Assembly: GCF_000497755.1 (NCBI RefSeq)
Contig: NZ_AYOD01000015.1
Location: 186,001 to 250,000, forward strand
From: Aliihoeflea sp. 2WW
GTDB taxonomy: Bacteria; Pseudomonadota; Alphaproteobacteria; Rhizobiales; Rhizobiaceae
Direction: 5' to 3'
Length of the DNA: 64,000 bases
The position numbers were made by a program, and so were the translations under genes. Below are positions 1 to 64,000 of the stretch, one piece after another. How positions within the stretch are numbered: the first letter of the stretch is position 1; the number at the start of each line of letters is the position of its first letter. The notes under the pieces were generated by a model. It made no database searches. It was not told where the DNA came from and saw nothing but the letters and a program-made list of their open reading frames with translations.

Positions 1-711
1 CGCCTCGCCGAGCCGAGCGAGGGCCGCATCGAGTTCGACGGCCGCGAGATCACGGCACTCAAGGGCCGCGAACTTCTCCGCTGGCGCGCGACCTGCGCCA
101 TGGTGTTCCAGCAGTTCAACCTCGTCGGCCGTCTCGACGTCATCACCAACGTCCTCACGGGCCGCCTCTATCACCATGGCCTCGTGGCGAGCCTCCTCCA
201 GCACTTCACCGCCGCCGAGCGCGCCTTCGCGATCCGCGCGCTCGACCGCCTCGGCATGGCGCATACCGCGCTCCAGCAGGCCGACACTTTGTCCGGCGGC
301 CAGATGCAGCGCGTGGCGATCGCCCGCGCGCTCGTGCAGGAGCCGAAGATCGTGCTGGCCGACGAACCCATCGCCTCGCTCGACCCGCTCAACGCCAAGG
401 TGGTGATGGACGCGCTGCGCACCATCAACCGCGAGGACGGCATCACCGTCATCTGCAACCTCCACACCCTCGACACCGCCCGCAACTACTGCGACCGCAT
501 CATCGGTCTGGCCGAAGGCAGGGTCGTCTTCGACGGCAATCCAGGACAACTCACCCAGCGCATGGCCCGCGAGATCTACGGCGCCGAAGCCGAGGAAGCC
601 TTCCACGAAGGCATGACCTCCACCACCCTCGGCGGCGAGCCGGCCAAGGCGAGGTTGTCCGAAGCGGACTTGAAGAAATCGCAGGCAAATGCCCGCGCGA
701 TGGCGGGGTGA
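1..711 (+). CDS. phnC: Phosphonate ABC transporter ATP-binding protein PhnC (5' truncated)
   Basis: ATPase of a phosphonate importer, acting on the cytoplasmic face with the two PhnE permeases downstream. The frame is open to the window edge, so the N-terminus and Walker A loop are missing; 236 residues remain. Visible are the Q-loop region ([13 protein letters not shown]), the ABC signature [15 protein letters not shown] and the Walker B segment [14 protein letters not shown], followed by an H-loop area in which the histidine is in NLHTLDTA. The unusual [16 protein letters not shown] stretch is typical of PhnC. The gene is followed by a 231-base gap filled by a palindromic repeat and then phnE. 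No phnD gene lies between them, so the binding protein is probably encoded upstream of the window. Confidence 0.93.
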
Positions 712-750
712 GATGATGATCCGCATCGATCGTTGGACGTATTCGCCGGT

Positions 751-904
751 CACCCCCCTCTGGCCTGCCGGCCATCTCCCCCTCAAGGGGGGAGATCAGT
801 CTCGTCATCGTCCCACTCGACATACAAATGTATTGGCGCAGCCGATTGCGCGCGTGATCTCCCCCCTTGAGGGGGAGATGCCCGGCAGGGCAGAGGGGGG
901 TGTG
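751..904. repeat. Intergenic palindromic repeat (copy A)
   Basis: Two arms (751-797 and 856-904) are near-perfect reverse complements, each beginning with a C-rich block, a GGCCTGCCGGCC-like core and an ATCTCCCCC-TCAA-GGGGGGAGAT hairpin. The 58-base centre is AT-richer. It fills most of the gap between phnC and phnE. Elements of this kind are frequent in Mesorhizobium-like genomes. No transposase or coding frame is associated with it. Confidence 0.8.
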
Positions 905-942
905 ACGGAGAACGGTCCTCTCCAAGCGAAGGACCCCACCCA

Positions 943-1836
943 ATGACCTCCGCCGTCGCCACCTTCGAGCGCCATCGCGCCGACCTCATCCGCCAGCGCC
1001 GCACGATGAACTTCGTCTTCATTGCCGGCTTCCTCGCCGTGCTCGCAGCCTCCATCTACATCTCGCGCTTCTACCCCGAACGCCTCGCCTCGGGCCTGCC
1101 GCGCATCTTCGACTATTTCGGCACGATCATGCCGAACCTCGAACTCGACAAGCTCTTCCTCCCGCGCGGCGGCGACGGGCGTGCAGTGCCCGGCTCCATC
1201 ACCTACTGGTATTCGGACTTCTGGCTTTATGTCCGCCTGATCGGCGAGACGATCCTCATGGCATTGACCGCGACGATCATCGGCGCGACCGCGGCCCTGG
1301 TCCTCAGCTTTCCCGCGGCCCGCAGCCTCGCGCCGACGCGCACGGTCTTCTGGGCAGCCCGCCGCTTCCTCGAAATCTGCCGCGGCATCCCCGAAATCCT
1401 GATCGCGCTGATCCTGGTCTTCGCCGTTGGCGTCGGCCCGCTCGCCGGCGTCATCGCCATCGCGATCCACACGGCCGGCGCACTGGGGAAGCTCTTTTCC
1501 GAGGTCAACGAGAACGCCTCGATGCGGCCCGTCGAGGGCATTCGCGGCGTCGGCGGCAACTGGTTCGAGGAGATGCGCTACGGTGTCCTGCCGCAAGTTC
1601 TGCCGAACTTCATTTCCTACGCATTGCTGCGCTTCGAGATCAACGTACGCGCCTCCTCCATTGTCGGCTTCGTCGGCGCCGGCGGCATTGGCTCCGAACT
1701 CAACCGCGTCATCAGCCTTTATTCCGACGACCGGGTCGTCGCCGTGCTGCTGCTTGTCGTGATGACCGTGACGCTGATCGATCTCTTCTCGGAACGCCTT
1801 CGCACACACTTCATCGGCAGGGAGAATCTCGCATGA
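943..1836 (+). CDS. phnE: Phosphonate ABC transporter permease PhnE (first copy)
   Basis: Integral membrane subunit of the phosphonate importer, 297 residues. A hydrophobic segment lies at about 23-41, further segments at 100-125 and 151-178, and the cytoplasmic EAA-type loop that docks on the ATPase at about 187-222 (SEVNENASMRPVEGIRGVGG, then GVLPQVLP). A second permease starts inside its stop codon (ATGA overlap at 1833), so the two are translationally coupled and probably form a heterodimer. Two adjacent phnE genes are usual in Rhizobiales. Assignment is firm at family level; whether the substrate is phosphonate or phosphite is not decided by sequence. Confidence 0.93.
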   Translation: MTSAVATFERHRADLIRQRRTMNFVFIAGFLAVLAASIYISRFYPERLASGLPRIFDYFGTIMPNLELDKLFLPRGGDGRAVPGSITYWYSDFWLYVRLIGETILMALTATIIGATAALVLSFPAARSLAPTRTVFWAARRFLEICRGIPEILIALILVFAVGVGPLAGVIAIAIHTAGALGKLFSEVNENASMRPVEGIRGVGGNWFEEMRYGVLPQVLPNFISYALLRFEINVRASSIVGFVGAGGIGSELNRVISLYSDDRVVAVLLLVVMTVTLIDLFSERLRTHFIGRENLA

Positions 1837-2690
1837 GCGCGCACACGCTGTCCGCCTTCGACGCGCGTCTCGTCGCCGAGGCCCGCGCGGCTCATCCCGG
1901 CGCCTTCGGTTCGCCCGCCCGTCGTGCCATTGGCTGGACCATCACGCTCGTGATCCTCGCCTATGTCGCCGGCTCGCTCTGGTATTTCGAGGTCTGGAAA
2001 CTCGGCTACGCGTCCGACCGGGCCCTGCGCCTCATCCGCGCGCTGTTCGTCTGGAAGGACTTTTCCACCTGGCAGTTCGCCAACATCTATACCGGCATCG
2101 CGCAGACGCTGGCCATGGCGTTCCTCGGCACGCTGCTCGGTTCCGTCGCAGCCCTCGGCATCGGCTTCCTTGCCGCCCGCAACACGATGCGGGTGACCTT
2201 CTTCCGGCAACTCGTGCGCCGCTTCCTCGATGTCCTGCGCGGCGTCGACCAACTCGTCTGGGGCCTCGTCTTCGTGCGCGCCGTCGGCCTCGGTCCGCTC
2301 GCCGGCGTCCTCGCCATCTTCGTTTCCGACATGGGCACCTTGTCGAAGCTCTATTCCGAGGCGATCGAGAACATCGACCGCAAGCAGGTGGAAGGCGTGC
2401 GCGCAACCGGCGCCTCGCCGCTCAAGGTCGTGCGCTACGGCTACCTGCCGCAGGTGCTCCCGGTCTTCATCTCGCAATCGCTCTATTTCTTCGAATCCTC
2501 GACCCGCAGCGCAACCGTGCTCGGCATCGTCGGCGCGGGCGGCATCGGCATGATCATCATCGAGCGGTTTCGTGCGAACCTCTTCGACCAGGTTGCGTTC
2601 GTCGTGCTCAACGTGCTCGTGTGCATCTTCGTCATCGACTGGGTGTCGCGGAAAATCCGCGAGCGCTTCATAGGCGGGACGGCGCATTGA
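1833..2690 (+). CDS. phnE: Phosphonate ABC transporter permease PhnE (second copy)
   Basis: Second membrane subunit of the same importer, 285 residues, overlapping the previous gene by four bases. It shares the paralogous EAA loop (SEAIENIDRKQVEGVRATGA, then GYLPQVLP) and the C-terminal GIVGAGGIGMIIIERF signature seen in PhnE proteins. Its N-terminus is longer and polar before the first membrane segment at about residues 34-51. Divergence from the first copy shows an old duplication, not a recent one. Confidence 0.93.
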   Translation: MSAHTLSAFDARLVAEARAAHPGAFGSPARRAIGWTITLVILAYVAGSLWYFEVWKLGYASDRALRLIRALFVWKDFSTWQFANIYTGIAQTLAMAFLGTLLGSVAALGIGFLAARNTMRVTFFRQLVRRFLDVLRGVDQLVWGLVFVRAVGLGPLAGVLAIFVSDMGTLSKLYSEAIENIDRKQVEGVRATGASPLKVVRYGYLPQVLPVFISQSLYFFESSTRSATVLGIVGAGGIGMIIIERFRANLFDQVAFVVLNVLVCIFVIDWVSRKIRERFIGGTAH

Positions 2691-2758
2691 GATTGTCGCG
2701 GACGCTTCGCATTCTTGTCATGCGAATCGTCTAGGCGATGCACTTTCGGAGCTTTTGG

Positions 2759-3448
2759 ATGCGCTACGCCATTTACTTCACACCCGGCGAGGCCGACCCG
2801 CTGACGCGTGCGGCCGAGCGCTGGATCGGCCGGAGCGCATTTTCCGATGCGGTGCCCGCGCCGCTCGACGCCGACCTCGCTTTCCACACCGCCTCGGCGC
2901 GCCGCTATGGCTTCCACGCGACGCTGAAGGCGCCCTTCCGCCTCACTGAGGGCCGCAGCGAAGCCGAACTCGTCGATGCCTTCGACCGCTGGACCGCGGC
3001 CCGCGCGCCCTTTGTCGGTCCGCGCCTCGTCATCGGCCAGATCGACGGTTTCTTCGCCCTTGTGCCGGAAAGCCGCAGTGCCGATCTCGACACTCTCGCG
3101 CGCGATTTGACCATCGATTTCGACGCCTTCCGCGCACCTGCCGGCGAGGCCGAGATCGCGCGTCGCAACCCTGAAAGCCTGACCACCCGCCAGGTCCGCC
3201 ATCTGCACGAATGGGGCTATCCCTATGTGATGGAGGATTTCCGCTTCCACATGACGCTGACCGGCCGCGTCGGAGGCGAGGAGGCCGCGCAGCTTCGCCG
3301 CCGGCTCGAAGCCCATTTCGGCGCACTTCTCGATGCGCCCGTCGCCTTCGCCTCGCTCGCGCTCTTCGTCGAGCCCGAGCCGGGCGCTCCCTTCACGGTC
3401 CGGGCCTTCCGCCTGCTCGGCCGAAACCTTGCACGAAAGACCGCCTGA
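2759..3448 (+). CDS. Phosphonate-operon 2H phosphoesterase-like protein (DUF1045)
   Basis: A 229-residue protein of the family annotated as a putative phosphonate metabolism protein (DUF1045/TIGR03223). Two His-x-Thr motifs are visible, GFHATLKAPF (His53-Thr55) and FRFHMTLTGR, which is the hallmark of the 2H phosphodiesterase superfamily acting on cyclic phosphates. I chose ATG 2759 (MRYAIYFTPG) over ATG 2738: the family starts here and a GGAG lies 7 bases upstream. It sits directly before phnM and phnN, so a step on ribosyl cyclic phosphate, the job done by PhnP elsewhere, is an attractive but unproven role. No phnP is visible in the window. Confidence 0.85.
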   Translation: MRYAIYFTPGEADPLTRAAERWIGRSAFSDAVPAPLDADLAFHTASARRYGFHATLKAPFRLTEGRSEAELVDAFDRWTAARAPFVGPRLVIGQIDGFFALVPESRSADLDTLARDLTIDFDAFRAPAGEAEIARRNPESLTTRQVRHLHEWGYPYVMEDFRFHMTLTGRVGGEEAAQLRRRLEAHFGALLDAPVAFASLALFVEPEPGAPFTVRAFRLLGRNLARKTA

Positions 3449-3449
3449 C

Positions 3450-4589
3450 ATGCCGACCGAAACCATATTCTCCAATGCCCGCATTGTCCTTGCCGACCGC
3501 ATCGTCGAAGGCTCGGTGCGCATCGTCGACGGCCGCATCGCCGACATCGACACGGGCGCCAGCCGGATCGGCGAGGATTTCGGCGGCGACTATCTGCTGC
3601 CGGGCCTCGTCGAGCTCCACACCGATCATCTCGAAGGCCACTTCGCCCCGCGGCCCGGCGTGCGCTGGAACGCCGTCGCCGCCGTCCAGGCGCATGACGC
3701 GCAGATCGCGACCTCGGGCATCACCACCGTCTTCGACTGCCTGCGCATGGGCTCCGACGAGGATGGCGGCTTCGCGCCCGGCGAGATGCGGCTCCTGGCC
3801 GACGCGATCGAGACCGCGCAGGCCGACGGGCGCCTGCGCGCCGACCATTTCCTGCATCTGCGCTGCGAGGTTTCCTCGCCCGACGTGCTCGCCGCGTTCG
3901 AGGGCTTCCGCGCCGACACGCGCGTGCGCCTCGCCTCGCTGATGGACCACGCACCCGGCCAGCGCCAGTTCCAGACGATGGGTCAGTACACGCTCTACTA
4001 CAAGACCAAACGCGGCCTCACCGACGACCAGTTCGAGCGTTTCGTGGCGCAGAGGCAAGAGCAGTCCGCACGCTATTCGGCGCCGCACCGCCGCGCGATC
4101 GGCGAGCATTGCCGCGCCGCCGGCGTCACGCTCGCCAGCCATGACGACGCCACGCTCGCCCATGTCGACGAGGCCGTGGAGGACGGCGTGCGGCTGGCCG
4201 AGTTCCCGACCTCCGTCGAAGCGGCCCGCGCCTCGCACGAGGCCGGCATGAGCGTCCTGATGGGCGCGCCCAACGTGGTGCGCGGCGGCTCGCATTCCGG
4301 CAACATCGCCGCGCGCGATCTCGCCGAGGCCGGTATCCTGGACGTTCTGTCGTCGGACTACGTGCCGTCGAGCCTTTTGCAGGCCGCGTTCCGTCTGGCC
4401 GAGGAGGTCGAGGCGATTTCGCTGCCACAGGCCGTCGCGCTCGTTTCAGCCACGCCCGCCCGCACCGTCGGCATGGACGATCGCGGCCAGATCGAGACCG
4501 GCCGCCGCGCCGACCTGATCCGCGTCGACAACATGGCTGGGCTGCCGGTCGTCCGCTCCGTCTGGCGCGAGGGCAGGCGCGTCGCATGA
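3450..4589 (+). CDS. phnM: Alpha-D-ribose 1-methylphosphonate 5-triphosphate diphosphatase PhnM
   Basis: Amidohydrolase-superfamily enzyme of the C-P lyase pathway that removes pyrophosphate from ribosyl phosphonate triphosphate, giving the C-P lyase substrate. The 379-residue protein carries the metal-binding HTDH at residues 57-60 in PGLVELHTDHLEGHFAPRPG, the PhnM hallmark, followed by later conserved segments LASHDDATLAH and DVLSSDYVPSSLL. The frame is open upstream to 3333, but ATG 3450 is right: it follows the preceding stop by one base and gives the family N-terminus MPTETIFSNARIVLAD. Its stop overlaps the phnN start. Confidence 0.95.
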   Translation: MPTETIFSNARIVLADRIVEGSVRIVDGRIADIDTGASRIGEDFGGDYLLPGLVELHTDHLEGHFAPRPGVRWNAVAAVQAHDAQIATSGITTVFDCLRMGSDEDGGFAPGEMRLLADAIETAQADGRLRADHFLHLRCEVSSPDVLAAFEGFRADTRVRLASLMDHAPGQRQFQTMGQYTLYYKTKRGLTDDQFERFVAQRQEQSARYSAPHRRAIGEHCRAAGVTLASHDDATLAHVDEAVEDGVRLAEFPTSVEAARASHEAGMSVLMGAPNVVRGGSHSGNIAARDLAEAGILDVLSSDYVPSSLLQAAFRLAEEVEAISLPQAVALVSATPARTVGMDDRGQIETGRRADLIRVDNMAGLPVVRSVWREGRRVA

Positions 4590-5155
4590 CGCCCGCAGAC
4601 CCGATCGGGGGCGGCTCTTTCATCGCCGTCGTCGGCCCCAGCGGCGCCGGCAAGGATTCCGTCATGCGCTTCGCGCGCGATTCGCTGGCGGATGACCTGC
4701 GCGTCCATTTCATCCGCCGCGTCATCACGCGCCCGCATGACGAGATCGGCGAGGACCATCAGCCCGCCGACGACGCAACCTTCGACGCGATGCGCGACGA
4801 TGGACGCTTTGCGCTCCAATGGCAGGCGCACGGCAACAGCTATGGCATCCCCGTCGAGGCCGACGCGATGGTGGCGCAAGGCCATGTCGTGATCGCCAAC
4901 CTCTCCCGCACGGTGCTCGCCGAACTTCCGCGCCGATACCGACGCCCGCTCGTCGTCGAGATCACCGCCGCCCCGGAAATCCTCGCCCGCCGCATCGCCG
5001 CGCGCGGACGCGAGAGCGAGGCGGAAATCGCGCACCGCCTCGCCCGCAAGGTCGCGGCCGCGCCCTTTCCTGGCACGATCGTCATCGACAATGGCGGCCG
5101 TCTCGAGGAGGCGGGACGCGCCTTCGCCGACCTCATTCGCCGCCAACTGGCCTGA
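4586..5155 (+). CDS. phnN: Ribose 1,5-bisphosphate phosphokinase PhnN
   Basis: Guanylate-kinase-like enzyme that phosphorylates ribose 1,5-bisphosphate to PRPP, closing the C-P lyase pathway. The 189-residue protein has its P-loop GPSGAGKD at residues 17-24 and the family segment RRVITRPHDEIGEDHQ. It starts within the phnM stop (ATGA), so it is the coupled last gene of the phosphonate operon. The convergent dehydrogenase-like gene ends two bases further on, leaving no room for a terminator. Confidence 0.93.
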   Translation: MTPADPIGGGSFIAVVGPSGAGKDSVMRFARDSLADDLRVHFIRRVITRPHDEIGEDHQPADDATFDAMRDDGRFALQWQAHGNSYGIPVEADAMVAQGHVVIANLSRTVLAELPRRYRRPLVVEITAAPEILARRIAARGRESEAEIAHRLARKVAAAPFPGTIVIDNGGRLEEAGRAFADLIRRQLA

Positions 5156-5156
5156 C

Positions 5157-5966
5157 CTATTCGTCAGGCGCCACGAACGCCCGCAGCAACTCGAACTGGC
5201 CCCGCGCCATCGCCCGCCCGTCGATGGTCCGCAGGCCGCGCGCACGGGCAGCGCCCAGAAATATCGTCTCCGCCGGCTCGGTAATGGCGTCGGCCGCGAT
5301 TGCGCCGGCGGGCAGCGAAGCGACCTGTTCAGGTGAGAATGCCGTGCCCGGCGCATAGTCCATGCCGAGCGGCGTTGCGTTGATCGCCATGTCGTAGCCG
5401 CCCAGATCGTCGGGCATGCCGCTGCTCACCTCGATCCCGGTTCCCGCCAGACGGCTCACCAGCGCATCAACCTCGTCGCCCGAGCGCGACCAGATCGCGA
5501 GCTTGCGCCCACCGCGTTGTGCGAATTCGAACGCGATCGCCGTCCCCGCCGCGCCCGCGCCCGCCAGCACCGCCGCCTTGCCGAACGGCTCGAATCCCGC
5601 ACCCCGCGCGCCATTCCAGAAACCCGCGCCGTCCGCCATGTCACCGAATAGGCGCCCGTCCGGGTTGCGGCGCACCGCGTTGACGCTTTCGAGCGCACGC
5701 GCGGTCGGCCCGGCTTCGTCGACCAGCTTGAGCAAGGCGCGTTTGTGCGGCAGCGTGGCGACGAAGCCGTCGCAGTTTTCCGCCTCCCGCACCATCGCCA
5801 CGAAACCATCGAGCGCGGCGACGCTGACCTCGAGCGGCACCATCACGCGGTCAATGCCATGTTCGGCGAAATAGGTGTTGAACAGCAACGGTGAGCGCAC
5901 CTGCGCGATCGGCGTTCCGATCATGAAGACGACCCGCGTGGCGGCCGTGACGATGCGTTGGCTCAT
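5157..5966 (-). CDS. Shikimate dehydrogenase-like oxidoreductase (AroE family)
   Basis: NAD(P)-dependent dehydrogenase of the shikimate/quinate dehydrogenase family, 269 residues. The catalytic pair is kept (Lys75 in TLPHK, Asp112 in GDMADGAGF) with Asn96 (SVNAV) and the dinucleotide loop GAGAAG at about 136-141. The usual Ser-x-Ser that grips the shikimate carboxylate is Val23-Arg-Ser25, so the first serine is lost and the substrate may differ. ATG 5966 is preferred to 6005 because GAGGAG precedes it closely. It is divergent from the GntR gene and borders an aromatic-catabolism island, so a catabolic role (quinate, shikimate or a relative) is more likely than biosynthesis. Confidence 0.8.
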   Translation of the reverse strand: MSQRIVTAATRVVFMIGTPIAQVRSPLLFNTYFAEHGIDRVMVPLEVSVAALDGFVAMVREAENCDGFVATLPHKRALLKLVDEAGPTARALESVNAVRRNPDGRLFGDMADGAGFWNGARGAGFEPFGKAAVLAGAGAAGTAIAFEFAQRGGRKLAIWSRSGDEVDALVSRLAGTGIEVSSGMPDDLGGYDMAINATPLGMDYAPGTAFSPEQVASLPAGAIAADAITEPAETIFLGAARARGLRTIDGRAMARGQFELLRAFVAPDE

Positions 5967-6058
5967 GAATGAATTCTCCTCTCCCGACTTGACGGCGCCA
6001 GCCATAATCCATAACAGGCAAAATATTGAAGATTTTTCGACGCGTTGGAGGAGTTTGC

Positions 6059-6718
6059 GTGTTCGGGAGGAAAAACTCGGATTCCGATACGGTCGTTCGA
6101 CTGCTCGCCGCGCAGGTGCGCCGCGACATCTCGATCGGCGTGCTCGCTCCCGACGCCAAGCTCAAGATCGACGAACTGCGCCAGCGCTATGGCGGCTCGG
6201 CCCATTCCTTCCGCGAAGCGCTGACCCAGCTCACCAGCGAAGGTCTCGTCGAGGCCAGCGCACAGCGCGGTTTTCGCGTCGCCTCCGCCACGCAGACCGA
6301 TCTCGAGGACATCACCCGCCTGCGCGCCGAGATCGAGACGCTCGGACTCGGCTGGGCCATCCGGCATGGCGACCTGCGCTGGGAAGGCGAGGTGCTCGCC
6401 GCCTTCCATACCTATGCCCGCCTCTGCGCTCAGGCCGATACAGACCGTTCCGCGCTCGCCATTGAATGGGACGAGGCCGGCCGCCAGTTTCATGCGTCGC
6501 TCGTTTCCGCCTGCCGCTCGCCGCGCCTGATCGAGTTCCAGGACCGCCTCCATACACAAAGCCGCCGCTTCCGCTACGCCGCGCTCATCGAGGGCCGGAT
6601 CGACCTTTCGGCCGAAACGCACGCCCTGCGCAATGTGGTCGAAGCGGCCATCGCCCGCAATGCAGACGGGGCCCGCGAGGCACTCTCGCAACACATTCTC
6701 GGCGTCCTCGGGCGCTGA
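6059..6718 (+). CDS. GntR-family transcriptional regulator (FCD type)
   Basis: DNA-binding regulator, 219 residues, with an N-terminal winged helix of about 70 residues (LLAAQVRRDISIGVL, LRQRYGGSAHSFREALTQL, GFRVAS) and a C-terminal helical FCD ligand domain containing DITRLRAEIETL and WDEAGRQFHASLV. I chose GTG 6059: GGAGGAG lies five bases upstream, while the TTG at 6026 has no such site. The 92-base gap to the divergent dehydrogenase gene should hold its operator. FCD regulators usually respond to organic acids, which fits control of the island that follows on the same strand. Confidence 0.88.
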   Translation: MFGRKNSDSDTVVRLLAAQVRRDISIGVLAPDAKLKIDELRQRYGGSAHSFREALTQLTSEGLVEASAQRGFRVASATQTDLEDITRLRAEIETLGLGWAIRHGDLRWEGEVLAAFHTYARLCAQADTDRSALAIEWDEAGRQFHASLVSACRSPRLIEFQDRLHTQSRRFRYAALIEGRIDLSAETHALRNVVEAAIARNADGAREALSQHILGVLGR

Positions 6719-6771
6719 AATCCGGCCGTCTCGGCCATTCGAAGAAAGCAACTGTCTCAGGGAGGAATAAC

Positions 6772-7785
6772 ATGCTTTCGATAACCCGCAGGACCTTCGG
6801 CGCACTTGCCGCCGCCACCATGCTGATGGGCGCCGGCGCCGCCAGCGCCGAGCCGGTCAAGATCGGCATCCTGTCCTTGACCTCGCATTCGCCGTCGATC
6901 ATCGCCGAGGGCAAGGGCTATTACGAGGAAGCAGGCCTCGAGGTCGAGTTCGTGCCGTTCCAGGCCGCCCAGCCCATGGCCGTGGCGATTGCGTCGGGTG
7001 ACGTCGATTTCGGCCTCACCGCCATGACCGCCGGCCTCGTCAGCCTCGCCGAGCGCGGTGCGGTCAAGATCATCGGCGGCGCCATGGCCGAGGCCGAGGG
7101 CGTCGAGGGCCACAAGATCCTCGTCTCCAAGGCCGCCCATGAAGCCGGCGTGACAACCCCTGCCGGCCTCGAAGGCAAGCGCTTCGGCATCACCACGGCC
7201 GGTTCGTCCTTCCACTACATGGCGCACAAGATCGCCGACGGCGAAGGCTTCGAGCGTTCGTCGATGGAGATGGTGCCGCTCAACGGCGTGCCCGCGGTCA
7301 TCGCCTCGCTGCGTTCGGGCCAGATCGACGCCTGGTCGATCCAGCCGAACATCGCAGACGGCCTCATCGCCAGCGGCGACGTCTTCGAGGTCGGCCGCAT
7401 CGACGACTATGTCGATACCTATCAGGTCACGACCCTGTTCACCTCGAACGAGCTCATCGCCAACAATCGCGAGCTCGTCGAGAGCTTCGTCGCCGCCTTC
7501 TCGAAGGGCGTCGCGGACTACAATGCAGCCTTCGTCGACAAGACCATGTCCGAAGACGAGAGCGGCGAGATGGTCGCGATGATCCACGAGTGGGTCTACA
7601 CGGACCGTCCGCTCGAGGACGCGGACGCGGCGATCCGCGCCGGCGCGATGCGCATGAACGAGGGCGCCAAGCTGAACCTCGCCAGCATCGAGGACCAGCT
7701 CGAATGGTTCAAGTCCGAGAACCTCGTTCCGCAGGATGCTTCGATCGAAAACCTGGTCGACACGAGCTTCGTCGAGACCTTCTGA
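6772..7785 (+). CDS. NitT/TauT-type ABC transporter substrate-binding protein
   Basis: Periplasmic binding protein of the SsuA/TauA/NMT1 class, 337 residues. The signal peptide (residues 1 to about 27) contains TRRTFGA, a twin-arginine-like motif, and ends at ASA. The mature start VKIGILSLTSHSPSIIAEGKG is typical of the class. ATG 6772 is set by CAGGGAGG at 6758-6765; the frame is open further upstream but overlaps the GntR gene. The ATPase and permease genes follow. The ligand is unknown; the surrounding genes suggest an aromatic or alicyclic acid. The ribosome binding site exactly matches the CCTCCCTG segment of the sRNA candidate near 60254. Confidence 0.9.
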   Translation: MLSITRRTFGALAAATMLMGAGAASAEPVKIGILSLTSHSPSIIAEGKGYYEEAGLEVEFVPFQAAQPMAVAIASGDVDFGLTAMTAGLVSLAERGAVKIIGGAMAEAEGVEGHKILVSKAAHEAGVTTPAGLEGKRFGITTAGSSFHYMAHKIADGEGFERSSMEMVPLNGVPAVIASLRSGQIDAWSIQPNIADGLIASGDVFEVGRIDDYVDTYQVTTLFTSNELIANNRELVESFVAAFSKGVADYNAAFVDKTMSEDESGEMVAMIHEWVYTDRPLEDADAAIRAGAMRMNEGAKLNLASIEDQLEWFKSENLVPQDASIENLVDTSFVETF

Positions 7786-7797
7786 CCTCCCAAGGCT

Positions 7798-7829
7798 GCC
7801 GGCTCCGGGCGTCCGTGCCCGGAGCCGGC
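7798..7829 (+). other. Perfect 13-bp hairpin between binding-protein and ATPase genes
   Basis: Arms 7798-7810 and 7817-7829 are exact reverse complements around a GTCCGT loop. No T-run follows, so it is not a classical terminator. It lies 12 bases after the binding-protein stop and may stabilise the upstream mRNA or reduce read-through, as hairpins at this position do in other importer operons. Confidence 0.7.
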
Positions 7830-7870
7830 TCGACCCGAGGAGGCGTTCTGCCCAACCCGAGGAGCCGATC

Positions 7871-8641
7871 ATGGATCTTGTGATCGACAACATCACGCAT
7901 CGCTACGGCCAGACCGACGTGCTCGAAAACATCAATTTCGAGCTCAAGAGCGGTGAGATCGTCTGCATCATCGGCCCGTCGGGCTGCGGCAAGTCCACGC
8001 TCCTGCGCTTCATCGGCGGGCTGGAGCGGCCGACCTCCGGCCGTGTCCTGATCGCCGGCGAGCCACCGGCCGGCTCACTCAATCCGCTGACTTACATCTT
8101 CCAGGATTTCGCGCTCCTTCCCTGGCGCACGGTCGAAGGCAATGTCAGCCTCGTGCTCGAGGATCACGGCATTCGCGGCGGCAAGGCCGAAGCCATCATC
8201 GAAGACGTGCTTCGCCGTACCAAGCTGTCGGATTTCCGCAAGGCGTTGCCGCGCCAGCTTTCGGGCGGCATGAAGCAGCGCGTGGCCATCGCCCGCGCGC
8301 TCTCGGTCAACCCGGCCGTCATGCTGATGGACGAGCCGCTTTCCGCGCTCGACAGCCAGACCCGCGAACTCCTCCTCGACGACCTCGTCGAGCTGTGGTC
8401 GCGCGAAAAATTCTCCGCCTGCTACGTCACCCACAACCTCGCCGAGGCCGTCCGGCTCGGCCACAAGATCATCGTCCTGTCGCGCCGTCCCGGCCGCATC
8501 CGACAGGTCGTCGAGATCGACATGCCGCTCGCCGAAAGGGCGGGGCGCCTCGCCGAGCTGGAAGAGACCCAGCGTCACCTGTGGAACCTGATGCGCGACG
8601 AAGCGCGCGCCGCCGACATGGAGTTGGCCGATGTCGCTTGA
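7871..8641 (+). CDS. NitT/TauT-type ABC transporter ATP-binding protein
   Basis: Cytoplasmic ATPase of the importer, 256 residues. Walker A is GPSGCGKS at 35-42, the Q-loop is in IFQDFALLPW, the signature is [15 protein letters not shown] and Walker B is VMLMDEPLSALD, with the switch histidine in YVTHNLAEA. The C-terminal half follows SsuB/TauB rather than PhnC. ATG 7871 gives the family N-terminus MDLVIDNITHRYG. The permease start lies inside its 3' end (11-base overlap), so the two are translated together. Confidence 0.93.
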   Translation: MDLVIDNITHRYGQTDVLENINFELKSGEIVCIIGPSGCGKSTLLRFIGGLERPTSGRVLIAGEPPAGSLNPLTYIFQDFALLPWRTVEGNVSLVLEDHGIRGGKAEAIIEDVLRRTKLSDFRKALPRQLSGGMKQRVAIARALSVNPAVMLMDEPLSALDSQTRELLLDDLVELWSREKFSACYVTHNLAEAVRLGHKIIVLSRRPGRIRQVVEIDMPLAERAGRLAELEETQRHLWNLMRDEARAADMELADVA

Positions 8642-9485
8642 CACCATAGACACGATCCACCCTGCCGAAGTCCCGCAGAAGAAGGTCATCGCGCCGGAAG
8701 GCGCCAAGCCCGTCCCGTTCCGCGGCGGCGGCTTCAAGACCCGCAAGTTCGGCTATGTCGGACCGCTGGTCTTCATCGTCATCATCGCGATCTGGGAGTT
8801 CGGCTCGCAGTCCGGCATCATCAGCCCGATCGCGCTGCCCGCCCCGTCGGAGGCCTTCGGCGCCATCCAGGACCTGTTCCGCACCGGCCAGATCTGGACC
8901 CATCTCCAGGCGAGCCTCTACCGCTTGTCGGTCGGCTGGTTCTTCGGCTCGATGCTGGGCGTGACGGTTGGGCTTGCGATCGGCCTCTTCTCGGTCGCCC
9001 GCGCCGGCCTCTCGCCCATCGTCTCGGCGCTCTTCCCGATTCCGAAGATCGCGCTCCTGCCGCTCTTCATCGTCTGGTTCGGCATCGGCGAAGGCTCCAA
9101 GGTCGCGACCATCCTGTTCGGCACCTTCTTCCCGACGGTCATCGCCACCTATGGCGGCGTCGACAATGTCGACCGCAATTTGATCCGCATGGGCCAGTCC
9201 TTCGGCCTGTCCTGGTTGTCGATCGTGCGCAAGATCATCATCCCCGGCGCGCTGCCGGCGATCCTGTCGGGCTTCCGCATCTCCGCCTCGATCGCGATCG
9301 TGCTGCTCGTCGCGGCCGAGATGATCGGCGCGCAATACGGCATCGGCGCCTACATCCTGATGGCCGGCGCGATCTTCGCGACCGACCAGCTCATCGCCGG
9401 CGTCGCGATGCTTTCTATCCTCGGCCTCACCATCGGCTGGCTGATCGGCAAGGCCGAGCAGTATTTTCTCAACTGGCGCACCTGA
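8631..9485 (+). CDS. NitT/TauT-type ABC transporter permease
   Basis: Membrane subunit, 284 residues, of the SsuC/TauC class. A polar N-terminal stretch of about 40 residues precedes the first hydrophobic segment (GPLVFIVIIAIWEF). The characteristic FPIPKIALLPLFIVWFGIGE segment and an EAA loop (RMGQSFGLSWLSIVRKIIIPGALP) are present. It overlaps the ATPase gene by 11 bases and is followed after 10 bases by the FAD oxidoreductase gene, so transport and catabolism appear to be on one transcript. Confidence 0.92.
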   Translation: MSLDTIDTIHPAEVPQKKVIAPEGAKPVPFRGGGFKTRKFGYVGPLVFIVIIAIWEFGSQSGIISPIALPAPSEAFGAIQDLFRTGQIWTHLQASLYRLSVGWFFGSMLGVTVGLAIGLFSVARAGLSPIVSALFPIPKIALLPLFIVWFGIGEGSKVATILFGTFFPTVIATYGGVDNVDRNLIRMGQSFGLSWLSIVRKIIIPGALPAILSGFRISASIAIVLLVAAEMIGAQYGIGAYILMAGAIFATDQLIAGVAMLSILGLTIGWLIGKAEQYFLNWRT

Positions 9486-9495
9486 CGGACCTGAC

Positions 9496-10767
9496 ATGAC
9501 CAAGCGAGTGGAAGCCGATTACGACGTCGTCGTGTGCGGCGGCGGGGCGGCGGGCGTTGCCGCCGCCATCGGCGCGGCGAAGGCGGGCGCGAAGGTGTGC
9601 CTCGTCGAGAAATACGGCTTTCTGGGCGGCGCGGCGACGACCTCGCAGGTCTACGCCTATTGCGGCCTCTTCCAGCAGGGCCGCGAGCCGGTGAAAGCCG
9701 TCGGCGGTGTTGGCGAGGAAGTCGTCGACGAGTTGCGCAGGCACGGGCTCGACGGCGAAGCCTTCCGCTCGGAGACGACCGGAAATTGGATCGTCCTCCT
9801 CGACGGCGAAGTCCTCAAATTCGCGCTCGACAATCTCGTCCGCCGATACGGCATCGACGTCAGGCTCCACACGCGTGTCGCCTCGGTCGCCCGCACGGCG
9901 GACCGGCTCGAGGCCGTTACGCTCGCCGGCATGGGCGGGCGCAGCCGCGTCGTCGCCGAGGCCTTCGTCGACGCTTCGGGCGACGCCAATCTCGCCATGC
10001 TCGCCGGCATTCCGTTCCGCACCGGCGACGCCGAAGGCAAGCTGCAGGCGCTCACCATGCCGATCCGCGTCGGCGGCATCGCGCCCGATCTCGACATCGA
10101 CCGCAAGGCGCTGCAGGCGACCATCGCGCGCTACAATCAGGATGGCGCGCATCCCATCCAGCGAACGGACGGCGGCATCATCATCCGCCTGCCGCTGTCG
10201 CACGACATGTGGTGGATGACCGTAGACGTCGCCCTGCCGGACCTCTCCTCCGAAAGCTTCACCAGGGCCGAGATGGAAGCGCGCGCCCGCGCCAACGACT
10301 ATGTCGCAATGCTGAAGCGCGACATGCCAGGCTTCGAGCGCGCTTATCTCGTCGCCACCGGCCCCCAGATCGGCGTGCGCGAAACGCGCCATCCCGCCGC
10401 GCGCTACGAAATGACCGGCGAAGACGTGGTCTCCGGTCGCCTGCGCGAGGACGGCATCGCCCGCGCGGCCTGGCCGATCGAACTTCACGGCGAAGCGGGC
10501 AAGCCGAGCTACACGTCGATCGGCGGCAAGGGTTATTGCCACGTCCCCTACGATTCGATCCGCGCCAAGGGCCTCGACAACCTTTGGTATGGCGGCCGCG
10601 TCATCGGCGCCGACCCGCATGCCTATGGCTCGATCCGCGTCATGGGCACGGCCTTCGCCACCGGCCAGGCGGCCGGCGTCGCGGCGGCCGACCATGTCGA
10701 TGGCGATCACCGCAACGATGCCCGCAGCGTCCAGGCGCGCCTCGCCGAACAGGGCGCGCTCGTCTAG
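9496..10767 (+). CDS. FAD-dependent oxidoreductase of unknown substrate
   Basis: A 423-residue flavoprotein with an N-terminal Rossmann fold: VVVCGGGAAGVAAAIGAAKA at about 11-30 and the ribose-binding acid in VCLVEKYG. The next conserved segment GFLGGAATTSQV and the C-terminal SIRVMGTAFATGQAAGVAA (second flavin contact) fit the FAD_oxidored (PF12831-like) group. It lies between importer genes and the LigM-like demethylase with only 10 bases to the permease gene, so it is almost certainly part of the same pathway. I cannot name the reaction; oxidation or aromatisation of a ring acid, or a partner role to the demethylase, are possibilities. Confidence 0.8.
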   Translation: MTKRVEADYDVVVCGGGAAGVAAAIGAAKAGAKVCLVEKYGFLGGAATTSQVYAYCGLFQQGREPVKAVGGVGEEVVDELRRHGLDGEAFRSETTGNWIVLLDGEVLKFALDNLVRRYGIDVRLHTRVASVARTADRLEAVTLAGMGGRSRVVAEAFVDASGDANLAMLAGIPFRTGDAEGKLQALTMPIRVGGIAPDLDIDRKALQATIARYNQDGAHPIQRTDGGIIIRLPLSHDMWWMTVDVALPDLSSESFTRAEMEARARANDYVAMLKRDMPGFERAYLVATGPQIGVRETRHPAARYEMTGEDVVSGRLREDGIARAAWPIELHGEAGKPSYTSIGGKGYCHVPYDSIRAKGLDNLWYGGRVIGADPHAYGSIRVMGTAFATGQAAGVAAADHVDGDHRNDARSVQARLAEQGALV

Positions 10768-10858
10768 CGCGTTATGCCGGCAGGCCCGTTTCGAATGTGA
10801 CAGCCACACCCTTCGCAAGGGATACCTCTCCGACGTTTTGGTTAGGGAGGAAAGACCA

Positions 10859-12259
10859 ATGGGCGCGCGCAATCTCGAAGACGTGCTGCGGCAGAGCGGC
10901 GACACGGTCGGCCTTCTGCGCAATTCGAAGATCGGCATGTATGTCTATCCGGTCGTCGCCGCCGAGTTCACCAACTGGCGCGACGAACAGCGCGCCTGGC
11001 GCGACAGCGCGGTGCTCTTCGACCAGTCGCACCACATGGCCGAGCTGATGGTGGAAGGCCCGGATGCCGGCGCCTTCCTCGAAAGCCTGTCGATCAACTC
11101 CTTCAAGGGCTTCTCCGTCGACAAGGCGAAGCACTACGTGCCGGTCGGTCCGTCCGGTCACGTCATCGGCGACGTCATCCTCTTCCACCTCGACGAGAAT
11201 CAGTATCTGCTCGTCGGCCGCGCGCCGACCGTCAACTGGGTCGAGTACAATGCCTCGCTCGGCAAGCACGACGTCACGGTCACCCGCGACGACCGCTCGC
11301 CCTCGCGCCCCGATGGCAAGAAAGTCGACCGGCGCCACTACCGTTTCCAGATCCAGGGCCCGAACGCCACCGCGATCCTCGAAAAGCTGAATGGAGGGCC
11401 GATCCCCGAGATCAAGTTCTTCAACATGGACCGCATCACCATCGCCGGCCGCAAGGTGCGTGCGCTGCGCCACGGCATGGCCGGCGCGCCGGGGCTGGAA
11501 ATCTGGGGGCCGTACGAAGAGAAGGACGAGATCCAGGCCGCCATCATCGAGGCCGGCAAGGGCCATGACCTCTACCAGGTCGGCAGCCGCGCCTATTCGA
11601 CCAACACGCTCGAATCCGGCTGGATTCCCTCGCCCCTGCCCGCCATCTATTCCGGCGACGAGATGCGCGCCTATCGCGAATGGCTGCCCGCCAATGGCTA
11701 CGAGGCGACCGGATCGATCGGCGGCTCCTACGTCTCTGACGATATCGAAGACTACTACACCACGCCATACGAGCTCGGTTACGGCTTCTACGTGAAGTTC
11801 GACCACGACTTCGTCGGTCGCGCGGCGCTGGAGAAGATGGACGCCAAGGCGCAGCGCAAGAAGGTCACCTTCGAGTGGAACGATGAGGATGTGATGAAGA
11901 TCATCCATTCGAGCTTCCGCAACGGCGAGGAGAACTACAAGTGGATCGACCTGCCGCAGCCGAACTACGCCTCCTCCTCCTTCGACAGGGTTGAAAAGGA
12001 CGGCAAGCTCGTCGGCCTGTCCATGTTCAACGGCTATTCCTTCAATGAGCGCGCCATGCTTTCGCTCGGCATGGTCGACCAGAGCGTGAATGTCGGCGAC
12101 GTGCTGACGCTCGTCTGGGGCGAGCCCGATGGCGGCACCGGCAAGACCTCGACGGAGCGCCATAAACAGGCTGAAATCCGTGTCCGCGTCTCGCCCGTCC
12201 CCTATGCCCGCGAGGCGCGCGAAAACTACGTCGATAGCTGGCGCACGCGGGCGAGCTGA
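10859..12259 (+). CDS. ligM: LigM-like tetrahydrofolate-dependent aromatic O-demethylase (GcvT family)
   Basis: A 466-residue aminomethyltransferase-fold protein that closely resembles, from memory, LigM of Sphingobium SYK-6, which moves the methyl group of vanillate or 3-O-methylgallate to tetrahydrofolate. Shared landmarks include LLRNSKIGMYVYPVVAAEF, AVLFDQSHHM, ALRHGMAGAPGLEIWGPYE, NTLESGWIPSPLPAIYSGD and KFDHDFVGRAAL. ATG 10859 follows TAGGGAGG by a normal distance; the open frame upstream overlaps the FAD gene. Length matches LigM (about 470), not the shorter GcvT (about 370). Genes recycling methyl-tetrahydrofolate (metF, ligH) are not visible in the window. The exact methoxy substrate is inference. 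Confidence 0.82.
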   Translation: MGARNLEDVLRQSGDTVGLLRNSKIGMYVYPVVAAEFTNWRDEQRAWRDSAVLFDQSHHMAELMVEGPDAGAFLESLSINSFKGFSVDKAKHYVPVGPSGHVIGDVILFHLDENQYLLVGRAPTVNWVEYNASLGKHDVTVTRDDRSPSRPDGKKVDRRHYRFQIQGPNATAILEKLNGGPIPEIKFFNMDRITIAGRKVRALRHGMAGAPGLEIWGPYEEKDEIQAAIIEAGKGHDLYQVGSRAYSTNTLESGWIPSPLPAIYSGDEMRAYREWLPANGYEATGSIGGSYVSDDIEDYYTTPYELGYGFYVKFDHDFVGRAALEKMDAKAQRKKVTFEWNDEDVMKIIHSSFRNGEENYKWIDLPQPNYASSSFDRVEKDGKLVGLSMFNGYSFNERAMLSLGMVDQSVNVGDVLTLVWGEPDGGTGKTSTERHKQAEIRVRVSPVPYAREARENYVDSWRTRAS

Positions 12260-12358
12260 TCGCGGGCACACAACGTCCTGTAGGCAAAGCTTATGCCGCC
12301 GGCCTGCCTTTCGATTGGCGGTTGCAGACCTTCCCCGATACGCCGAAACTGGGGTCCG

Positions 12359-12379
12359 GTGGCCGCGCCTCGCGGCCGG
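12359..12379 (+). other. GC-rich hairpin ahead of a binding-protein ribosome site
   Basis: GGCCGCG (12361-12367) and CGCGGCC (12371-12377) form a 7-bp stem around CCT, ending seven bases before the AGGGAGG site of the next gene. It could mark a processed 5' end or modulate initiation. Function is not shown. Confidence 0.4.
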
Positions 12380-12398
12380 CCCAAGGGAGGAAAAAAGA

Positions 12399-13574
12399 AT
12401 GAAGACGAAGATGATGTTCGCCACGATTCTGGCCGCCGGCCTGTCGTGGTCGGTGCACGCCGGAGCGCAGGAAACCGTCAAGATCGGCGTCATCCTGCCC
12501 TATTCGGGCCCGTTCGCGGACGCCGCCAACCAGTTGCAGGCCGGCATCGACCTCTACATCGCCAAGCACGGCAGCGAGGTCGCCGGAAAGACCATCGAAC
12601 TGGTCAAGAAGGACACCGGCGGCCCGGCCCCGGATGTCGCCCAGCGCCTGGCACAGGAACTGGTCGTGCGTGACGGCGTCGACATCATCGCCGGCTTCGC
12701 GCTGACGCCGGAGGCCCTCGGCGCCGCCCCGATCGCGACCGAAGCGCAGAAGCTGATGGTCGTCATGAACGCGGCCACCTCGATCGTCGTCGAACAGTCG
12801 GACTACATCGTGCGCACCGGCGTGACGATCCCGCAGTTGAACACCGCGTTCGGCCAGTGGGCGTTCGAATCCGGCGTCAAGGAAGCCTATACGCTCGTCG
12901 CCGATTACGGCCCGGGCCATGATGCCGAAAAGGCCTTCGCCGCAGGCTTCACGGAAGCGGGCGGCACGATCGTCGGCGCCGACCGCACCCCGGTCGCGAA
13001 TCCCGACTTTTCGGCGTTCGTCCAGCGCGTGCGTGACGCCAATCCCGAAGCCGTCTACATCTTCGTTCCGGGCGGCGCGCAGCCGGCCGCAATCGGCAAG
13101 GCTCTGTCGGACCGTGGTCTTGCTCCGCCGGACACCAAGATCTTCGCGCAGGGCGAACTCACCCACCCCGAGGCGCTCGAAAGCATGGGCGACACCGCCA
13201 AGGGCATCATCACGACCTACCACTACTCGCTCGAGCGCGACGATCCGCTGAACAACGAGTTCCGCGAGGCCTATCGTGAAGCCAATGGCGGTCGCTCGCC
13301 CGACCTGTTCTCGATCGGCGGCTATGATGGCATGCACCTGATCTACGAGGCGCTGAAGAAGACCGAAGGCGACACCTCCGGCGATGCGCTGATCGAGGCC
13401 GCGAAGGGCATGGCGTGGGACAGCCCGCGCGGGCCCATGTCGATCGATCCCGAGACGCGCGACGTCGTTCAGACGGTCTATATTCGCGAAGTGCAGGAGG
13501 TCGATGGCGAATTGCAGAACGTGATCATCCACGAAATCCCGGACGTGAAGGACCCGCTGCACGGCACGCAGTAA
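12399..13574 (+). CDS. Branched-chain-amino-acid-type ABC transporter substrate-binding protein
   Basis: Periplasmic binding protein of the LivK/HAAT class, 391 residues, with a signal peptide MKTKMMFATILAAGLSWSV to about residue 24 (HAGAQ cleavage). The mature part starts ETVKIGVILPYSGPFADAAN, the usual class I start, and contains GPGHDAEKAFAAGF and GYDGMHLIYEAL. ATG 12399 lies eight bases after GGGAGG. It heads a five-gene importer cluster (SBP, livH, livM, livG, livF). Such LIV-type systems often carry aromatic acids in soil alphaproteobacteria, and the dioxygenase, galB and galD that follow suggest that here. Confidence 0.9.
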   Translation: MKTKMMFATILAAGLSWSVHAGAQETVKIGVILPYSGPFADAANQLQAGIDLYIAKHGSEVAGKTIELVKKDTGGPAPDVAQRLAQELVVRDGVDIIAGFALTPEALGAAPIATEAQKLMVVMNAATSIVVEQSDYIVRTGVTIPQLNTAFGQWAFESGVKEAYTLVADYGPGHDAEKAFAAGFTEAGGTIVGADRTPVANPDFSAFVQRVRDANPEAVYIFVPGGAQPAAIGKALSDRGLAPPDTKIFAQGELTHPEALESMGDTAKGIITTYHYSLERDDPLNNEFREAYREANGGRSPDLFSIGGYDGMHLIYEALKKTEGDTSGDALIEAAKGMAWDSPRGPMSIDPETRDVVQTVYIREVQEVDGELQNVIIHEIPDVKDPLHGTQ

Positions 13575-13602
13575 AGCGATCACGGACCGGGCCGGCGCGT
13601 AG

Positions 13603-14463
13603 ATGAGCAACCTCGTCATCGTCCTCTTCGACGGGTTCGCCTTCGGGATGCTTTTGTTCGTCCTGTCGGTGGGCCTGTCGGTGACGCTGGGCATGATGAA
13701 TTTCATCAACCTGGCGCACGGCGCGTTCGGCATGCTCGGCGGCTACGTCACCGTGCTCGTCATGCGCCAACTCGGCCTTCCCTTCATCGTCGCTCTCCCC
13801 GCAGCCTTTCTGGCGGCCGCGGCGTTGAGCATCGTCATCGAACGCACGCTTTTTCGCCGGCTCTACCGGGCCGGCGAACTCAACCAGGTCCTGTTCACCA
13901 TCGGCATCGTCTTCGTGGCGACGGCGGTCGCGACCTATTTCTTCGGCACGGTGCAGCAGCCGATCCGCCTGCCCGCCTGGCTGCGCGGCACGGTCGAGAT
14001 CGGCGGCATCCGCTTCGGCACCTATCGTCTCTTCCTCATCGCAATCGCGCTCGCCATCACCGCGCTCCTCGTCTTCGGCATCGAGCGCACGCGCCTCGGC
14101 GCACAGATCCGCGCCGCCGTCGACAACCAGCGCGTGGCGCAGGGCCTCGGCCTCAATGTCGAGCAGATCTTCGGCATCACCTTCGCGCTCGGCAGCGGCC
14201 TCGCCGGCCTCGGGGGCGCGCTGGCGATCGAGATCGTCGGCCTCGACCCGTCCTTCGCCTTCCACTACCTCGTCTACGTCCTGATCGTGGTCTCGGTCGG
14301 CGGCCTCGGCTCCATCACCGGCTCCTTCGTCGGCGCCGCATTGCTCGGCATCGGCGACGTCGCCGGCAAGTATTTCGTCCCCGAGATCGGCTCCTTCCTG
14401 ATCTACCTGATCCTCGTCGCCGTCCTCTTGTGGCGGCCACTTGGCCTGTTCGGGAGGCGGTGA
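13603..14463 (+). CDS. livH: Branched-chain-type ABC transporter permease (LivH-like)
   Basis: Membrane permease, 286 residues, rich in hydrophobic segments. The diagnostic VGLSVTLGMMNFINLAHGAFGM region lies near the N-terminus, and the EAA-equivalent loop ERTRLGAQIRAAVDN with the later LVYVLIVVSVGGLGSITGSF follow as in LivH proteins. It starts 28 bases after the binding-protein stop. The gene is separated from livM by 172 bases that hold a perfect 26-bp inverted repeat. Confidence 0.92.
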   Translation: MSNLVIVLFDGFAFGMLLFVLSVGLSVTLGMMNFINLAHGAFGMLGGYVTVLVMRQLGLPFIVALPAAFLAAAALSIVIERTLFRRLYRAGELNQVLFTIGIVFVATAVATYFFGTVQQPIRLPAWLRGTVEIGGIRFGTYRLFLIAIALAITALLVFGIERTRLGAQIRAAVDNQRVAQGLGLNVEQIFGITFALGSGLAGLGGALAIEIVGLDPSFAFHYLVYVLIVVSVGGLGSITGSFVGAALLGIGDVAGKYFVPEIGSFLIYLILVAVLLWRPLGLFGRR

Positions 14464-14493
14464 GGGAGATGGCATCGTCAGCGCGCTTCATAT

Positions 14494-14583
14494 CCCCACC
14501 CCATACCCCTCCCCACAAGGGGGAGGGGGATTCTGAGACGATGACGCCCCCCTCCCACTTGTGGGGAGGGGTATGGGGTGGGG
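14494..14583. repeat. Intergenic palindromic repeat with perfect 26-bp arms (copy B)
   Basis: Arms 14494-14519 and 14558-14583 are exact reverse complements, built from CCCC/CCCT blocks, with a 38-base centre that can itself pair in part. The element lies inside the importer operon, between livH and livM. It has no coding frame and no T-run that would make it an intrinsic terminator. The same style of element is common in Mesorhizobium-like genomes. Confidence 0.85.
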
Positions 14584-14635
14584 GTACTCGTAAGGCTCGA
14601 CGCTGCCGGCTTCCTTCTCCCACAGGCAGCCACCC

Positions 14636-15622
14636 ATGACGCCCCTCGCCCCTACCGCCGCCCCGCATGCCTGGCTCGCCCGCCAGAGCCGCTGGTCCTG
14701 GTTCGAAGTCGTCTTCTGGCTGGCGACGCTCCTGCCCTTCTTCCTGTTCCCCACCTACCTGACCCTGGCGAGCCAGGTCGCCATCGCCGCCCTGTTCGCG
14801 ATCTCCGTCGACCTGATCCTCGGCTATGCCGGCATCGTGACGCTCGGCCATGCGCTGTTCTTCGGTCTCGGCGCCTATACGGTCGGGCTTCTCAGCGCCC
14901 GGCTCGGCTGGGGTGAGCCGATCTCCGGCCTGCTGTTGGCCGGCGCGGTCGCGGGCCTCGTCGGCTTCGTGGCGAGTTACCTGATCGTACGTGTCCAGCA
15001 CCTCGCCCTGATCATGGTCACGCTCGGCCTCGGCTTCCTCGCCTACGAACTGGCAAACGCGATGACATGGTTGACCGGCGGGACGGACGGCCTGCGCGGT
15101 GTCAGCATGTGGCAGATCGTCGGCACTTTCCGATTCGATCTTTGGGGCTACACCGCCTATACCTACTCGCTGATCGTGCTCTTCCTCGGCTTCCTCGTCA
15201 GCCGCACCATCGTCAACTCCTCCTTCGGCCTCGCGCTGCGCGGCATCCGCGAGAACGTCACCCGCATGCCGGCGATCGGCTCGGATCATTCCTGGCACCT
15301 GCGCAAGATCTACACGATCTCGGCCGCGCTGGCGGGCGTCGCCGGCGGGCTGCTGACGCAGACGACCAACACGGTCGGCCTCGACGTCCTGAGCTTCCAG
15401 CGCTCGGCCGACGTGGTGGTCATGCTTATTCTCGGCGGCACCGGCCGGCTCTACGGCGCCATTCTCGGTGCGATCATCTTCCTCGTCGCCCGCGACCAGC
15501 TTGCCGGCGTCAATCCGCAATACTGGTACTTCTGGATCGGCCTCCTCTTGATGGTCGTCGTGCTCTTCATGCCGAAGGGCATTTTGGGCTTCCTGGCGAA
15601 GCTGACGGGAAGGCGCGACTGA
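14636..15622 (+). CDS. livM: Branched-chain-type ABC transporter permease (LivM-like)
   Basis: Second membrane permease, 328 residues. It shows the LivM signature ISVDLILGYAGIVTLGHALFFGLGAY near residue 55-80, the loop ALRGIRENVTRMPAIGSD and the C-terminal MLILGGTGRLYGAILGA. The stop overlaps the livG start by one base (TGATG), giving coupled translation. The ribosome site (AGG, about 11 bases upstream) is weak, perhaps because the palindrome just upstream affects initiation. Confidence 0.92.
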   Translation: MTPLAPTAAPHAWLARQSRWSWFEVVFWLATLLPFFLFPTYLTLASQVAIAALFAISVDLILGYAGIVTLGHALFFGLGAYTVGLLSARLGWGEPISGLLLAGAVAGLVGFVASYLIVRVQHLALIMVTLGLGFLAYELANAMTWLTGGTDGLRGVSMWQIVGTFRFDLWGYTAYTYSLIVLFLGFLVSRTIVNSSFGLALRGIRENVTRMPAIGSDHSWHLRKIYTISAALAGVAGGLLTQTTNTVGLDVLSFQRSADVVVMLILGGTGRLYGAILGAIIFLVARDQLAGVNPQYWYFWIGLLLMVVVLFMPKGILGFLAKLTGRRD

Positions 15623-16386
15623 TGGCGGACCAACAGCCGATCATGCTGCGGACAAATGCGCTGCGTAAGAATTTCGGCGCATTGCAGGTCGCACGCGACG
15701 TCTCGCTGACGCTGCCGCGCGGCTGCCGCTATGCGTTGATCGGCCCCAACGGTGCCGGCAAGACGACGCTGATCAATCTCATCACCGGCCGCCTCAAGCC
15801 GGATGCGGGCACCATCGAGCTTGCCGGCGACGACGTCACGGCCACGCCCGCCGCAGCCCGGGTGCGCAAGGGCCTCGCCCGCACCTTCCAGATCAACACC
15901 CTCTTTCCCGAGCTGACGCCGATCGAGGCAGTCACGCTCGCTGTCAGCGAACGCGAGGCCGTCGCGGGCCAGTTCTGGCGCCGCCTGTCGACACAGACCG
16001 AGGCGATCGACGAGGCGTTCGAAATCCTGACGCGCCTTCGCCTCGCCGACGTCGCGACCCAGCCGACGCGCACCCTGGCCTATGGCCAGCAGCGCCTGCT
16101 GGAAATCGCGCTCGCGCTCGCCACGCGCCCCAAGGTCCTGCTCCTCGACGAGCCTGCCGCCGGCGTCCCGAAGGACGAGAGCGCGATGCTCTTTTCGGTC
16201 ATCGCCGGCCTGCCGGAGGACATTTCGGTGCTCTTCATCGAGCACGACATGAATATCGTCTTCCGCTTCGCCACCCGCATCATCGTCCTGGTCAGCGGCG
16301 GCGTGCTCGTCGACAACACGACGGCGAACATCCGCACCGATGCGCGCGTGCGCGACGTCTATCTGGGGCACGGCGCCCATGGCTGA
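15622..16386 (+). CDS. livG: Branched-chain-type ABC transporter ATPase (LivG-like)
   Basis: Cytoplasmic ATPase, 254 residues. Walker A GPNGAGKT lies near residue 43, the FQINTLFPELTPIEAV segment covers the Q-loop, the signature is the atypical LAYGQQRLLEIALALA of LivG-type proteins, and Walker B is VLLLDEPAAGVP. The switch histidine is in FIEHDMNIVF. ATG 15622 overlaps the livM stop; the frame is open upstream but that part lies within livM. The livF start lies within its 3' end. Confidence 0.93.
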   Translation: MADQQPIMLRTNALRKNFGALQVARDVSLTLPRGCRYALIGPNGAGKTTLINLITGRLKPDAGTIELAGDDVTATPAAARVRKGLARTFQINTLFPELTPIEAVTLAVSEREAVAGQFWRRLSTQTEAIDEAFEILTRLRLADVATQPTRTLAYGQQRLLEIALALATRPKVLLLDEPAAGVPKDESAMLFSVIAGLPEDISVLFIEHDMNIVFRFATRIIVLVSGGVLVDNTTANIRTDARVRDVYLGHGAHG

Positions 16387-17116
16387 GCCGATTCTCGAAT
16401 TCCGGGACGTCAGTGCCGGCTATGGGTCCGGCATCGTGCTCGACCATGTCTCCTTCGCGGTGCCGGAGGGCGGCAGCCTTGCGCTTCTCGGGCGCAACGG
16501 CGTCGGCAAGACGACGATGATCCTGACCGCAATGGGTTTCCTGCCGCTTGCCCGCGGCAGCATCCATTTCCGCGGCCAGGACGTCTCGCGCCTGCCCTCG
16601 CACAAGCGCGCCCGGCTCGGTCTCGGCTGGGTGCCGCAGGAGCGTGACATCTTCCCCTCGCTCTCCGTCGAGGAGAACCTGACCGTCGCCGCCCGCTCCG
16701 GCCGCTGGACGCTCGACGCCATCTGGGAACTCTTCCCCCGCCTCAAGGAACGGCGCGCCAACATGGGCAACCAGCTCTCCGGCGGCGAGCAGCAGATGCT
16801 CACCATCGGCCGCACACTGATGACAAACCCCGCCGTTCTCCTGCTCGACGAACCACTGGAGGGCCTCGCGCCGATCATCGTCGAGGAACTCACCGCCGCC
16901 ATCCGCGCCATGGCGCAGAATGAGGGCATGGCGCTCGTCCTCGTCGAACAGCACGCCGACGTCGCGCTCGCGCTGACGGAGGACGCCCTCGTCATCGAAC
17001 GCGGCACGGTCGCCCATCGCGCGAAGTCGCAGGCGCTCCTCGCCGACCGCGCGACGCTCGACCGCTATGTCGGCATGAATCTCGATGTCGACGACGCGGC
17101 ATCCCGAAAGGCATGA
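16379..17116 (+). CDS. livF: Branched-chain-type ABC transporter ATPase (LivF-like)
   Basis: Second ATPase of the importer, 245 residues. Walker A GRNGVGKT at about 38-45, the segment GWVPQERDIFPSLSVEENL, signature LSGGEQQMLTIGRTL, Walker B VLLLDEPLEGLAP and the switch segment LVEQHADVAL are all intact. It overlaps livG by eight bases and its stop overlaps the dioxygenase start (ATGA), which ties the importer directly to the ring-cleavage gene. Confidence 0.93.
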   Translation: MAEPILEFRDVSAGYGSGIVLDHVSFAVPEGGSLALLGRNGVGKTTMILTAMGFLPLARGSIHFRGQDVSRLPSHKRARLGLGWVPQERDIFPSLSVEENLTVAARSGRWTLDAIWELFPRLKERRANMGNQLSGGEQQMLTIGRTLMTNPAVLLLDEPLEGLAPIIVEELTAAIRAMAQNEGMALVLVEQHADVALALTEDALVIERGTVAHRAKSQALLADRATLDRYVGMNLDVDDAASRKA

Positions 17117-18087
17117 ACATGAGTGAACCCTGCTTCGACGTCGCCCATCTCGGCCATGTCGAACTCCTGACCGACAAATTCGAGGAAAGCCTCGATTTCT
17201 TCGTCAATGTCTACGGCCTGACGGAAGCCGGCCGCGAAGGCGACTCCGTCTATCTGCGCGCTTGGGACGACTACGAGTTCCATTCCCTCAAGCTGACGGC
17301 GTCGAACACCACCGGTATGGCCCACTGCGCCTACCGCACCTCGTCACAGGCCGCGCTCGAGCGACGGGTCGCCGTCATCGAGAAGATGGGCCTCGGCATC
17401 GGCTGGACCGACGGCGACCTCGGCCACGGCCGCTCCTACCGCTTCAACAGTCCCGACGGACACGTCTTCGAACTCTACTGGGACACGCACAAATACCAGG
17501 CGCCTGAAGCCGAACGTCCCGCCCTCAAGAACGTCGCGCAACGCTTCCATGGCCGCGGCGCCGCGCCGCGCCGCATCGACCATTTCAATCTTCTGGCGAC
17601 CGACGTGTCGAAGATCCGCGACTTCATGGTCGAGGCGCTCGGCAGCCGCGTGACCGAGATGATCCAGCTCGACAATGGCCGCATTGGCGGCTGCTGGTTC
17701 ACGGTCAACAACAAGGGCTACGACATGGCCTGCACGGAAGATCATTCCGGCACGCGCGGCCGCTTCCACCACCTGACCTATGCCGCCGACCACCGCGACG
17801 ACATCTTGCGGGCCGCCGACATCTTCCTCGAAAACGGCGTCTTCATCGAGACCGGCCCGCACCGCCACGCCATCCAGGGCACCTATTTCCTCTATGTCTA
17901 CGAGCCGGCCGGCAACCGCATCGAGATCGCCAATGCCGGAGCCCGGCTCGTCCTCGACCCCGACTGGCAGACGATCGTGTGGACCGAGGCCGAGCGGAAG
18001 AAGGGCCAGGCCTGGGGCCTGAAGACGATCGAATCCTTCCACACCCACGGCACGCCGCCCGTCGCCAAAGGAGGCACGAACCCATGA
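17113..18087 (+). CDS. Type I (VOC) extradiol ring-cleavage dioxygenase
   Basis: A 324-residue protein with two vicinal-oxygen-chelate modules, like catechol 2,3-dioxygenase (XylE, about 307). The N-terminal module covers about 10-130. The C-terminal module carries the iron triad: His157 in RRIDHFN, His220 in RFHHLTYA and Glu271 in GNRIEIAN, at nearly the XylE spacing (153, 214, 265). Tyr261 and His250 or His252 are likely active-site partners. ATG 17113 overlaps the livF stop; ATG 17119 is an alternative. The next genes are galB and galD, so a gallate-like trihydroxy ring is a plausible substrate, though known gallate dioxygenases belong to the unrelated LigB family. Family sure, substrate inferred. 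Confidence 0.87.
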   Translation: MNMSEPCFDVAHLGHVELLTDKFEESLDFFVNVYGLTEAGREGDSVYLRAWDDYEFHSLKLTASNTTGMAHCAYRTSSQAALERRVAVIEKMGLGIGWTDGDLGHGRSYRFNSPDGHVFELYWDTHKYQAPEAERPALKNVAQRFHGRGAAPRRIDHFNLLATDVSKIRDFMVEALGSRVTEMIQLDNGRIGGCWFTVNNKGYDMACTEDHSGTRGRFHHLTYAADHRDDILRAADIFLENGVFIETGPHRHAIQGTYFLYVYEPAGNRIEIANAGARLVLDPDWQTIVWTEAERKKGQAWGLKTIESFHTHGTPPVAKGGTNP

Positions 18088-18809
18088 GCACCGCCCTCGT
18101 CATCAGCGCCCACTCGGCCGATTTCGTCTGGCGCTGCGGCGGCGCGATCGCGCTCCACGCCGAAAAGGGCATCGACGTCACCATCGTCTGCCTCTCCTAT
18201 GGCGAGCGCGGCGAAAGTGCGAAACTCTGGAAGAACGCCGGTGCCACGCTCGAAGGCGTCAAGGCCGCCCGGCGCAAGGAGGCCGAAGCCGCCGCCGGCG
18301 CGCTCGGCGCAGCCGACATCCAGTTCTTCGATTGCGGCGACTATCCGCTCGAACTCGACCGCGATGCGAAATTCCGCCTCGTGGACGTCATCCGCAAGGT
18401 CCAGCCGGACTTCATGCTGTCGCACTCGATGGACGATCCCTACAACACCGACCATCCCTACGCGACGCGCGTCGCGCTCGAATGCCGGATGATCGCGCAG
18501 GCCTGGGGCCATAATCCCGGCGAGAAGGTGCTCGGCGCGCCGCAGCTTTATCTGTTCGAGCCGCACCAGACCGAGCAATGCGCCTGGAAGCCCGACACGA
18601 TCCTCGACATCACGCCGGTCTGGGAAAAGAAGAAGGCCGCCATCGAGTGCATGGAAGGCCAGCAGCACCTTTGGGACTACTACACAAACGTCGCCGAAAA
18701 CCGCGCCAACCAGTTCCGGCGCAACTCCGGCGGCCAGGCCGGCGGACGCGAGGCGAAATATGCCGAAGGCTTCCAGTCGATCTTCCCGCGTACCGTGGAC
18801 GCGTTGTGA
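18084..18809 (+). CDS. galB: 4-oxalomesaconate hydratase (GalB, PIG-L family)
   Basis: Metal-dependent hydratase of the PIG-L/LmbE fold, 241 residues, adding water to 4-oxalomesaconate to give 4-carboxy-4-hydroxy-2-oxoadipate in gallate breakdown. The family's usual AHPDD is here AHSADFVW (His10, Asp13), a GalB feature, followed by LSYGERGESAKLWK and the second metal site HSMDDPYNTDHP (His114, Asp123, His124). ATG 18084 overlaps the dioxygenase stop. This GalB class differs from LigJ of Sphingobium, which is an amidohydrolase. An aldolase (galC or ligK) to finish the pathway is not in the window. Confidence 0.87.
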   Translation: MSTALVISAHSADFVWRCGGAIALHAEKGIDVTIVCLSYGERGESAKLWKNAGATLEGVKAARRKEAEAAAGALGAADIQFFDCGDYPLELDRDAKFRLVDVIRKVQPDFMLSHSMDDPYNTDHPYATRVALECRMIAQAWGHNPGEKVLGAPQLYLFEPHQTEQCAWKPDTILDITPVWEKKKAAIECMEGQQHLWDYYTNVAENRANQFRRNSGGQAGGREAKYAEGFQSIFPRTVDAL

Positions 18810-19864
18810 TGACGAACGGTATTCGCGCCATGTGGATGCGCGGCGGCACGTCGAAGGGCGGCTATTTCCTCAAGGACGACCTGCCTCCTGACGCAGCCGC
18901 ACGCGATGCGTTTCTCCTGCGCGTCATGGGCTCGCCCGACCCGCGCCAGATCGACGGTCTCGGCGGTGCCGACCCGCTCACCTCCAAGGTCGCAATCGTC
19001 TCGAAATCCGATCGGCCGGATGTCGATGTCGACTATCTCTTCCTGCAGGTTTTTGTCGACAAACCCATCGTCACCGACGCGCAGAACTGCGGCAACATCC
19101 TCGCCGGCATCGGCCCCTTCGCCATCGAGCGCGGCCTCGTCGCGGCCGGAGACGGCGAGACGCGGGTGCGCATCTTCATGGAAAACACCGGCCAGATCGC
19201 CGTCGCGACCGTCTGGACGCCGGATGGCCACGTCACTTATGCCGGCGACGCCCGCATCGACGGCGTCCCCGGCACGGCGGCGCCCATTCCCATCGTCTTC
19301 AAGGACACCGCCGGTTCATCCTGTGGCGCGCTCCTGCCGACCGGCAACGATGTCGACACGATCGACGGCGTTGACGTCACCTTGATCGACAACGGCATGC
19401 CCTGCGTCGTCATGGCGGCCGCCGATTTCGGCCTCACCGGCACGGAAACACCGGCCGATCTCAACGCCGATGCCGAACTGAAGGCGCGCATCGAAGCGAT
19501 CCGGCTGAAGGCCGGGCCATTGATGAATCTCGACGACGTCACGGAAAAATCCGTGCCAAAGATGACGCTCGTCAGCGCCGCGCAGGCCGGCGGCGCCGTC
19601 TCCACCCGCACCTTCATCCCCCATGTCTGCCATCAGGCGATCGGCGTCCTGGGTGCCGTCAGCGTCGCCACCGCCTGCCTGCTCGAAGCCGGCCCGGCGG
19701 CGAGGATCGCGAAGCTCCAGCGCGCGCGCGACATGCTCATTTCCATCGAGCACCCAACCGGCGAATTCACCGTCACGGCGAGCCTCGACGACGACGGCAA
19801 TCTGGCCGAAGCGGGCGTCCTTCGAACCGCGCGCAAGCTCTTCGACGGATTGGTCTACGACTGA
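18809..19864 (+). CDS. galD: 4-oxalomesaconate tautomerase (GalD, PrpF family)
   Basis: Keto-enol tautomerase of the PrpF/AcnD-accessory fold, 351 residues, converting the ring-cleavage product into the form used by GalB. Family landmarks are the N-terminal IRAMWMRGGTSKGGYFLKDD with the RGGTSKG loop, QIDGLGGADPLTSKVAIVS, QNCGNILAGIGPFA and HPTGEFTV. ATG 18809 overlaps the galB stop (TGATG). LigU of Sphingobium is the same fold, so the gene supports a gallate or protocatechuate-4,5-type lower pathway. Other PrpF-family isomerases exist, but the direct link to galB makes this the best call. Confidence 0.86.
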   Translation: MTNGIRAMWMRGGTSKGGYFLKDDLPPDAAARDAFLLRVMGSPDPRQIDGLGGADPLTSKVAIVSKSDRPDVDVDYLFLQVFVDKPIVTDAQNCGNILAGIGPFAIERGLVAAGDGETRVRIFMENTGQIAVATVWTPDGHVTYAGDARIDGVPGTAAPIPIVFKDTAGSSCGALLPTGNDVDTIDGVDVTLIDNGMPCVVMAAADFGLTGTETPADLNADAELKARIEAIRLKAGPLMNLDDVTEKSVPKMTLVSAAQAGGAVSTRTFIPHVCHQAIGVLGAVSVATACLLEAGPAARIAKLQRARDMLISIEHPTGEFTVTASLDDDGNLAEAGVLRTARKLFDGLVYD

Positions 19865-19905
19865 GCCACTTCCCAAACGGCACGGCACCTGCCTAAATCC
19901 GCGCC

Positions 19906-21120
19906 ATGTCGTCCTACCCAAACCTGCGCCATGTCCGGCTTTTCCAGTTCGCCGCCGAAACCAACTCGCTGACCCGCGCGGCCGAAGCCGTTCGCGTGTC
20001 GCAACCCGCCGCCTCGCAGGCCATCGCCAAGCTCGAAGGCCAGTTCGGCGGTGCGCTTTTCGAGCGGCGAGGCTCCGGCGTGTTCGTCACCGAGCGCGGC
20101 CGGCTTCTGACCGAGCGCGCCGCGCGCGCCCTGTCGCTGTTGCGCGAAGCCAACGAGCGCCTTGCGCGCCACGCCTCCATCGGCCGCGCCTTGGCGATCG
20201 ACCTCCTGGAAACCCACGCAACCATCGCACATCTGCGTGCCGTCGCCGCCTTCGCCTCGACCAGCAGCTTCACCGCCGCCGCCCGCCGCCTGGAACAGGC
20301 CGAGCCCTCGGTCCAGCGCGCCGCGCGCGAGCTGGAACGCATCGGCACGGTCCCGCTCTTCGAAGGTCGGCAGAACTCGATCCGCCTGACTGCCACCGGC
20401 ACCATGCTCGCACGCGCGGCCAGCCTCGTGCTGCGCGAACTCGAAAACGCATTGGAAGACGCCCGCGAACTCGACGGCCGCTTCACCGGCCGCGTCGTCA
20501 TCGGCACCCTGCCCTTCGCCCGCACGCGCATCGTGCCGGAGGCGATCGTCGCATGGACCAACCGCCGCCCCGCCGCGTCCATCGAAATCGTCGATGGTTC
20601 CTACGACACGCTCGCCCATGCGCTCGCCATCGGCGAGATCGACATGCTGGTCGGCGCCCTGCGCCCGGCTTCCGAAGCAAAGGGCATCGCGCAGGAGGCG
20701 CTCTTCGACGATCCGCTGTCGGTCGTGGTCCGCGCCGGTCACCCGCTCGCCACGCGGCCCGAACTCAAATTCGAAGACCTTCGCGCCTATCCATGGATAT
20801 TGCCGCGCAAGGGCACGCCCACCCGCGCGATCTTCGACGAATTGTCGGCGCGGCACGGCCTCGCGCAATGCGGCAGCGGCTTGGTCGAGACCGGCTCGCT
20901 GGTCGCGCTGCGCGGTCTCCTCGTCAATTCCGACCGGCTGACGCTGATGTCGCGCCGCCAGATCGCCTACGAGGAGAACTCCGGCCTTCTGGTGCCGCTG
21001 CAACTCGCTTTGCCAGCCACCGCGCGCCCGATCGGCATTGCCACCCGGCAGGGCTGGAAGCCGACCACTTTGCAGGCCGAACTCCTCGACGCCCTACGCG
21101 TCGCCGCAAAGTCGCTTTAG
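19906..21120 (+). CDS. LysR-family regulator with two tandem helix-turn-helix domains
   Basis: A 404-residue LysR-type protein, about 100 residues longer than usual. The extra length is a second DNA-binding domain: one at residues 5-64 (VRLFQFAAETNSLTRAAEAV, then SQPAASQAIAKLE) and another at 105-165 (LRAVAAFASTSSFTAAARRL, then AEPSVQRAARELE). The periplasmic-binding-like effector domain spans about 195-395. One continuous frame encodes all three parts, with no sign of a frameshift. It lies 41 bases after galD on the same strand and is probably the local regulator of the aromatic genes. Its stop overlaps that of the convergent ABC-F gene. Confidence 0.88.
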   Translation: MSSYPNLRHVRLFQFAAETNSLTRAAEAVRVSQPAASQAIAKLEGQFGGALFERRGSGVFVTERGRLLTERAARALSLLREANERLARHASIGRALAIDLLETHATIAHLRAVAAFASTSSFTAAARRLEQAEPSVQRAARELERIGTVPLFEGRQNSIRLTATGTMLARAASLVLRELENALEDARELDGRFTGRVVIGTLPFARTRIVPEAIVAWTNRRPAASIEIVDGSYDTLAHALAIGEIDMLVGALRPASEAKGIAQEALFDDPLSVVVRAGHPLATRPELKFEDLRAYPWILPRKGTPTRAIFDELSARHGLAQCGSGLVETGSLVALRGLLVNSDRLTLMSRRQIAYEENSGLLVPLQLALPATARPIGIATRQGWKPTTLQAELLDALRVAAKSL

Positions 21121-22739
21121 CTGCGCAAGCCGGGCGCTTCCTGCCCGGTGCTGGCGACGTATTCGGTGTAGCCACCGCCATAGGTGCGGATGCCATCCTC
21201 GGTCAGTTCCAGAACCCGGTTCGACAGCGCCGCGAGGAAATGCCGATCGTGGCTGACGAACAGCATCGTGCCTTCGTACTGCTGGAGCGCGGCGATCAGC
21301 ATCTCCTTGGTCGCGATGTCGAGATGGTTGGTCGGCTCGTCGAGAACGAGGAAATTCGGCGGATCGAAGAGCATCTTCGCCATCACCAGCCGCGCCTTCT
21401 CGCCGCCCGAAAGCACGCGGCACTTCTTCTCGATCTCGTCGCCGGAAAAACCGAAACAGCCGGCAAGCGCGCGCAGCGGCGCCTGCCCCGCCTGCGGGAA
21501 CGAATCCTCCAGCGATTGCAGCACGGTGCGCTCGCCGTCGAGCACTTCCATCGCGTGCTGCGCGAAATAGCCCATCTTCACGCTCGGTCCGCGCGCCACC
21601 GAACCATTGTCCGGATCGGCCGTGCCGGTGACGAGCTTCAGGAGCGTGGACTTTCCCGCCCCGTTTATGCCCATCACGCACCAGCGCTCACGCCGGCGCA
21701 CCTGGAAGTCGAGCCCGTCATAGATTGTCCGGCTGCCATAGCTCTTGGAAACGTTCTTCAGCGTCGCGACGTCCTCGCCCGAGCGCGGCGCCGGCTGGAA
21801 TTCGAAGCGCACCGTCTGGCGGCGCTTCGGCGGCTCGACCTTGTCGATCTTGTCGAGCTTCTTGACCCGGCTCTGCACCTGCGCGGCATGGCTGGCGCGC
21901 GCCTTGAAGCGCTCGATGAAGGCGATCTCCTTCGCCAGCATCGCCTGCTGCCGCTCGAACTGCGCCTGCTGCTGCAAGTCTGTCAGCGCGCGCTGCTCCT
22001 GGTAGAACGCGTAGTCGCCGGAATAGGAAGTCAGCGAGCCGGCATCGATCTCGACGATCTTGTTGACGATGCGGTTCATGAACTCGCGGTCGTGCGACGT
22101 CATCAACAGCGCGCCGTCGAAGCCCTGCAGGAAGGCTTCGAGCCAGATCAGGCTTTCGAGGTCGAGATGGTTGCTCGGTTCGTCGAGCAGCATCACGTCG
22201 GGCCGCATGAGAAGAATTTTCGCGAGCGCGACGCGCATCTTCCAGCCGCCCGAAAGCTTGCCGACGTCGCCGTCCATCATCTCCGACGAAAAGCCGAGCC
22301 CACCCAGCACTTCGCGCGCGCGCCCATCGAGCGCGTAACCATCCAACTCGTCGAACCTTCCCTGCACCTCGCCATAGCGGGTGATGATCTCATCCATCTC
22401 GTCGGCCCGGTCGGGGTCGCCCATCGCGGCTTCGAGTTCGGCCATCTCGGCGGCGAGCGCGCTCACCGGTCCGACGCCGTCGATCACCTCCGCCACCGCG
22501 CTCTTGCCGGCCATGTCGCCGACATCCTGACTGAAATAGCCGATCGTGACGCCGCGATCGATCGCGACCTGGCCTTCATCGGCCTGTTCCTCTCCGGTGA
22601 TCATGCGAAAGAGCGTCGTCTTGCCCGCCCCGTTCGGGCCGACGAGGCCGATCTTCTCACCCTTCTGCAGCGCAGCCGACGCCTCGATGAAGACGATCTG
22701 CTTGCCGTTCTGCTTGCTGATATTTTCGAGACGTATCAT
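21117..22739 (-). CDS. ABC-F family ATPase
   Basis: Soluble protein of 540 residues with two ABC domains and no membrane segment, as in ribosome-associated ABC-F translation factors. The first domain has GPNGAGKT and LSGGWKMR with MLLDEPSNHLDLES; the second has GINGAGKS and LSGGEKAR with LVLDEPTNHLDIAT. A charged linker (about 235-300, with LTDLQQQAQFERQQAMLAKE) joins them. ATG 22739 (MIRLENISKQNG) is chosen because upstream residues are not family-like. It looks closer to the YbiT or Uup groups than to antibiotic-resistance members. It is convergent with the LysR gene. Confidence 0.88.
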   Translation of the reverse strand: MIRLENISKQNGKQIVFIEASAALQKGEKIGLVGPNGAGKTTLFRMITGEEQADEGQVAIDRGVTIGYFSQDVGDMAGKSAVAEVIDGVGPVSALAAEMAELEAAMGDPDRADEMDEIITRYGEVQGRFDELDGYALDGRAREVLGGLGFSSEMMDGDVGKLSGGWKMRVALAKILLMRPDVMLLDEPSNHLDLESLIWLEAFLQGFDGALLMTSHDREFMNRIVNKIVEIDAGSLTSYSGDYAFYQEQRALTDLQQQAQFERQQAMLAKEIAFIERFKARASHAAQVQSRVKKLDKIDKVEPPKRRQTVRFEFQPAPRSGEDVATLKNVSKSYGSRTIYDGLDFQVRRRERWCVMGINGAGKSTLLKLVTGTADPDNGSVARGPSVKMGYFAQHAMEVLDGERTVLQSLEDSFPQAGQAPLRALAGCFGFSGDEIEKKCRVLSGGEKARLVMAKMLFDPPNFLVLDEPTNHLDIATKEMLIAALQQYEGTMLFVSHDRHFLAALSNRVLELTEDGIRTYGGGYTEYVASTGQEAPGLRS

Positions 22740-22813
22740 TCCGGGGGCAACCTCGCGCGCGTGCAAGCGCGGCTGATACGCGATGTGCGCGCCACGCGAA
22801 AGGGCGGGCGGCA

Positions 22814-23770
22814 CTATGGCGCAGCGGCGAATGCTTCGAGTTGCTCCCGCATCACATCGACGAAGGCCAGCGGCTGATCGACCATCACATGATGCGCGGC
22901 ATTCGCGATCACGGTCTTCGGCCCCGACGTCGCCGCGCACAGCGCGTCGAGATGTGCCAGATCGTCAGAATTGTAGAGCACCGAATTGGCGCCGAGCACC
23001 AATGCCAGCGGCACCCGCGAACCGGCGAACATCGCGTCGAAATCATGCTTGCGATGGCCACGGCGCCAGTGGCGCGGATCGAAGCGCCACGTCCAGCCGC
23101 CCTCGACCTGTTTGAGCCCATGCCGGGCGATGTGATCGGCGATGAAGAGATTTTCGCAAGCCTGCTCGGGCGCGAAGCGAAAGCGCGCCAGAGCTTCGGC
23201 AAGGCGGGGATAGACCCGGTGGATGCGATAGGCATCTGGATCGGCGGGCTTGCGCGCCGCCCGCGTCGCCTCGGAAAAAAGCGGCGGGTCGACGATGATC
23301 ATGCCTGCAAAGTGTTCCGGCATCCGGTCGTCCAGGCGCAGCGCCGGCAGGGAGCCGAAGGAATGCGCGACGATGAAGGGCTTTTCCGCAGGCTCGAACA
23401 CGCCCGCATCCTCGGCCGCGGCCATCGCCTCGTCGACATGCTGGTCGATGGAATAGTCGTCGCGCCAGTCCGACCGGCCCATTCCGGACCAGGAAGGCGC
23501 AGCGACGCGGAAGCGGTCGGCAAAGAACGGCGCGACGAAATCCCACCAGTCGGCATGCGCGCCATTGCCATGAAGGAAGACGAGCCCGCGACGGCCCCGC
23601 ACGCCCCAGACCAAGTTCTCGATCGCCGCCCCGTCGACCGTGACGACGCGACGTTCGGGCGCCTGCGCCAGCGCGTCGACGAACCATTCCGGCGCGGGCG
23701 GTGCCTCGCCGCAGAACGGAGCGAGCAGCGGGGCGCGGGGGCGACGGGTAGTCGGGGCGGCATCAGTCAT
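22814..23770 (-). CDS. Alpha/beta hydrolase
   Basis: A 318-residue alpha/beta-hydrolase fold protein without a signal peptide. The oxyanion segment is FLHGNGAHADWW, and the nucleophile elbow is VAHSFGSLPAL with the serine in AHSFG. A histidine in NAAHHVMVDQP near the C-terminus completes a likely triad. ATG 23770 (MTDAAPTTRRP) follows GGAAGGAAAG; the frame stays open to 23896 without a better site. The substrate is not evident. It is upstream of and co-directional with the ABC-F gene and divergent from the TAXI gene. Confidence 0.82.
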   Translation of the reverse strand: MTDAAPTTRRPRAPLLAPFCGEAPPAPEWFVDALAQAPERRVVTVDGAAIENLVWGVRGRRGLVFLHGNGAHADWWDFVAPFFADRFRVAAPSWSGMGRSDWRDDYSIDQHVDEAMAAAEDAGVFEPAEKPFIVAHSFGSLPALRLDDRMPEHFAGMIIVDPPLFSEATRAARKPADPDAYRIHRVYPRLAEALARFRFAPEQACENLFIADHIARHGLKQVEGGWTWRFDPRHWRRGHRKHDFDAMFAGSRVPLALVLGANSVLYNSDDLAHLDALCAATSGPKTVIANAAHHVMVDQPLAFVDVMREQLEAFAAAP

Positions 23771-23973
23771 CGCTGTCTTTCCTTCCAGCCGAAGCCGGTT
23801 TTGGCAAGGGCGAGACTTGCGCGCGCGGGTTGTAAAATGCCCTGCTCTGGCAGCCGATAGGCGAGATCGGCGCCCTTGCGGCTTGACTTGTCGCACCGGG
23901 GGGTTATCGAACAGGTCTCGTCACTTGAGATAACACTTCGACAAGAACAGACACTTTCCAGGGAGGAATGCCC

Positions 23974-24936
23974 ATGCTCAATCGTCCGTCCAAGACCCTC
24001 GCACGCCTCGTCGGTGCTTCGCTCGTCATCGGCGTTGCCATGACCGGCGCCAAGGCGCAGGAATTCATCAACGTCCTCACCGGCGGCACGTCCGGCGTCT
24101 ATTATCCGCTCGGCGTCGCGCTGTCCGAGATCTATGGCGAGGGCATCGAAGGCTCGCGCACGCAGGTCCAGGCGACCAAGGCGTCGGTCGAGAACCTGAA
24201 CCTCCTGCAGCAGGGCCGCGGCGAGATCGGCTTCTCGCTGGGCGACTCGCTCGTCATGGGCTGGGAAGGCGACGAGGAAGCCGGCTTCCGCGAGCCGCTG
24301 ACCAAGCTGCGCCGCATCGCCGCGATCTATCCCAACTACATCCAGCTCGTCGCGACCGCCGATAGCGGCATCACCACGCTCGAGGATCTGCGCGGCAAGA
24401 CGCTCTCGGTCGGCGCCCCGGCATCCGGCACCGAGCTCAACACCCGCGCCATTCTCGAAGCCGCCGACATGACCTACGAGGATCTCGGCCAGGTCCAGTA
24501 CCTGCCCTTCGCCGAATCGGTCGAGCTGATGAAGAATCGCCAGCTCAACGCCACGCTGCAGTCCGCCGGCCTCGGCGTCGCCTCGATCCAGGATCTTGCG
24601 ACGACCAACCCGACGACGGTGGTGGAAATCCCGGCAGAGCTGGTCGAGTCGATCGGCGCTCCCTATGCGCCCGGCATCATCCCGGCGGGCACCTATAACG
24701 GCCAGGAAGAAGACGTGCAGACGGCGACCGTCATCAACTACCTCGTGACCCACGAGGACGTCTCCGAAGAGACCGCCTACCAGATGACGAAGCTTCTCTA
24801 CGAAAACCTCGACCGCATGGTCTCCTCGCACTCGGCCGCATCGGCCATCGCGCTGGAAAACGCGGTCGACGAGAATCCGGTGCCGCTGCACCCGGGCGCC
24901 GAGCGTTATTACCGCGAGCAGGGCCTGATCCAGTAA
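23974..24936 (+). CDS. TAXI-family TRAP transporter solute-binding protein
   Basis: Periplasmic receptor of a TAXI-TRAP secondary importer, 320 residues with a signal peptide ending near AKAQ (residue 27). The family start EFINVLTGGTSGVYYPLGVALSEI and later SVGAPASGTELNTRAIL are clear. ATG 23974 is preferred over 23968, because the GGGAGG at 23961-23966 leaves only one base to the latter and seven to the former. The site CAGGGAGG at 23959-23966 is an exact complement of the sRNA candidate's CCTCCCTG. The substrate of TAXI systems is often glutamate or another carboxylate; here it is unknown. Confidence 0.92.
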   Translation: MLNRPSKTLARLVGASLVIGVAMTGAKAQEFINVLTGGTSGVYYPLGVALSEIYGEGIEGSRTQVQATKASVENLNLLQQGRGEIGFSLGDSLVMGWEGDEEAGFREPLTKLRRIAAIYPNYIQLVATADSGITTLEDLRGKTLSVGAPASGTELNTRAILEAADMTYEDLGQVQYLPFAESVELMKNRQLNATLQSAGLGVASIQDLATTNPTTVVEIPAELVESIGAPYAPGIIPAGTYNGQEEDVQTATVINYLVTHEDVSEETAYQMTKLLYENLDRMVSSHSAASAIALENAVDENPVPLHPGAERYYREQGLIQ

Positions 24937-24972
24937 GGATCGCGCTCTCGCGATAACAACCGGACTTGATAC

Positions 24973-25008
24973 ATCCGTTGGCGGGCACCGGCCCGCCGGC
25001 GGATTTTT
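24973..25008 (+). terminator. Hairpin with short T-run between TAXI receptor and permease genes
   Basis: ATCCG and CGGAT flank an inner stem GGCGGGC-ACCG-GCCCGCC, with a TT/GG mismatch between the two stems, followed by TTTT. It sits 37 bases after the receptor stop and 46 before the permease start. It looks like a leaky terminator that would favour more receptor than permease. Confidence 0.6.
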
Positions 25009-25053
25009 CGATGGAGCAGGCATGCTGCCTGCAACGGGGAGAGGTCACCCAAG

Positions 25054-27216
25054 ATGACAAAGAACACCGAACTGGCAGGCAGCGAGGCCGAAAAGAGGCT
25101 TGGCGACGCGCCGATGGCCGCCGCCGCAGAGACGACGGCCGCCGCGCCCGTCGATCCCGAGCACGGCCTCCCCGCAGGCTTCGGCATCGGTCGTGCCGGC
25201 ACGATCGTCTTCGGCATCGCGATCGCCTTTTCCGTCTTCCAGCTCTGGGTTGCGGCCTTCCACGCCATCCCCAGCCAGGTCGTGCGCTCGATGCATGTCG
25301 GCTTCGTCCTGCTGCTCGGCTTCACGCTGATCGCCAATCTCACCGGCGGCGGCATCGTCAAGAAGGCGACCCTTTGGGCCATGGGTATCGTCGGCTTCGG
25401 CATCGGCGCCTATTACTGGGTGTTCTACAACGACCTGATCCTTCGCGAGGGCGGCTTCCTTCTGACGCAGGACCTGATCGTCGGCGGTCTCTTGATCGTG
25501 CTCGTCTTCGAGGCGACGCGCCGCCTGATGGGCCCGGCCCTGCCGATCATCGCCGGCATCTTCCTGCTCTACGGCCTGTTCGGCGAATACGCACCGGGCG
25601 TCCTCGCCCATCGCGGCTATGACTGGGATCAGGTGATCGGACAGCTCGGCTTCGGCACCGAGGGCATCTACGGAACGCCCGTCTACGTGTCGTCGAGCTA
25701 CATCTTCCTGTTCATCCTGTTCGGCTCGTTCCTGGAACGTGCGGGCATGATCAAGCTCTTCACCGACGTCTCGCTCGGCATGGTCGGTCACACCAAGGGC
25801 GGCCCGGCCAAGGTCGCGGTCGTCTCGTCCGCCTTCATGGGCACGATCTCCGGCTCCGGCGTCGCGAATGTCGTGACGACCGGCCAGTTCACCATCCCGC
25901 TGATGAAGCGCTTTGGCTACAAGCCCGCCTTCGCCGGCGGCGTCGAGGCGGTGTCGTCGATGGGCGGGCAGATCATGCCGCCCGTCATGGGCGCCGTCGC
26001 CTTCATCATGGCCGAGACGCTGAACATTCCCTATTCGCAGGTCGTCATCGCGGCGATCATCCCGGCCTGCCTCTATTTCTTCTCCGCCTTCTGGATGGTC
26101 CATCTCGAGGCCGGCAAGCGCAACCTTCTGGGAATGCGCAAGGACCAGACCCCGAGCGCGCTCGGAGCGCTCAAGGCCGGTTGGTATCTCCTCATCCCGC
26201 TCGGCGTCCTCGTCTACCTGCTCTTCACCGGCTTTACCCCGCTCTTCGCCGGCACGATGGGCCTTGCGCTGACCGCGGTCCTGATTCTCGGCGGCGCCAT
26301 CGCGCGCGGCCTGCCGAACCAGACGATCCGCTATCTCTACTGGGTGCTGCTCGGCCTCGTCTGCGCATCCTTCTTCCGCTATGGCGTCAACGTCATTATC
26401 TGGACGATCGCGGCGCTCATCCTCGTCAACTTCTTCGTCAAGGGCGGGCGCGAAACGCTCATCGTCTCGCGCAACGCCCTTGCCGACGGCGCGAAGAATG
26501 CGCTCCCAGTGGCCATCGCTTGCGCCATGGTCGGCGTCATCATCGGCGTCCTCAGCCTGACCGGCTCGGCCTCCACCTTCGCCTCCTTCATCGTGCGCAT
26601 CGGCGAGCAGAGCCTCTTCGCCTCGCTCGTCCTGACCATGCTCACCTGCCTCGTCCTCGGCATGGGCATCCCGACGATCCCGAACTACATCATCACCTCA
26701 TCGATCGCCGGGCCGGCCCTCCTCGAACTCGGCGTGCCGCTGCTCGTCAGCCACATGTTCGTGTTCTATTTCGGCATCCTCGCCGACCTGACGCCGCCGG
26801 TGGCGCTCGCTGCCTTCGCCGCCGCGCCGATCGCCAAGGAATCGGGTATGAAGATCGGCATGCAGGCGGTGAAGATCGCGCTGGCCGGCTTCGTTATCCC
26901 GTTCATGGCGGTCTATTCGCCGGCGCTGATGATGCAGTCCGGCGGGCCGCTGGAAGCCACCATCGGCTTCTGGCCGGCGGTCGCCTACATCACCTTGAAG
27001 ACCGTCTTCTCCATCACCTTGTGGGGCGCGGCCGCGATCGGCTTCCTGCTCGCGCCGCTCAACTGGTTCGAGCGTATCTGGGCGATGGTCGCCGCCTTCA
27101 CCATGGTGCTAGCCCTGCCTATCACCGACGAAGTCGGTTTCGCGCTCGGCTTCGCCCTGATCGCGTTCCACTGGTGGCGCACGCGCGCCGCCCGCAATGC
27201 GGCGCCGGCCGAATGA
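25054..27216 (+). CDS. TRAP transporter fused permease (4TM/12TM, TAXI-associated)
   Basis: Inner-membrane permease of 720 residues in which the small (DctQ) and large (DctM) TRAP subunits are one chain, as usual for TAXI systems. The first 50 residues are polar and alanine-rich, about four segments follow to near residue 180, and the DctM part carries the family segments GTISGSGVANVVTTGQFTIPLM, GGQIMPPVMGAVAFIMAE and LVLGMGIPTIPNYIITS. It lies between the receptor gene and a DUF1850 gene that starts within its stop (ATGA). Confidence 0.93.
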   Translation: MTKNTELAGSEAEKRLGDAPMAAAAETTAAAPVDPEHGLPAGFGIGRAGTIVFGIAIAFSVFQLWVAAFHAIPSQVVRSMHVGFVLLLGFTLIANLTGGGIVKKATLWAMGIVGFGIGAYYWVFYNDLILREGGFLLTQDLIVGGLLIVLVFEATRRLMGPALPIIAGIFLLYGLFGEYAPGVLAHRGYDWDQVIGQLGFGTEGIYGTPVYVSSSYIFLFILFGSFLERAGMIKLFTDVSLGMVGHTKGGPAKVAVVSSAFMGTISGSGVANVVTTGQFTIPLMKRFGYKPAFAGGVEAVSSMGGQIMPPVMGAVAFIMAETLNIPYSQVVIAAIIPACLYFFSAFWMVHLEAGKRNLLGMRKDQTPSALGALKAGWYLLIPLGVLVYLLFTGFTPLFAGTMGLALTAVLILGGAIARGLPNQTIRYLYWVLLGLVCASFFRYGVNVIIWTIAALILVNFFVKGGRETLIVSRNALADGAKNALPVAIACAMVGVIIGVLSLTGSASTFASFIVRIGEQSLFASLVLTMLTCLVLGMGIPTIPNYIITSSIAGPALLELGVPLLVSHMFVFYFGILADLTPPVALAAFAAAPIAKESGMKIGMQAVKIALAGFVIPFMAVYSPALMMQSGGPLEATIGFWPAVAYITLKTVFSITLWGAAAIGFLLAPLNWFERIWAMVAAFTMVLALPITDEVGFALGFALIAFHWWRTRAARNAAPAE

Positions 27217-27599
27217 ACCTGTGCGTCGAGGCGGCGGGAACGCTCGTCGCCCTGGCGATCCAGACCTTCACGCTGTCCTGGGATCATTCGGTCGAGAAGA
27301 TCGAATGGTCCGAACGCTGGCGTCTGAGCCCGCAGGGCCTCGTCCTGGAGGAAGCCGTCGTCAGGGGAACCGGAGCCGGCATGGAGATCCCGCAAGGCGC
27401 GGTCCTGAAGAACGGAGCCTGGCATTATCGCCCGGACCTGCCGCCCCTGCCCGAACTCGTCCTGTCGGATGCCGGCCGAGGCGCCGACTGGACCCTTTGC
27501 GACGGCGACGGCCGCTGCCGGCAGCTTTCGCAGATCGTGGCGACCGCCGGCAATGTCGTCAGGCTGTCGCCCTGCGACAAGGCCGCAAGCCAGCCTTGA
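27213..27599 (+). CDS. DUF1850 domain protein associated with TAXI-TRAP transporter
   Basis: Small protein of 128 residues with a hydrophobic N-terminus (CVEAAGTLVALAIQTFTLSW) that may be a signal or anchor. The family pattern is visible in FTLSWDHSVEKIEWSERW, the middle GAGMEIP and the C-terminal Cys residues in WTLCDGDGRC. ATG 27213 overlaps the permease stop. DUF1850 genes regularly neighbour TAXI-TRAP permeases, so a role in assembling or tuning the transporter is likely, but the function is unknown. Confidence 0.85.
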   Translation: MNLCVEAAGTLVALAIQTFTLSWDHSVEKIEWSERWRLSPQGLVLEEAVVRGTGAGMEIPQGAVLKNGAWHYRPDLPPLPELVLSDAGRGADWTLCDGDGRCRQLSQIVATAGNVVRLSPCDKAASQP

Positions 27600-27678
27600 C
27601 CGCCTCGCCAAAACAGTGCCTTGCTGACGCCGACAATGGCAGCGACGGTTCGATTGCAGGCAGATCGACGGAAACCCA

Positions 27679-28866
27679 GTGAACGAACATCAACCGCAGC
27701 GCCCCTCAAACGAACCACGCTGGCTCGGCCCGACCAGTTCGGGCAGGATTGCGCTCGTGCCGCCGCTGTCGGCCGCACGCTGGCTCCTGGTCCTTGTCGT
27801 TGCCGCCGGCATCTACTTCTTCCACGGCTTCCTCGTTCCCGTCCTGGCGGCGCTTGTCATCGGCTTTGCGAGCTGGCCGCTCTACAGCCGCCTGCGCGAC
27901 CGCATGGGCGGCTCCAACATCCTGTCGGCAACGCTCGCGATCGTCCTGATCGTTACCTTCCTCGTCGTGCCCATCATCATGGCCGTCAGCTATGCGGCCA
28001 ACGAGATGCGCGAATGGTTCTTCTGGGCCGTCGAGACCAACCGGACCGGCAGCCCGACACCGGACTGGATGGCCGCTCTGCCGGCCGTCGGCTCCTGGAT
28101 CGACGAGCAATGGGTGCGCTATATCGGCCATCCCGGCGCGATCGGCGAACTCGTGCAGCTCGTCTCGGGCGCGAATATCGGCAACATCTACCGCGCGGTC
28201 CTGGCGGCCGGCGGCGGCCTGTTCGAGCTGTTCCTGAACCTGCTCTTCATGCTGATCGCGCTGTTCTTCATCTACAAGGACGGCGAGCGTTTCGTCGGGC
28301 AGGTCGACCGCATCGGCGAGCGCATCCTGCCGACGCGTTGGAGCCGCATCTCCCGCGTCGTCCCGGCCACCATCTCCTCAACCGTCACCGGCATGACGCT
28401 GATCGCCATCGGTGAGGGCATCGTGCTCGGCATCGCCTACTGGATCGCCGGCGCGCCCTCGCCCGTCACGCTCGGCGTCATCACCGGCGTGATGGCGCTC
28501 ATCCCCGGCGGCGCACCGCTGTCCTTCAGCCTGGTCTCGATCTACCTGATCGCGAGCGGCTCGCCCTTTGCCGGCGTCGCGCTGTGGGTGTGGGGTTCCG
28601 TTGAGCTCTTCATCGTCGACAAGACGCTGCGTCCCAAGCTCGTCGGCGGTCCGATCAAGCTGCCCTTCCTGCCGACCTTCTTCGGCCTCATCGGCGGCGT
28701 GAAGACGATGGGATTTGTCGGCCTCTTCATCGGCCCCGTCCTGATGGCCCTGCTGGTCGCCATCTGGCGCGAATGGGTGCGTGAACTGGAATTCACCGAA
28801 CCGGTGGCGACGCAGGTGCCGCCCGATTCGCCCCACACCACGCCGCCCGCATCGAGCCTTGGCTGA
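27679..28866 (+). CDS. AI-2E family transporter (PerM/TqsA-like)
   Basis: Membrane protein of 395 residues in the AI-2 exporter superfamily. Early hydrophobic pairs lie at about 36-60 and 80-105, then a soluble loop of about 100 residues (NEMREWFFWAVETNRTG) and a C-terminal cluster with GVITGVMALIPGGAPLSFSL and the family's LVGGPIKLPFLPTFFGLIGG. The only start giving the full N-terminus is GTG 27679; there is no strong ribosome site. Members carry many substrates, so no specific solute is assigned. It is convergent with the MFS gene. Confidence 0.85.
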   Translation: MNEHQPQRPSNEPRWLGPTSSGRIALVPPLSAARWLLVLVVAAGIYFFHGFLVPVLAALVIGFASWPLYSRLRDRMGGSNILSATLAIVLIVTFLVVPIIMAVSYAANEMREWFFWAVETNRTGSPTPDWMAALPAVGSWIDEQWVRYIGHPGAIGELVQLVSGANIGNIYRAVLAAGGGLFELFLNLLFMLIALFFIYKDGERFVGQVDRIGERILPTRWSRISRVVPATISSTVTGMTLIAIGEGIVLGIAYWIAGAPSPVTLGVITGVMALIPGGAPLSFSLVSIYLIASGSPFAGVALWVWGSVELFIVDKTLRPKLVGGPIKLPFLPTFFGLIGGVKTMGFVGLFIGPVLMALLVAIWREWVRELEFTEPVATQVPPDSPHTTPPASSLG

Positions 28867-28872
28867 CGCCGG

Positions 28873-30174
28873 TCAGTCGACCGCGTCGGCGGCGACGCTC
28901 GATGCCGCGCGATGGAAGAAATATGCACCGAACAGCGGGAAGACGAGCGCCGTCATCAGCGCGTAGCGCAGCGATTCGCCGTCTGCTTCTCCGAAGCCCT
29001 GCCCGATCAGCGCATCGCTGATGATCCCCACAAGCGCCGGCGCCAGGCCGTAGGCGACGAGTGACGAAGCCAGCACTGCCAGCGCGACCATCGTTCCGCG
29101 CAGCGAGGCGTCGGCGACGACCATGATGCAGGCGAGCGACGGTCCAAGGCTGGTGCCGGCGATCAGGAAGGCGAAGAACAGGATCGTGTAGGCGGCCGAC
29201 GCGCTGCCGGCGAGGTAGAAGGCGGCGAGCAGCGGCACCGAAAGCGCGGTCGCAAGCGCCGGCCACCAGAACTCCCAGAGCCGGTTGCGCTTGCGCAATG
29301 CGTTGACGATCAGCCCACCGGCGAGCGTGCCGATCACCAGCCCGACGCCGAGGCTGGCGCCGCCATAGGTCCCCACTTCCGCTGCGGTCGCGCCATGCGC
29401 GCGCTGAAGGAAGGCGGGCACCCAGTTGGCGACGCCGACCGTGACCAGCACCAAAGGTGTCCCGACGAGAAGATTGCGGGCGGTTCGCAGGCCGAGCAGG
29501 TGCCGGATCGCACGCGACCACGGAACCTGCTTCGAAACGAGCTTGTCGAAAGCGCCGCGCGTCGGCTCGCGTCCGAATGCGAACACCAGCGGCGCGACGA
29601 TCAGGCCGGGAATGGCGAAGAGAATGAAGGTCGTCCGCCACCCGAAGGCTTCGGCAAGGTGTCCGCCTGCGACCAGCCCGATGAAGGTCCCGAGCGTCCC
29701 GACCCCGGCGAAGATCGACAGGGCGAGCGCGCGCCGCTCCGGCGGAAAGTAGTCGGCGATGATCGACTGGCCGCAGGGCGCGCATCCCGAGACGCCGACG
29801 CCGACCATCGCGCGGGCCGCGAACATCTGCCCGAACCCGCCCGCCGCGCCGCAAAGCGCCGACGCCGTACTCCAGAACGCAAGTGCGCCCGAGAGCAATC
29901 GCACCCGGTTGCGCGTGTCGGCAAGCCGCCCCATCACCAGCCCGAACACGCCATAGAGAACCGCGAAGGCGACGCCGCTGACGATCCCCATCTGGGTGTC
30001 AGACAGGGCCAGATCGACCTTGATCGCCTCCAGCATGACCGAGAACAGGACCCGGTCCATGAAGTTCATGAGGTTGACGAGCGCCAGCACCGCAAGCATC
30101 GCATAGGCGGCGTTCAGCCGCCGCGGTCGTGCCGTGCCAGACCCCTGGTCGAGGTCGACGGTAGCCAGTGCCAT
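28873..30174 (-). CDS. MFS transporter (Spinster-like group)
   Basis: Twelve-segment major facilitator protein of 433 residues. The MFS motif A region is VMGRLADTRNRVRLL after the second segment, and the N-terminal LVNLMNFMDRVLFSVM matches the Spinster-like group often found with carboxylate or sugar-acid metabolism. ATG 30174 has GGAG eight bases upstream. It stands alone, convergent with the AI-2E gene, and its substrate is not indicated by the neighbours. Confidence 0.87.
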   Translation of the reverse strand: MALATVDLDQGSGTARPRRLNAAYAMLAVLALVNLMNFMDRVLFSVMLEAIKVDLALSDTQMGIVSGVAFAVLYGVFGLVMGRLADTRNRVRLLSGALAFWSTASALCGAAGGFGQMFAARAMVGVGVSGCAPCGQSIIADYFPPERRALALSIFAGVGTLGTFIGLVAGGHLAEAFGWRTTFILFAIPGLIVAPLVFAFGREPTRGAFDKLVSKQVPWSRAIRHLLGLRTARNLLVGTPLVLVTVGVANWVPAFLQRAHGATAAEVGTYGGASLGVGLVIGTLAGGLIVNALRKRNRLWEFWWPALATALSVPLLAAFYLAGSASAAYTILFFAFLIAGTSLGPSLACIMVVADASLRGTMVALAVLASSLVAYGLAPALVGIISDALIGQGFGEADGESLRYALMTALVFPLFGAYFFHRAASSVAADAVD

Positions 30175-30302
30175 ATCGGTTCTCCGGTCCGGCGCCCCGG
30201 CCGGAATGAAGCTGTCGTGCTGCTTCTTTGTGAGCAGGCATCGAACAGAGCAAGCCAGCGATGCTTTAAGGAACGCTGAATTACCGATGGCGGATGCGAA
30301 AA

Positions 30303-30322
30303 CGGCGGGCTTTCGCCCGCCG
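30303..30322 (-). terminator. Intrinsic terminator of the atp operon
   Basis: CGGCGGGC-TTTC-GCCCGCCG forms an 8-bp stem. Read on the - strand it is followed by GTTTTCGC, and it lies about 60 bases after the atpC stop. The T-run is short, so strength is uncertain. Confidence 0.7.
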
Positions 30323-30383
30323 TGGTCAATTTCGCGTTAAGCAAAGTACGGATCAGCCCGGTCAGACCTGAAGCCGTGACGCT

Positions 30384-30782
30384 CTAGACGGCGTCCTGCA
30401 GGGTAGCAAGCTGCGCGATGAGCTGCTCGGCTTTGGAGCGCTGGTCGTCGTCCTTGGCGTCGTCGAGATCCTCGCGCGCCTCCTGGATGCGTCGGGAGAT
30501 GTCGTCCTTGTCGACATCCGCCACGGCGATCGCGGATTCGGCGAGCAGCGTGCAGCCTTCCGGCACCACGTCGGCGAAGCCGCCGAACACGACATAGCGA
30601 TCCTCGCGGCCGCCGCCGAACTGGACGCGCACCACACCCGGCTTGATCGTCGTCATCAACGGCGCGTGGTTGGCCATGACGGTCAGCTCACCCTCGGTGC
30701 CGGGGATGACGACAGCCTCGACCTCTTCGGAGACGAGCAGGCGCTCCGGCGAGACGAGTTCGAACTTGAAAGTTTGTGCCAT
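30384..30782 (-). CDS. atpC: ATP synthase F1 epsilon subunit
   Basis: Central-stalk and regulatory subunit of F1, 132 residues. The N-terminal beta sandwich (FKFELVSPERLLVSEEVEAV, GTEGELTVMANHAPLMTTIKPG) is intact and a C-terminal helical pair of about 45 residues follows. It is the last gene of atpHAGDC. Unlike the rest of the operon it is preceded by a 109-base spacer with a repeat-built hairpin. Confidence 0.96.
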   Translation of the reverse strand: MAQTFKFELVSPERLLVSEEVEAVVIPGTEGELTVMANHAPLMTTIKPGVVRVQFGGGREDRYVVFGGFADVVPEGCTLLAESAIAVADVDKDDISRRIQEAREDLDDAKDDDQRSKAEQLIAQLATLQDAV

Positions 30783-30792
30783 GTCAAACCGA

Positions 30793-30888
30793 GTGAATAG
30801 TGAATGGTGAATGGTGAATGGTCATCGCCATTCGACTATTCCGACACTCACTATCCCCTACGCTCCATTCACTATTCACCATTCACTG
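30793..30888. repeat. TGAATGG/TGAATAG repeat hairpin in the atpD-atpC spacer
   Basis: The left arm (30793-30821) is four tandem copies of TGAATGG or TGAATAG spaced by one base or none; the right arm (30865-30888) is the reverse complement of three such units. The centre contains a second imperfect pairing. The element fills the gap between two genes of one complex. Its AT content is unlike its surroundings. Confidence 0.8.
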
Positions 30889-30891
30889 CGA

Positions 30892-32373
<1,482 letters not shown>

Positions 32374-32402
32374 TCACGGCGCCTGAAAAGACGCCCGGTC
32401 GA

Positions 32403-33290
32403 TTACAGCGCTTCCGCGCCGGAAATGATTTCGATCAGTTCCTTGGTGATCTGCGCCTGGCGCTGACGGTTGTAGGTGATCGAAAGCTTGTTGATCATGT
32501 CGCCGGCATTGCGCGTGGCGTTGTCCATCGCCGTCATCTTGGCGCCCATTTCGCCGGCAGCATTCTCGAGCAGCGCCCGGAAGATCTGCACCGAAATGTT
32601 GCGCGGAATGAGGTCGCCGAGAATCTCGCTCGCGTCGGGCTCGTATTCGTAGACGGCATTGCCGCCTGCAAGTTCGGCCGACGCGTCGGGCGCGGTCGGC
32701 GCCGAGGCGGGGATGATCTGCTGCGCGGTCGGAATCTGGCTGATCACCGACTTGAACTGCGAATAGAACAGCGTCGCGACGTCGAACTCGCACTGGTTGA
32801 ACAGCGAAATCACCTTGCGGGCGATCTGGTCGGCATTGGCGAAACCGACCTGCTTCACGTCGCGCAGTTCGATGCGCTCGATGATCAGGTGCGCGTAGTC
32901 GCGGCGAAGGATGTCGTAGCCCTTCTTGCCGACGGTGATGATCTTCACCGTCTTGCCCTCGGCCAGAAGCCGGCGGGTGTGTTCGCGTGCGAGGCGGGCG
33001 ATCTGCGAGTTGAAGCCGCCGCAAAGTCCGCGCTCGGCGGTGGAGACGACGAGCAGGTGCACGTCGTCCTTGCCGGTTCCGGTCATCAGCGGCGGGGCAT
33101 CCGCACCGTCGACCGCGGCCGAGATGTTTGCCAGAACCGTCGCCATGCGCTCCGAATAGGGGCGCGCGGCTTCGGCGGCTTCCTGCGCACGACGCAGCTT
33201 CGCCGCGGCGACCATCTGCATCGCCTTGGTGATCTTCTGCGTCGCCTTGACCGAGGCGATGCGGTTACGAAGGTCTTTCAGTGAAGCCAT
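32403..33290 (-). CDS. atpG: ATP synthase F1 gamma subunit
   Basis: Rotating central stalk, 295 residues. Both coiled-coil ends are visible: [20 protein letters not shown] at the start and [20 protein letters not shown] with [19 protein letters not shown] at the end. A low-complexity alanine/serine stretch at about 195-210 ([15 protein letters not shown]) is an insertion relative to the E. coli protein and is of the kind found in Rhizobiales. It lies between atpA and atpD. Confidence 0.96.
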
Positions 33291-33320
33291 GCGGCAATCT
33301 CTGCTTTCTCGTCAAAGGCC

Positions 33321-34849
<1,529 letters not shown>

Positions 34850-34850
<1 letters not shown>

Positions 34851-35410
34851 CAGCCGACCTCTTTCAGTGCAAGCTTGAGCGAATTGAGTTTAGTCTTGAG
34901 CGACGTGTCGATCTGGCGCGAGCCCATCTTGACGACGAGACCGCCGAGCAATGAGGGGTCGACGGAAAGATTGACCGTCACGTCCTTGCCGGCAACGCTT
35001 TTCAGCGCCGCCTTGAGTTCCTTCTCCTGCGCCGCATCGAGCGCATGGGCGGAGATCACATCGGCCGAAACCTCACCACGCGCTTCCGCCGCGATCTGGC
35101 GGAACGAGGCGATGATGCCGGGCACGGCGAAGAGCCGGCGGTTCTGCGCGACGACGCGCAGGAAATTGCCGACGAGACCCTTGATGCCCGCCTTGTCGAG
35201 AATCGCCGAGATCGCGCGGAACTGGTCCTCGGCCGAGAAGACCGGGCTGGTGACGAGGCGCTGAAGATCGGCGCTCTCCTCGAGCATGGCGGCGAAGCGG
35301 CCGAGCTCTTTCTCGGTTTCGGCGATGGAATTCTCATCCCGCGCCAGTTCGAACAGCGAGCGCGCGTAGCGCTGCGAAACACCTGAGATCATCGAGCCAG
35401 ACTGTGCCAC
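34850..35410 (-). CDS. atpH: ATP synthase F1 delta subunit
   Basis: Peripheral-stalk subunit linking F1 to Fo, 186 residues. The N-terminal helical domain starts [18 protein letters not shown] and the C-terminal domain ends [20 protein letters not shown], the usual signature. It is the first gene of the operon; the Fo genes are elsewhere, as is normal in this order. The 211 bases upstream should hold the promoter, but I see no convincing -35/-10 pair. Confidence 0.95.
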
Positions 35411-35621
35411 GAAGTGTGTTTTCTCTTCATCTGGAAGGCAGCGAATTCGAGCACCGGGGCAAATGACCGGCTAAATCCCTGACCTCGTTGAAAATTTCCC
35501 CCGGACAAGCGATCCAGCCGCCGTCCCGGTCAAAAGTCGATTGCCGTCTAGCACAGGCTTTCAGGACTCGCAACACGCCTTGCCGGGCGGTTTTTGGCCG
35601 TTTTGTCGCAGTTCGAAAGGA

Positions 35622-36017
35622 TCAGCCGACGAAGCCCAGCGCGAAGGCGAGCGGCAGTCCGGCAAGCACGATCTCGATCGTCAGGACGATCCAGTTATAG
35701 GCCGTGTTGCCCCGGTCAGACAGCATCGAAACGACCCGTCCGAACGCCGTCAGCGCCCACGACGCTCCCAGCGTCAGGTAGAGGAGCGGCTGGGCGAGCA
35801 GAATGCAGCAGAGCCCGGCGCCGAGATAAAAACCCGACATCGTCGCCCGCGATTCGGCCACCGCCTCGGGATGGTTCGGCGCGGTCTGCAGCCGCAGCGC
35901 CTTCAGCGAAAGCCGCGGCGCAAACAGCGTCACCAGTCCGAACAGCACCGTGATCGCCGCCGACGACCACGCCAGCCACTCGCCCTGCGTATACGGCCAC
36001 GGAAATGCGAGTTCCAT
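35622..36017 (-). CDS. Small four-segment membrane protein (DUF4345-like)
   Basis: A 131-residue hydrophobic protein with about four membrane segments: roughly 14-32, 61-80, 82-95 and 106-130. No catalytic motif is evident. The overall pattern, with AESRATMSGFYLGAGLC before the second segment, is like DUF4345 proteins, but the match is from memory and moderate. ATG 36017 has GAGGGGA about 9 bases upstream. It lies between priA and the atp operon on the same strand, with no obvious functional link. Confidence 0.65.
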   Translation of the reverse strand: MELAFPWPYTQGEWLAWSSAAITVLFGLVTLFAPRLSLKALRLQTAPNHPEAVAESRATMSGFYLGAGLCCILLAQPLLYLTLGASWALTAFGRVVSMLSDRGNTAYNWIVLTIEIVLAGLPLAFALGFVG

Positions 36018-36073
36018 CTGTCAAATCCCCTCGAAATCTGGACATCCGCATACGCGGGCACCCATCGACCTGT

Positions 36074-38269
36074 CTACAAAAAGCTCTGCGGGTCGATGTC
36101 CACGCTCACCCGCACCGACCCGCGTTCCTTCGGCCCGGCGCCGAGCATCGCGCGGATATACCCCTGGATGTCCGCCTTCCGCTCGGCGTGCACCAGCAAG
36201 CGAAATCGATGCCGGCCGGCGACGAGCGAAAGCGGCGCTTCGGCCGGGCCGAGCACCATGATCTCGTTCGAGCGCAATGCAGCCTGCCGCAGCCCGCGCG
36301 CATGGCCCTCGGCCTCGGCCCGCGTCGCGGCGCTGACGATGACGCCGGCGAGGCGGCCGAAGGGAGGCAGGCGGCCGCGCTCGCGCTCGCTGACCTCGCG
36401 GTCGTAGAACGCTTCCGCGTCGCCGGAGACGAGCGCGCGCATGACCGGATGATCCGGCTGGTAGGTCTGGAGCAGCCCGACGCTCTTCTTGCCGGTGCGC
36501 CCGGCGCGGCCCGTCACCTGGCTCAGGAGCTGGAACGTCCGCTCAGCCGCGCGCGGATCGCCGTTCGCAAGCCCCAGATCGGCATCGACCACGCCGACCA
36601 GCGTCATGTTCGGAAAATTGTGCCCCTTGGCGACGAGTTGCGTGCCGATGACGATGTCGGCCTCGCCCTTGGCGATGGCCTCGAGCTCGAGCCGCAGCCG
36701 CTTCACCCCGCCCAGCATGTCGGAGGAGAGAACGATCACGCGGCTGTCGGGAAAGTGGGAGACGATCTCCTCGGCGATCCGCTCGACGCCCGGCCCGCAC
36801 GGCACCAGATGGTCGAGTGTCCCGCACGACGGGCAGGCTTCGGGACGGGCTTCGGAATGCCCACAATGGTGGCACATCAACTGGCCGCGAAAGCGATGCT
36901 CGACCAGCCAGCTCGAACAGGACGGGCACTGGAAGCGGTGCCCACAGACGCGGCACAGCGTCAGCGGCGCATAGCCGCGCCGGTTGAGGAAGAACAGCGC
37001 CTGTTCGCCGCGCTCCACCGTCGCCCGCGCCGCCGAAACGAGCACCGGCGAGATGAACCCGCCGCGCACTGGCGGATGTTTTCGCATGTCGATCGCGCGG
37101 ATATCGGGCAGCGCCGCCTCCGCATACCGGCCTGACAGCACCTCCCGCGCATAGCGCCCCTGCCCCGCATTGACGCGGCTTTCAACCGATGGCGTCGCAG
37201 ACGCAAGCACCACCGGAAACTGACCGATATGGCCGCGCACCACCGCCATGTCGCGCGCATTGTAGAAGACGCGATCCTCCTGCTTGTAGGCGGGATCGTG
37301 CTCCTCGTCGACGACGATCAACCCGAGCTCCTTGAACGGCAGGAACAGCGCCGAGCGCGCGCCGGCCACCACCTGCACGCGCCCCTCCGCCATCTGCCGC
37401 CAGACCCGCTCGCGCGTCCGCGGCGCAAGGTCGGAATGCCATTCGGCCGGCTTGGCGCCGAACCTGTCCTGGAAGCGCTCCAGAAACGCTGCCGTCAGCG
37501 CGATCTCGGGCACCAGCACGAGCACCTGCCGGCCCGCCCGCACCGCCTCCGCGATCGCCTCGAAATAGACCTCGGTCTTGCCAGACCCCGTCACACCGTC
37601 GATCAGCGTCGTCGAAAACCCGCCATCGATGACCTTCTCACGCAAATTTTGCGCCGCCTCGGCCTGCTCCGGCATCAGCTCAGCCTGCGCGTACTCAGGA
37701 TCGGGTGCGGCGACGACCGGCCGCGGCGCGATCTGCGCCTCGTCGAAAACGCCCTGCGCCTTCAGCCCGTCGATCACCGTCAGCGACGTTCCGGCCGCGC
37801 GCGCCAGCCCCGAGCGCGTCCAGGCGAACCCATCAGACGCCATTTCGAGCACGCGCCGGCGCGCATCCGTCATCCGGTCGGGCTCGGCGCCCGAAAGCAC
37901 CAGCCCGTCGATCATCGGCTCGGGATCGAACGCCGCCGGCGCTCGCAGCAGCATCCGCGCCACCATGCCCGGCGGCGAGAGCGTATAGCTCGCAACCCAG
38001 TCGACGAAACGGCGCAGCTCCGCGCTTATCGCCGGACAGTCGAACACATGGTCGATCGGCCGCAATTTCTTCGGATCGACCGATCCCCCGTCGCCGTCCC
38101 ACACCACCCCCGCAACCAGCCGCGGCCCGAGCGGCACGCGCACGATCGAGCCCGGCAAGACGTGCATGCCGTCCGGAACCGCATAGGAATAGGCCCGCTC
38201 GGCCGGCATCGGCACGAGAACGGGCACGACCTTGCTTGGCGGGAAGAGGGAAGGCGAATCTTGGCTCAT
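36074..38269 (-). CDS. priA: Primosomal protein N' (PriA helicase)
   Basis: Superfamily 2 DNA helicase that reloads the replisome at stalled or recombined forks, 731 residues. Seen are the N-terminal 3' DNA-binding part (PAERAYSYAVPDG, VRVPLGPR), Walker A GVTGSGKT, the DEEH box in LIVVDEEHDPAYKQEDR, and a zinc-binding block with eight cysteines from CRVCGHRFQCPSCSSW to CPSCGTLDH. The helicase C-terminal motifs TQLVAKGHNFPNM and GRAGRTGKKS follow. All key residues are present. It has its own unit on the - strand, divergent from the transaldolase-family gene. Confidence 0.96.
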   Translation of the reverse strand: MSQDSPSLFPPSKVVPVLVPMPAERAYSYAVPDGMHVLPGSIVRVPLGPRLVAGVVWDGDGGSVDPKKLRPIDHVFDCPAISAELRRFVDWVASYTLSPPGMVARMLLRAPAAFDPEPMIDGLVLSGAEPDRMTDARRRVLEMASDGFAWTRSGLARAAGTSLTVIDGLKAQGVFDEAQIAPRPVVAAPDPEYAQAELMPEQAEAAQNLREKVIDGGFSTTLIDGVTGSGKTEVYFEAIAEAVRAGRQVLVLVPEIALTAAFLERFQDRFGAKPAEWHSDLAPRTRERVWRQMAEGRVQVVAGARSALFLPFKELGLIVVDEEHDPAYKQEDRVFYNARDMAVVRGHIGQFPVVLASATPSVESRVNAGQGRYAREVLSGRYAEAALPDIRAIDMRKHPPVRGGFISPVLVSAARATVERGEQALFFLNRRGYAPLTLCRVCGHRFQCPSCSSWLVEHRFRGQLMCHHCGHSEARPEACPSCGTLDHLVPCGPGVERIAEEIVSHFPDSRVIVLSSDMLGGVKRLRLELEAIAKGEADIVIGTQLVAKGHNFPNMTLVGVVDADLGLANGDPRAAERTFQLLSQVTGRAGRTGKKSVGLLQTYQPDHPVMRALVSGDAEAFYDREVSERERGRLPPFGRLAGVIVSAATRAEAEGHARGLRQAALRSNEIMVLGPAEAPLSLVAGRHRFRLLVHAERKADIQGYIRAMLGAGPKERGSVRVSVDIDPQSFL

Positions 38270-38369
38270 CGGACGTGACCTTGCCCCGATCTTGCGCTAG
38301 TGCAAGTCCCAACCGCCGGCTGGCGGACTTCCCATCCGCCGCCCGCCCAGAAGCCTGAAGGAGACGCAC

Positions 38370-39023
38370 ATGAAATTCTTCGTCGATACGGCTGACGTCG
38401 CCGACATCCGCGAACTCAATGAATACGGCCTGCTCGACGGCGTGACGACCAATCCGTCGCTGATCCTGAAGTCGGGCCGCGACATCAAGGAAGTCACCAA
38501 GGAAATCTGCGACATCGTCGACGGCCCGGTGTCGGCCGAAGTTGCCGCCACGGACTACGCCGAGATGATGCGCGAGGCCGACGTTCTGTCGAAGATCGCC
38601 GACAATATCTGCATCAAGCTGCCGCTGACGCTCGATGGCCTCAAGGCCTGCAAGGCGATCACCGTCGACGGCCGCCTCGTCAACGTCACGCTCTGCTTCT
38701 CGGCCAATCAGGCGCTGCTCGCCGCCAAGGCGGGCGCGAGCTTCATCTCGCCCTTCATCGGCCGCATCGACGACATGGGCACGGACGGGATGGAGCTGAT
38801 TTCCGAAATCCGCACCATCTACGACAATTACGACTTCAACACCGAAATCCTCGCCGCCTCGATCCGCACGGTAAACCACGTCAAGCTCGCCGCCCTCATC
38901 GGCGCCGACGTCGTGACCGTGCCGCCGGCAACCCTCAAGGCGCTCGTCAAGCACCCCCTCACCGACAAGGGCCTCGAAGCCTTCCTCGCCGACTGGGCCA
39001 AGACCGGCCAGAAGATCGGTTGA
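38370..39023 (+). CDS. Transaldolase-family protein (fructose-6-phosphate aldolase type)
   Basis: Short TIM-barrel transaldolase of 217 residues, the size of the FSA/TalC group rather than the long TalB. It begins [20 protein letters not shown], has [13 protein letters not shown], the Schiff-base lysine in CIKLPLT and the C-terminal [25 protein letters not shown] lies eight bases before ATG 38370. In Rhizobiales it is often named tal and may serve in the pentose phosphate pathway. Sequence alone does not separate transaldolase from FSA activity. A strong terminator follows. Confidence 0.92.
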
Positions 39024-39042
39024 TCGGTCAAATCCCTAGCAC

Positions 39043-39070
39043 AAAAAACCCCGCTTCGAGCGGGGTTTTT
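39043..39070. terminator. Bidirectional intrinsic terminator
   Basis: CCCCGC-TTCGA-GCGGGG flanked by six A on the left and five T on the right. It separates the + strand transaldolase-family gene from the - strand acyltransferase gene, whose stop is two bases away, and would work for both. Confidence 0.93.
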
Positions 39071-39071
39071 C

Positions 39072-39968
39072 TTACCTGTGGAACTCGGCGCCGGGATCCC
39101 GCGCCAGATCCTCGACCGTGTGCTTCTGCAGCATCGCTGCCACCTCGGCCGCGTCCCCCTGCAGGAGATCCGGTGCGATCGGTTTGCCGACGGTGATCTC
39201 GAAAGGTCGATTCTTCTTATTCAACAGTTCGTGGAACACGGTCATGTCGCGCATCTCGGTCGAATATTTCGACAAGAAGTAGAACAGCCCAGAATTGCGC
39301 GCGGTGATGTGCGCCGGCAAGACCGGCACGTTGTAACGCCGCGCGAGCGCCACGAAGGAAGGCTGCCAGGGCCGCTCCGTCAGCTTGTTCTGGTTCCAGT
39401 ACGCGATGCGGCCGGACGGAAACAGCACCACGGCGCGGTCGTTGGCGAAGGCCTTGGCCGTCATTTCCAGCGTGTCGCGGCTCTTCGAATGGCTCTTCTC
39501 GCCCTGCCGCCACTCGACGGGGATGATCAGGTCGCGCAGACCTGCCGAGACGCGAAGCGCGTCGCGATTGGCGAAGATCGACAGGTCGTCGCGCACCGGC
39601 TTCATCAGGTCGTAGACGGCGATGCCGTCGGCGATGCCCGTCGGATGGCTCGGCGCGAGCACGAAGCCGCCGGTCTTCGGAATGTTGTCAAGCCCGGTCA
39701 CCGTCACGTCCAGCGCCAGCAGCTTCGACAGATAGTCGAAGGCCGCGATGCCCGGCAGCGGCGCCATGTCGTTGGCCATCGAGACGGCCAGATCATAGTC
39801 GAAATAGCGGTAGATCAAGGGCCGCAGCGCCGGCCAGGCCGGGTTGCGAGACAGATGCGTCGCACGTTCGGCGATGAGCTGGTCGACCACATGGTCGCGC
39901 GGCTTGGCCGAAGGCATCAGGTAGCTGATGATCGAGGTGAGACTTAACGGCGCCTGCCGAAGATTCAT
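39072..39968 (-). CDS. Lysophospholipid acyltransferase-like protein (LPLAT family)
   Basis: A 298-residue acyltransferase-fold protein. The catalytic His-Asp pair is in SHPTGIADG (His108, Asp114), a five-residue spacing known from hemolysin-like and ornithine-lipid-type acyltransferases instead of the usual four. The substrate segment VVLFPSGRIAYWN follows, corresponding to the family's FPEG block. There is no long N-terminal membrane segment. ATG 39968 has GGAG eight bases upstream; upstream starts at 39995 and 40130 lack one. It probably acylates a membrane lipid, but which one is not shown. Confidence 0.8.
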   Translation of the reverse strand: MNLRQAPLSLTSIISYLMPSAKPRDHVVDQLIAERATHLSRNPAWPALRPLIYRYFDYDLAVSMANDMAPLPGIAAFDYLSKLLALDVTVTGLDNIPKTGGFVLAPSHPTGIADGIAVYDLMKPVRDDLSIFANRDALRVSAGLRDLIIPVEWRQGEKSHSKSRDTLEMTAKAFANDRAVVLFPSGRIAYWNQNKLTERPWQPSFVALARRYNVPVLPAHITARNSGLFYFLSKYSTEMRDMTVFHELLNKKNRPFEITVGKPIAPDLLQGDAAEVAAMLQKHTVEDLARDPGAEFHR

Positions 39969-40173
39969 TCTATGCACTCCGTCACGCGCCTTCATCGCCG
40001 AACGGGATGACGCGGCCATGACATTCTTGCAAGAATGAGTCTGGTAACAAAAAGTTCCTGAATAACAGCTAACGTGTAGATAGCCTTCGCTTCTCGAACG
40101 CAATCGCAGGTCGAACCGTTTCAGAAGCACCCGACCGGCGGACGCCCACAGGCGCCCGCCTTGTTGGGCCAGC

Positions 40174-42801
40174 TCAAGCTACAACGTTCACGATCCGCTG
40201 CGGCACGACGATGACCTTGCGCGGCGCCTTGCCTTCGAGCGCCTTCTGCACGGCGTCGAGCGCGAGCGCCGCAGCTTCCACGGCCGACTGGTCCGCGTCA
40301 CGCGCGATCGTCAGATCGCCGCGCTTCTTGCCGTTGACCTGAACCGGTAGGGTTATTTCGTCATCGACCGTCAGCGCCGCGTCGAATTGCGGCCAGCGCT
40401 GATCCGCGACCATTCCCTCGCCGCCGAGCGCCGCCCAGCATTCTTCCGCCAGATGCGGCATCATCGGCGCCACCATCACCAGCAGCTTGTCGAAGGCGTC
40501 GCGCAGCGCCGCCTTGTCCGCGTCGCTCGCTGACGCCAGTCCCTGTACGCGCGGCGCCAGAGCGTTGACCAGTTCATAAAGCCGCGCGACGGCCTTGTTG
40601 AAGCCGAGACGTTCGATGTCGGCGCCGACGGCCTTCACGGTCTTGTGCGCGAGCTTGGAAATGGCTGCCGCTTCGCCGTCCCGTGCGGGTTCGCCCGAAA
40701 CGCCCTTCAGCGTCTCCGAAGCCTCCGATACCAGGCGCCAGACGCGCTGCACGAAGCGATGCGCACCCTCGACGCCCGCTTCCGTCCAGATCACGTCGCG
40801 GTCCGGCGGCGAATCCGACAGCATGAACCAGCGCGCCGTGTCCGCACCATAGCTGGCGATGATGTCGTCCGGGTCGACCACGTTCTTCTTCGACTTCGAC
40901 ATCTTCTCGATCGAGCCGATGGCAATGTCCTCACCGGTCGAAATCAGCGTCGCACGTCGCGCGCCATCGACTTCCTCCAGCTTCACCTCAGCCGGCGTCA
41001 CCCAGCCCTTCGCACCGCGATAGGTCTCGTGCACGACCATGCCCTGCGTGAAAAGCCCCTCGAACGGCTCCTCGACCACGTTCAAATGCCCCGTCGCCTT
41101 CATCGCGCGGGCGAAGAAACGCGAATAGAGCAGGTGCAGGATCGCGTGCTCGATGCCGCCGATATACTGGTTGACCGGCAGCCAGCCATTCGGTCCGTCG
41201 ACATGGGCGAGATCGGTCGGCTGGTCCTCGTTCCATGGATCGGTGAAGCGGGCGAAATACCACGAGGAATCGACGAACGTGTCCATCGTGTCGGTGTCGC
41301 GGCGCGCGTCCTTGCCGCAATTCGGGCAGGCAGCGTGCTTCCAGGTCGGATGGTGGTCGAGCGGGTTGCCCGGTTTTTCGAACGAGACCTCGTCGGGCAG
41401 CCGCACTGGCAATTGATCGGCCGGCACCGGCACCGCGCCGCAATCGTCGCAATGAATGACCGGGATCGGGCAGCCCCAGTAGCGCTGGCGCGAGATCAGC
41501 CAGTCGCGCAGGCGGAACTGCACCTTGCGCTGCGCCTGCGGACGGTTGCCGAGCGTCGAGGATTCCAGCCGCGAAGCGACCTCTTCGAACGCATCCTTCG
41601 GCGCCATGGCGTCGAGGAAGCGCGAATTGATCATCACGCCGTCGTCCGTATAGGCCTCGTCGATGATCTGGAAATTCGCCGCATCGCCGTCGCGCGGCAT
41701 CACCACCGGCACGACCGGCAGTCCGTATTTGTTGGCGAAGTCGAGGTCGCGCTGGTCGCCCGACGGGCAGCCGAAGATCGCGCCGGTGCCGTAGTCCATC
41801 AGGACGAAATTCGCCACGTGCACCGGCAGCGTCCAGCTCTCGTCGAAGGGATGGACGACGCGGATACCGGTGTCGAAGCCCTTCTTTTCCGCCGTCTCGA
41901 TCTCCGCGGCGGACGTGCCGCTGCGCTTGATCTCCGCGATGAAATCCGCCAGCGCAGGATTCTTCTCCGCCGCCTTCTTCGCCAGCGGATGGTCGGCCGC
42001 GATAGCCATGAAGGACGCGCCGAAGATCGTGTCGGGCCGGGTCGTGTAGACTTCGAGCTCGCTCTCGCCTTCGGGAGCGGTCTCCGAATCCAGCTTCCAG
42101 CGAAGCTGCAGGCCTTCCGAGCGGCCGATCCAGTTCGACTGCATCAGCTTGACCTTCTCGGGCCAGCGATCGAGCGTGTCGAGCCCGTCGAGCAGGTCCT
42201 GCGCCATCGAGGTGATCTTGAAGAACCACTGCGTCAGGTCGCGCTGTTCGACCAGCGCGCCGGAGCGCCAGCCGCGCCCGTCGATCACCTGCTCGTTGGC
42301 AAGCACGGTCATGTCTTCGGGGTCCCAGTTGACCTTGGCGTTGCGGCGCTCGACGAGGCCACCTTGCCAGAAGTCGAGGAACATCTTCTGCTGGTGCTTG
42401 TAGTAGCTCGGGTCGCAGGTCGCGAATTCGCGCGCCCAGTCGAGCGACAGGCCCATCGTCTTCAACTGGCCCTTCATCGTCTCGATATTGGCATAGGTCC
42501 AGTCGCGCGGATTGACCTTGTTGTCGCGCGCGGCGTTCTCGGCCGGCAGGCCGAAGGCGTCCCAGCCCATCGGGTGCAGCACGTTGTATCCCGCCGCCCG
42601 CTTGTAGCGCGCCACCACGTCGCCCATCGCATAGTTGCGCACATGGCCCATATGGATGCGCCCCGAAGGATAGGGGAACATCTCGAGCACGTAGTATTTC
42701 TCGCGCGGATCGTCGTTCTGCGTGGCAAAGAGCTTGGCCTCGTCCCAGGCCTTCTGCCATTTCGGTTCGCTTGCGCGCGGATTGTATCGTTCGGTTGCCA
42801 T
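40174..42801 (-). CDS. leuS: Leucyl-tRNA synthetase
   Basis: Class I aminoacyl-tRNA synthetase charging tRNA-Leu, 875 residues, full length. The HIGH-type motif is [15 protein letters not shown] near residue 48, the CP1 editing domain covers about 225-420 with its threonine-rich [14 protein letters not shown], and the KMSKS motif is KMSKSKKN. The zinc-like knuckle CDDCGA and CPNCGKD is present. A GC-rich hairpin without T-run lies just after the stop (about 40137-40160). The divergent YggS gene starts 76 bases upstream. Confidence 0.97.
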
Positions 42802-42876
42802 GACCTGCTTTTCGCCGGATAAGGTGCTCGAAAATTCGACCGGTCTTCACCACGGATAAGGTGAAAGATCAACTCT

Positions 42877-43557
42877 ATGTGGAGTATCGAAGCCCATATG
42901 TCCGACGCCGTCGCCCGTCTCGCCGAAGTTCGAGCCAAAATCACCAGAGCATGCGAAGACGCCGGACGGTCTCACGAGGTCACGCTCGTCGCCGTTTCGA
43001 AGACCTTCGAGGCCGAAGCGATCCGCCCCGTCCTCGAAGCCGGCCAGCGCGTGTTCGGCGAGAACCGCGTGCAGGAAGCGCAAGGCAAATGGCCCGCTCT
43101 GCGCGACGCCTTCCCCGATTTCGAACTCCATCTGATCGGCCCGCTGCAGTCTAACAAGGCAAAGGAAGCCGTCGCCCTCTTCGACGTCATCGAGACCGTC
43201 GACCGCGAGAAGATCGCCGCTGAACTAGCGAAGGAAATGGAAAGGCAGGGCAGACGCCCGCGCCTCTACGTCCAGGTCAACACCGGCCTCGAAGACCAGA
43301 AAGCCGGCATCGATCCGCGCGAGACCGTCGCTTTCGTCAACCGCTGTCGCGAAACCCACGGCCTCGCCATCGAAGGCCTGATGGCGATCCCGCCCGCAGA
43401 CGAAAACCCCGGCCCCCACTTCGCCCTCCTCGAAAAGCTCGCCCGCGAATCCGGCGTCCAAAAGCTCTCCATGGGCATGTCCGGCGACTACGAGACCGCA
43501 ATCCAGTTCGGCGCGACCTCGGTCCGCGTCGGGTCGGCGATCTTCGGGAGCAGGTAA
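42877..43557 (+). CDS. YggS-family pyridoxal phosphate homeostasis protein
   Basis: Alanine-racemase-fold protein of 226 residues that binds PLP and keeps its pool in balance; no enzyme activity is established for the family. The PLP lysine is in LVAVSKTFEA (Lys42 from this start). The segments VFGENRVQEA, FELHLIGPLQSNK and LSMGMSGDYETAI are hallmarks. A second ATG at 42898 (MSDAVARL) is as likely as 42877, since neither has a strong ribosome site. It is divergent from leuS. Confidence 0.9.
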   Translation: MWSIEAHMSDAVARLAEVRAKITRACEDAGRSHEVTLVAVSKTFEAEAIRPVLEAGQRVFGENRVQEAQGKWPALRDAFPDFELHLIGPLQSNKAKEAVALFDVIETVDREKIAAELAKEMERQGRRPRLYVQVNTGLEDQKAGIDPRETVAFVNRCRETHGLAIEGLMAIPPADENPGPHFALLEKLARESGVQKLSMGMSGDYETAIQFGATSVRVGSAIFGSR

Positions 43558-43591
43558 GGGCGACTGGCAGCGACGGGCGGTCGGTGCTATA

Positions 43592-43612
43592 TAGCTAGCC
43601 AGTCTAGCTAGC
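43592..43612 (+). promoter_or_regulatory. Probable autoregulatory operator of the Phd/PIN pair
   Basis: TAGCTAGC (43592-43599) and TAGCTAGC (43605-43612) are separated by five bases. Each copy is almost self-complementary, so the pair is at once a direct and an inverted repeat. It overlaps a TATATA that could be a -10 box and ends 14 bases before the antitoxin start, where such pairs bind their own complex. Confidence 0.65.
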
Positions 43613-43626
43613 TTTGGACGTGCTTG

Positions 43627-43890
43627 ATGAACTGGCAACTTCAGGACGCGAAGAACCACCTTTCGAAGGTTGTTGAGAAGGCTCTCACCGAGGGCCCACA
43701 GACGGTGACGCGCCGTGGGAAGCGAACCGCTGTTGTGCTGTCCGTCGAGGAATACGATCGGCTGACGAAGGACAAGGACAGACCGTCGTTCATCGAACAC
43801 CTCCTGTCGGGCCCCGAGTGGCCGGATGACATGTACGAAGAAGTCAACCGCCGTTCGAAGACGCCCAGCAGACCGCCGATCGACTTTTGA
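43627..43890 (+). CDS. Type II antitoxin, Phd/YefM family
   Basis: An 87-residue antitoxin. The N-terminal DNA-binding and dimer fold has the family start MNWQLQDAKNHLSKVVEKAL and TVTRRGKRTAVVLSVEEYDRL; the C-terminal tail from about 60 (FIEHLLSGPEWPDDMYEEV) would wrap the toxin. ATG 43627 is chosen; a TTG three bases earlier is less likely. The toxin gene starts inside its stop codon. Confidence 0.9.
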   Translation: MNWQLQDAKNHLSKVVEKALTEGPQTVTRRGKRTAVVLSVEEYDRLTKDKDRPSFIEHLLSGPEWPDDMYEEVNRRSKTPSRPPIDF

Positions 43891-44324
43891 CTTATCTCCT
43901 GGACACCAACATCGTTTCCGACTTGCGCAAGCGACGCGCACCGGTCGTGCAATGGATATCCGACAAGACTTCCGCCCAGTTGTTCATCAGCGTTCTCACG
44001 CTGGGAGAAATCGCACGCGGCGTGACGATGAAAGCGCGCCGCGACCCCGCCTCGGCAGCGCACCTGGCCGCATGGCTCGAACGCACACGAACGACCTTTG
44101 CGGATCGCGTAATCGAGGTCTCCGAAGACATCGCGGTGGAATGGGGCCGACTTTCGGTTGCACGCACTCGCGGCGATATCGACGGGCTCATCGCGTCGAC
44201 AGCCATCGTCCACGGCCTGACCATTGTCACGCGCAACGTTGCTGACTTCACGGATGCCGGCGTCCGCCTGGTCGATCCCTGGAATCTCGGACCATCCGTC
44301 AGTGAATCACCAACTCCCCGCTGA
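43887..44324 (+). CDS. PIN-domain toxin (VapC/FitB-like ribonuclease)
   Basis: A 145-residue PIN nuclease expected to cleave RNA when freed from its antitoxin. The four acidic residues are in place: Asp6 (YLLDTN), Glu41 (LGEIARG), Asp99 (DIDGLIAS) and Asp120 (VADF). The start is TTG 43887, overlapping the antitoxin stop (TTGA), so translation depends on the antitoxin. The 3' end overlaps the convergent usg-family gene by 26 bases. The pair looks like an insertion between housekeeping genes. Confidence 0.9.
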   Translation: MTYLLDTNIVSDLRKRRAPVVQWISDKTSAQLFISVLTLGEIARGVTMKARRDPASAAHLAAWLERTRTTFADRVIEVSEDIAVEWGRLSVARTRGDIDGLIASTAIVHGLTIVTRNVADFTDAGVRLVDPWNLGPSVSESPTPR

Positions 44325-44571
44325 CATTCCGCCACTCGTTCGGCGAGATCAGCTTCTTGTGCGTGTAGCTCACCGAATGAAGCGGTCCGTCGAGCTTTTC
44401 GCGCCAGAAGTCGAGGAAGCGGAAGAGTTCGGGGAATTTCGGCGCTAGATCGTAATGTTGCCAGATGAAGGTCTGCAGCAGGCCGGGATGATCCGGCATC
44501 CGGTAGAGGATCTGCGCCGTCGTCAGGCCGTAGCCTTGGAGCATCAGCTCCATTTCACGTGTACGTTGCAT
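44299..44571 (-). CDS. Usg-family protein
   Basis: A 90-residue protein of the usg family, named for a gene next to trpF in Caulobacter and widespread in alphaproteobacteria. The conserved LQGYGLTTAQILYRMPDHPG, LLQTFIWQHYDLAPKFPELF and FWREKLDGPLHSV are clear. ATG 44571 is chosen; GTG 44580 and ATG 44553 are alternatives. Its function is not known. No trp gene is near it here. Its 3' end overlaps that of the PIN toxin gene. Confidence 0.85.
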   Translation of the reverse strand: MQRTREMELMLQGYGLTTAQILYRMPDHPGLLQTFIWQHYDLAPKFPELFRFLDFWREKLDGPLHSVSYTHKKLISPNEWRNVSGELVIH

Positions 44572-44834
44572 GGTTCGCACCCCGCAGTCGCATATGAAGC
44601 AGGGTCAGTGTGCGGCCCAAAGGCTTAACCGTCCACTTATCACGGCGTCGTTCAAGCGAAATTTATCACTTTGAATCAGATGCTTGGCAGCGTCGCGAGC
44701 GGAGTGCTGCCTACCTTGCGATAGAGACCCACGCCGCACCCATCGTCTAATGTTGTGCCTGCGGCCCAAATGCTAATAATGCCCGCATCTTGAGCGGCCG
44801 TGCCCGCAAAACAATCCTGATCGGGAGGAACTGC

Positions 44835-46790
<1,956 letters not shown>

Positions 46791-46840
46791 CGGAGTGCGC
46801 GCCGCCTCGCCGGGCGGCGCGGCTCGCCAGGCCACCAACA

Positions 46841-46868
46841 AAAAAACCCGCCTTGCCGGCGGGTTTTT
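46841..46868. terminator. Bidirectional intrinsic terminator between acs and rpmE
   Basis: CCCGCC-TTGCC-GGCGGG with A-run on the left and TTTTT on the right, serving both the + strand acs gene and the - strand rpmE gene. Confidence 0.93.
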
Positions 46869-46890
46869 CGAACTGAACTTCGCGTCCGGC

Positions 46891-47112
46891 TTAGATGCCG
46901 AGATTGGCGAACTTGTTCTTGAACTTGGAGACGCGGCCGCCGCGATCGAGCATCGACTGGTTGCCGCCGGTCCACGCCGGGTGCGTGCTGGGGTCGATGT
47001 CGAGGTTCATCGTGTCACCTTCCTTGCCCCAGGTCGAACGGGTCATGTACTCGGTGCCATCGGTCATGACGACCTTGATGCTGTGGTAGTCGGGGTGGAT
47101 ATCGGCTTTCAT
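46891..47112 (-). CDS. rpmE: 50S ribosomal protein L31
   Basis: Large-subunit protein of 73 residues. The start [20 protein letters not shown] and the end [14 protein letters not shown] are diagnostic. The zinc-binding cysteines of the C+ form are missing, so this is a zinc-independent C- form, as is common in alphaproteobacteria. The gene stands alone and is divergent from the exporter gene with about 200 bases between them. Confidence 0.97.
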
Positions 47113-47313
47113 CGGTCTTGTCCTAATGTCTCGATCGGGAGCACGGAGCCAATGCCTGCGGCGATTGCGCCCGCTCCGGGCACTTGAAGCTGCGACCGTC
47201 AGGGTCTACGGCTTCGAAAAACGTCGGCTGGCCTATACAGGAGCCGAATTTGAATCACAAGAGCGCGCCGGCGAAATCGCAAACAGCGCCGGCCCGCGGA
47301 CGCCGAGGACACC

Positions 47314-49116
47314 ATGAGACCCGCAGACGCTGAAGCCGAAGCCCGCCGGCGCTCGCTTCGCCCCTTGCGCACCATGCTGCCCTACATGCTGCGCTATCGC
47401 GGCAAGGTTGCGGGCGCGCTGTTCTTCCTGTCGCTGGCGGCACTGACGACGCTGACGCTGCCGCTTGCCGTGCGCCGGATGATCGACCACGGTTTCACCG
47501 GCTCCGACGACCAGCTTATCACCAATTACTTCTCGATGCTGATCGTCATCGCGGTGGTGCTCGCCGCCGCCTCTGCCGGGCGCTACTATTTCGTCATCAC
47601 ACTCGGCGAGCGCGTCGTCTCCGACATGCGCCGCGACGTTTTCGCCCATGTCGCGCGCCTGTCACCCGGCTTCTTCGACACGGTGCAGTCAGGCGAAATC
47701 ATATCCCGGTTGACCGCCGACACGACGCAGATCAAGTCCGCCATGGGCGCGACCGCCTCGGTCGCGCTGCGCAACGTCATTCTCGGCACCGGCGCGCTGA
47801 CGATGATGGTCGTCACGAGCCCCAAGCTCTCTGCTCTCGTCATCGCCGCGATCCCGCTCATCGTGCTGCCGCTCGTCGCCTTCGGCCGCTCGGTCAGGGC
47901 GAAGTCGCGCCACGCGCAGGACACGCTCGCCAACGCCACCGCCTATGCAAGCGAGCAGATCGGCTCGGTACGCACGCTCCAGGCCTTCACCAACGAGGCA
48001 CTGGTCACGGGTCGCTATTCGAGCGCCGTCGAGGAAGCCTTCGAGGCCGCGCGGCTTTCCGTCTTCGCCCGCTCCTTCCTCACCTTCTTCGCCATCCTGA
48101 CGATCTTTTCGTCTATCGTCGGCGTGCTCTGGTTCGGCTCGCGCGACGTTCTGACCGGCGAGATGAGCCCCGGCACGCTGTCGCAGTTCCTGCTCTACGC
48201 CGTCTTCGCCGCCGGCGCGCTCGGCGCCTTGTCGGAGGTCTGGGGCGAGCTTTCCCAGGCCGCCGGCGCGGCCGAGCGACTGACCGAACTCCTGGCCGAG
48301 GAACCGCACGTCGCCGAGGCGGCCAGCCCCATTCCCCTGCCCGTCCCGGCGCGCGGCGAGGTTGTCTTCTCCGACATCTCCTTCGCCTACCCAGTCCGCC
48401 CCGGCCAGTCGGCCATCCAGTCGCTCGATTTCACGGTGCAGCCGGGCGAGACGGTGGCCATCGTCGGCCCGTCGGGCGCCGGCAAGAGCACGATCTTCTC
48501 GCTTCTCCTGCGCTTTTACGATCCGTCCGCCGGCGCGATCCTCGTCGACGGCGTCGACATCCGGCAGGCTTCGCTCGACGACCTGCGCGCGCGCATCGCC
48601 ATCGTGCCGCAGGACGTGACGATCTTCGCCGCGACCGCCGCCGAGAACATCGGCTTCGGCCGGCCGGGCGCGAACCGCGCCCAGATCGAGGCTGCCGCGC
48701 GCGACGCCCACGCCGAAACCTTCATCCGCAACCTCGACGCCGGCTTCGACACCGAGCTTGGCGAGCGCGGCGTTACCCTTTCCGGCGGCCAGCGCCAGCG
48801 CGTCGCCATCGCCCGCGCCATCCTGCGCGACGCGCCGATCCTGCTCCTCGACGAAGCCACCTCCGCCCTCGACGCCGAAAGCGAGACGCTGGTCCAGGCT
48901 GCATTGGAGCGCCTGATGGAAGGCCGCACCACGCTCGTCATCGCCCACCGGCTGGCGACCGTCCTCAAGGCAGACCGCATCCTCGTCATGGATCAGGGCC
49001 GCATCGTCGAGACCGGCACGCATGAAAGCCTGGTGCGTCAGGGCGGCACCTACGCCCGCCTCGCCAGCCTGCAATTCGACGCCGGCGCCGAGGCGTTCAG
49101 AAGGGCTGCGGAGTAG
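47314..49116 (+). CDS. MsbA-like ABC exporter (fused membrane and ATPase domains)
   Basis: Half-size ABC exporter, 600 residues. The transmembrane domain (about 25-310) has six segments, followed by an ATPase domain with GPSGAGKS, Q-loop IVPQDVTIFAATAAENI, signature [15 protein letters not shown], Walker B ILLLDEATSALD and switch VIAHRLATV. It fits the ABCB/MsbA type that works as a homodimer and may move lipids or drugs. Position next to rpmE is a recurring arrangement in Rhizobiales. The substrate is not known. Confidence 0.9.
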   Translation: MRPADAEAEARRRSLRPLRTMLPYMLRYRGKVAGALFFLSLAALTTLTLPLAVRRMIDHGFTGSDDQLITNYFSMLIVIAVVLAAASAGRYYFVITLGERVVSDMRRDVFAHVARLSPGFFDTVQSGEIISRLTADTTQIKSAMGATASVALRNVILGTGALTMMVVTSPKLSALVIAAIPLIVLPLVAFGRSVRAKSRHAQDTLANATAYASEQIGSVRTLQAFTNEALVTGRYSSAVEEAFEAARLSVFARSFLTFFAILTIFSSIVGVLWFGSRDVLTGEMSPGTLSQFLLYAVFAAGALGALSEVWGELSQAAGAAERLTELLAEEPHVAEAASPIPLPVPARGEVVFSDISFAYPVRPGQSAIQSLDFTVQPGETVAIVGPSGAGKSTIFSLLLRFYDPSAGAILVDGVDIRQASLDDLRARIAIVPQDVTIFAATAAENIGFGRPGANRAQIEAAARDAHAETFIRNLDAGFDTELGERGVTLSGGQRQRVAIARAILRDAPILLLDEATSALDAESETLVQAALERLMEGRTTLVIAHRLATVLKADRILVMDQGRIVETGTHESLVRQGGTYARLASLQFDAGAEAFRRAAE

Positions 49117-49142
49117 GGATCGACCTGCAGGTCATTCCCCCA

Positions 49143-49266
49143 CGCCCCCTCCGTCCCCTCGGGCCACCTCCCCCGCTTCGTAAGGGAGGATCAAGGTCGC
49201 GGCCATTCTCGACGGCAAATCCTCCCCCGTTCACGGGGGAGGTGGCCCGAAGGGACGGAGGGGGCG
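49143..49266. repeat. Intergenic palindromic repeat (copy C)
   Basis: Arms 49143-49174 and 49235-49266 are reverse complements at 31 of 32 positions, with a GGCC core and C-rich flanks. The 60-base centre can form two smaller hairpins. It separates the convergent exporter and amidohydrolase genes. It resembles copy A in plan (C-rich block, GGCC core, CTCCCCC hairpin) but not in exact sequence. Confidence 0.85.
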
Positions 49267-49270
49267 CACA

Positions 49271-50443
49271 TCACCCCAGCAGATTCCTCGCCGTCCGCAT
49301 GAATATCCGCGCCCCGATCGGAATCAGATCGTCGGGAAAGTCGTAATCCGGATTGTGCAGTTGCGGGTGGTTCTCGCCGGCGCCTAGAAACAGCATCGCC
49401 GACTTCGCTCGCCGCCCGAAATGACCGAAATCCTCCGATGCGCGCATCGGCAGCTCGGCCTCGTCATGAGAAATACCTTCCGCGTCCATCGCCGCGCGCA
49501 GATGCGAGACGGCTTCCGGCGCGTTGAGGCTGGCGACGAAAATCTCGTGATAGTCGATTTCACAACCGAGCGCGGCCCGCCCTGCGGCATCCTTCGCCAG
49601 GGCCTCGGCGGAGGCGACGAGATCGGCCATGCGCTCGTCGAGCCGCGTACGCAAGGTCACCCAGACTTCCGCCCGCCCCGGCGCGATGCCGAACACCGCC
49701 TCGCCCATCGAGACATGCGTCACCGTGACCATCGCGAAATCGTCTTCCGAGAACCGCCCGCCACCGAGCGCGGCGAGCTTCGGCATCAACTCAGTCACCG
49801 CCGGCATTGGCGACGTGCCGGTCTCCGGCATCGAGGAATGCGCGGTCTTGCCGGTCAGGACGATCCGCATCCCGCGCGAGGCGCAATTGACGACGCCCTC
49901 CTTCAACCGCACATGCCCGAGTGGCGTTCCGGGCAGATTATGCAGCGAAAACGCGAAGTCGGGCAGGATCGCATCGTAGCGCGGATCGGCAACGACGCCG
50001 GCCGCACCCGCGCCCGTCTCCTCCGCCGGCTGGAACATCAGCACCACGCGGCCCTTTGCCGGCCGTTCGCGCCCAAGCTGGCGCCCGAGCGCGGCGAGGA
50101 TCGTCGTATGCCCCTCATGGCCGCACATATGCGACTTGCCGGGCACTTTCGAGCGGTGCGGTACGTCGCCGAGTTCCTCGATCGGCAGCGCGTCGGTCTC
50201 GGAGCGGAAGAGCACGGTCGGCCCGGGCCTGCCGCTGTCGTAGACGACCGCGACGCCGTGCCCGCCGAGCCCGGTCAGGATTTCGTCGGGCTCGGTTGGC
50301 GTCAGGAAGGACACGACCTCGCGCGCCGTCTCTTCCTCCTCGCCGGAGATTTCCGGCTGCTCGTGCAGCTTGCGCCGCCAGGCCGTCAGTTCCGCGATGT
50401 CGCTATTGGTCAGTTGCATGAAATTGTCCCTGCTCGAAATCAT
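49271..50443 (-). CDS. M20-family amidohydrolase
   Basis: Metal-dependent hydrolase of 390 residues in the M20D group (hippurate hydrolase, N-acyl amino acid or IAA-conjugate amidohydrolases). Seen are the start region LTAWRRKLHEQPEISGEEEE, the metal cysteine and histidine in MCGHEGHTT, EETGAGAAG and the C-terminal RASEDFGHF. ATG 50443 overlaps the stop of the upstream FAD gene (ATGA), which supports coupling; ATG 50419 (MQLTNSD) with AGGGA upstream is a real alternative. The substrate is unknown. Confidence 0.87.
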   Translation of the reverse strand: MISSRDNFMQLTNSDIAELTAWRRKLHEQPEISGEEEETAREVVSFLTPTEPDEILTGLGGHGVAVVYDSGRPGPTVLFRSETDALPIEELGDVPHRSKVPGKSHMCGHEGHTTILAALGRQLGRERPAKGRVVLMFQPAEETGAGAAGVVADPRYDAILPDFAFSLHNLPGTPLGHVRLKEGVVNCASRGMRIVLTGKTAHSSMPETGTSPMPAVTELMPKLAALGGGRFSEDDFAMVTVTHVSMGEAVFGIAPGRAEVWVTLRTRLDERMADLVASAEALAKDAAGRAALGCEIDYHEIFVASLNAPEAVSHLRAAMDAEGISHDEAELPMRASEDFGHFGRRAKSAMLFLGAGENHPQLHNPDYDFPDDLIPIGARIFMRTARNLLG

Positions 50444-52086
50444 TGCGCCGCCTTGCGCCCCGCCGCGCGGCCCGAAAAGATGCAGCCGCCGAGAAACGTG
50501 CCTTCCAGCGCGTTGTATCCGTGATAGCCGCCACCGCCGAAGCCCGCCGCCTCGCCGATGGCGTAGAGCCCTTGAATCGGCTCACCCGATCCGTCCAGCA
50601 CGCGCGCGTCGAGGTCGGTATGGATGCCGCCTAGCGTCTTGCGGGTGAGGATGTTGAGCCGCACCGCGATCAGCGGCCCGTTCTTCGGATCGAGGATTTT
50701 GTGCGGCCGGGCGGTGCGGATCAGCTTGTCGCCCAAATAGGCGCGCGCGCCGCGAATGGCGGTCACCTGCGCATCCTTGGCAAACGGATTGTCGATCTGC
50801 CGGTCGCGCGCCGCGATCTGCGCCTCCATCCGGTCATGGTCGATCAGTTCCTCGCCGACGAGCCGGTTCATGCCCGCGACGAGTTCGCCGAGCGAGGACG
50901 AGACGATGAAATCCTCGCCATCGCGCTTGAACGCCTCGACCGGCGGCGGTGCGCCCTTGCCGCGCCGGCTCTTGACCACCTGCAGCCATTCGCCGGAGGT
51001 CAGGTCCGGGTTCTGCTCCGAGCCGGATAGCGCGAATTCCTTCTCGATGATCTTCTGCGTCAGCACGAACCACGAATGGTCGCGCCCGGTCGACAGGATG
51101 CGCTTCAGCGTCGAAAGCGTATCGAAGCCCGGCATGCAGGGCGCCTCGAGCCGCGCGCCGAACGCATCGAACCACATGGAGGACGGCCCCGGCAGGATGC
51201 GGATGCCATGGTTCGGCCAGATCGGCGACCAGTTCTTCAGGCCTTCCGTATAGTGCCACAATCGGTCCGCGTTGATCACCGACGCGCCCGCGTCACGCGC
51301 AATGCCGATCATACGCCCGTCGACATGGTGCGGCACCCCGGCGACCATGCTCTTCGGCGCCGGCCCCAATCGCTCGACCGGCCAGTTCTTGCGCACCAGT
51401 TCGAAATCGCCGCCGATCCCACCCGAGGCGACGATCACCGCGCCGGCGGACACCTCAAAGTCGCTGACGCTTTCACGCGACGATTTCTCCCCGCGCCCGA
51501 CCGTCGACGGCGCCAGCACCTCGCCCGCAACGCCCGTCACCGCACCATTGGTCTTGATCAGCCGGCTCGCCCGATGGCGGAACTTCAAACTGATTCGCCC
51601 AGCTTCGACATGCGCCCGCACGCGTCGCTCGAACGGCGCGACGACGCCCGGCCCCGTGCCCCAAGTCAGGTGAAATCGCGGCACCGAATTGCCATGCCCG
51701 GTGGCCAGCGCCCCTCCGCGTTCGGCCCAGCCGACGACCGGAAACCAACGCATTCCCATCTGGTGCAGCCAGCTTCGCATCTCGCCTGCGGCGAAATCGA
51801 CATAGGCTTCGGCGACCGTTCGCGGCCACCGATCCTCGTCCCGGTCGAACGCAGCCGAGCCCATCCAGTCGGACAATGCCAGTTCGTGGCTGTCGCGAAT
51901 CTTCATGCGCCGCTGCTCGGGCGTGTCGACCATGAACAGGCCGCCGAGCGACCAGAAGGCCTGTCCGCCGAGCGAGTTCTCGCCCTCTTGCTCGAGGATC
52001 ACGACGCGCTTGCCGCGATCGCCGAGTTCGGCCGCCGCGACCAGCCCCGCCAGCCCGCCGCCGACGATGATCACGTCGCAATCCAT
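50440..52086 (-). CDS. FAD-binding dehydrogenase (fumarate reductase/KstD-like)
   Basis: Flavoprotein of 548 residues with an N-terminal dinucleotide motif VIIVGGGLAGLVAAAELGDRG, the ribose acid in VILEQE, and the flavin C-terminal contact IGEAAGFGGGGYHGYNALEG. The cap segment GQAFWSLGGLFMVDTPEQ matches a group of conserved FAD dehydrogenases in Rhizobiales that resembles 3-ketosteroid dehydrogenases. The real substrate is not shown. It overlaps the amidohydrolase gene and lies 20 bases after the OmpA-domain gene. Confidence 0.86.
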   Translation of the reverse strand: MDCDVIIVGGGLAGLVAAAELGDRGKRVVILEQEGENSLGGQAFWSLGGLFMVDTPEQRRMKIRDSHELALSDWMGSAAFDRDEDRWPRTVAEAYVDFAAGEMRSWLHQMGMRWFPVVGWAERGGALATGHGNSVPRFHLTWGTGPGVVAPFERRVRAHVEAGRISLKFRHRASRLIKTNGAVTGVAGEVLAPSTVGRGEKSSRESVSDFEVSAGAVIVASGGIGGDFELVRKNWPVERLGPAPKSMVAGVPHHVDGRMIGIARDAGASVINADRLWHYTEGLKNWSPIWPNHGIRILPGPSSMWFDAFGARLEAPCMPGFDTLSTLKRILSTGRDHSWFVLTQKIIEKEFALSGSEQNPDLTSGEWLQVVKSRRGKGAPPPVEAFKRDGEDFIVSSSLGELVAGMNRLVGEELIDHDRMEAQIAARDRQIDNPFAKDAQVTAIRGARAYLGDKLIRTARPHKILDPKNGPLIAVRLNILTRKTLGGIHTDLDARVLDGSGEPIQGLYAIGEAAGFGGGGYHGYNALEGTFLGGCIFSGRAAGRKAAQ

Positions 52087-52106
52087 GCCGTGCCTCCCGT
52101 TGCGGA

Positions 52107-53138
52107 CTATCTTTCGGTGAGCTTCAGTTCGATGCGCCGGTTGCGGTCGCGCGCCTGCGGCGTGTTGGTCTCGTCGAGCGGCTGGAACTCGCCGAACCCG
52201 GCCGCCACAAGCCGCTCGGCCGGCACGCCGTTGGCGACGAGGAACTTGACGACCGAGATCGCGCGCGCCGCCGACAGTTCCCAGTTGTCGCGGAACCGGC
52301 CGGTGCCGGACAGGGGAATGTTGTCCGTATGGCCGTCGACGCGCAGCACCCAGTTGATTTCCGGCGGAATCTCGCGCTGGAGATCGAGGATCGCATCGGC
52401 AAGCTTGGCCATTTCCTCCTCGCCCGCCGGATTGATGACGTCCGCGCCGGTAGCGAACAGCACTTCCGACTGGAAGACGAAGCGGTCGCCAACGATGCGG
52501 ATGTTCTCGCGATCCGAAAGAATTTCACGCAGACGCCCGAAAAAGTCCGAGCGGTAGCGGTTCAGTTCCTGCACGCGCTGCGCGAGCGCCACGTTCAGCC
52601 GCCGCCCCAGATCGGCGATCTTGGCGTTCGATTCCTGATCGCGTGCCTCGGAAACGTCGAGCGCAGCTTCGAGCGCGCCGATCTGGCTGCGCAGCGCGGC
52701 GATCTGCTGGTTGAGGAGTTCGACCTGGGAAAGCGCGCGCTGCGAGACCTGCCGCTCCTCGTCGAGTTCGCCCGACAGCGAACCGATCTGCGCCTCGGCC
52801 TCCGCGCCGGCGCCCGATCCCGCATCGAGAAGCTGCTGGAGGCGCGAGCGTTCGCTCTCGGCATCGGAGAGCGACGCCTGCAGCGAGGACAACGCGTCCT
52901 CCATGTCCTGGCTGCTCGACTGTTCGAGCGCCAGCAATTGCGTCAGTTCGTTGATCTGCGCATTGAGCCGGATCAGGGCCTGGTCGCGGCCGCTGATCTC
53001 CTGGGAGAGAAGGAACTGCGCCAGCACGAACACCGACAGCAGGAACATGATGGCGAGCAGAAGCGTCGACAGGGCATCGACGAAGCCCGGCCAGTAATCG
53101 ACGTTGCGCTGGCTGCGCCTGCCGCGCGCGAGCGCCAT
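52107..53138 (-). CDS. OmpA-domain, MotB-like membrane protein with coiled coil
   Basis: A 343-residue inner-membrane protein. One segment at about 22-46 (LSTLLLAIMFLLSVFVLAQF) is followed by a coiled coil of about 150 residues (from LIRLNAQINELTQLLALEQS) and an OmpA-type peptidoglycan-binding domain at about 235-343 with VDGHTDNIPLSGTG and NWELSAARAISVV. It lies one base after the MotA-like gene, so both form a stator-like pair. No flagellar genes are near. A cell-envelope role is likely. Confidence 0.87.
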   Translation of the reverse strand: MALARGRRSQRNVDYWPGFVDALSTLLLAIMFLLSVFVLAQFLLSQEISGRDQALIRLNAQINELTQLLALEQSSSQDMEDALSSLQASLSDAESERSRLQQLLDAGSGAGAEAEAQIGSLSGELDEERQVSQRALSQVELLNQQIAALRSQIGALEAALDVSEARDQESNAKIADLGRRLNVALAQRVQELNRYRSDFFGRLREILSDRENIRIVGDRFVFQSEVLFATGADVINPAGEEEMAKLADAILDLQREIPPEINWVLRVDGHTDNIPLSGTGRFRDNWELSAARAISVVKFLVANGVPAERLVAAGFGEFQPLDETNTPQARDRNRRIELKLTER

Positions 53139-53139
53139 G

Positions 53140-54192
53140 TCAGCTCTTGTCCTGCTTTTCGAGCGCGCCGGCGATGCGGTCGAGCGTGGCGCGCAGTTCG
53201 CGCTGCTCGGCGGCCTGGCTTTCCACCCAGTCGCGCATCATCTGTTGCTCGGAGCGCATGTTCTTGACGAGGCCCGAAATGCCGTCGGCAAGGTTGGCCA
53301 TCGCGGCCGCGACGCGCGGGCTCGACCCGCCGCCCTGCTCCTGCATGGTGCGAAGCCGCTCCGACATCGCCTTGATCTCCTCGGCCGAGCCTGCCCGGGA
53401 CGGGTCGGCGACCGCCATGTCGGAGCCGAGGTCGGTCACAGAAGAGAGCCAGTTTTCCAGCTCGATGTAGAACCGGTTCTGCGCGCGGCCTGCCTGCAGG
53501 TCGAGGAAACCGAGCACGAGCGAGCCCGAAAGGCCGAACAGCGAGGACGAAAACGCCGTGCCCATGCCTTCGAGCGGCGCAGACAATCCTGCCTTGAGCG
53601 AATTCAGGACGTCGTTGGTATCGCCCGAGCCCGGATCGAGCGACTGGATCGTGCTGCCGATCGAGCCGATCGTGCCGAGCAGGCCCCAGAACGTGCCGAG
53701 GAGGCCGAGGAAGACGAGCAGCCCGATCAGATAGCGCGAGATGTCGCGGCTTTCGTCGAGGCGCGTCGCGATCGAATCGAGGATCGAGCGCAGCGAATTC
53801 GTCGACAGCGCCATGGTCTGCGAGCGGCCGAGCAGCGTCTTCATCGGCGCCAGCAGCACCGGCTCGGTCTCGGCCGATCCGGCGCGGAACGAGTTCACCC
53901 ATTTGACCTCGCGGAACAGCCGGATGACCTGGCCGAAGGCGAGCAGGATGCCGATCAGGAGCACGCCGAGAATGAGGCCGTTAAGGCCCGGATTGGTCTG
54001 GAAGGCCGACGATATCTGGCGATAGAGGATGGCGGCGATGAAGCCGACGATCGCCAGGAAGATGATCATCGAAAAGAGGAAGACCTGGGGGCTGGACAGG
54101 CCACGCGGATCGTAATCCGCGTCCTCGGCCGCGCTGTCCGCACCCAGGGTTCTGAAAAAGGCCATGCCTTGCGCCCCGGATTCGTGCCGCAT
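53140..54192 (-). CDS. MotA/TolQ/ExbB-like proton channel protein
   Basis: A 350-residue membrane protein with segments at about 35-60, 75-97, 175-195 and 210-230. The conserved channel stretch LIGLLVFLGLLGTFWGLLGTIGS is the ExbB/TolQ/MotA hallmark. The C-terminal 100 residues are charged and cytoplasmic. ATG 54192 lacks a ribosome site; ATG 54165 (MAFFRTLG) follows GGGGCG and may be the true start. It precedes the OmpA-domain gene, which would anchor to peptidoglycan as MotB does for MotA. Confidence 0.86.
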   Translation of the reverse strand: MRHESGAQGMAFFRTLGADSAAEDADYDPRGLSSPQVFLFSMIIFLAIVGFIAAILYRQISSAFQTNPGLNGLILGVLLIGILLAFGQVIRLFREVKWVNSFRAGSAETEPVLLAPMKTLLGRSQTMALSTNSLRSILDSIATRLDESRDISRYLIGLLVFLGLLGTFWGLLGTIGSIGSTIQSLDPGSGDTNDVLNSLKAGLSAPLEGMGTAFSSSLFGLSGSLVLGFLDLQAGRAQNRFYIELENWLSSVTDLGSDMAVADPSRAGSAEEIKAMSERLRTMQEQGGGSSPRVAAAMANLADGISGLVKNMRSEQQMMRDWVESQAAEQRELRATLDRIAGALEKQDKS

Positions 54193-54279
54193 TTCAATCG
54201 TTCACGACTGTAAACGCAATCATGGCGAAATTGAAAGAACGCGAACCGCCGAATGCGGGGGACGACCCTCGATACGAGC

Positions 54280-55071
54280 CTAGACGGGCTTCGCGAGAGT
54301 TTTCAGCAGCGCCTTGTGGATCAGTTCGTTGCCGGCGACGATCGAGCCGCCCGAAAGCACGTCCTGTCCGCCGGTGCGGTCGGAGGTGAAGCCGCCCGCC
54401 TCGCGCACGATCAGCATGCCCGCCGCCATGTCCCAGGCCGACAGCCAGTCTTCCCAATAGCCGTCGACGCGGCCGGCAGCGACATAGGCGAGGTCGAGCG
54501 AGGCGGCGCCCATGCGGCGGATGCCAGCGACTTCGCCCATCACATTGCGCAGGTCGACCAGCGCCTTGCCGTGATGGCCGCGCCCAAGATGCGGAATGCC
54601 GGTGGCGATCACCGCGTCGGAGAGCTTGGACCGCGCCGCGACGCGCAGCCGCCGGTCGTTCATGAACGCACCGCCGCCGCGCTCTGCGGTGTAGAGCTCG
54701 TCCATCGCCGGGTTGTAGACCACGCCGGCGACGACTTGGCCCTGACGCTCGAGCGCGATCGAGACGGCGAAGAGCGGGATGCCGTGCAGGAAGTTGGTGG
54801 TGCCGTCGAGCGGATCGACGATCCAGGTGTGCTGGCCGTCATCGCCCTCGATCGCGCCGCGTTCCTCCATCAGGAAGGAATAGCCCGGCCGCGCGCGCGA
54901 CAGTTCGGCGTGGATGATCTCTTCGGCCTTGCGATCGGCCTGGCTGACATAGTCGCCCGGCCCCTTGAGCGAGACCTGCAAATTCTGCACCTCGCCGAAA
55001 TCGCGCGACAGCGACCGCCCGGCCTTCATCGCGGCCTGGACCATCACGTTGAGAAGTGCAGAGCGTGCCAT
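54280..55071 (-). CDS. suhB: Inositol-1-monophosphatase (SuhB family)
   Basis: Mg-dependent phosphatase of 263 residues. Metal-binding motifs are FLMEERGAIEG and WIVDPLDGTTNFLHG, with the C-terminal metal and substrate segment DWLSAWDMAAGMLIVREAGG. Length and residues are normal. It dephosphorylates inositol phosphate or related sugars; SuhB also has an RNA-related role in some bacteria. It lies downstream of efp on the same strand, with a palindromic spacer between them. Confidence 0.93.
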   Translation of the reverse strand: MARSALLNVMVQAAMKAGRSLSRDFGEVQNLQVSLKGPGDYVSQADRKAEEIIHAELSRARPGYSFLMEERGAIEGDDGQHTWIVDPLDGTTNFLHGIPLFAVSIALERQGQVVAGVVYNPAMDELYTAERGGGAFMNDRRLRVAARSKLSDAVIATGIPHLGRGHHGKALVDLRNVMGEVAGIRRMGAASLDLAYVAAGRVDGYWEDWLSAWDMAAGMLIVREAGGFTSDRTGGQDVLSGGSIVAGNELIHKALLKTLAKPV

Positions 55072-55130
55072 CAGAAAATTCCAAAGTTGGGCGCGAGCCG
55101 GGTGCGCCGGGATTTTGGGCGGGGCGAGGC

Positions 55131-55207
55131 GAAAATGGCTGATCGCGAGAACCGGAGCGGAGCGTACATCAGTACGTGAGCACCGGAAGCGCAGCGAGCA
55201 GCCATTT
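55131..55207. repeat. Imperfect palindrome in the efp-suhB spacer
   Basis: The ends AAATGGCTG (55133-55141) and CAGCCATTT (55199-55207) pair exactly, the centre is GTAC-ATCA-GTAC, and CCGG repeats occur in both halves with mismatches between. The whole could fold to one long imperfect hairpin on either strand. It is the main content of the 168-base gap. It has no coding frame and no T-run. Confidence 0.6.
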
Positions 55208-55239
55208 GCAGGCCGTCCCGGCCGAAATAGCGGTGCAGC

Positions 55240-55806
55240 CTAATCGGCGCGGCGCACGTAGGTGATCTCATTCGTATCGACGACGATCTTCTCGCCCGAC
55301 GAGATGAAGGGCGGGACCATGACGCGGACGCCGTTTTCCATCACCGCAGGCTTGTAGGAAGACGCTGCCGTCTGGCCTTTGACGACCGGATCGGCCTCGG
55401 CAATGGTCAGCGTCACATAATCGGGCAGCGAAATGCCGATCGGCTTGTCTTCGTAGAGCTCGACCGTCACCTTCATGCCGTCCTGCAGGAAGGCCGCGCG
55501 CTCGCCGACGAAGTCCTTGAGAAGTTCGAGCTGCTCGTAGCTTTCGTCATCCATGAACACCAGCGCTTCGCCCTGCTCGTAGAGATAGGAGAAGTCCTTC
55601 TGCTCGAGGCGGACCTTCTCGACCGTCTCGGCGGCGCGGAAGCGCTCGTTGAGCTTGGTGCCGTTGATGAGGTTCTTGAGCTCGACCTGGTTGTAGGCGC
55701 CGCCCTTGCCGGGCTTCACCGCATTGGTCTTGACCGCGACCCACAGCCCGCCATCGTGTTCGATGACATTGCCGGGACGGATTTCATTGCCGTTGATCTT
55801 CGCCAT
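55240..55806 (-). CDS. efp: Translation elongation factor P
   Basis: Factor that helps ribosomes pass proline stretches, 188 residues. It starts [20 protein letters not shown], has the modification loop KPGKGGAY with the target Lys34, and three beta-barrel domains of normal length. ATG 55806 is used; the frame continues upstream to 55848 without family similarity. No epmA, epmB or earP gene is visible nearby, so the modification route is not shown. Confidence 0.97.
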
Positions 55807-55888
55807 GATCGTCTTTCGCAAGATGGGGAAATGGGCGCGCGGCCGCAATTGCGGCCTCCAAGACCATAAAACGGTCCGTCAGGCAAGG

Positions 55889-56926
55889 CTAAGGCTGATC
55901 TTCCTCGCCGTTCTGCGCGTCGGGATCGGCAGCAGCTTCGCCGTCCTGCGGCTCCTGCAGGGCCGCCGGGCCAGAACTTCCCCGCTCGATATCGGCCATG
56001 CGGGCGCCGGCCTGTTCGAGCTCCGCCTCGGTGAGGCCGGCGAGGTGATCCTCCATCACCGGATCGACCAGACCTTCGCGCTTGGCCAGCATGTACCATG
56101 CCGCCGCCGCGATCGGATCGCCCTCGACGCCCATCCCTGCCCAGTAGAGCTTGGCCAGCCGGTTGCGCGCCGCGACGTTGCCGCCTCTGGCCGCAAGTTC
56201 GATCCAGCCGAAGCCCGTCTCCATGTCGCGCGCGCCGCCGACGCCTTCGACGAGCCAGGAGCCGAGTTCGACCTGCGCGGTGTCGAAATTCTGCTGCGCG
56301 GCCCGGACGAGCCAGCCGCGCGCGGCATCGAAATCGGGCTCTTCGCCCTGCGTCAGCATCAGCGCAAACGCGTATTGCGCATCGGCGAGGCCGGCGCGCG
56401 CCGCGCGCTCGAAATAGACCAGCGCCTCGCGCTCATCCGCTTCGTTGCCGGCTTCGTTGATCAGGAGCTGGCCGAAATTGAACTGCGCCATCGGATTGCC
56501 GGCATCGGCCGCGGCCTTCATCAGATCATTGGCGCGCGTGCGGTCGCGCGGCAGGAATTCGCCGTCGATCAGCATCAGGGCGGTCTGGAACTGCGCTTCG
56601 GGCACGCCCTGCTCCGCCGCCGCCTCATACCATCTGGCGGCCTGCTCGCCGTCGCGGCGAACGCCCAGCCCGCGCGCATAGATTTCGGCGACCAGCGTCT
56701 GCGCCGCCTTGTCGCCGGCCTCGGCGCGCGGCAGGGCGAGCTTGAGCGCAGTAATGTAGAGCCCGCGCTGATAGGCGCCATAGGCCTGGTCCGGCTCGCG
56801 CCCGCCGAACCGGCTTGGCGCGACTTCGGACGCCTGCGGCCCGGTCACCTGCCCGCCATCCTGGGCGAGCGCAGGCGTCGCCAGCGCGACGATGATCAAA
56901 AGCGCGAAGAGCCGATCATTCCTCAT
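55889..56926 (-). CDS. Sel1-like repeat (TPR) exported protein
   Basis: A 345-residue protein with a signal peptide (MRNDRLFALLIIVALATPAL, then AQ) and at least six Sel1-type repeats of about 36 residues, seen in AAEQGVPEAQFQTALMLIDG, AADAGNPMAQFNFGQLLINE and AARAGLADAQYAFALMLTQG. The C-terminal 40 residues are acidic and low-complexity. The start overlaps the 3' end of the ThiE-like gene. Such proteins are scaffolds in the periplasm; the partner is not known. Confidence 0.85.
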   Translation of the reverse strand: MRNDRLFALLIIVALATPALAQDGGQVTGPQASEVAPSRFGGREPDQAYGAYQRGLYITALKLALPRAEAGDKAAQTLVAEIYARGLGVRRDGEQAARWYEAAAEQGVPEAQFQTALMLIDGEFLPRDRTRANDLMKAAADAGNPMAQFNFGQLLINEAGNEADEREALVYFERAARAGLADAQYAFALMLTQGEEPDFDAARGWLVRAAQQNFDTAQVELGSWLVEGVGGARDMETGFGWIELAARGGNVAARNRLAKLYWAGMGVEGDPIAAAAWYMLAKREGLVDPVMEDHLAGLTEAELEQAGARMADIERGSSGPAALQEPQDGEAAADPDAQNGEEDQP

Positions 56927-57563
56927 CGAGACGCGGCGCCCTTTCGTCCAGAAGCGCATTCAGCGCTGCGACCCGCGCGGCGGGATCGTCATGGGCGAAC
57001 ACCGCCTGCTCGACGGCGACGAAATCGACGCCAGTCTCGGCCACGACCGCTACGCTCTCGTCGGACGAGCCAGCCATCACGATACAGGGCACCGCGACCA
57101 TCTCGCCCCACCACTCGCCGAGCGAAAGGTTGCGCGGATGCGCCTCCGGCTTGGTATCGTAGCCGAACCGGCCGAAGAACATGTAGTCGGGCTGCGTCTC
57201 GCCGAATTCCAGCGCGTCGTCGCGTGTCTTCACGCCGCCGGTGCCGACCATGATCTTGCTGCCGTGGCGCTCGATCATGTCGGCGAGGTCGGCCTTCGAG
57301 CCTTCGAAATGCAGCCCGTCCGCCTTGGCCCGCATGGCGACCCGCGCATCGCCCTCGACGATGACGGCGACGCCCTTGTCCTGAATCGCCGGCGTCACGC
57401 CTTCGACGAAGGCGAGGTAGTCCTGCTCCGAACGCGCGCCGCGCGGAAGCATGACCGAAGCGACGTCGCCGCCGGCAATGGCCGAAATGATGGCGGCATC
57501 TACATCGCCCGAAGAGGGCGCGATCAGGACGAGGCGGCAGCGATTGGGAACGGCGTCTGGCAT
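56916..57563 (-). CDS. Thiamine phosphate synthase-like protein (ThiE/TenI family)
   Basis: TIM-barrel protein of 215 residues in the ThiE/TenI family. Seen are the start CRLVLIAPSSGDVDAAIISA, the middle GVAVIVEGDARVAMRAKADG and the phosphate loop IVMAGSSDESVAVVAETG. The ThiE motif LNDR (substrate-binding Asn-Asp) is replaced by VEGDARVA and the DG-H segment reads ADGLHFEG, so true ThiE activity is not certain; TenI-like proteins lack it. No other thi gene is near and no TPP riboswitch precedes it. Confidence 0.72.
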   Translation of the reverse strand: MPDAVPNRCRLVLIAPSSGDVDAAIISAIAGGDVASVMLPRGARSEQDYLAFVEGVTPAIQDKGVAVIVEGDARVAMRAKADGLHFEGSKADLADMIERHGSKIMVGTGGVKTRDDALEFGETQPDYMFFGRFGYDTKPEAHPRNLSLGEWWGEMVAVPCIVMAGSSDESVAVVAETGVDFVAVEQAVFAHDDPAARVAALNALLDERAPRLDEE

Positions 57564-57667
57564 TGCACTCTCTCAGGCGTGGACGCCGATTTGGCGCGCG
57601 ATCTTGTTGTGATTGCGGCATAAGCCATGCGACACGACTTGACCAGAAGCCACGAAGACCCCGCGCC

Positions 57668-58432
57668 TTGCTGACCGATCCCTGGTTCTACGCCGCCGCC
57701 ATTCCATCCGTCCTGCTCGTCGGCCTGTCGAAGGGCGGGCTCGGCGGCGCAGCCGCGCTCATCGGCGTGCCGCTGATGGCGCTGGTCGTGCCGCCCGTCC
57801 AGGCCGCCGCGATCCTGCTGCCGATCCTGATCCTGATGGACATCGTCTCGCTGTGGCTGTGGCGCGGCAATCGCGACATGGCGACCCTGCGCATCATGCT
57901 GCCGGGCGCGCTTCTCGGCATCGCCATCGGCTGGCTGACGGCGGCCATCGTCACCGAGGCGATGGTGCGTCTCATCGTCGGCGTCGTCGCGCTCGCCTTC
58001 TTCCTGCGCTGGTTCGCCACCCGCATGGCCGGCTCCGAACACCGCGCCAGTCACTCGGTCGCGCGCGGCACCTTTTGGGGCACGGTCAGCGGCTTCACCT
58101 CCTTCGTCGCCCATGCCGGTGGCCCGCCTTACCAGGTCTATGCACTGGCACTCGGCCAGGCGCCGCGCATCTATGTCGGCACCAGCGTCATCTTCTTCGC
58201 CATCGTCAACGCGGTGAAGCTCGTGCCCTATTTCGCGCTCGGCCAGTTCGACGTCGCGAACCTGACGGCATCGGCGGTGCTGATGCCCATCGCCCCGCTC
58301 GCGACCATCGCCGGCGCATGGATCGTCCGGCGCATGCGCGCGGAGGTCTTCTATCCGTTCATGTACGCCATGGTCTTCATCGTGGCGCTCAAACTCATCT
58401 GGGACGGGCTTTCGGCCCTCCTTGACGGATAG
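57668..58432 (+). CDS. TSUP-family permease (sulfite exporter TauE/SafE-like)
   Basis: Membrane protein of 254 residues with about eight hydrophobic segments in two halves. Typical motifs are LVGLSKGGLGGAAALIGVPL in the first half and FVAHAGGPPYQVYAL in the second, both TSUP hallmarks. The start is TTG 57668, giving the family start MLTDPWFYAAAIP; no ATG in frame gives a plausible N-terminus. It may export sulfite, sulfonates or other organic anions; nothing nearby decides. It is divergent from the ThiE-like gene. Confidence 0.86.
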   Translation: MLTDPWFYAAAIPSVLLVGLSKGGLGGAAALIGVPLMALVVPPVQAAAILLPILILMDIVSLWLWRGNRDMATLRIMLPGALLGIAIGWLTAAIVTEAMVRLIVGVVALAFFLRWFATRMAGSEHRASHSVARGTFWGTVSGFTSFVAHAGGPPYQVYALALGQAPRIYVGTSVIFFAIVNAVKLVPYFALGQFDVANLTASAVLMPIAPLATIAGAWIVRRMRAEVFYPFMYAMVFIVALKLIWDGLSALLDG

Positions 58433-58481
58433 AGGCCGGGGCGCTTTTCTCGGCATCCGATTTCGGGAGGAAACGACCAGC

Positions 58482-60119
58482 ATGACCATCTACGAGCAGC
58501 ATCTCGGCAAGAATTCGGCCAATCATCAGCCCCTGACGCCGCTCACCTTCCTGGAGCGCGCGGCGAAGGTCTTCCCCGACCACGTCGCCATCGTCCACGG
58601 CAAGACGCGCACCACCTACAAGACGTTCTGGGAACGCGCGCTGCGCCTCGCCTCGGCGCTGGCCACGCGCGGCATCGGCAAGGGCGACACGGTAACGGTC
58701 ATGCTGTCGAACACCCCGCCGATGCTCGAGGCCCATTACGGCGTGCCGATGGTCAAGGCCGTGCTCCATTCGCTCAACACCCGCCTCGACGCCGCCGCCA
58801 TCGCCTTCCAGCTCGACCACGCCGAGACGAAGGTTCTCATCGTCGACCGCGAGCATTCGAAGGTCGTCGCCGAAGCCCTCGCGCTTTCCTCCGTCAAACC
58901 GCTCGTCGTCGACTATGATGACCCCGAATACTCCGACGACGCCCCCTATCCGAAGGGCGAGCGCATCGGCGCCGAGGACTACGAGGCGCTCCTTGCCGCC
59001 GGCGACCCGGATTTCGCCTGGTCGATGCCCGACGACGAATGGGACGCGATCTCGCTCAACTACACCTCCGGCACGACTGGAAATCCCAAGGGCGTCGTCT
59101 ACAGCCACCGCGGTGCGGCGCTGATGTGCTATGCGAATACGATCCACGCCGCGATGGACAAGCACTGCGTCTATCTGTGGACGCTGCCGATGTTCCACGC
59201 CAATGGCTGGTGCTTCCCCTGGACGCTCGCGGTGCAGATCGGCACCCATGTCTGCCTGCGCTGGGTGCGCGCCAAACCCATGTATGACGCGATCGCCGAC
59301 AATGGCGTCACGCATCTGTGCGGCGCTCCGATCGTCATGGCGACGCTGATCAATGCCGAGGACAAGGACAAGCGCGACTTCCCGCAGACCGTCACCTTCA
59401 ACACCGCCGCCGCCCCGCCGCCCGAGGCCGTGCTTTCCGGCATGGCCGATGCCGGCTTCGCCGTCGTTCATCTCTACGGCCTGACCGAGACCTACGGACC
59501 CGCGACCGTCAACGAATGGAAGGGCGAGTGGGACGCACTCGACAAGGGCGCGCGCACCACCAAAAAGGCGCGGCAAGGCGTTCGCTACGCCGCGCTCGAA
59601 GGCCTGACCGTCATGGACCCGGAGACCATGCAGGAAACGCCCGCCGACGGCGCGACTTTGGGGGAGGTCATGTTCCGCGGCAACATCGTCATGAAGGGTT
59701 ATCTGAAGAACCCCAAGGCGACCGACGAGGCCTTCGCCGGCGGCTGGTTTCATTCCGGCGACCTCGGTGTCATGCACCCCGACGGCTACATCCAGTTGAA
59801 GGACCGCTCCAAGGACATCATCATCTCCGGCGGCGAGAACATCTCCTCGATCGAGGTCGAGGACGCGCTCTACAAGCACCCCGCCGTCGCTTCCTGCGGC
59901 GTCGTCGGCCGCGCGGACGAGAAATGGGGCGAGACGCCCGTCGCCTATGTCGAGCTAAAGCCCGGTCGCACCGCGAGCGAGGACGAGATCATCGAGCACT
60001 GCCGCACCCTGATCGCGCGCTACAAGTGCCCCCGCACGGTGATCTTCGGCGAGGTGCCGAAAACCTCGACCGGCAAGATCCAGAAGTTCCGTCTGCGGGA
60101 GATGGCCCGGCAGCTTTGA
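58482..60119 (+). CDS. AMP-forming acyl-CoA ligase
   Basis: Acyl-adenylate-forming enzyme, 545 residues. The P-loop is LNYTSGTTGNPKGVVYSHRG, the motif HLYGLTETYGPAT lies in the middle, and the C-terminal catalytic lysine is in PKTSTGKIQKF. Length and the N-terminal TPLTFLERAAKVFPDHVAIV fit a medium- to long-chain or methylmercaptopropionate-type (DmdB-like) group. The substrate cannot be decided. ATG 58482 follows CGGGAGGAA. It is separated from rcdA by a 358-base gap holding an sRNA candidate. Confidence 0.9.
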   Translation: MTIYEQHLGKNSANHQPLTPLTFLERAAKVFPDHVAIVHGKTRTTYKTFWERALRLASALATRGIGKGDTVTVMLSNTPPMLEAHYGVPMVKAVLHSLNTRLDAAAIAFQLDHAETKVLIVDREHSKVVAEALALSSVKPLVVDYDDPEYSDDAPYPKGERIGAEDYEALLAAGDPDFAWSMPDDEWDAISLNYTSGTTGNPKGVVYSHRGAALMCYANTIHAAMDKHCVYLWTLPMFHANGWCFPWTLAVQIGTHVCLRWVRAKPMYDAIADNGVTHLCGAPIVMATLINAEDKDKRDFPQTVTFNTAAAPPPEAVLSGMADAGFAVVHLYGLTETYGPATVNEWKGEWDALDKGARTTKKARQGVRYAALEGLTVMDPETMQETPADGATLGEVMFRGNIVMKGYLKNPKATDEAFAGGWFHSGDLGVMHPDGYIQLKDRSKDIIISGGENISSIEVEDALYKHPAVASCGVVGRADEKWGETPVAYVELKPGRTASEDEIIEHCRTLIARYKCPRTVIFGEVPKTSTGKIQKFRLREMARQL

Positions 60120-60189
60120 TGAAATCGGTCAAAACGGCACAGTTTTCGCCGAATTTTCATCGAAATTTACGTTTCGTTAAGCTTTATAG

Positions 60190-60302
60190 CTCATTACTAT
60201 CCCCATCCAGTCTTCTGGATTCTTACCGAGTGGTTGGACCACTTCGTTTGACGCCTCCCTGTTAAACTCCTGAGAGCCGCGCTTCCCGTGGCTCTTTTTT
60301 TT
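60190..60302 (+). ncRNA. Candidate trans-acting small RNA (AbcR-like architecture)
   Basis: Three hairpins in order: ATCCAG-TCTT-CTGGAT (60205-60220), CGAGTGG-TTGGA-CCACTTCG (60227-60246), then a single-stranded TTTGACGCCTCCCTGTTAAA-type segment with CCTCCCTG at 60254-60261 and ACTCCTGAG, and finally a terminator GAGCCGCG-CTTCC-CGTGGCTC followed by eight T. This is the plan of AbcR-type anti-Shine-Dalgarno sRNAs of Rhizobiales, which repress importer genes. The 5' end is a guess. CCTCCCTG is an exact complement of CAGGGAGG before two binding-protein genes in this window (6758-6765 and 23959-23966). Confidence 0.65.
60272..60302 (+). terminator. Strong intrinsic terminator of the sRNA candidate
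   Basis: GAGCCGCG and CGTGGCTC form an 8-bp stem (one G-T pair) around CTTCC, followed by TTTTTTTT. No protein gene ends just before it; the nearest stop is about 150 bases upstream, which favours an independent small transcript. Confidence 0.88.
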
Positions 60303-60477
60303 GGCTTTCCGGCGGGCAGCACGCAGCGCATTAACCCTTTGTTAAACATCCGGTTGCCCCCGCGGTGGACAAGGCGCATGGTCGTCCTTGTGACCGGCGG
60401 CAATGTGTGGAACCTCAGGCTCCACCGCGCCGTTATCGGCACCAGGGCGCAAAAATTCAGGATTTTCGGGGCGTTTG

Positions 60478-60999
60478 ATGAGAATGGAAGTCGGCAGCGG
60501 CCAGGCCGCGACGATCAATCTTGCGGAACACCGCGTCTTCTCCGGCTCCTTCAAGAAGCTCTATGGCGAAGGTATGCACCTCGTCGAGGAAGCCGCCGAA
60601 TATCTCGACGGGCAAGGCCGTCTCGAGGCGAAATCGCTGTCGCGCATCGCCGCCACGCTCTACGCGGCCGAATCCATGCGCCTGACCACGCGCCTGATGC
60701 AGATCGCCTCCTGGCTCCTGCTTCAGCGCGCCGCCAATTCCGGCGAGATGACGCGTGACCAGGTCGCCGCCGAAAAGTCCAAGGTCCGGCTCGACACCGC
60801 CTCGGCCTTCGACACCGACCATTCCTGGGGCGAACTCCCCGCCGCCTTCCGCGATCTCGTCGACCGGTCGCTGCGCCTCCAGTCGCTCGTCCGCCGCATG
60901 GACGGCGAGGTTTACGGCGCCGACGACAGCTTCGAGCGCCGCGCCGTCAATCCCGTCTCCGATCAGATCACGCTGCTGAAGACCGCTTTCGGGCGCTAG
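60478..60999 (+). CDS. rcdA: RcdA-like protease adaptor (DUF1465)
   Basis: A helical protein of 173 residues in the DUF1465 family, whose Caulobacter member RcdA is the adaptor that helps ClpXP degrade CtrA and other cell-cycle proteins. Family segments are VFSGSFKKLYGEGMHLVEEA, LEAKSLSRIAATLYAAESMR and LTTRLMQIASWLLLQRA. ATG 60478 has a GGGGCG seven bases upstream; ATG 60484 is an alternative. The gene directly precedes ruvC, a frequent arrangement in Rhizobiales. The role in this organism is inferred from the family. Confidence 0.87.
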   Translation: MRMEVGSGQAATINLAEHRVFSGSFKKLYGEGMHLVEEAAEYLDGQGRLEAKSLSRIAATLYAAESMRLTTRLMQIASWLLLQRAANSGEMTRDQVAAEKSKVRLDTASAFDTDHSWGELPAAFRDLVDRSLRLQSLVRRMDGEVYGADDSFERRAVNPVSDQITLLKTAFGR

Positions 61000-61065
61000 A
61001 CCAAAAATTCGTTGCTGCTTTGTTCACGCTTTCATGTCATAGCGGACATGAAAGACGGGGACTTC

Positions 61066-61587
61066 ATGGCAGAGACGATTCGCATCATCGGCATCGATCC
61101 GGGCCTGCGCCGCACCGGCTGGGGCGTCATCGACGCCATCGGCAATTCGCTGCGCTTCGTCGGCTCGGGCACCATCCGCTCGGATGCCGACATGGACCTC
61201 GCCTCGCGGCTGTGCCAGTTGCATGACGGGCTGGAAGCGATCATCCACGCGCATATGCCCGTCGAGGCGGCGGTCGAGCAGACCTTCGTCAACAAGGACG
61301 CGACCGCGACCCTGAAGCTCGGCCAGGCCCGCGGCATCGCCATGCTGGTCCCCGCCCGCAGCGGCCTGCGCGTTGCCGAATACGCGCCGAACGCGGTCAA
61401 GAAGTCGGTCATCGGCGTCGGCCATGGCGACAAGAAGCAGATCCACATGATGGTGAAGGTGCTGATGCCGCGTGCGACTTTCGACACGGACGACGCCGCC
61501 GATGCCATCGCCATCGCCATCTGCCACGCCCACCACCGCCAGAGCGTGACCGGCAGGCTCGCATTGGCCGCTGCGGCGGCGGGGTAA
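61066..61587 (+). CDS. ruvC: Holliday junction endonuclease RuvC
   Basis: Resolvase that cuts Holliday junctions held by RuvAB, 173 residues. The acidic residues are Asp11 ([12 protein letters not shown]), Glu71 (AVEQTF), Asp143 and Asp146 ([10 protein letters not shown]), matching E. coli 7, 66, 138 and 141. ATG 61066 with GGGG five bases upstream is preferred over 61048 and 61012, which would extend the normal N-terminus. ruvA follows after four bases. Confidence 0.97.
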
Positions 61588-61591
61588 CGAC

Positions 61592-62209
61592 ATGATCGGA
61601 AAGCTGAAGGGCACCGTCGACGAGATCGCCGAGGATCACTGCATCGTCGACGTCCACGGCGTCGGCTACGTCGCCTACTGCTCTACGCGCACGCTGGCCG
61701 GCATCAGCGCCGGCGAAGCGGTCGCGCTTTTCATCGAAACCTATGTCCGCGAGGACATGATCCGGCTCTACGGCTTCAAGTCGCAGCTCGAGCGCGAGTG
61801 GTTTCGTCTGCTGCAAAACAACGTCCAGGGCGTCGGAGCCAAGGTCGCGCTCGCGGTCCTCTCCACCCTCACCCCATCCGAACTCGCCAACGCCATCGCG
61901 CTGCGCGACATCACCATGGTCGCCCGCGCACCCGGCGTCGGCAAGAAAGTCGCCGAGCGCATCGTCACCGAACTGCGCACCAAGGCCCCGGCCTATGCGG
62001 GCGAGGCAACCGGCACGATCGGCCTCAAGCAGGAACTCGGCGAAGGCGTCGCCCCCGCCCCGATCGCCGATGCCGTCTCCGCGCTCGTCAATCTCGGCTA
62101 CTCCCGCGACATCGCCGCCAACGCCATCGCCGTCGCGCTGAAGACGGCCGGCGAAGATGCCGATTCGTCGAAGCTGATCCGGCTGGGATTGAAGGAACTG
62201 GCGCGGTGA
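61592..62209 (+). CDS. ruvA: Holliday junction branch migration protein RuvA
   Basis: Junction-binding subunit of the RuvAB motor, 205 residues: N-terminal OB fold ([20 protein letters not shown]), tandem helix-hairpin-helix around [18 protein letters not shown] and [20 protein letters not shown], and a C-terminal RuvB-binding helical domain ([20 protein letters not shown]). It is intact. The usual next gene, ruvB, is displaced by 730 bases that hold an AbrB/PIN toxin-antitoxin pair. Confidence 0.97.
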
Positions 62210-62229
62210 GTTCCTTGCTTTATTCCGAT

Positions 62230-62257
62230 TTCCTTACTACCTTTACAAAGTAAGGAA
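62230..62257 (+). promoter_or_regulatory. Nested palindrome upstream of the AbrB-type antitoxin gene
   Basis: TTCCTTAC (62230-62237) and GTAAGGAA (62250-62257) are exact reverse complements; inside them CTTT-AC-AAAG (62241-62250) is a second palindrome. The site ends 15 bases before the antitoxin ATG and is AT-rich in a GC-rich region. It is a good candidate for the binding site of the toxin-antitoxin complex. Confidence 0.7.
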
Positions 62258-62272
62258 CCAGGAGTTCGGGTC

Positions 62273-62533
62273 ATGGGTCATTATTCGCGGCTGACATCTA
62301 AGGGCCAGACGACCATCCCGGCCGAGGTTAGGGACTATCTTGGTCTCAACCCTGGCGACCGGATCGTCTACGCTCTTAAGGACGGCAAGGTGGAACTGAA
62401 GGCCAAGAACATGAGAGCCGTGGATTTGATCGGCATTCTCGGACCACCCCCATCGGGTCCCAAGACATTGGAAGAGATTGACATGGGCATCGCAGCGGCA
62501 GCAGCCGAAAGCGGCATGCGTGGGCTCGAATGA
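62273..62533 (+). CDS. AbrB/MazE/SpoVT-type antitoxin
   Basis: An 86-residue protein with an N-terminal swapped-hairpin DNA-binding domain (SRLTSKGQTTIPAEVRDYLG, then NPGDRIVYALKDGKVELKA) and a C-terminal tail of about 35 residues that should bind the toxin. GGAG lies eight bases before ATG 62273. The PIN gene starts inside its stop codon (ATGA at 62530). The pair lies between ruvA and ruvB. Confidence 0.9.
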   Translation: MGHYSRLTSKGQTTIPAEVRDYLGLNPGDRIVYALKDGKVELKAKNMRAVDLIGILGPPPSGPKTLEEIDMGIAAAAAESGMRGLE

Positions 62534-62943
62534 TCGGCGTCGACACCAATGTGTTGCTGAGGCTTTATGTTGCTGACGATGCGAGCCAGCACGCGACGGC
62601 TTCGCGCTTTTTCGGCGAGCGGACCGCTGAAAGCCCCGCCTATATCTCAATGATCGTCTTCGTCGAGTTTATTTGGGCGTTGACGAGAACCTACAATTAC
62701 GGCTGGGATCGCGTCTTCGCGTTGATTGGCGCGCTGATAAGCGCCCAAGACATCCTGATCGAACGCGAGGACGCCGTCACCGAAGCACTGGCACGGGCTG
62801 TTGAGGAGAAAATCGATCTCGTCGACGCGCTCATCGCCCGTGCGAACGCCGATGACGGTTGCAGCTCGACGGTCACGTTTGACAGAAAGGCCGCCCGTCG
62901 GCTCTCCTCCATGCAACTCCTGACCGGAACGTCCAGATCGTGA
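62530..62943 (+). CDS. PIN-domain toxin (VapC-like ribonuclease)
   Basis: A 137-residue PIN nuclease. Acidic residues in place are Asp5 (GVDTN), Glu46 (FVEFIWAL), Asp99 in DLVDALIA and Asp118 (TFDRKA). It overlaps the antitoxin gene by four bases. Its stop TGA (62941-62943) shares two bases with the GTG start of ruvB (62940-62942), so ribosomes ending the toxin could start RuvB. Such a coupling of a toxin to a repair helicase is unusual. Confidence 0.9.
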
Positions 62944-63977
62944 ACACCGACCCCCGCCTCATCACGCCGGAAAAGCGCGGCGAGGACGTCGACACGACGC
63001 TACGCCCGCAAACGCTCGACGATTTCGTCGGCCAGGCGGCCGCCCGCGCCAACCTGAAGATCTTCATCGAGGCGGCGAAAAACCGGGGCGAAGCGCTCGA
63101 CCACGTGCTTTTCGTCGGCCCGCCCGGTCTCGGCAAGACGACGCTGGCGCAGATCATGGCGCGCGAGCTGGGCGTCAACTTCCGTTCGACCTCCGGCCCG
63201 GTGATCGCCAAGGCCGGCGACCTCGCCGCGCTATTGACCAACCTCGAAGACCGCGACGTCCTCTTCATCGACGAGATTCACCGCCTGAACCCGGCGGTCG
63301 AAGAAATCCTTTATCCGGCGATGGAGGACTTCCAGCTCGACCTGATCATCGGCGAAGGCCCCGCGGCCCGCTCGGTCAAGATCGACCTCGCCCGCTTCAC
63401 GCTGGTCGCCGCGACGACCCGGCTTGGCCTCCTGACGAACCCGCTGCGCGACCGCTTCGGCATCCCCGTCCGCCTCGATTTCTACACCGTCGAGGAACTG
63501 GAGAAGATCGTCAGCCGCGGCGCGCGCATCCTGTCCCTGCCGATGAGCGGCGACGGTGCCGTCGAAATCGCCCGCCGTGCTCGCGGCACCCCGCGGATCG
63601 CCGGTCGGCTCCTGCGCCGCGTGCGCGATTTCGCCTCCGTCGCCGGCGCCGAGATCGTCGACCGCAAGGTCGCCGATGCCGCGCTGACACGCCTCGAGGT
63701 GGACGCGCTCGGCCTCGACAATCTCGACCGGCGTTATCTCTCCATGATCGCGACCAATTTCGGCGGCGGCCCCGTCGGCATCGAGACCATCGCCGCCGGC
63801 CTTTCGGAGCCGCGCGACGCGATCGAGGACATCATCGAGCCCTATCTGATCCAGCAGGGCTTCATCCAGCGCACCCCGCGCGGGCGCATGCTGACGGCCA
63901 ACGCCTGGCGCCATCTCGGGCTGGAAGCGCCGCGCGATCTGGCGGTGCGGCAGACGAGCCTGTTCGAGGACGAATAA
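62940..63977 (+). CDS. ruvB: Holliday junction branch migration helicase RuvB
   Basis: AAA+ motor that drives branch migration with RuvA, 345 residues. Walker A GPPGLGKT at 60-67, Walker B FIDEIHR (Asp111, Glu112), sensor 1 [10 protein letters not shown] and the arginine-finger region NPLRDRFGI are intact, and the C-terminal winged helix ends with [13 protein letters not shown]. The start is GTG 62940 overlapping the PIN toxin stop; no other start upstream fits. With ruvC and ruvA it completes the ruvCAB set. Confidence 0.97.
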
Positions 63978-64000
63978 GTGTTGAGCATTGTAATCACCCC

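Follow-up and report, generated by a model that had tools for sequence, protein, structure and literature searches.

Does the run of genes at positions 5157-21120 of a 64,000-nucleotide stretch of Aliihoeflea sp. 2WW DNA (the whole stretch is called the window here) form one pathway, and which enzyme in it opens the aromatic ring? A first-pass annotation read the run as one block serving a candidate undescribed pathway for a methoxylated aromatic acid, with an unusual VOC dioxygenase in it and with its aldolase and C1 genes elsewhere. The gene content and coordinates that it gave are confirmed by profile and structure-sequence matches. The best explanation, which we regard as probable, is that the right-hand part encodes a gallate route with the VOC protein as ring-opener, gallate being the substrate predicted from sequence, and that the left-hand part is separate.

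Two modules side by side

The stretch is two modules, not one block. Module A (5161-10742) contains an AroE-like gene, a GntR regulator, an NMT1-type ABC importer and an FAD oxidoreductase. Module B (10743-21120) contains LigM, a Liv-type importer, a VOC extradiol dioxygenase, GalB, GalD and a LysR regulator. The features of module A are as follows.

5161..10742 (.): module A cassette, 5.6 kb, no counterpart at the matching site of L025
5157..5966 (-): SDH-family shikimate-dehydrogenase-like gene, not canonical AroE; Pfam Shikimate_dh_N
6059..6718 (+): GntR/FCD regulator, start at GTG 6059 or TTG 6026; Pfam GntR and FCD
6772..7785 (+): NMT1/SsuA-type ABC substrate-binding protein; Pfam NMT1, 90.5 bits
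7871..8641 (+): ABC ATPase, read from its translation; 99-100% matches in L024 and L026
8631..9485 (+): ABC permease, read from its translation; 97-98% matches in L024 and L026
9496..10767 (+): FAD-dependent oxidoreductase, PF12831; Pfam 310.7 bits

In the close relative L025, blastn leaves the flanks of the missing 5161-10742 only 7 bases apart: window 1369-5160 corresponds to L025 3-3795, and window 10743-14464 to L025 3803-7521. Across 19 kb of a Pseudooceanicola algae plasmid the AroE/GntR/ABC/FAD order recurs, with neither LigM nor VOC beside it. A single operon across 5157-21120 is rejected on these two observations, and the single-pathway reading is not supported, as the NMT1-type importer and the FAD oxidoreductase sit in a separable cassette. 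The modules may be co-transcribed in the window. The L025 difference fits either a loss in L025 or a gain in other relatives. The gene order recurs in other genomes for module B, whose whole order is kept in L024, L025 and L026, and not for module A in L025.

The FAD oxidoreductase was set aside as part of the aromatic route on linkage. Its homologues on other replicons adjoin or neighbour an AroE-like gene. Of the five relatives searched, those of L024 and L026 gave close matches (98-99%) and the remaining three, L025's among them, only weak ones. At 40% identity or more it appears in 2 of 80 VOC loci, a count from which the 10-kb flank may conceal others. Its PDB matches are weak and mostly confined to the FAD-binding part, and the search found no close solved relative. 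The AroE-like protein has 4k28 as its top solved match (161.9 bits) and reaches the cut-off of none of the 17 NCBIfam models that it matches, its best AroE/YdiB score being 139 bits against a cut-off of 252. Module A is a separate cassette that perhaps imports and oxidises some other small acid.

The proposed degradation module and its probable ring-opening enzyme

Module B consists of the following features.

10859..12259 (+): LigM, predicted tetrahydrofolate-dependent vanillate/3-O-methylgallate O-demethylase; NF047885 and 5x1i/5tl4
12399..13574 (+): Liv-type substrate-binding protein; Peripla_BP_6, 232 bits
13603..17116 (+): LivH, LivM, LivG and LivF importer genes, read from their translations
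17113..18087 (+): VOC (type I) extradiol dioxygenase, proposed gallate dioxygenase
18084..18809 (+): GalB, 4-oxalomesaconate hydratase, PIG-L family; 5cgz
18806 or 18809 to 19864 (+): GalD/LigU, 4-oxalomesaconate tautomerase; NF033377
19906..21120 (+): LysR regulator, two HTH_1 stretches and a PcaQ-like C-terminal part

LigM scores 722.9 bits on the NCBIfam equivalog NF047885 (cut-off 580) and about 622 bits against 5x1i/5tl4 across residues 4-464; on the DesA model it reaches 679.5 bits, below the cut-off of 800. GalB aligns along residues 1-239 of 241 with 5cgz, a solved 4-oxalomesaconate hydratase (337 bits, E 5e-100), and the solved match after it scores just 43.5 bits. GalD scores 541.5 bits on the equivalog NF033377 (cut-off 440) and 536.7 bits against the LigU structure 6p3j, and the LysR protein scores 224 bits on the PcaQ model, below its cut-off of 303.8. 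Outside the window, where the first-pass annotation had placed the missing aldolase and C1 functions, the host genome indeed has a methylenetetrahydrofolate reductase gene and two LigK/GalC aldolase genes, which score about 395 and 392 bits against a cut-off of 304.5; one is at C1, and the other, at C15, lies some 7 kb to the left of the window. Family membership of LigM, GalD, GalB and GalC is established at the level of sequence, and the idea of a methoxylated aromatic acid route running from LigM to GalB/GalD is supported.

From these genes we infer the imported compound, the order of the steps, regulation by LysR and the VOC substrate. Module B would import and degrade a methoxylated aromatic acid, for which 3-O-methylgallate is the likeliest candidate; syringate is a possible substrate, aided by a LigM paralogue elsewhere. 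LigM would transfer the methyl group to tetrahydrofolate and yield gallate, which the VOC protein, acting as an Fe(II) type I extradiol dioxygenase in place of a LigB-type GalA/DesB, would convert to 4-oxalomesaconate. GalD would tautomerise this compound, GalB would hydrate it, and an unlinked GalC aldolase would split the GalB product into pyruvate and oxaloacetate. The general chemistry of the 3-O-methylgallate and gallate steps is familiar, and those of LigM, GalD, GalB and GalC are known; what remains of the claim to an undescribed pathway is the exchange of the ring-cleaving enzyme, which looks new.

The presence of an unusual VOC dioxygenase is supported. The protein matches type I extradiol models over the full length of the models, and its Pfam families are of glyoxalase/dioxygenase types, not PF02900 (LigB). 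With the type I enzymes AphC (7q2a), 3lm4, LapB (3hpv) and HPCD it has the VOC fold and the 2-His-1-Glu site in common; AphC (TM about 0.8) and LapB are the closest folds. All 88 sequences compared retain the iron ligands H157, H220 and E271. The second-sphere residues W195, H252 and Y261 are common to all three type I enzymes compared, and N159 to 3lm4 and HPCD. The protein differs from HPCD in having Tyr203 at the position of His200, the catalytic residue, and Thr, Lys and Gly at those of Arg243, Arg292 and Arg293. The Tyr and Gly are present in 88 of 88 sequences, the Thr in 86 and the Lys in 85; His occupies the Tyr203 position in 3lm4, 3hpv, 1f1r and the 46% homologue L021. The Tyr could weaken or alter the chemistry of the enzyme. 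According to their structure titles, the engineered HPCD variants H200N, H200E, H200Q and H200C have been crystallised. The closest solved sequence, PDB 9wgj (387 bits, deposited as a catechol 1,2-dioxygenase), likewise has Tyr at the His200 position and departs at many residues that at least 97% of the VOC family keep.

The host genome (99.95% complete) gave no PF02900 match in a search whose controls were detected in 4 of 14 named genomes, and it has no relative of the VOC gene but the gene itself. In 62 of 80 related loci the VOC gene occurs with at least one of galB, galC and galD, and in 54 with all three; the closest gal gene lies within 100 bp in 41 of the 62 and shares the strand of VOC in 61. 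Some loci are clipped by contig ends, which affects the counts of absence: no gal gene is visible in 18 of the 80, and neither gal nor LigM in 11. LigM or its paralogue type is present in 33 loci, LigI in 7 and a LigB-type gene in 7. PF02900 is unmatched in 23 of 50 VOC-locus genomes, and in 19 of those 23 the VOC locus includes gal genes; the set includes several MAGs, so some of these absences may be gaps.

Across a 249-genome sample of the order, the VOC gene lies within 10 kb of 18 of 76 GalD genes, and GalD exceeds its cut-off in 29 of 37 VOC genomes versus 32 of 212 others (Fisher p 3.8e-14, kinship uncorrected). Neither a VOC nor a LigB-type gene is within 10 kb for 45 of the 76 GalD genes, and among the 61 genomes with GalD, 18 lack both this VOC and any LigB match that reaches 144 bits. 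On the Agrobacterium pAt plasmid, a Liv importer, galB, VOC, galC and galD adjoin a gene whose annotation is tannase/feruloyl esterase family; two Agrobacterium plasmids have a like five-gene importer adjoining VOC/galB, and a Pantoea plasmid joins VOC with an aromatic-acid MFS transporter, LysR, galB, galC and galD. MetE-like genes near VOC number 16. The linkage of module B is more than chance, given the order in L024-L026 and the proximity of VOC to GalD in the order sample. Together with the absence of a LigB-type alternative, it supports the predicted role of the VOC protein as gallate dioxygenase.

Possible other substrates for the VOC enzyme

The VOC enzyme might instead cleave 3-O-methylgallate to 2-pyrone-4,6-dicarboxylate (or its methyl ester), which LigI would hydrolyse to 4-oxalomesaconate, with LigM serving vanillate or a side branch. 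The host locus L023 encodes a LigI homologue (319.9 bits to 4d8l) alongside a TAXI importer and a second GalB/GalC pair, which makes a route through 2-pyrone-4,6-dicarboxylate possible. LigI does occur in VOC loci, but in far fewer than LigM or its paralogue type, and module B has LigM without LigI; we consider this reading unlikely.

The VOC enzyme could also be a protocatechuate 4,5-dioxygenase: LigM would convert vanillate to protocatechuate, VOC would cleave it, and a dehydrogenase and LigI, of which the genome has the homologue just named, would lead on to 4-oxalomesaconate. In Thermus oshimai a homologue with 64% identity has PobA, PIG-L, aldolase and aldehyde dehydrogenase genes and one for a DUF1932 oxidoreductase in its neighbourhood, and GalD over its cut-off is missing in 8 of 37 VOC genomes (VOC identity 64-66%); the wider VOC family may therefore also cleave protocatechuate. 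The host, however, carries pobA-pcaHGB and therefore has an intradiol route for protocatechuate, and its genome gave no DUF1932 match, in a search in which none of the controls responded either. For this enzyme we judge protocatechuate quite improbable.

That it is a catechol 2,3-dioxygenase, its substrate unrelated to the adjoining gal genes, is very improbable. In its favour, the protein exceeds the TIGR03211 cut-off of 320.2 bits by a margin of 1.3 (321.5), a Thermus homologue also passes (332.2), and AphC and LapB are its closest folds. Against it, the Agrobacterium (296.8) and Pantoea (291.5) homologues fall below the cut-off, all 88 sequences have Tyr where the compared catechol dioxygenases have their catalytic His, the gal linkage spans genera, and catechol lower-pathway genes are absent from the block.

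Significance and comparison with known systems

Gallate cleavage by the VOC enzyme remains our preferred reading. The family is likely a widespread group of type I gallate dioxygenases that a narrow margin names 'catechol 2,3-dioxygenase'. We give roughly even chances to the broader proposal of a widespread, undescribed class, independent in origin from LigB-type GalA/DesB and with Tyr replacing the catalytic His, that takes the place of GalA in numerous Hyphomicrobiales and also in some other Proteobacteria; in the LigM-less clusters (mainly Bosea) it would accompany a MetE-like methyltransferase that may be a further kind of O-demethylase. A literature search with most subscription journals outside its reach found no VOC-type gallate dioxygenase, and the gallate dioxygenases met in that part of the literature are LigB-type. 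The part of the AromaDeg substrate list for VOC dioxygenases that was seen does not include gallate (PMC4250580).

If the proposal is true, the products of many genes that now bear the name 'catechol 2,3-dioxygenase' or 'VOC family protein' actually open gallate, and searches for LigB alone therefore overlook gallate and syringate degraders. Unrelated folds would serve the same ring-cleavage step, a natural His-to-Tyr change would exist at a residue with crystallised HPCD variants, and lignin engineers would have an alternative gallate dioxygenase.

The gal genes of Pseudomonas putida KT2440 resemble the system here in adjacent GalB/GalD-type genes, a GalC in the genome and the logic of gallate to 4-oxalomesaconate (PMC12314914). 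The Aliihoeflea system differs in having a VOC protein instead of the LigB-type GalA, an adjoining Liv importer, an unlinked GalC and LigM within the module. With the syringate-vanillate system of SYK-6 and N. aromaticivorans (DesA, LigM, DesB, DesZ, LigAB, LigU, LigJ, LigK) it has a LigM-type O-demethylase and a LigU-type isomerase in common. Unlike that system, its host genome is without the LigB-family DesB, DesZ and LigAB, and its hydratase is GalB-type, LigJ belonging to another family.

Gene content and two modules

The genes that the first-pass annotation placed in window 5157-21120 are present, with the coordinates it gave. Family and solved-structure searches confirmed LigM, the VOC extradiol dioxygenase, GalB, GalD and the LysR regulator, as well as the FAD oxidoreductase (PF12831), the substrate-binding protein of each of the two importers, the GntR regulator and the AroE-like gene; permeases and ATPases of the importers were assigned by reading their translations. 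LigM and GalD each score above the cut-off of their own NCBIfam equivalog model, and GalB is matched over its full length by a solved hydratase. That all of this forms a single block is not borne out, as window 5161-10742 is missing in one relative and such a cassette is found elsewhere without LigM or VOC in the 19 kb viewed. The features are:

5161-10742, module A: AroE-like gene, GntR regulator, NMT1-type ABC importer, FAD oxidoreductase
10743-21120, module B: LigM, Liv importer, VOC, GalB, GalD, LysR
17113-18087, in module B: VOC protein
19906-21120, in module B: LysR protein, 404 aa, with two HTH_1 stretches

The nearest relatives found, loci L024, L025 and L026 (VOC identity 96-97%), all share the order LigM-LivKHMGF-VOC-GalB-GalD-LysR. 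In L025, positions 3-3795 match window 1369-5160 and positions 3803-7521 match window 10743-14464; because the two matches lie only 7 bases apart, window 5161-10742 is missing there. A search of five relatives for the FAD protein gave 98-99% matches in two genomes, those of L024 and L026; the remaining three, with L025's among them, yielded weak matches only. A Pseudooceanicola algae plasmid carries the module A order (an AroE-like gene divergent from GntR, then substrate-binding protein, ATPase, permease and FAD oxidoreductase), with neither LigM nor VOC alongside in the 19 kb viewed, and in Agrobacterium salinitolerans the AroE-like gene adjoins the FAD gene.

Left of the block, window 1-5155 holds apparent phosphonate-type genes (PhnE-like permeases, PhnM-like, PhnN-like), read from translations only. 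Annotated LysR genes neighbouring VOC are likewise long (391-428 aa) on Pantoea, Thioclava and two Agrobacterium plasmids; one near VOC in Roseomonas, at 329 aa, is not.

Linkage of the VOC gene with gal genes

Judged from sequence, module B most likely degrades 3-O-methylgallate via gallate, with the VOC-type enzyme standing in for GalA. A scan of genome contigs yielded 338 stretches encoding VOC relatives; the best 80 of the 338 were retained, all locus counts below refer to them, and gene presence was counted at ≥40% identity. GalB occurs in 61, GalC in 59 and GalD in 58; at least one of them is present in 62/80 and all three in 54/80. In 41 of these 62 loci, no more than 100 bp separate VOC from the nearest gal gene, and in 61 the two share a strand. 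The linkage is strong. LigM is found in 28 loci and its paralogue type in 7 (33/80 combined), LigI and a LigB-type gene in 7/80 each, and neither gal nor LigM in 11/80. Plasmids of Pantoea, Rhizobium, Thioclava and two Agrobacterium species encode VOC homologues (~69-73%) with galB, galC and galD; one such cluster adjoins a gene whose annotation is tannase/feruloyl esterase family and whose protein matched no NCBIfam model. A 64% homologue on a Thermus oshimai plasmid (L019) has PobA, aldehyde dehydrogenase, aldolase, PIG-L and DUF6282 genes around it, and this cluster may be a form of the route for protocatechuate.

A DUF1932 oxidoreductase occurs in 54/80 loci (e.g., L014, L016, L018, L020, L029); no copy was found in the host genome, in a search whose controls were silent. 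Further genes of the loci were grouped by blastp and identified from one member per cluster. A divergent methylenetetrahydrofolate-reductase-like gene (L042:8045-9016 and 14 other loci; solved match 7xg9, 181.8 bits), of which the single member tested matched no Pfam family, is accompanied by LigM in 13 of its 15 loci, and a PurU-like gene in 4 of its 5. A MetE-like gene (PF01717, NF005085) is present in 18/80 loci (including L062, L068, L071, L076), 17 of them without LigM; in 16 of the 18 it lies upstream of VOC, at a distance of 176 bp or less. Its product is a candidate alternative methyl-accepting enzyme; 10 of the 18 loci are labelled Bosea, and the pattern may be lineage-bound.

Host genome and probable replacement of LigB-type enzymes

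Outside the window, the host genome encodes two copies of GalC, methylenetetrahydrofolate reductase and, on contig C12, a LigM paralogue (LigM model 725.6 bits; DesA model 698, below its cut-off of 800). A second locus on contig C1 (L023:4581-9852), with a TAXI-type importer protein, LigI and GalB homologues and GalC, is possibly for 2-pyrone-4,6-dicarboxylate import and breakdown. The genome also carries pobA-pcaHGB, so the VOC enzyme is not needed for protocatechuate; the pobA piece, apparently truncated by the locus end, scores 525.1 against a cut-off of 538.7 in one model and 488.3 against 351 in another. The host genome has no LigB-family match and no further relative of the VOC protein.

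Among 249 genomes of the host's order, 37 have full-length VOC matches at ≥64%, the next full-length ones being at 46% and ~30% (G170, whose gene is split in two, was excluded; G195 has additional fragments). GalD is above cut-off in 61/249 genomes and in 29 of the 37, and LigB matches of ≥144 bits are absent from 25 of the 37. Within 10 kb of 76 GalD genes, VOC alone occurs at 15, LigB alone at 13, both at 3 and neither at 45. Association tests were uncorrected for kinship between genomes. LigB-family matches are absent from 23 of 50 genomes checked out of the 80 locus genomes (the 50 come with no completeness values, and several are MAGs); in 19 of the 23, the VOC locus has gal genes.

The VOC protein and known ring-cleaving enzymes

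In excerpts of four papers, the dioxygenases named for gallate, for 3-O-methylgallate and for protocatechuate 4,5-cleavage are LigB-type (PMC12314914, PMC4250580, PMC3962378, PMC8431788), and gallate is not among the entries of the AromaDeg VOC dioxygenase substrate list as excerpted (PMC4250580). Against TIGR03211, the model for catechol 2,3-dioxygenase, the VOC protein (17113-18087) scores 1.3 bits above the cut-off, so automatic annotation likely gives it a wrong name.

Four solved proteins were aligned with 88 family members, one from the window, 7 from plasmid loci and 80 from genome loci; L021 was kept apart. All 88 share the iron ligands as well as N159, W195, H252 and Y261. The position of His200 in homoprotocatechuate 2,3-dioxygenase (HPCD) is Tyr in 88/88 and in 9wgj, and His in 3lm4, 3hpv, 1f1r and L021; that of Arg243 is Thr in 86/88, and that of Arg293 is Gly in 88/88. 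The predicted structure (mean pLDDT 80.8, pTM 0.83; residues 298-324 poor) resembles AphC (7q2a) and LapB (3hpv), with a TM of ~0.8.
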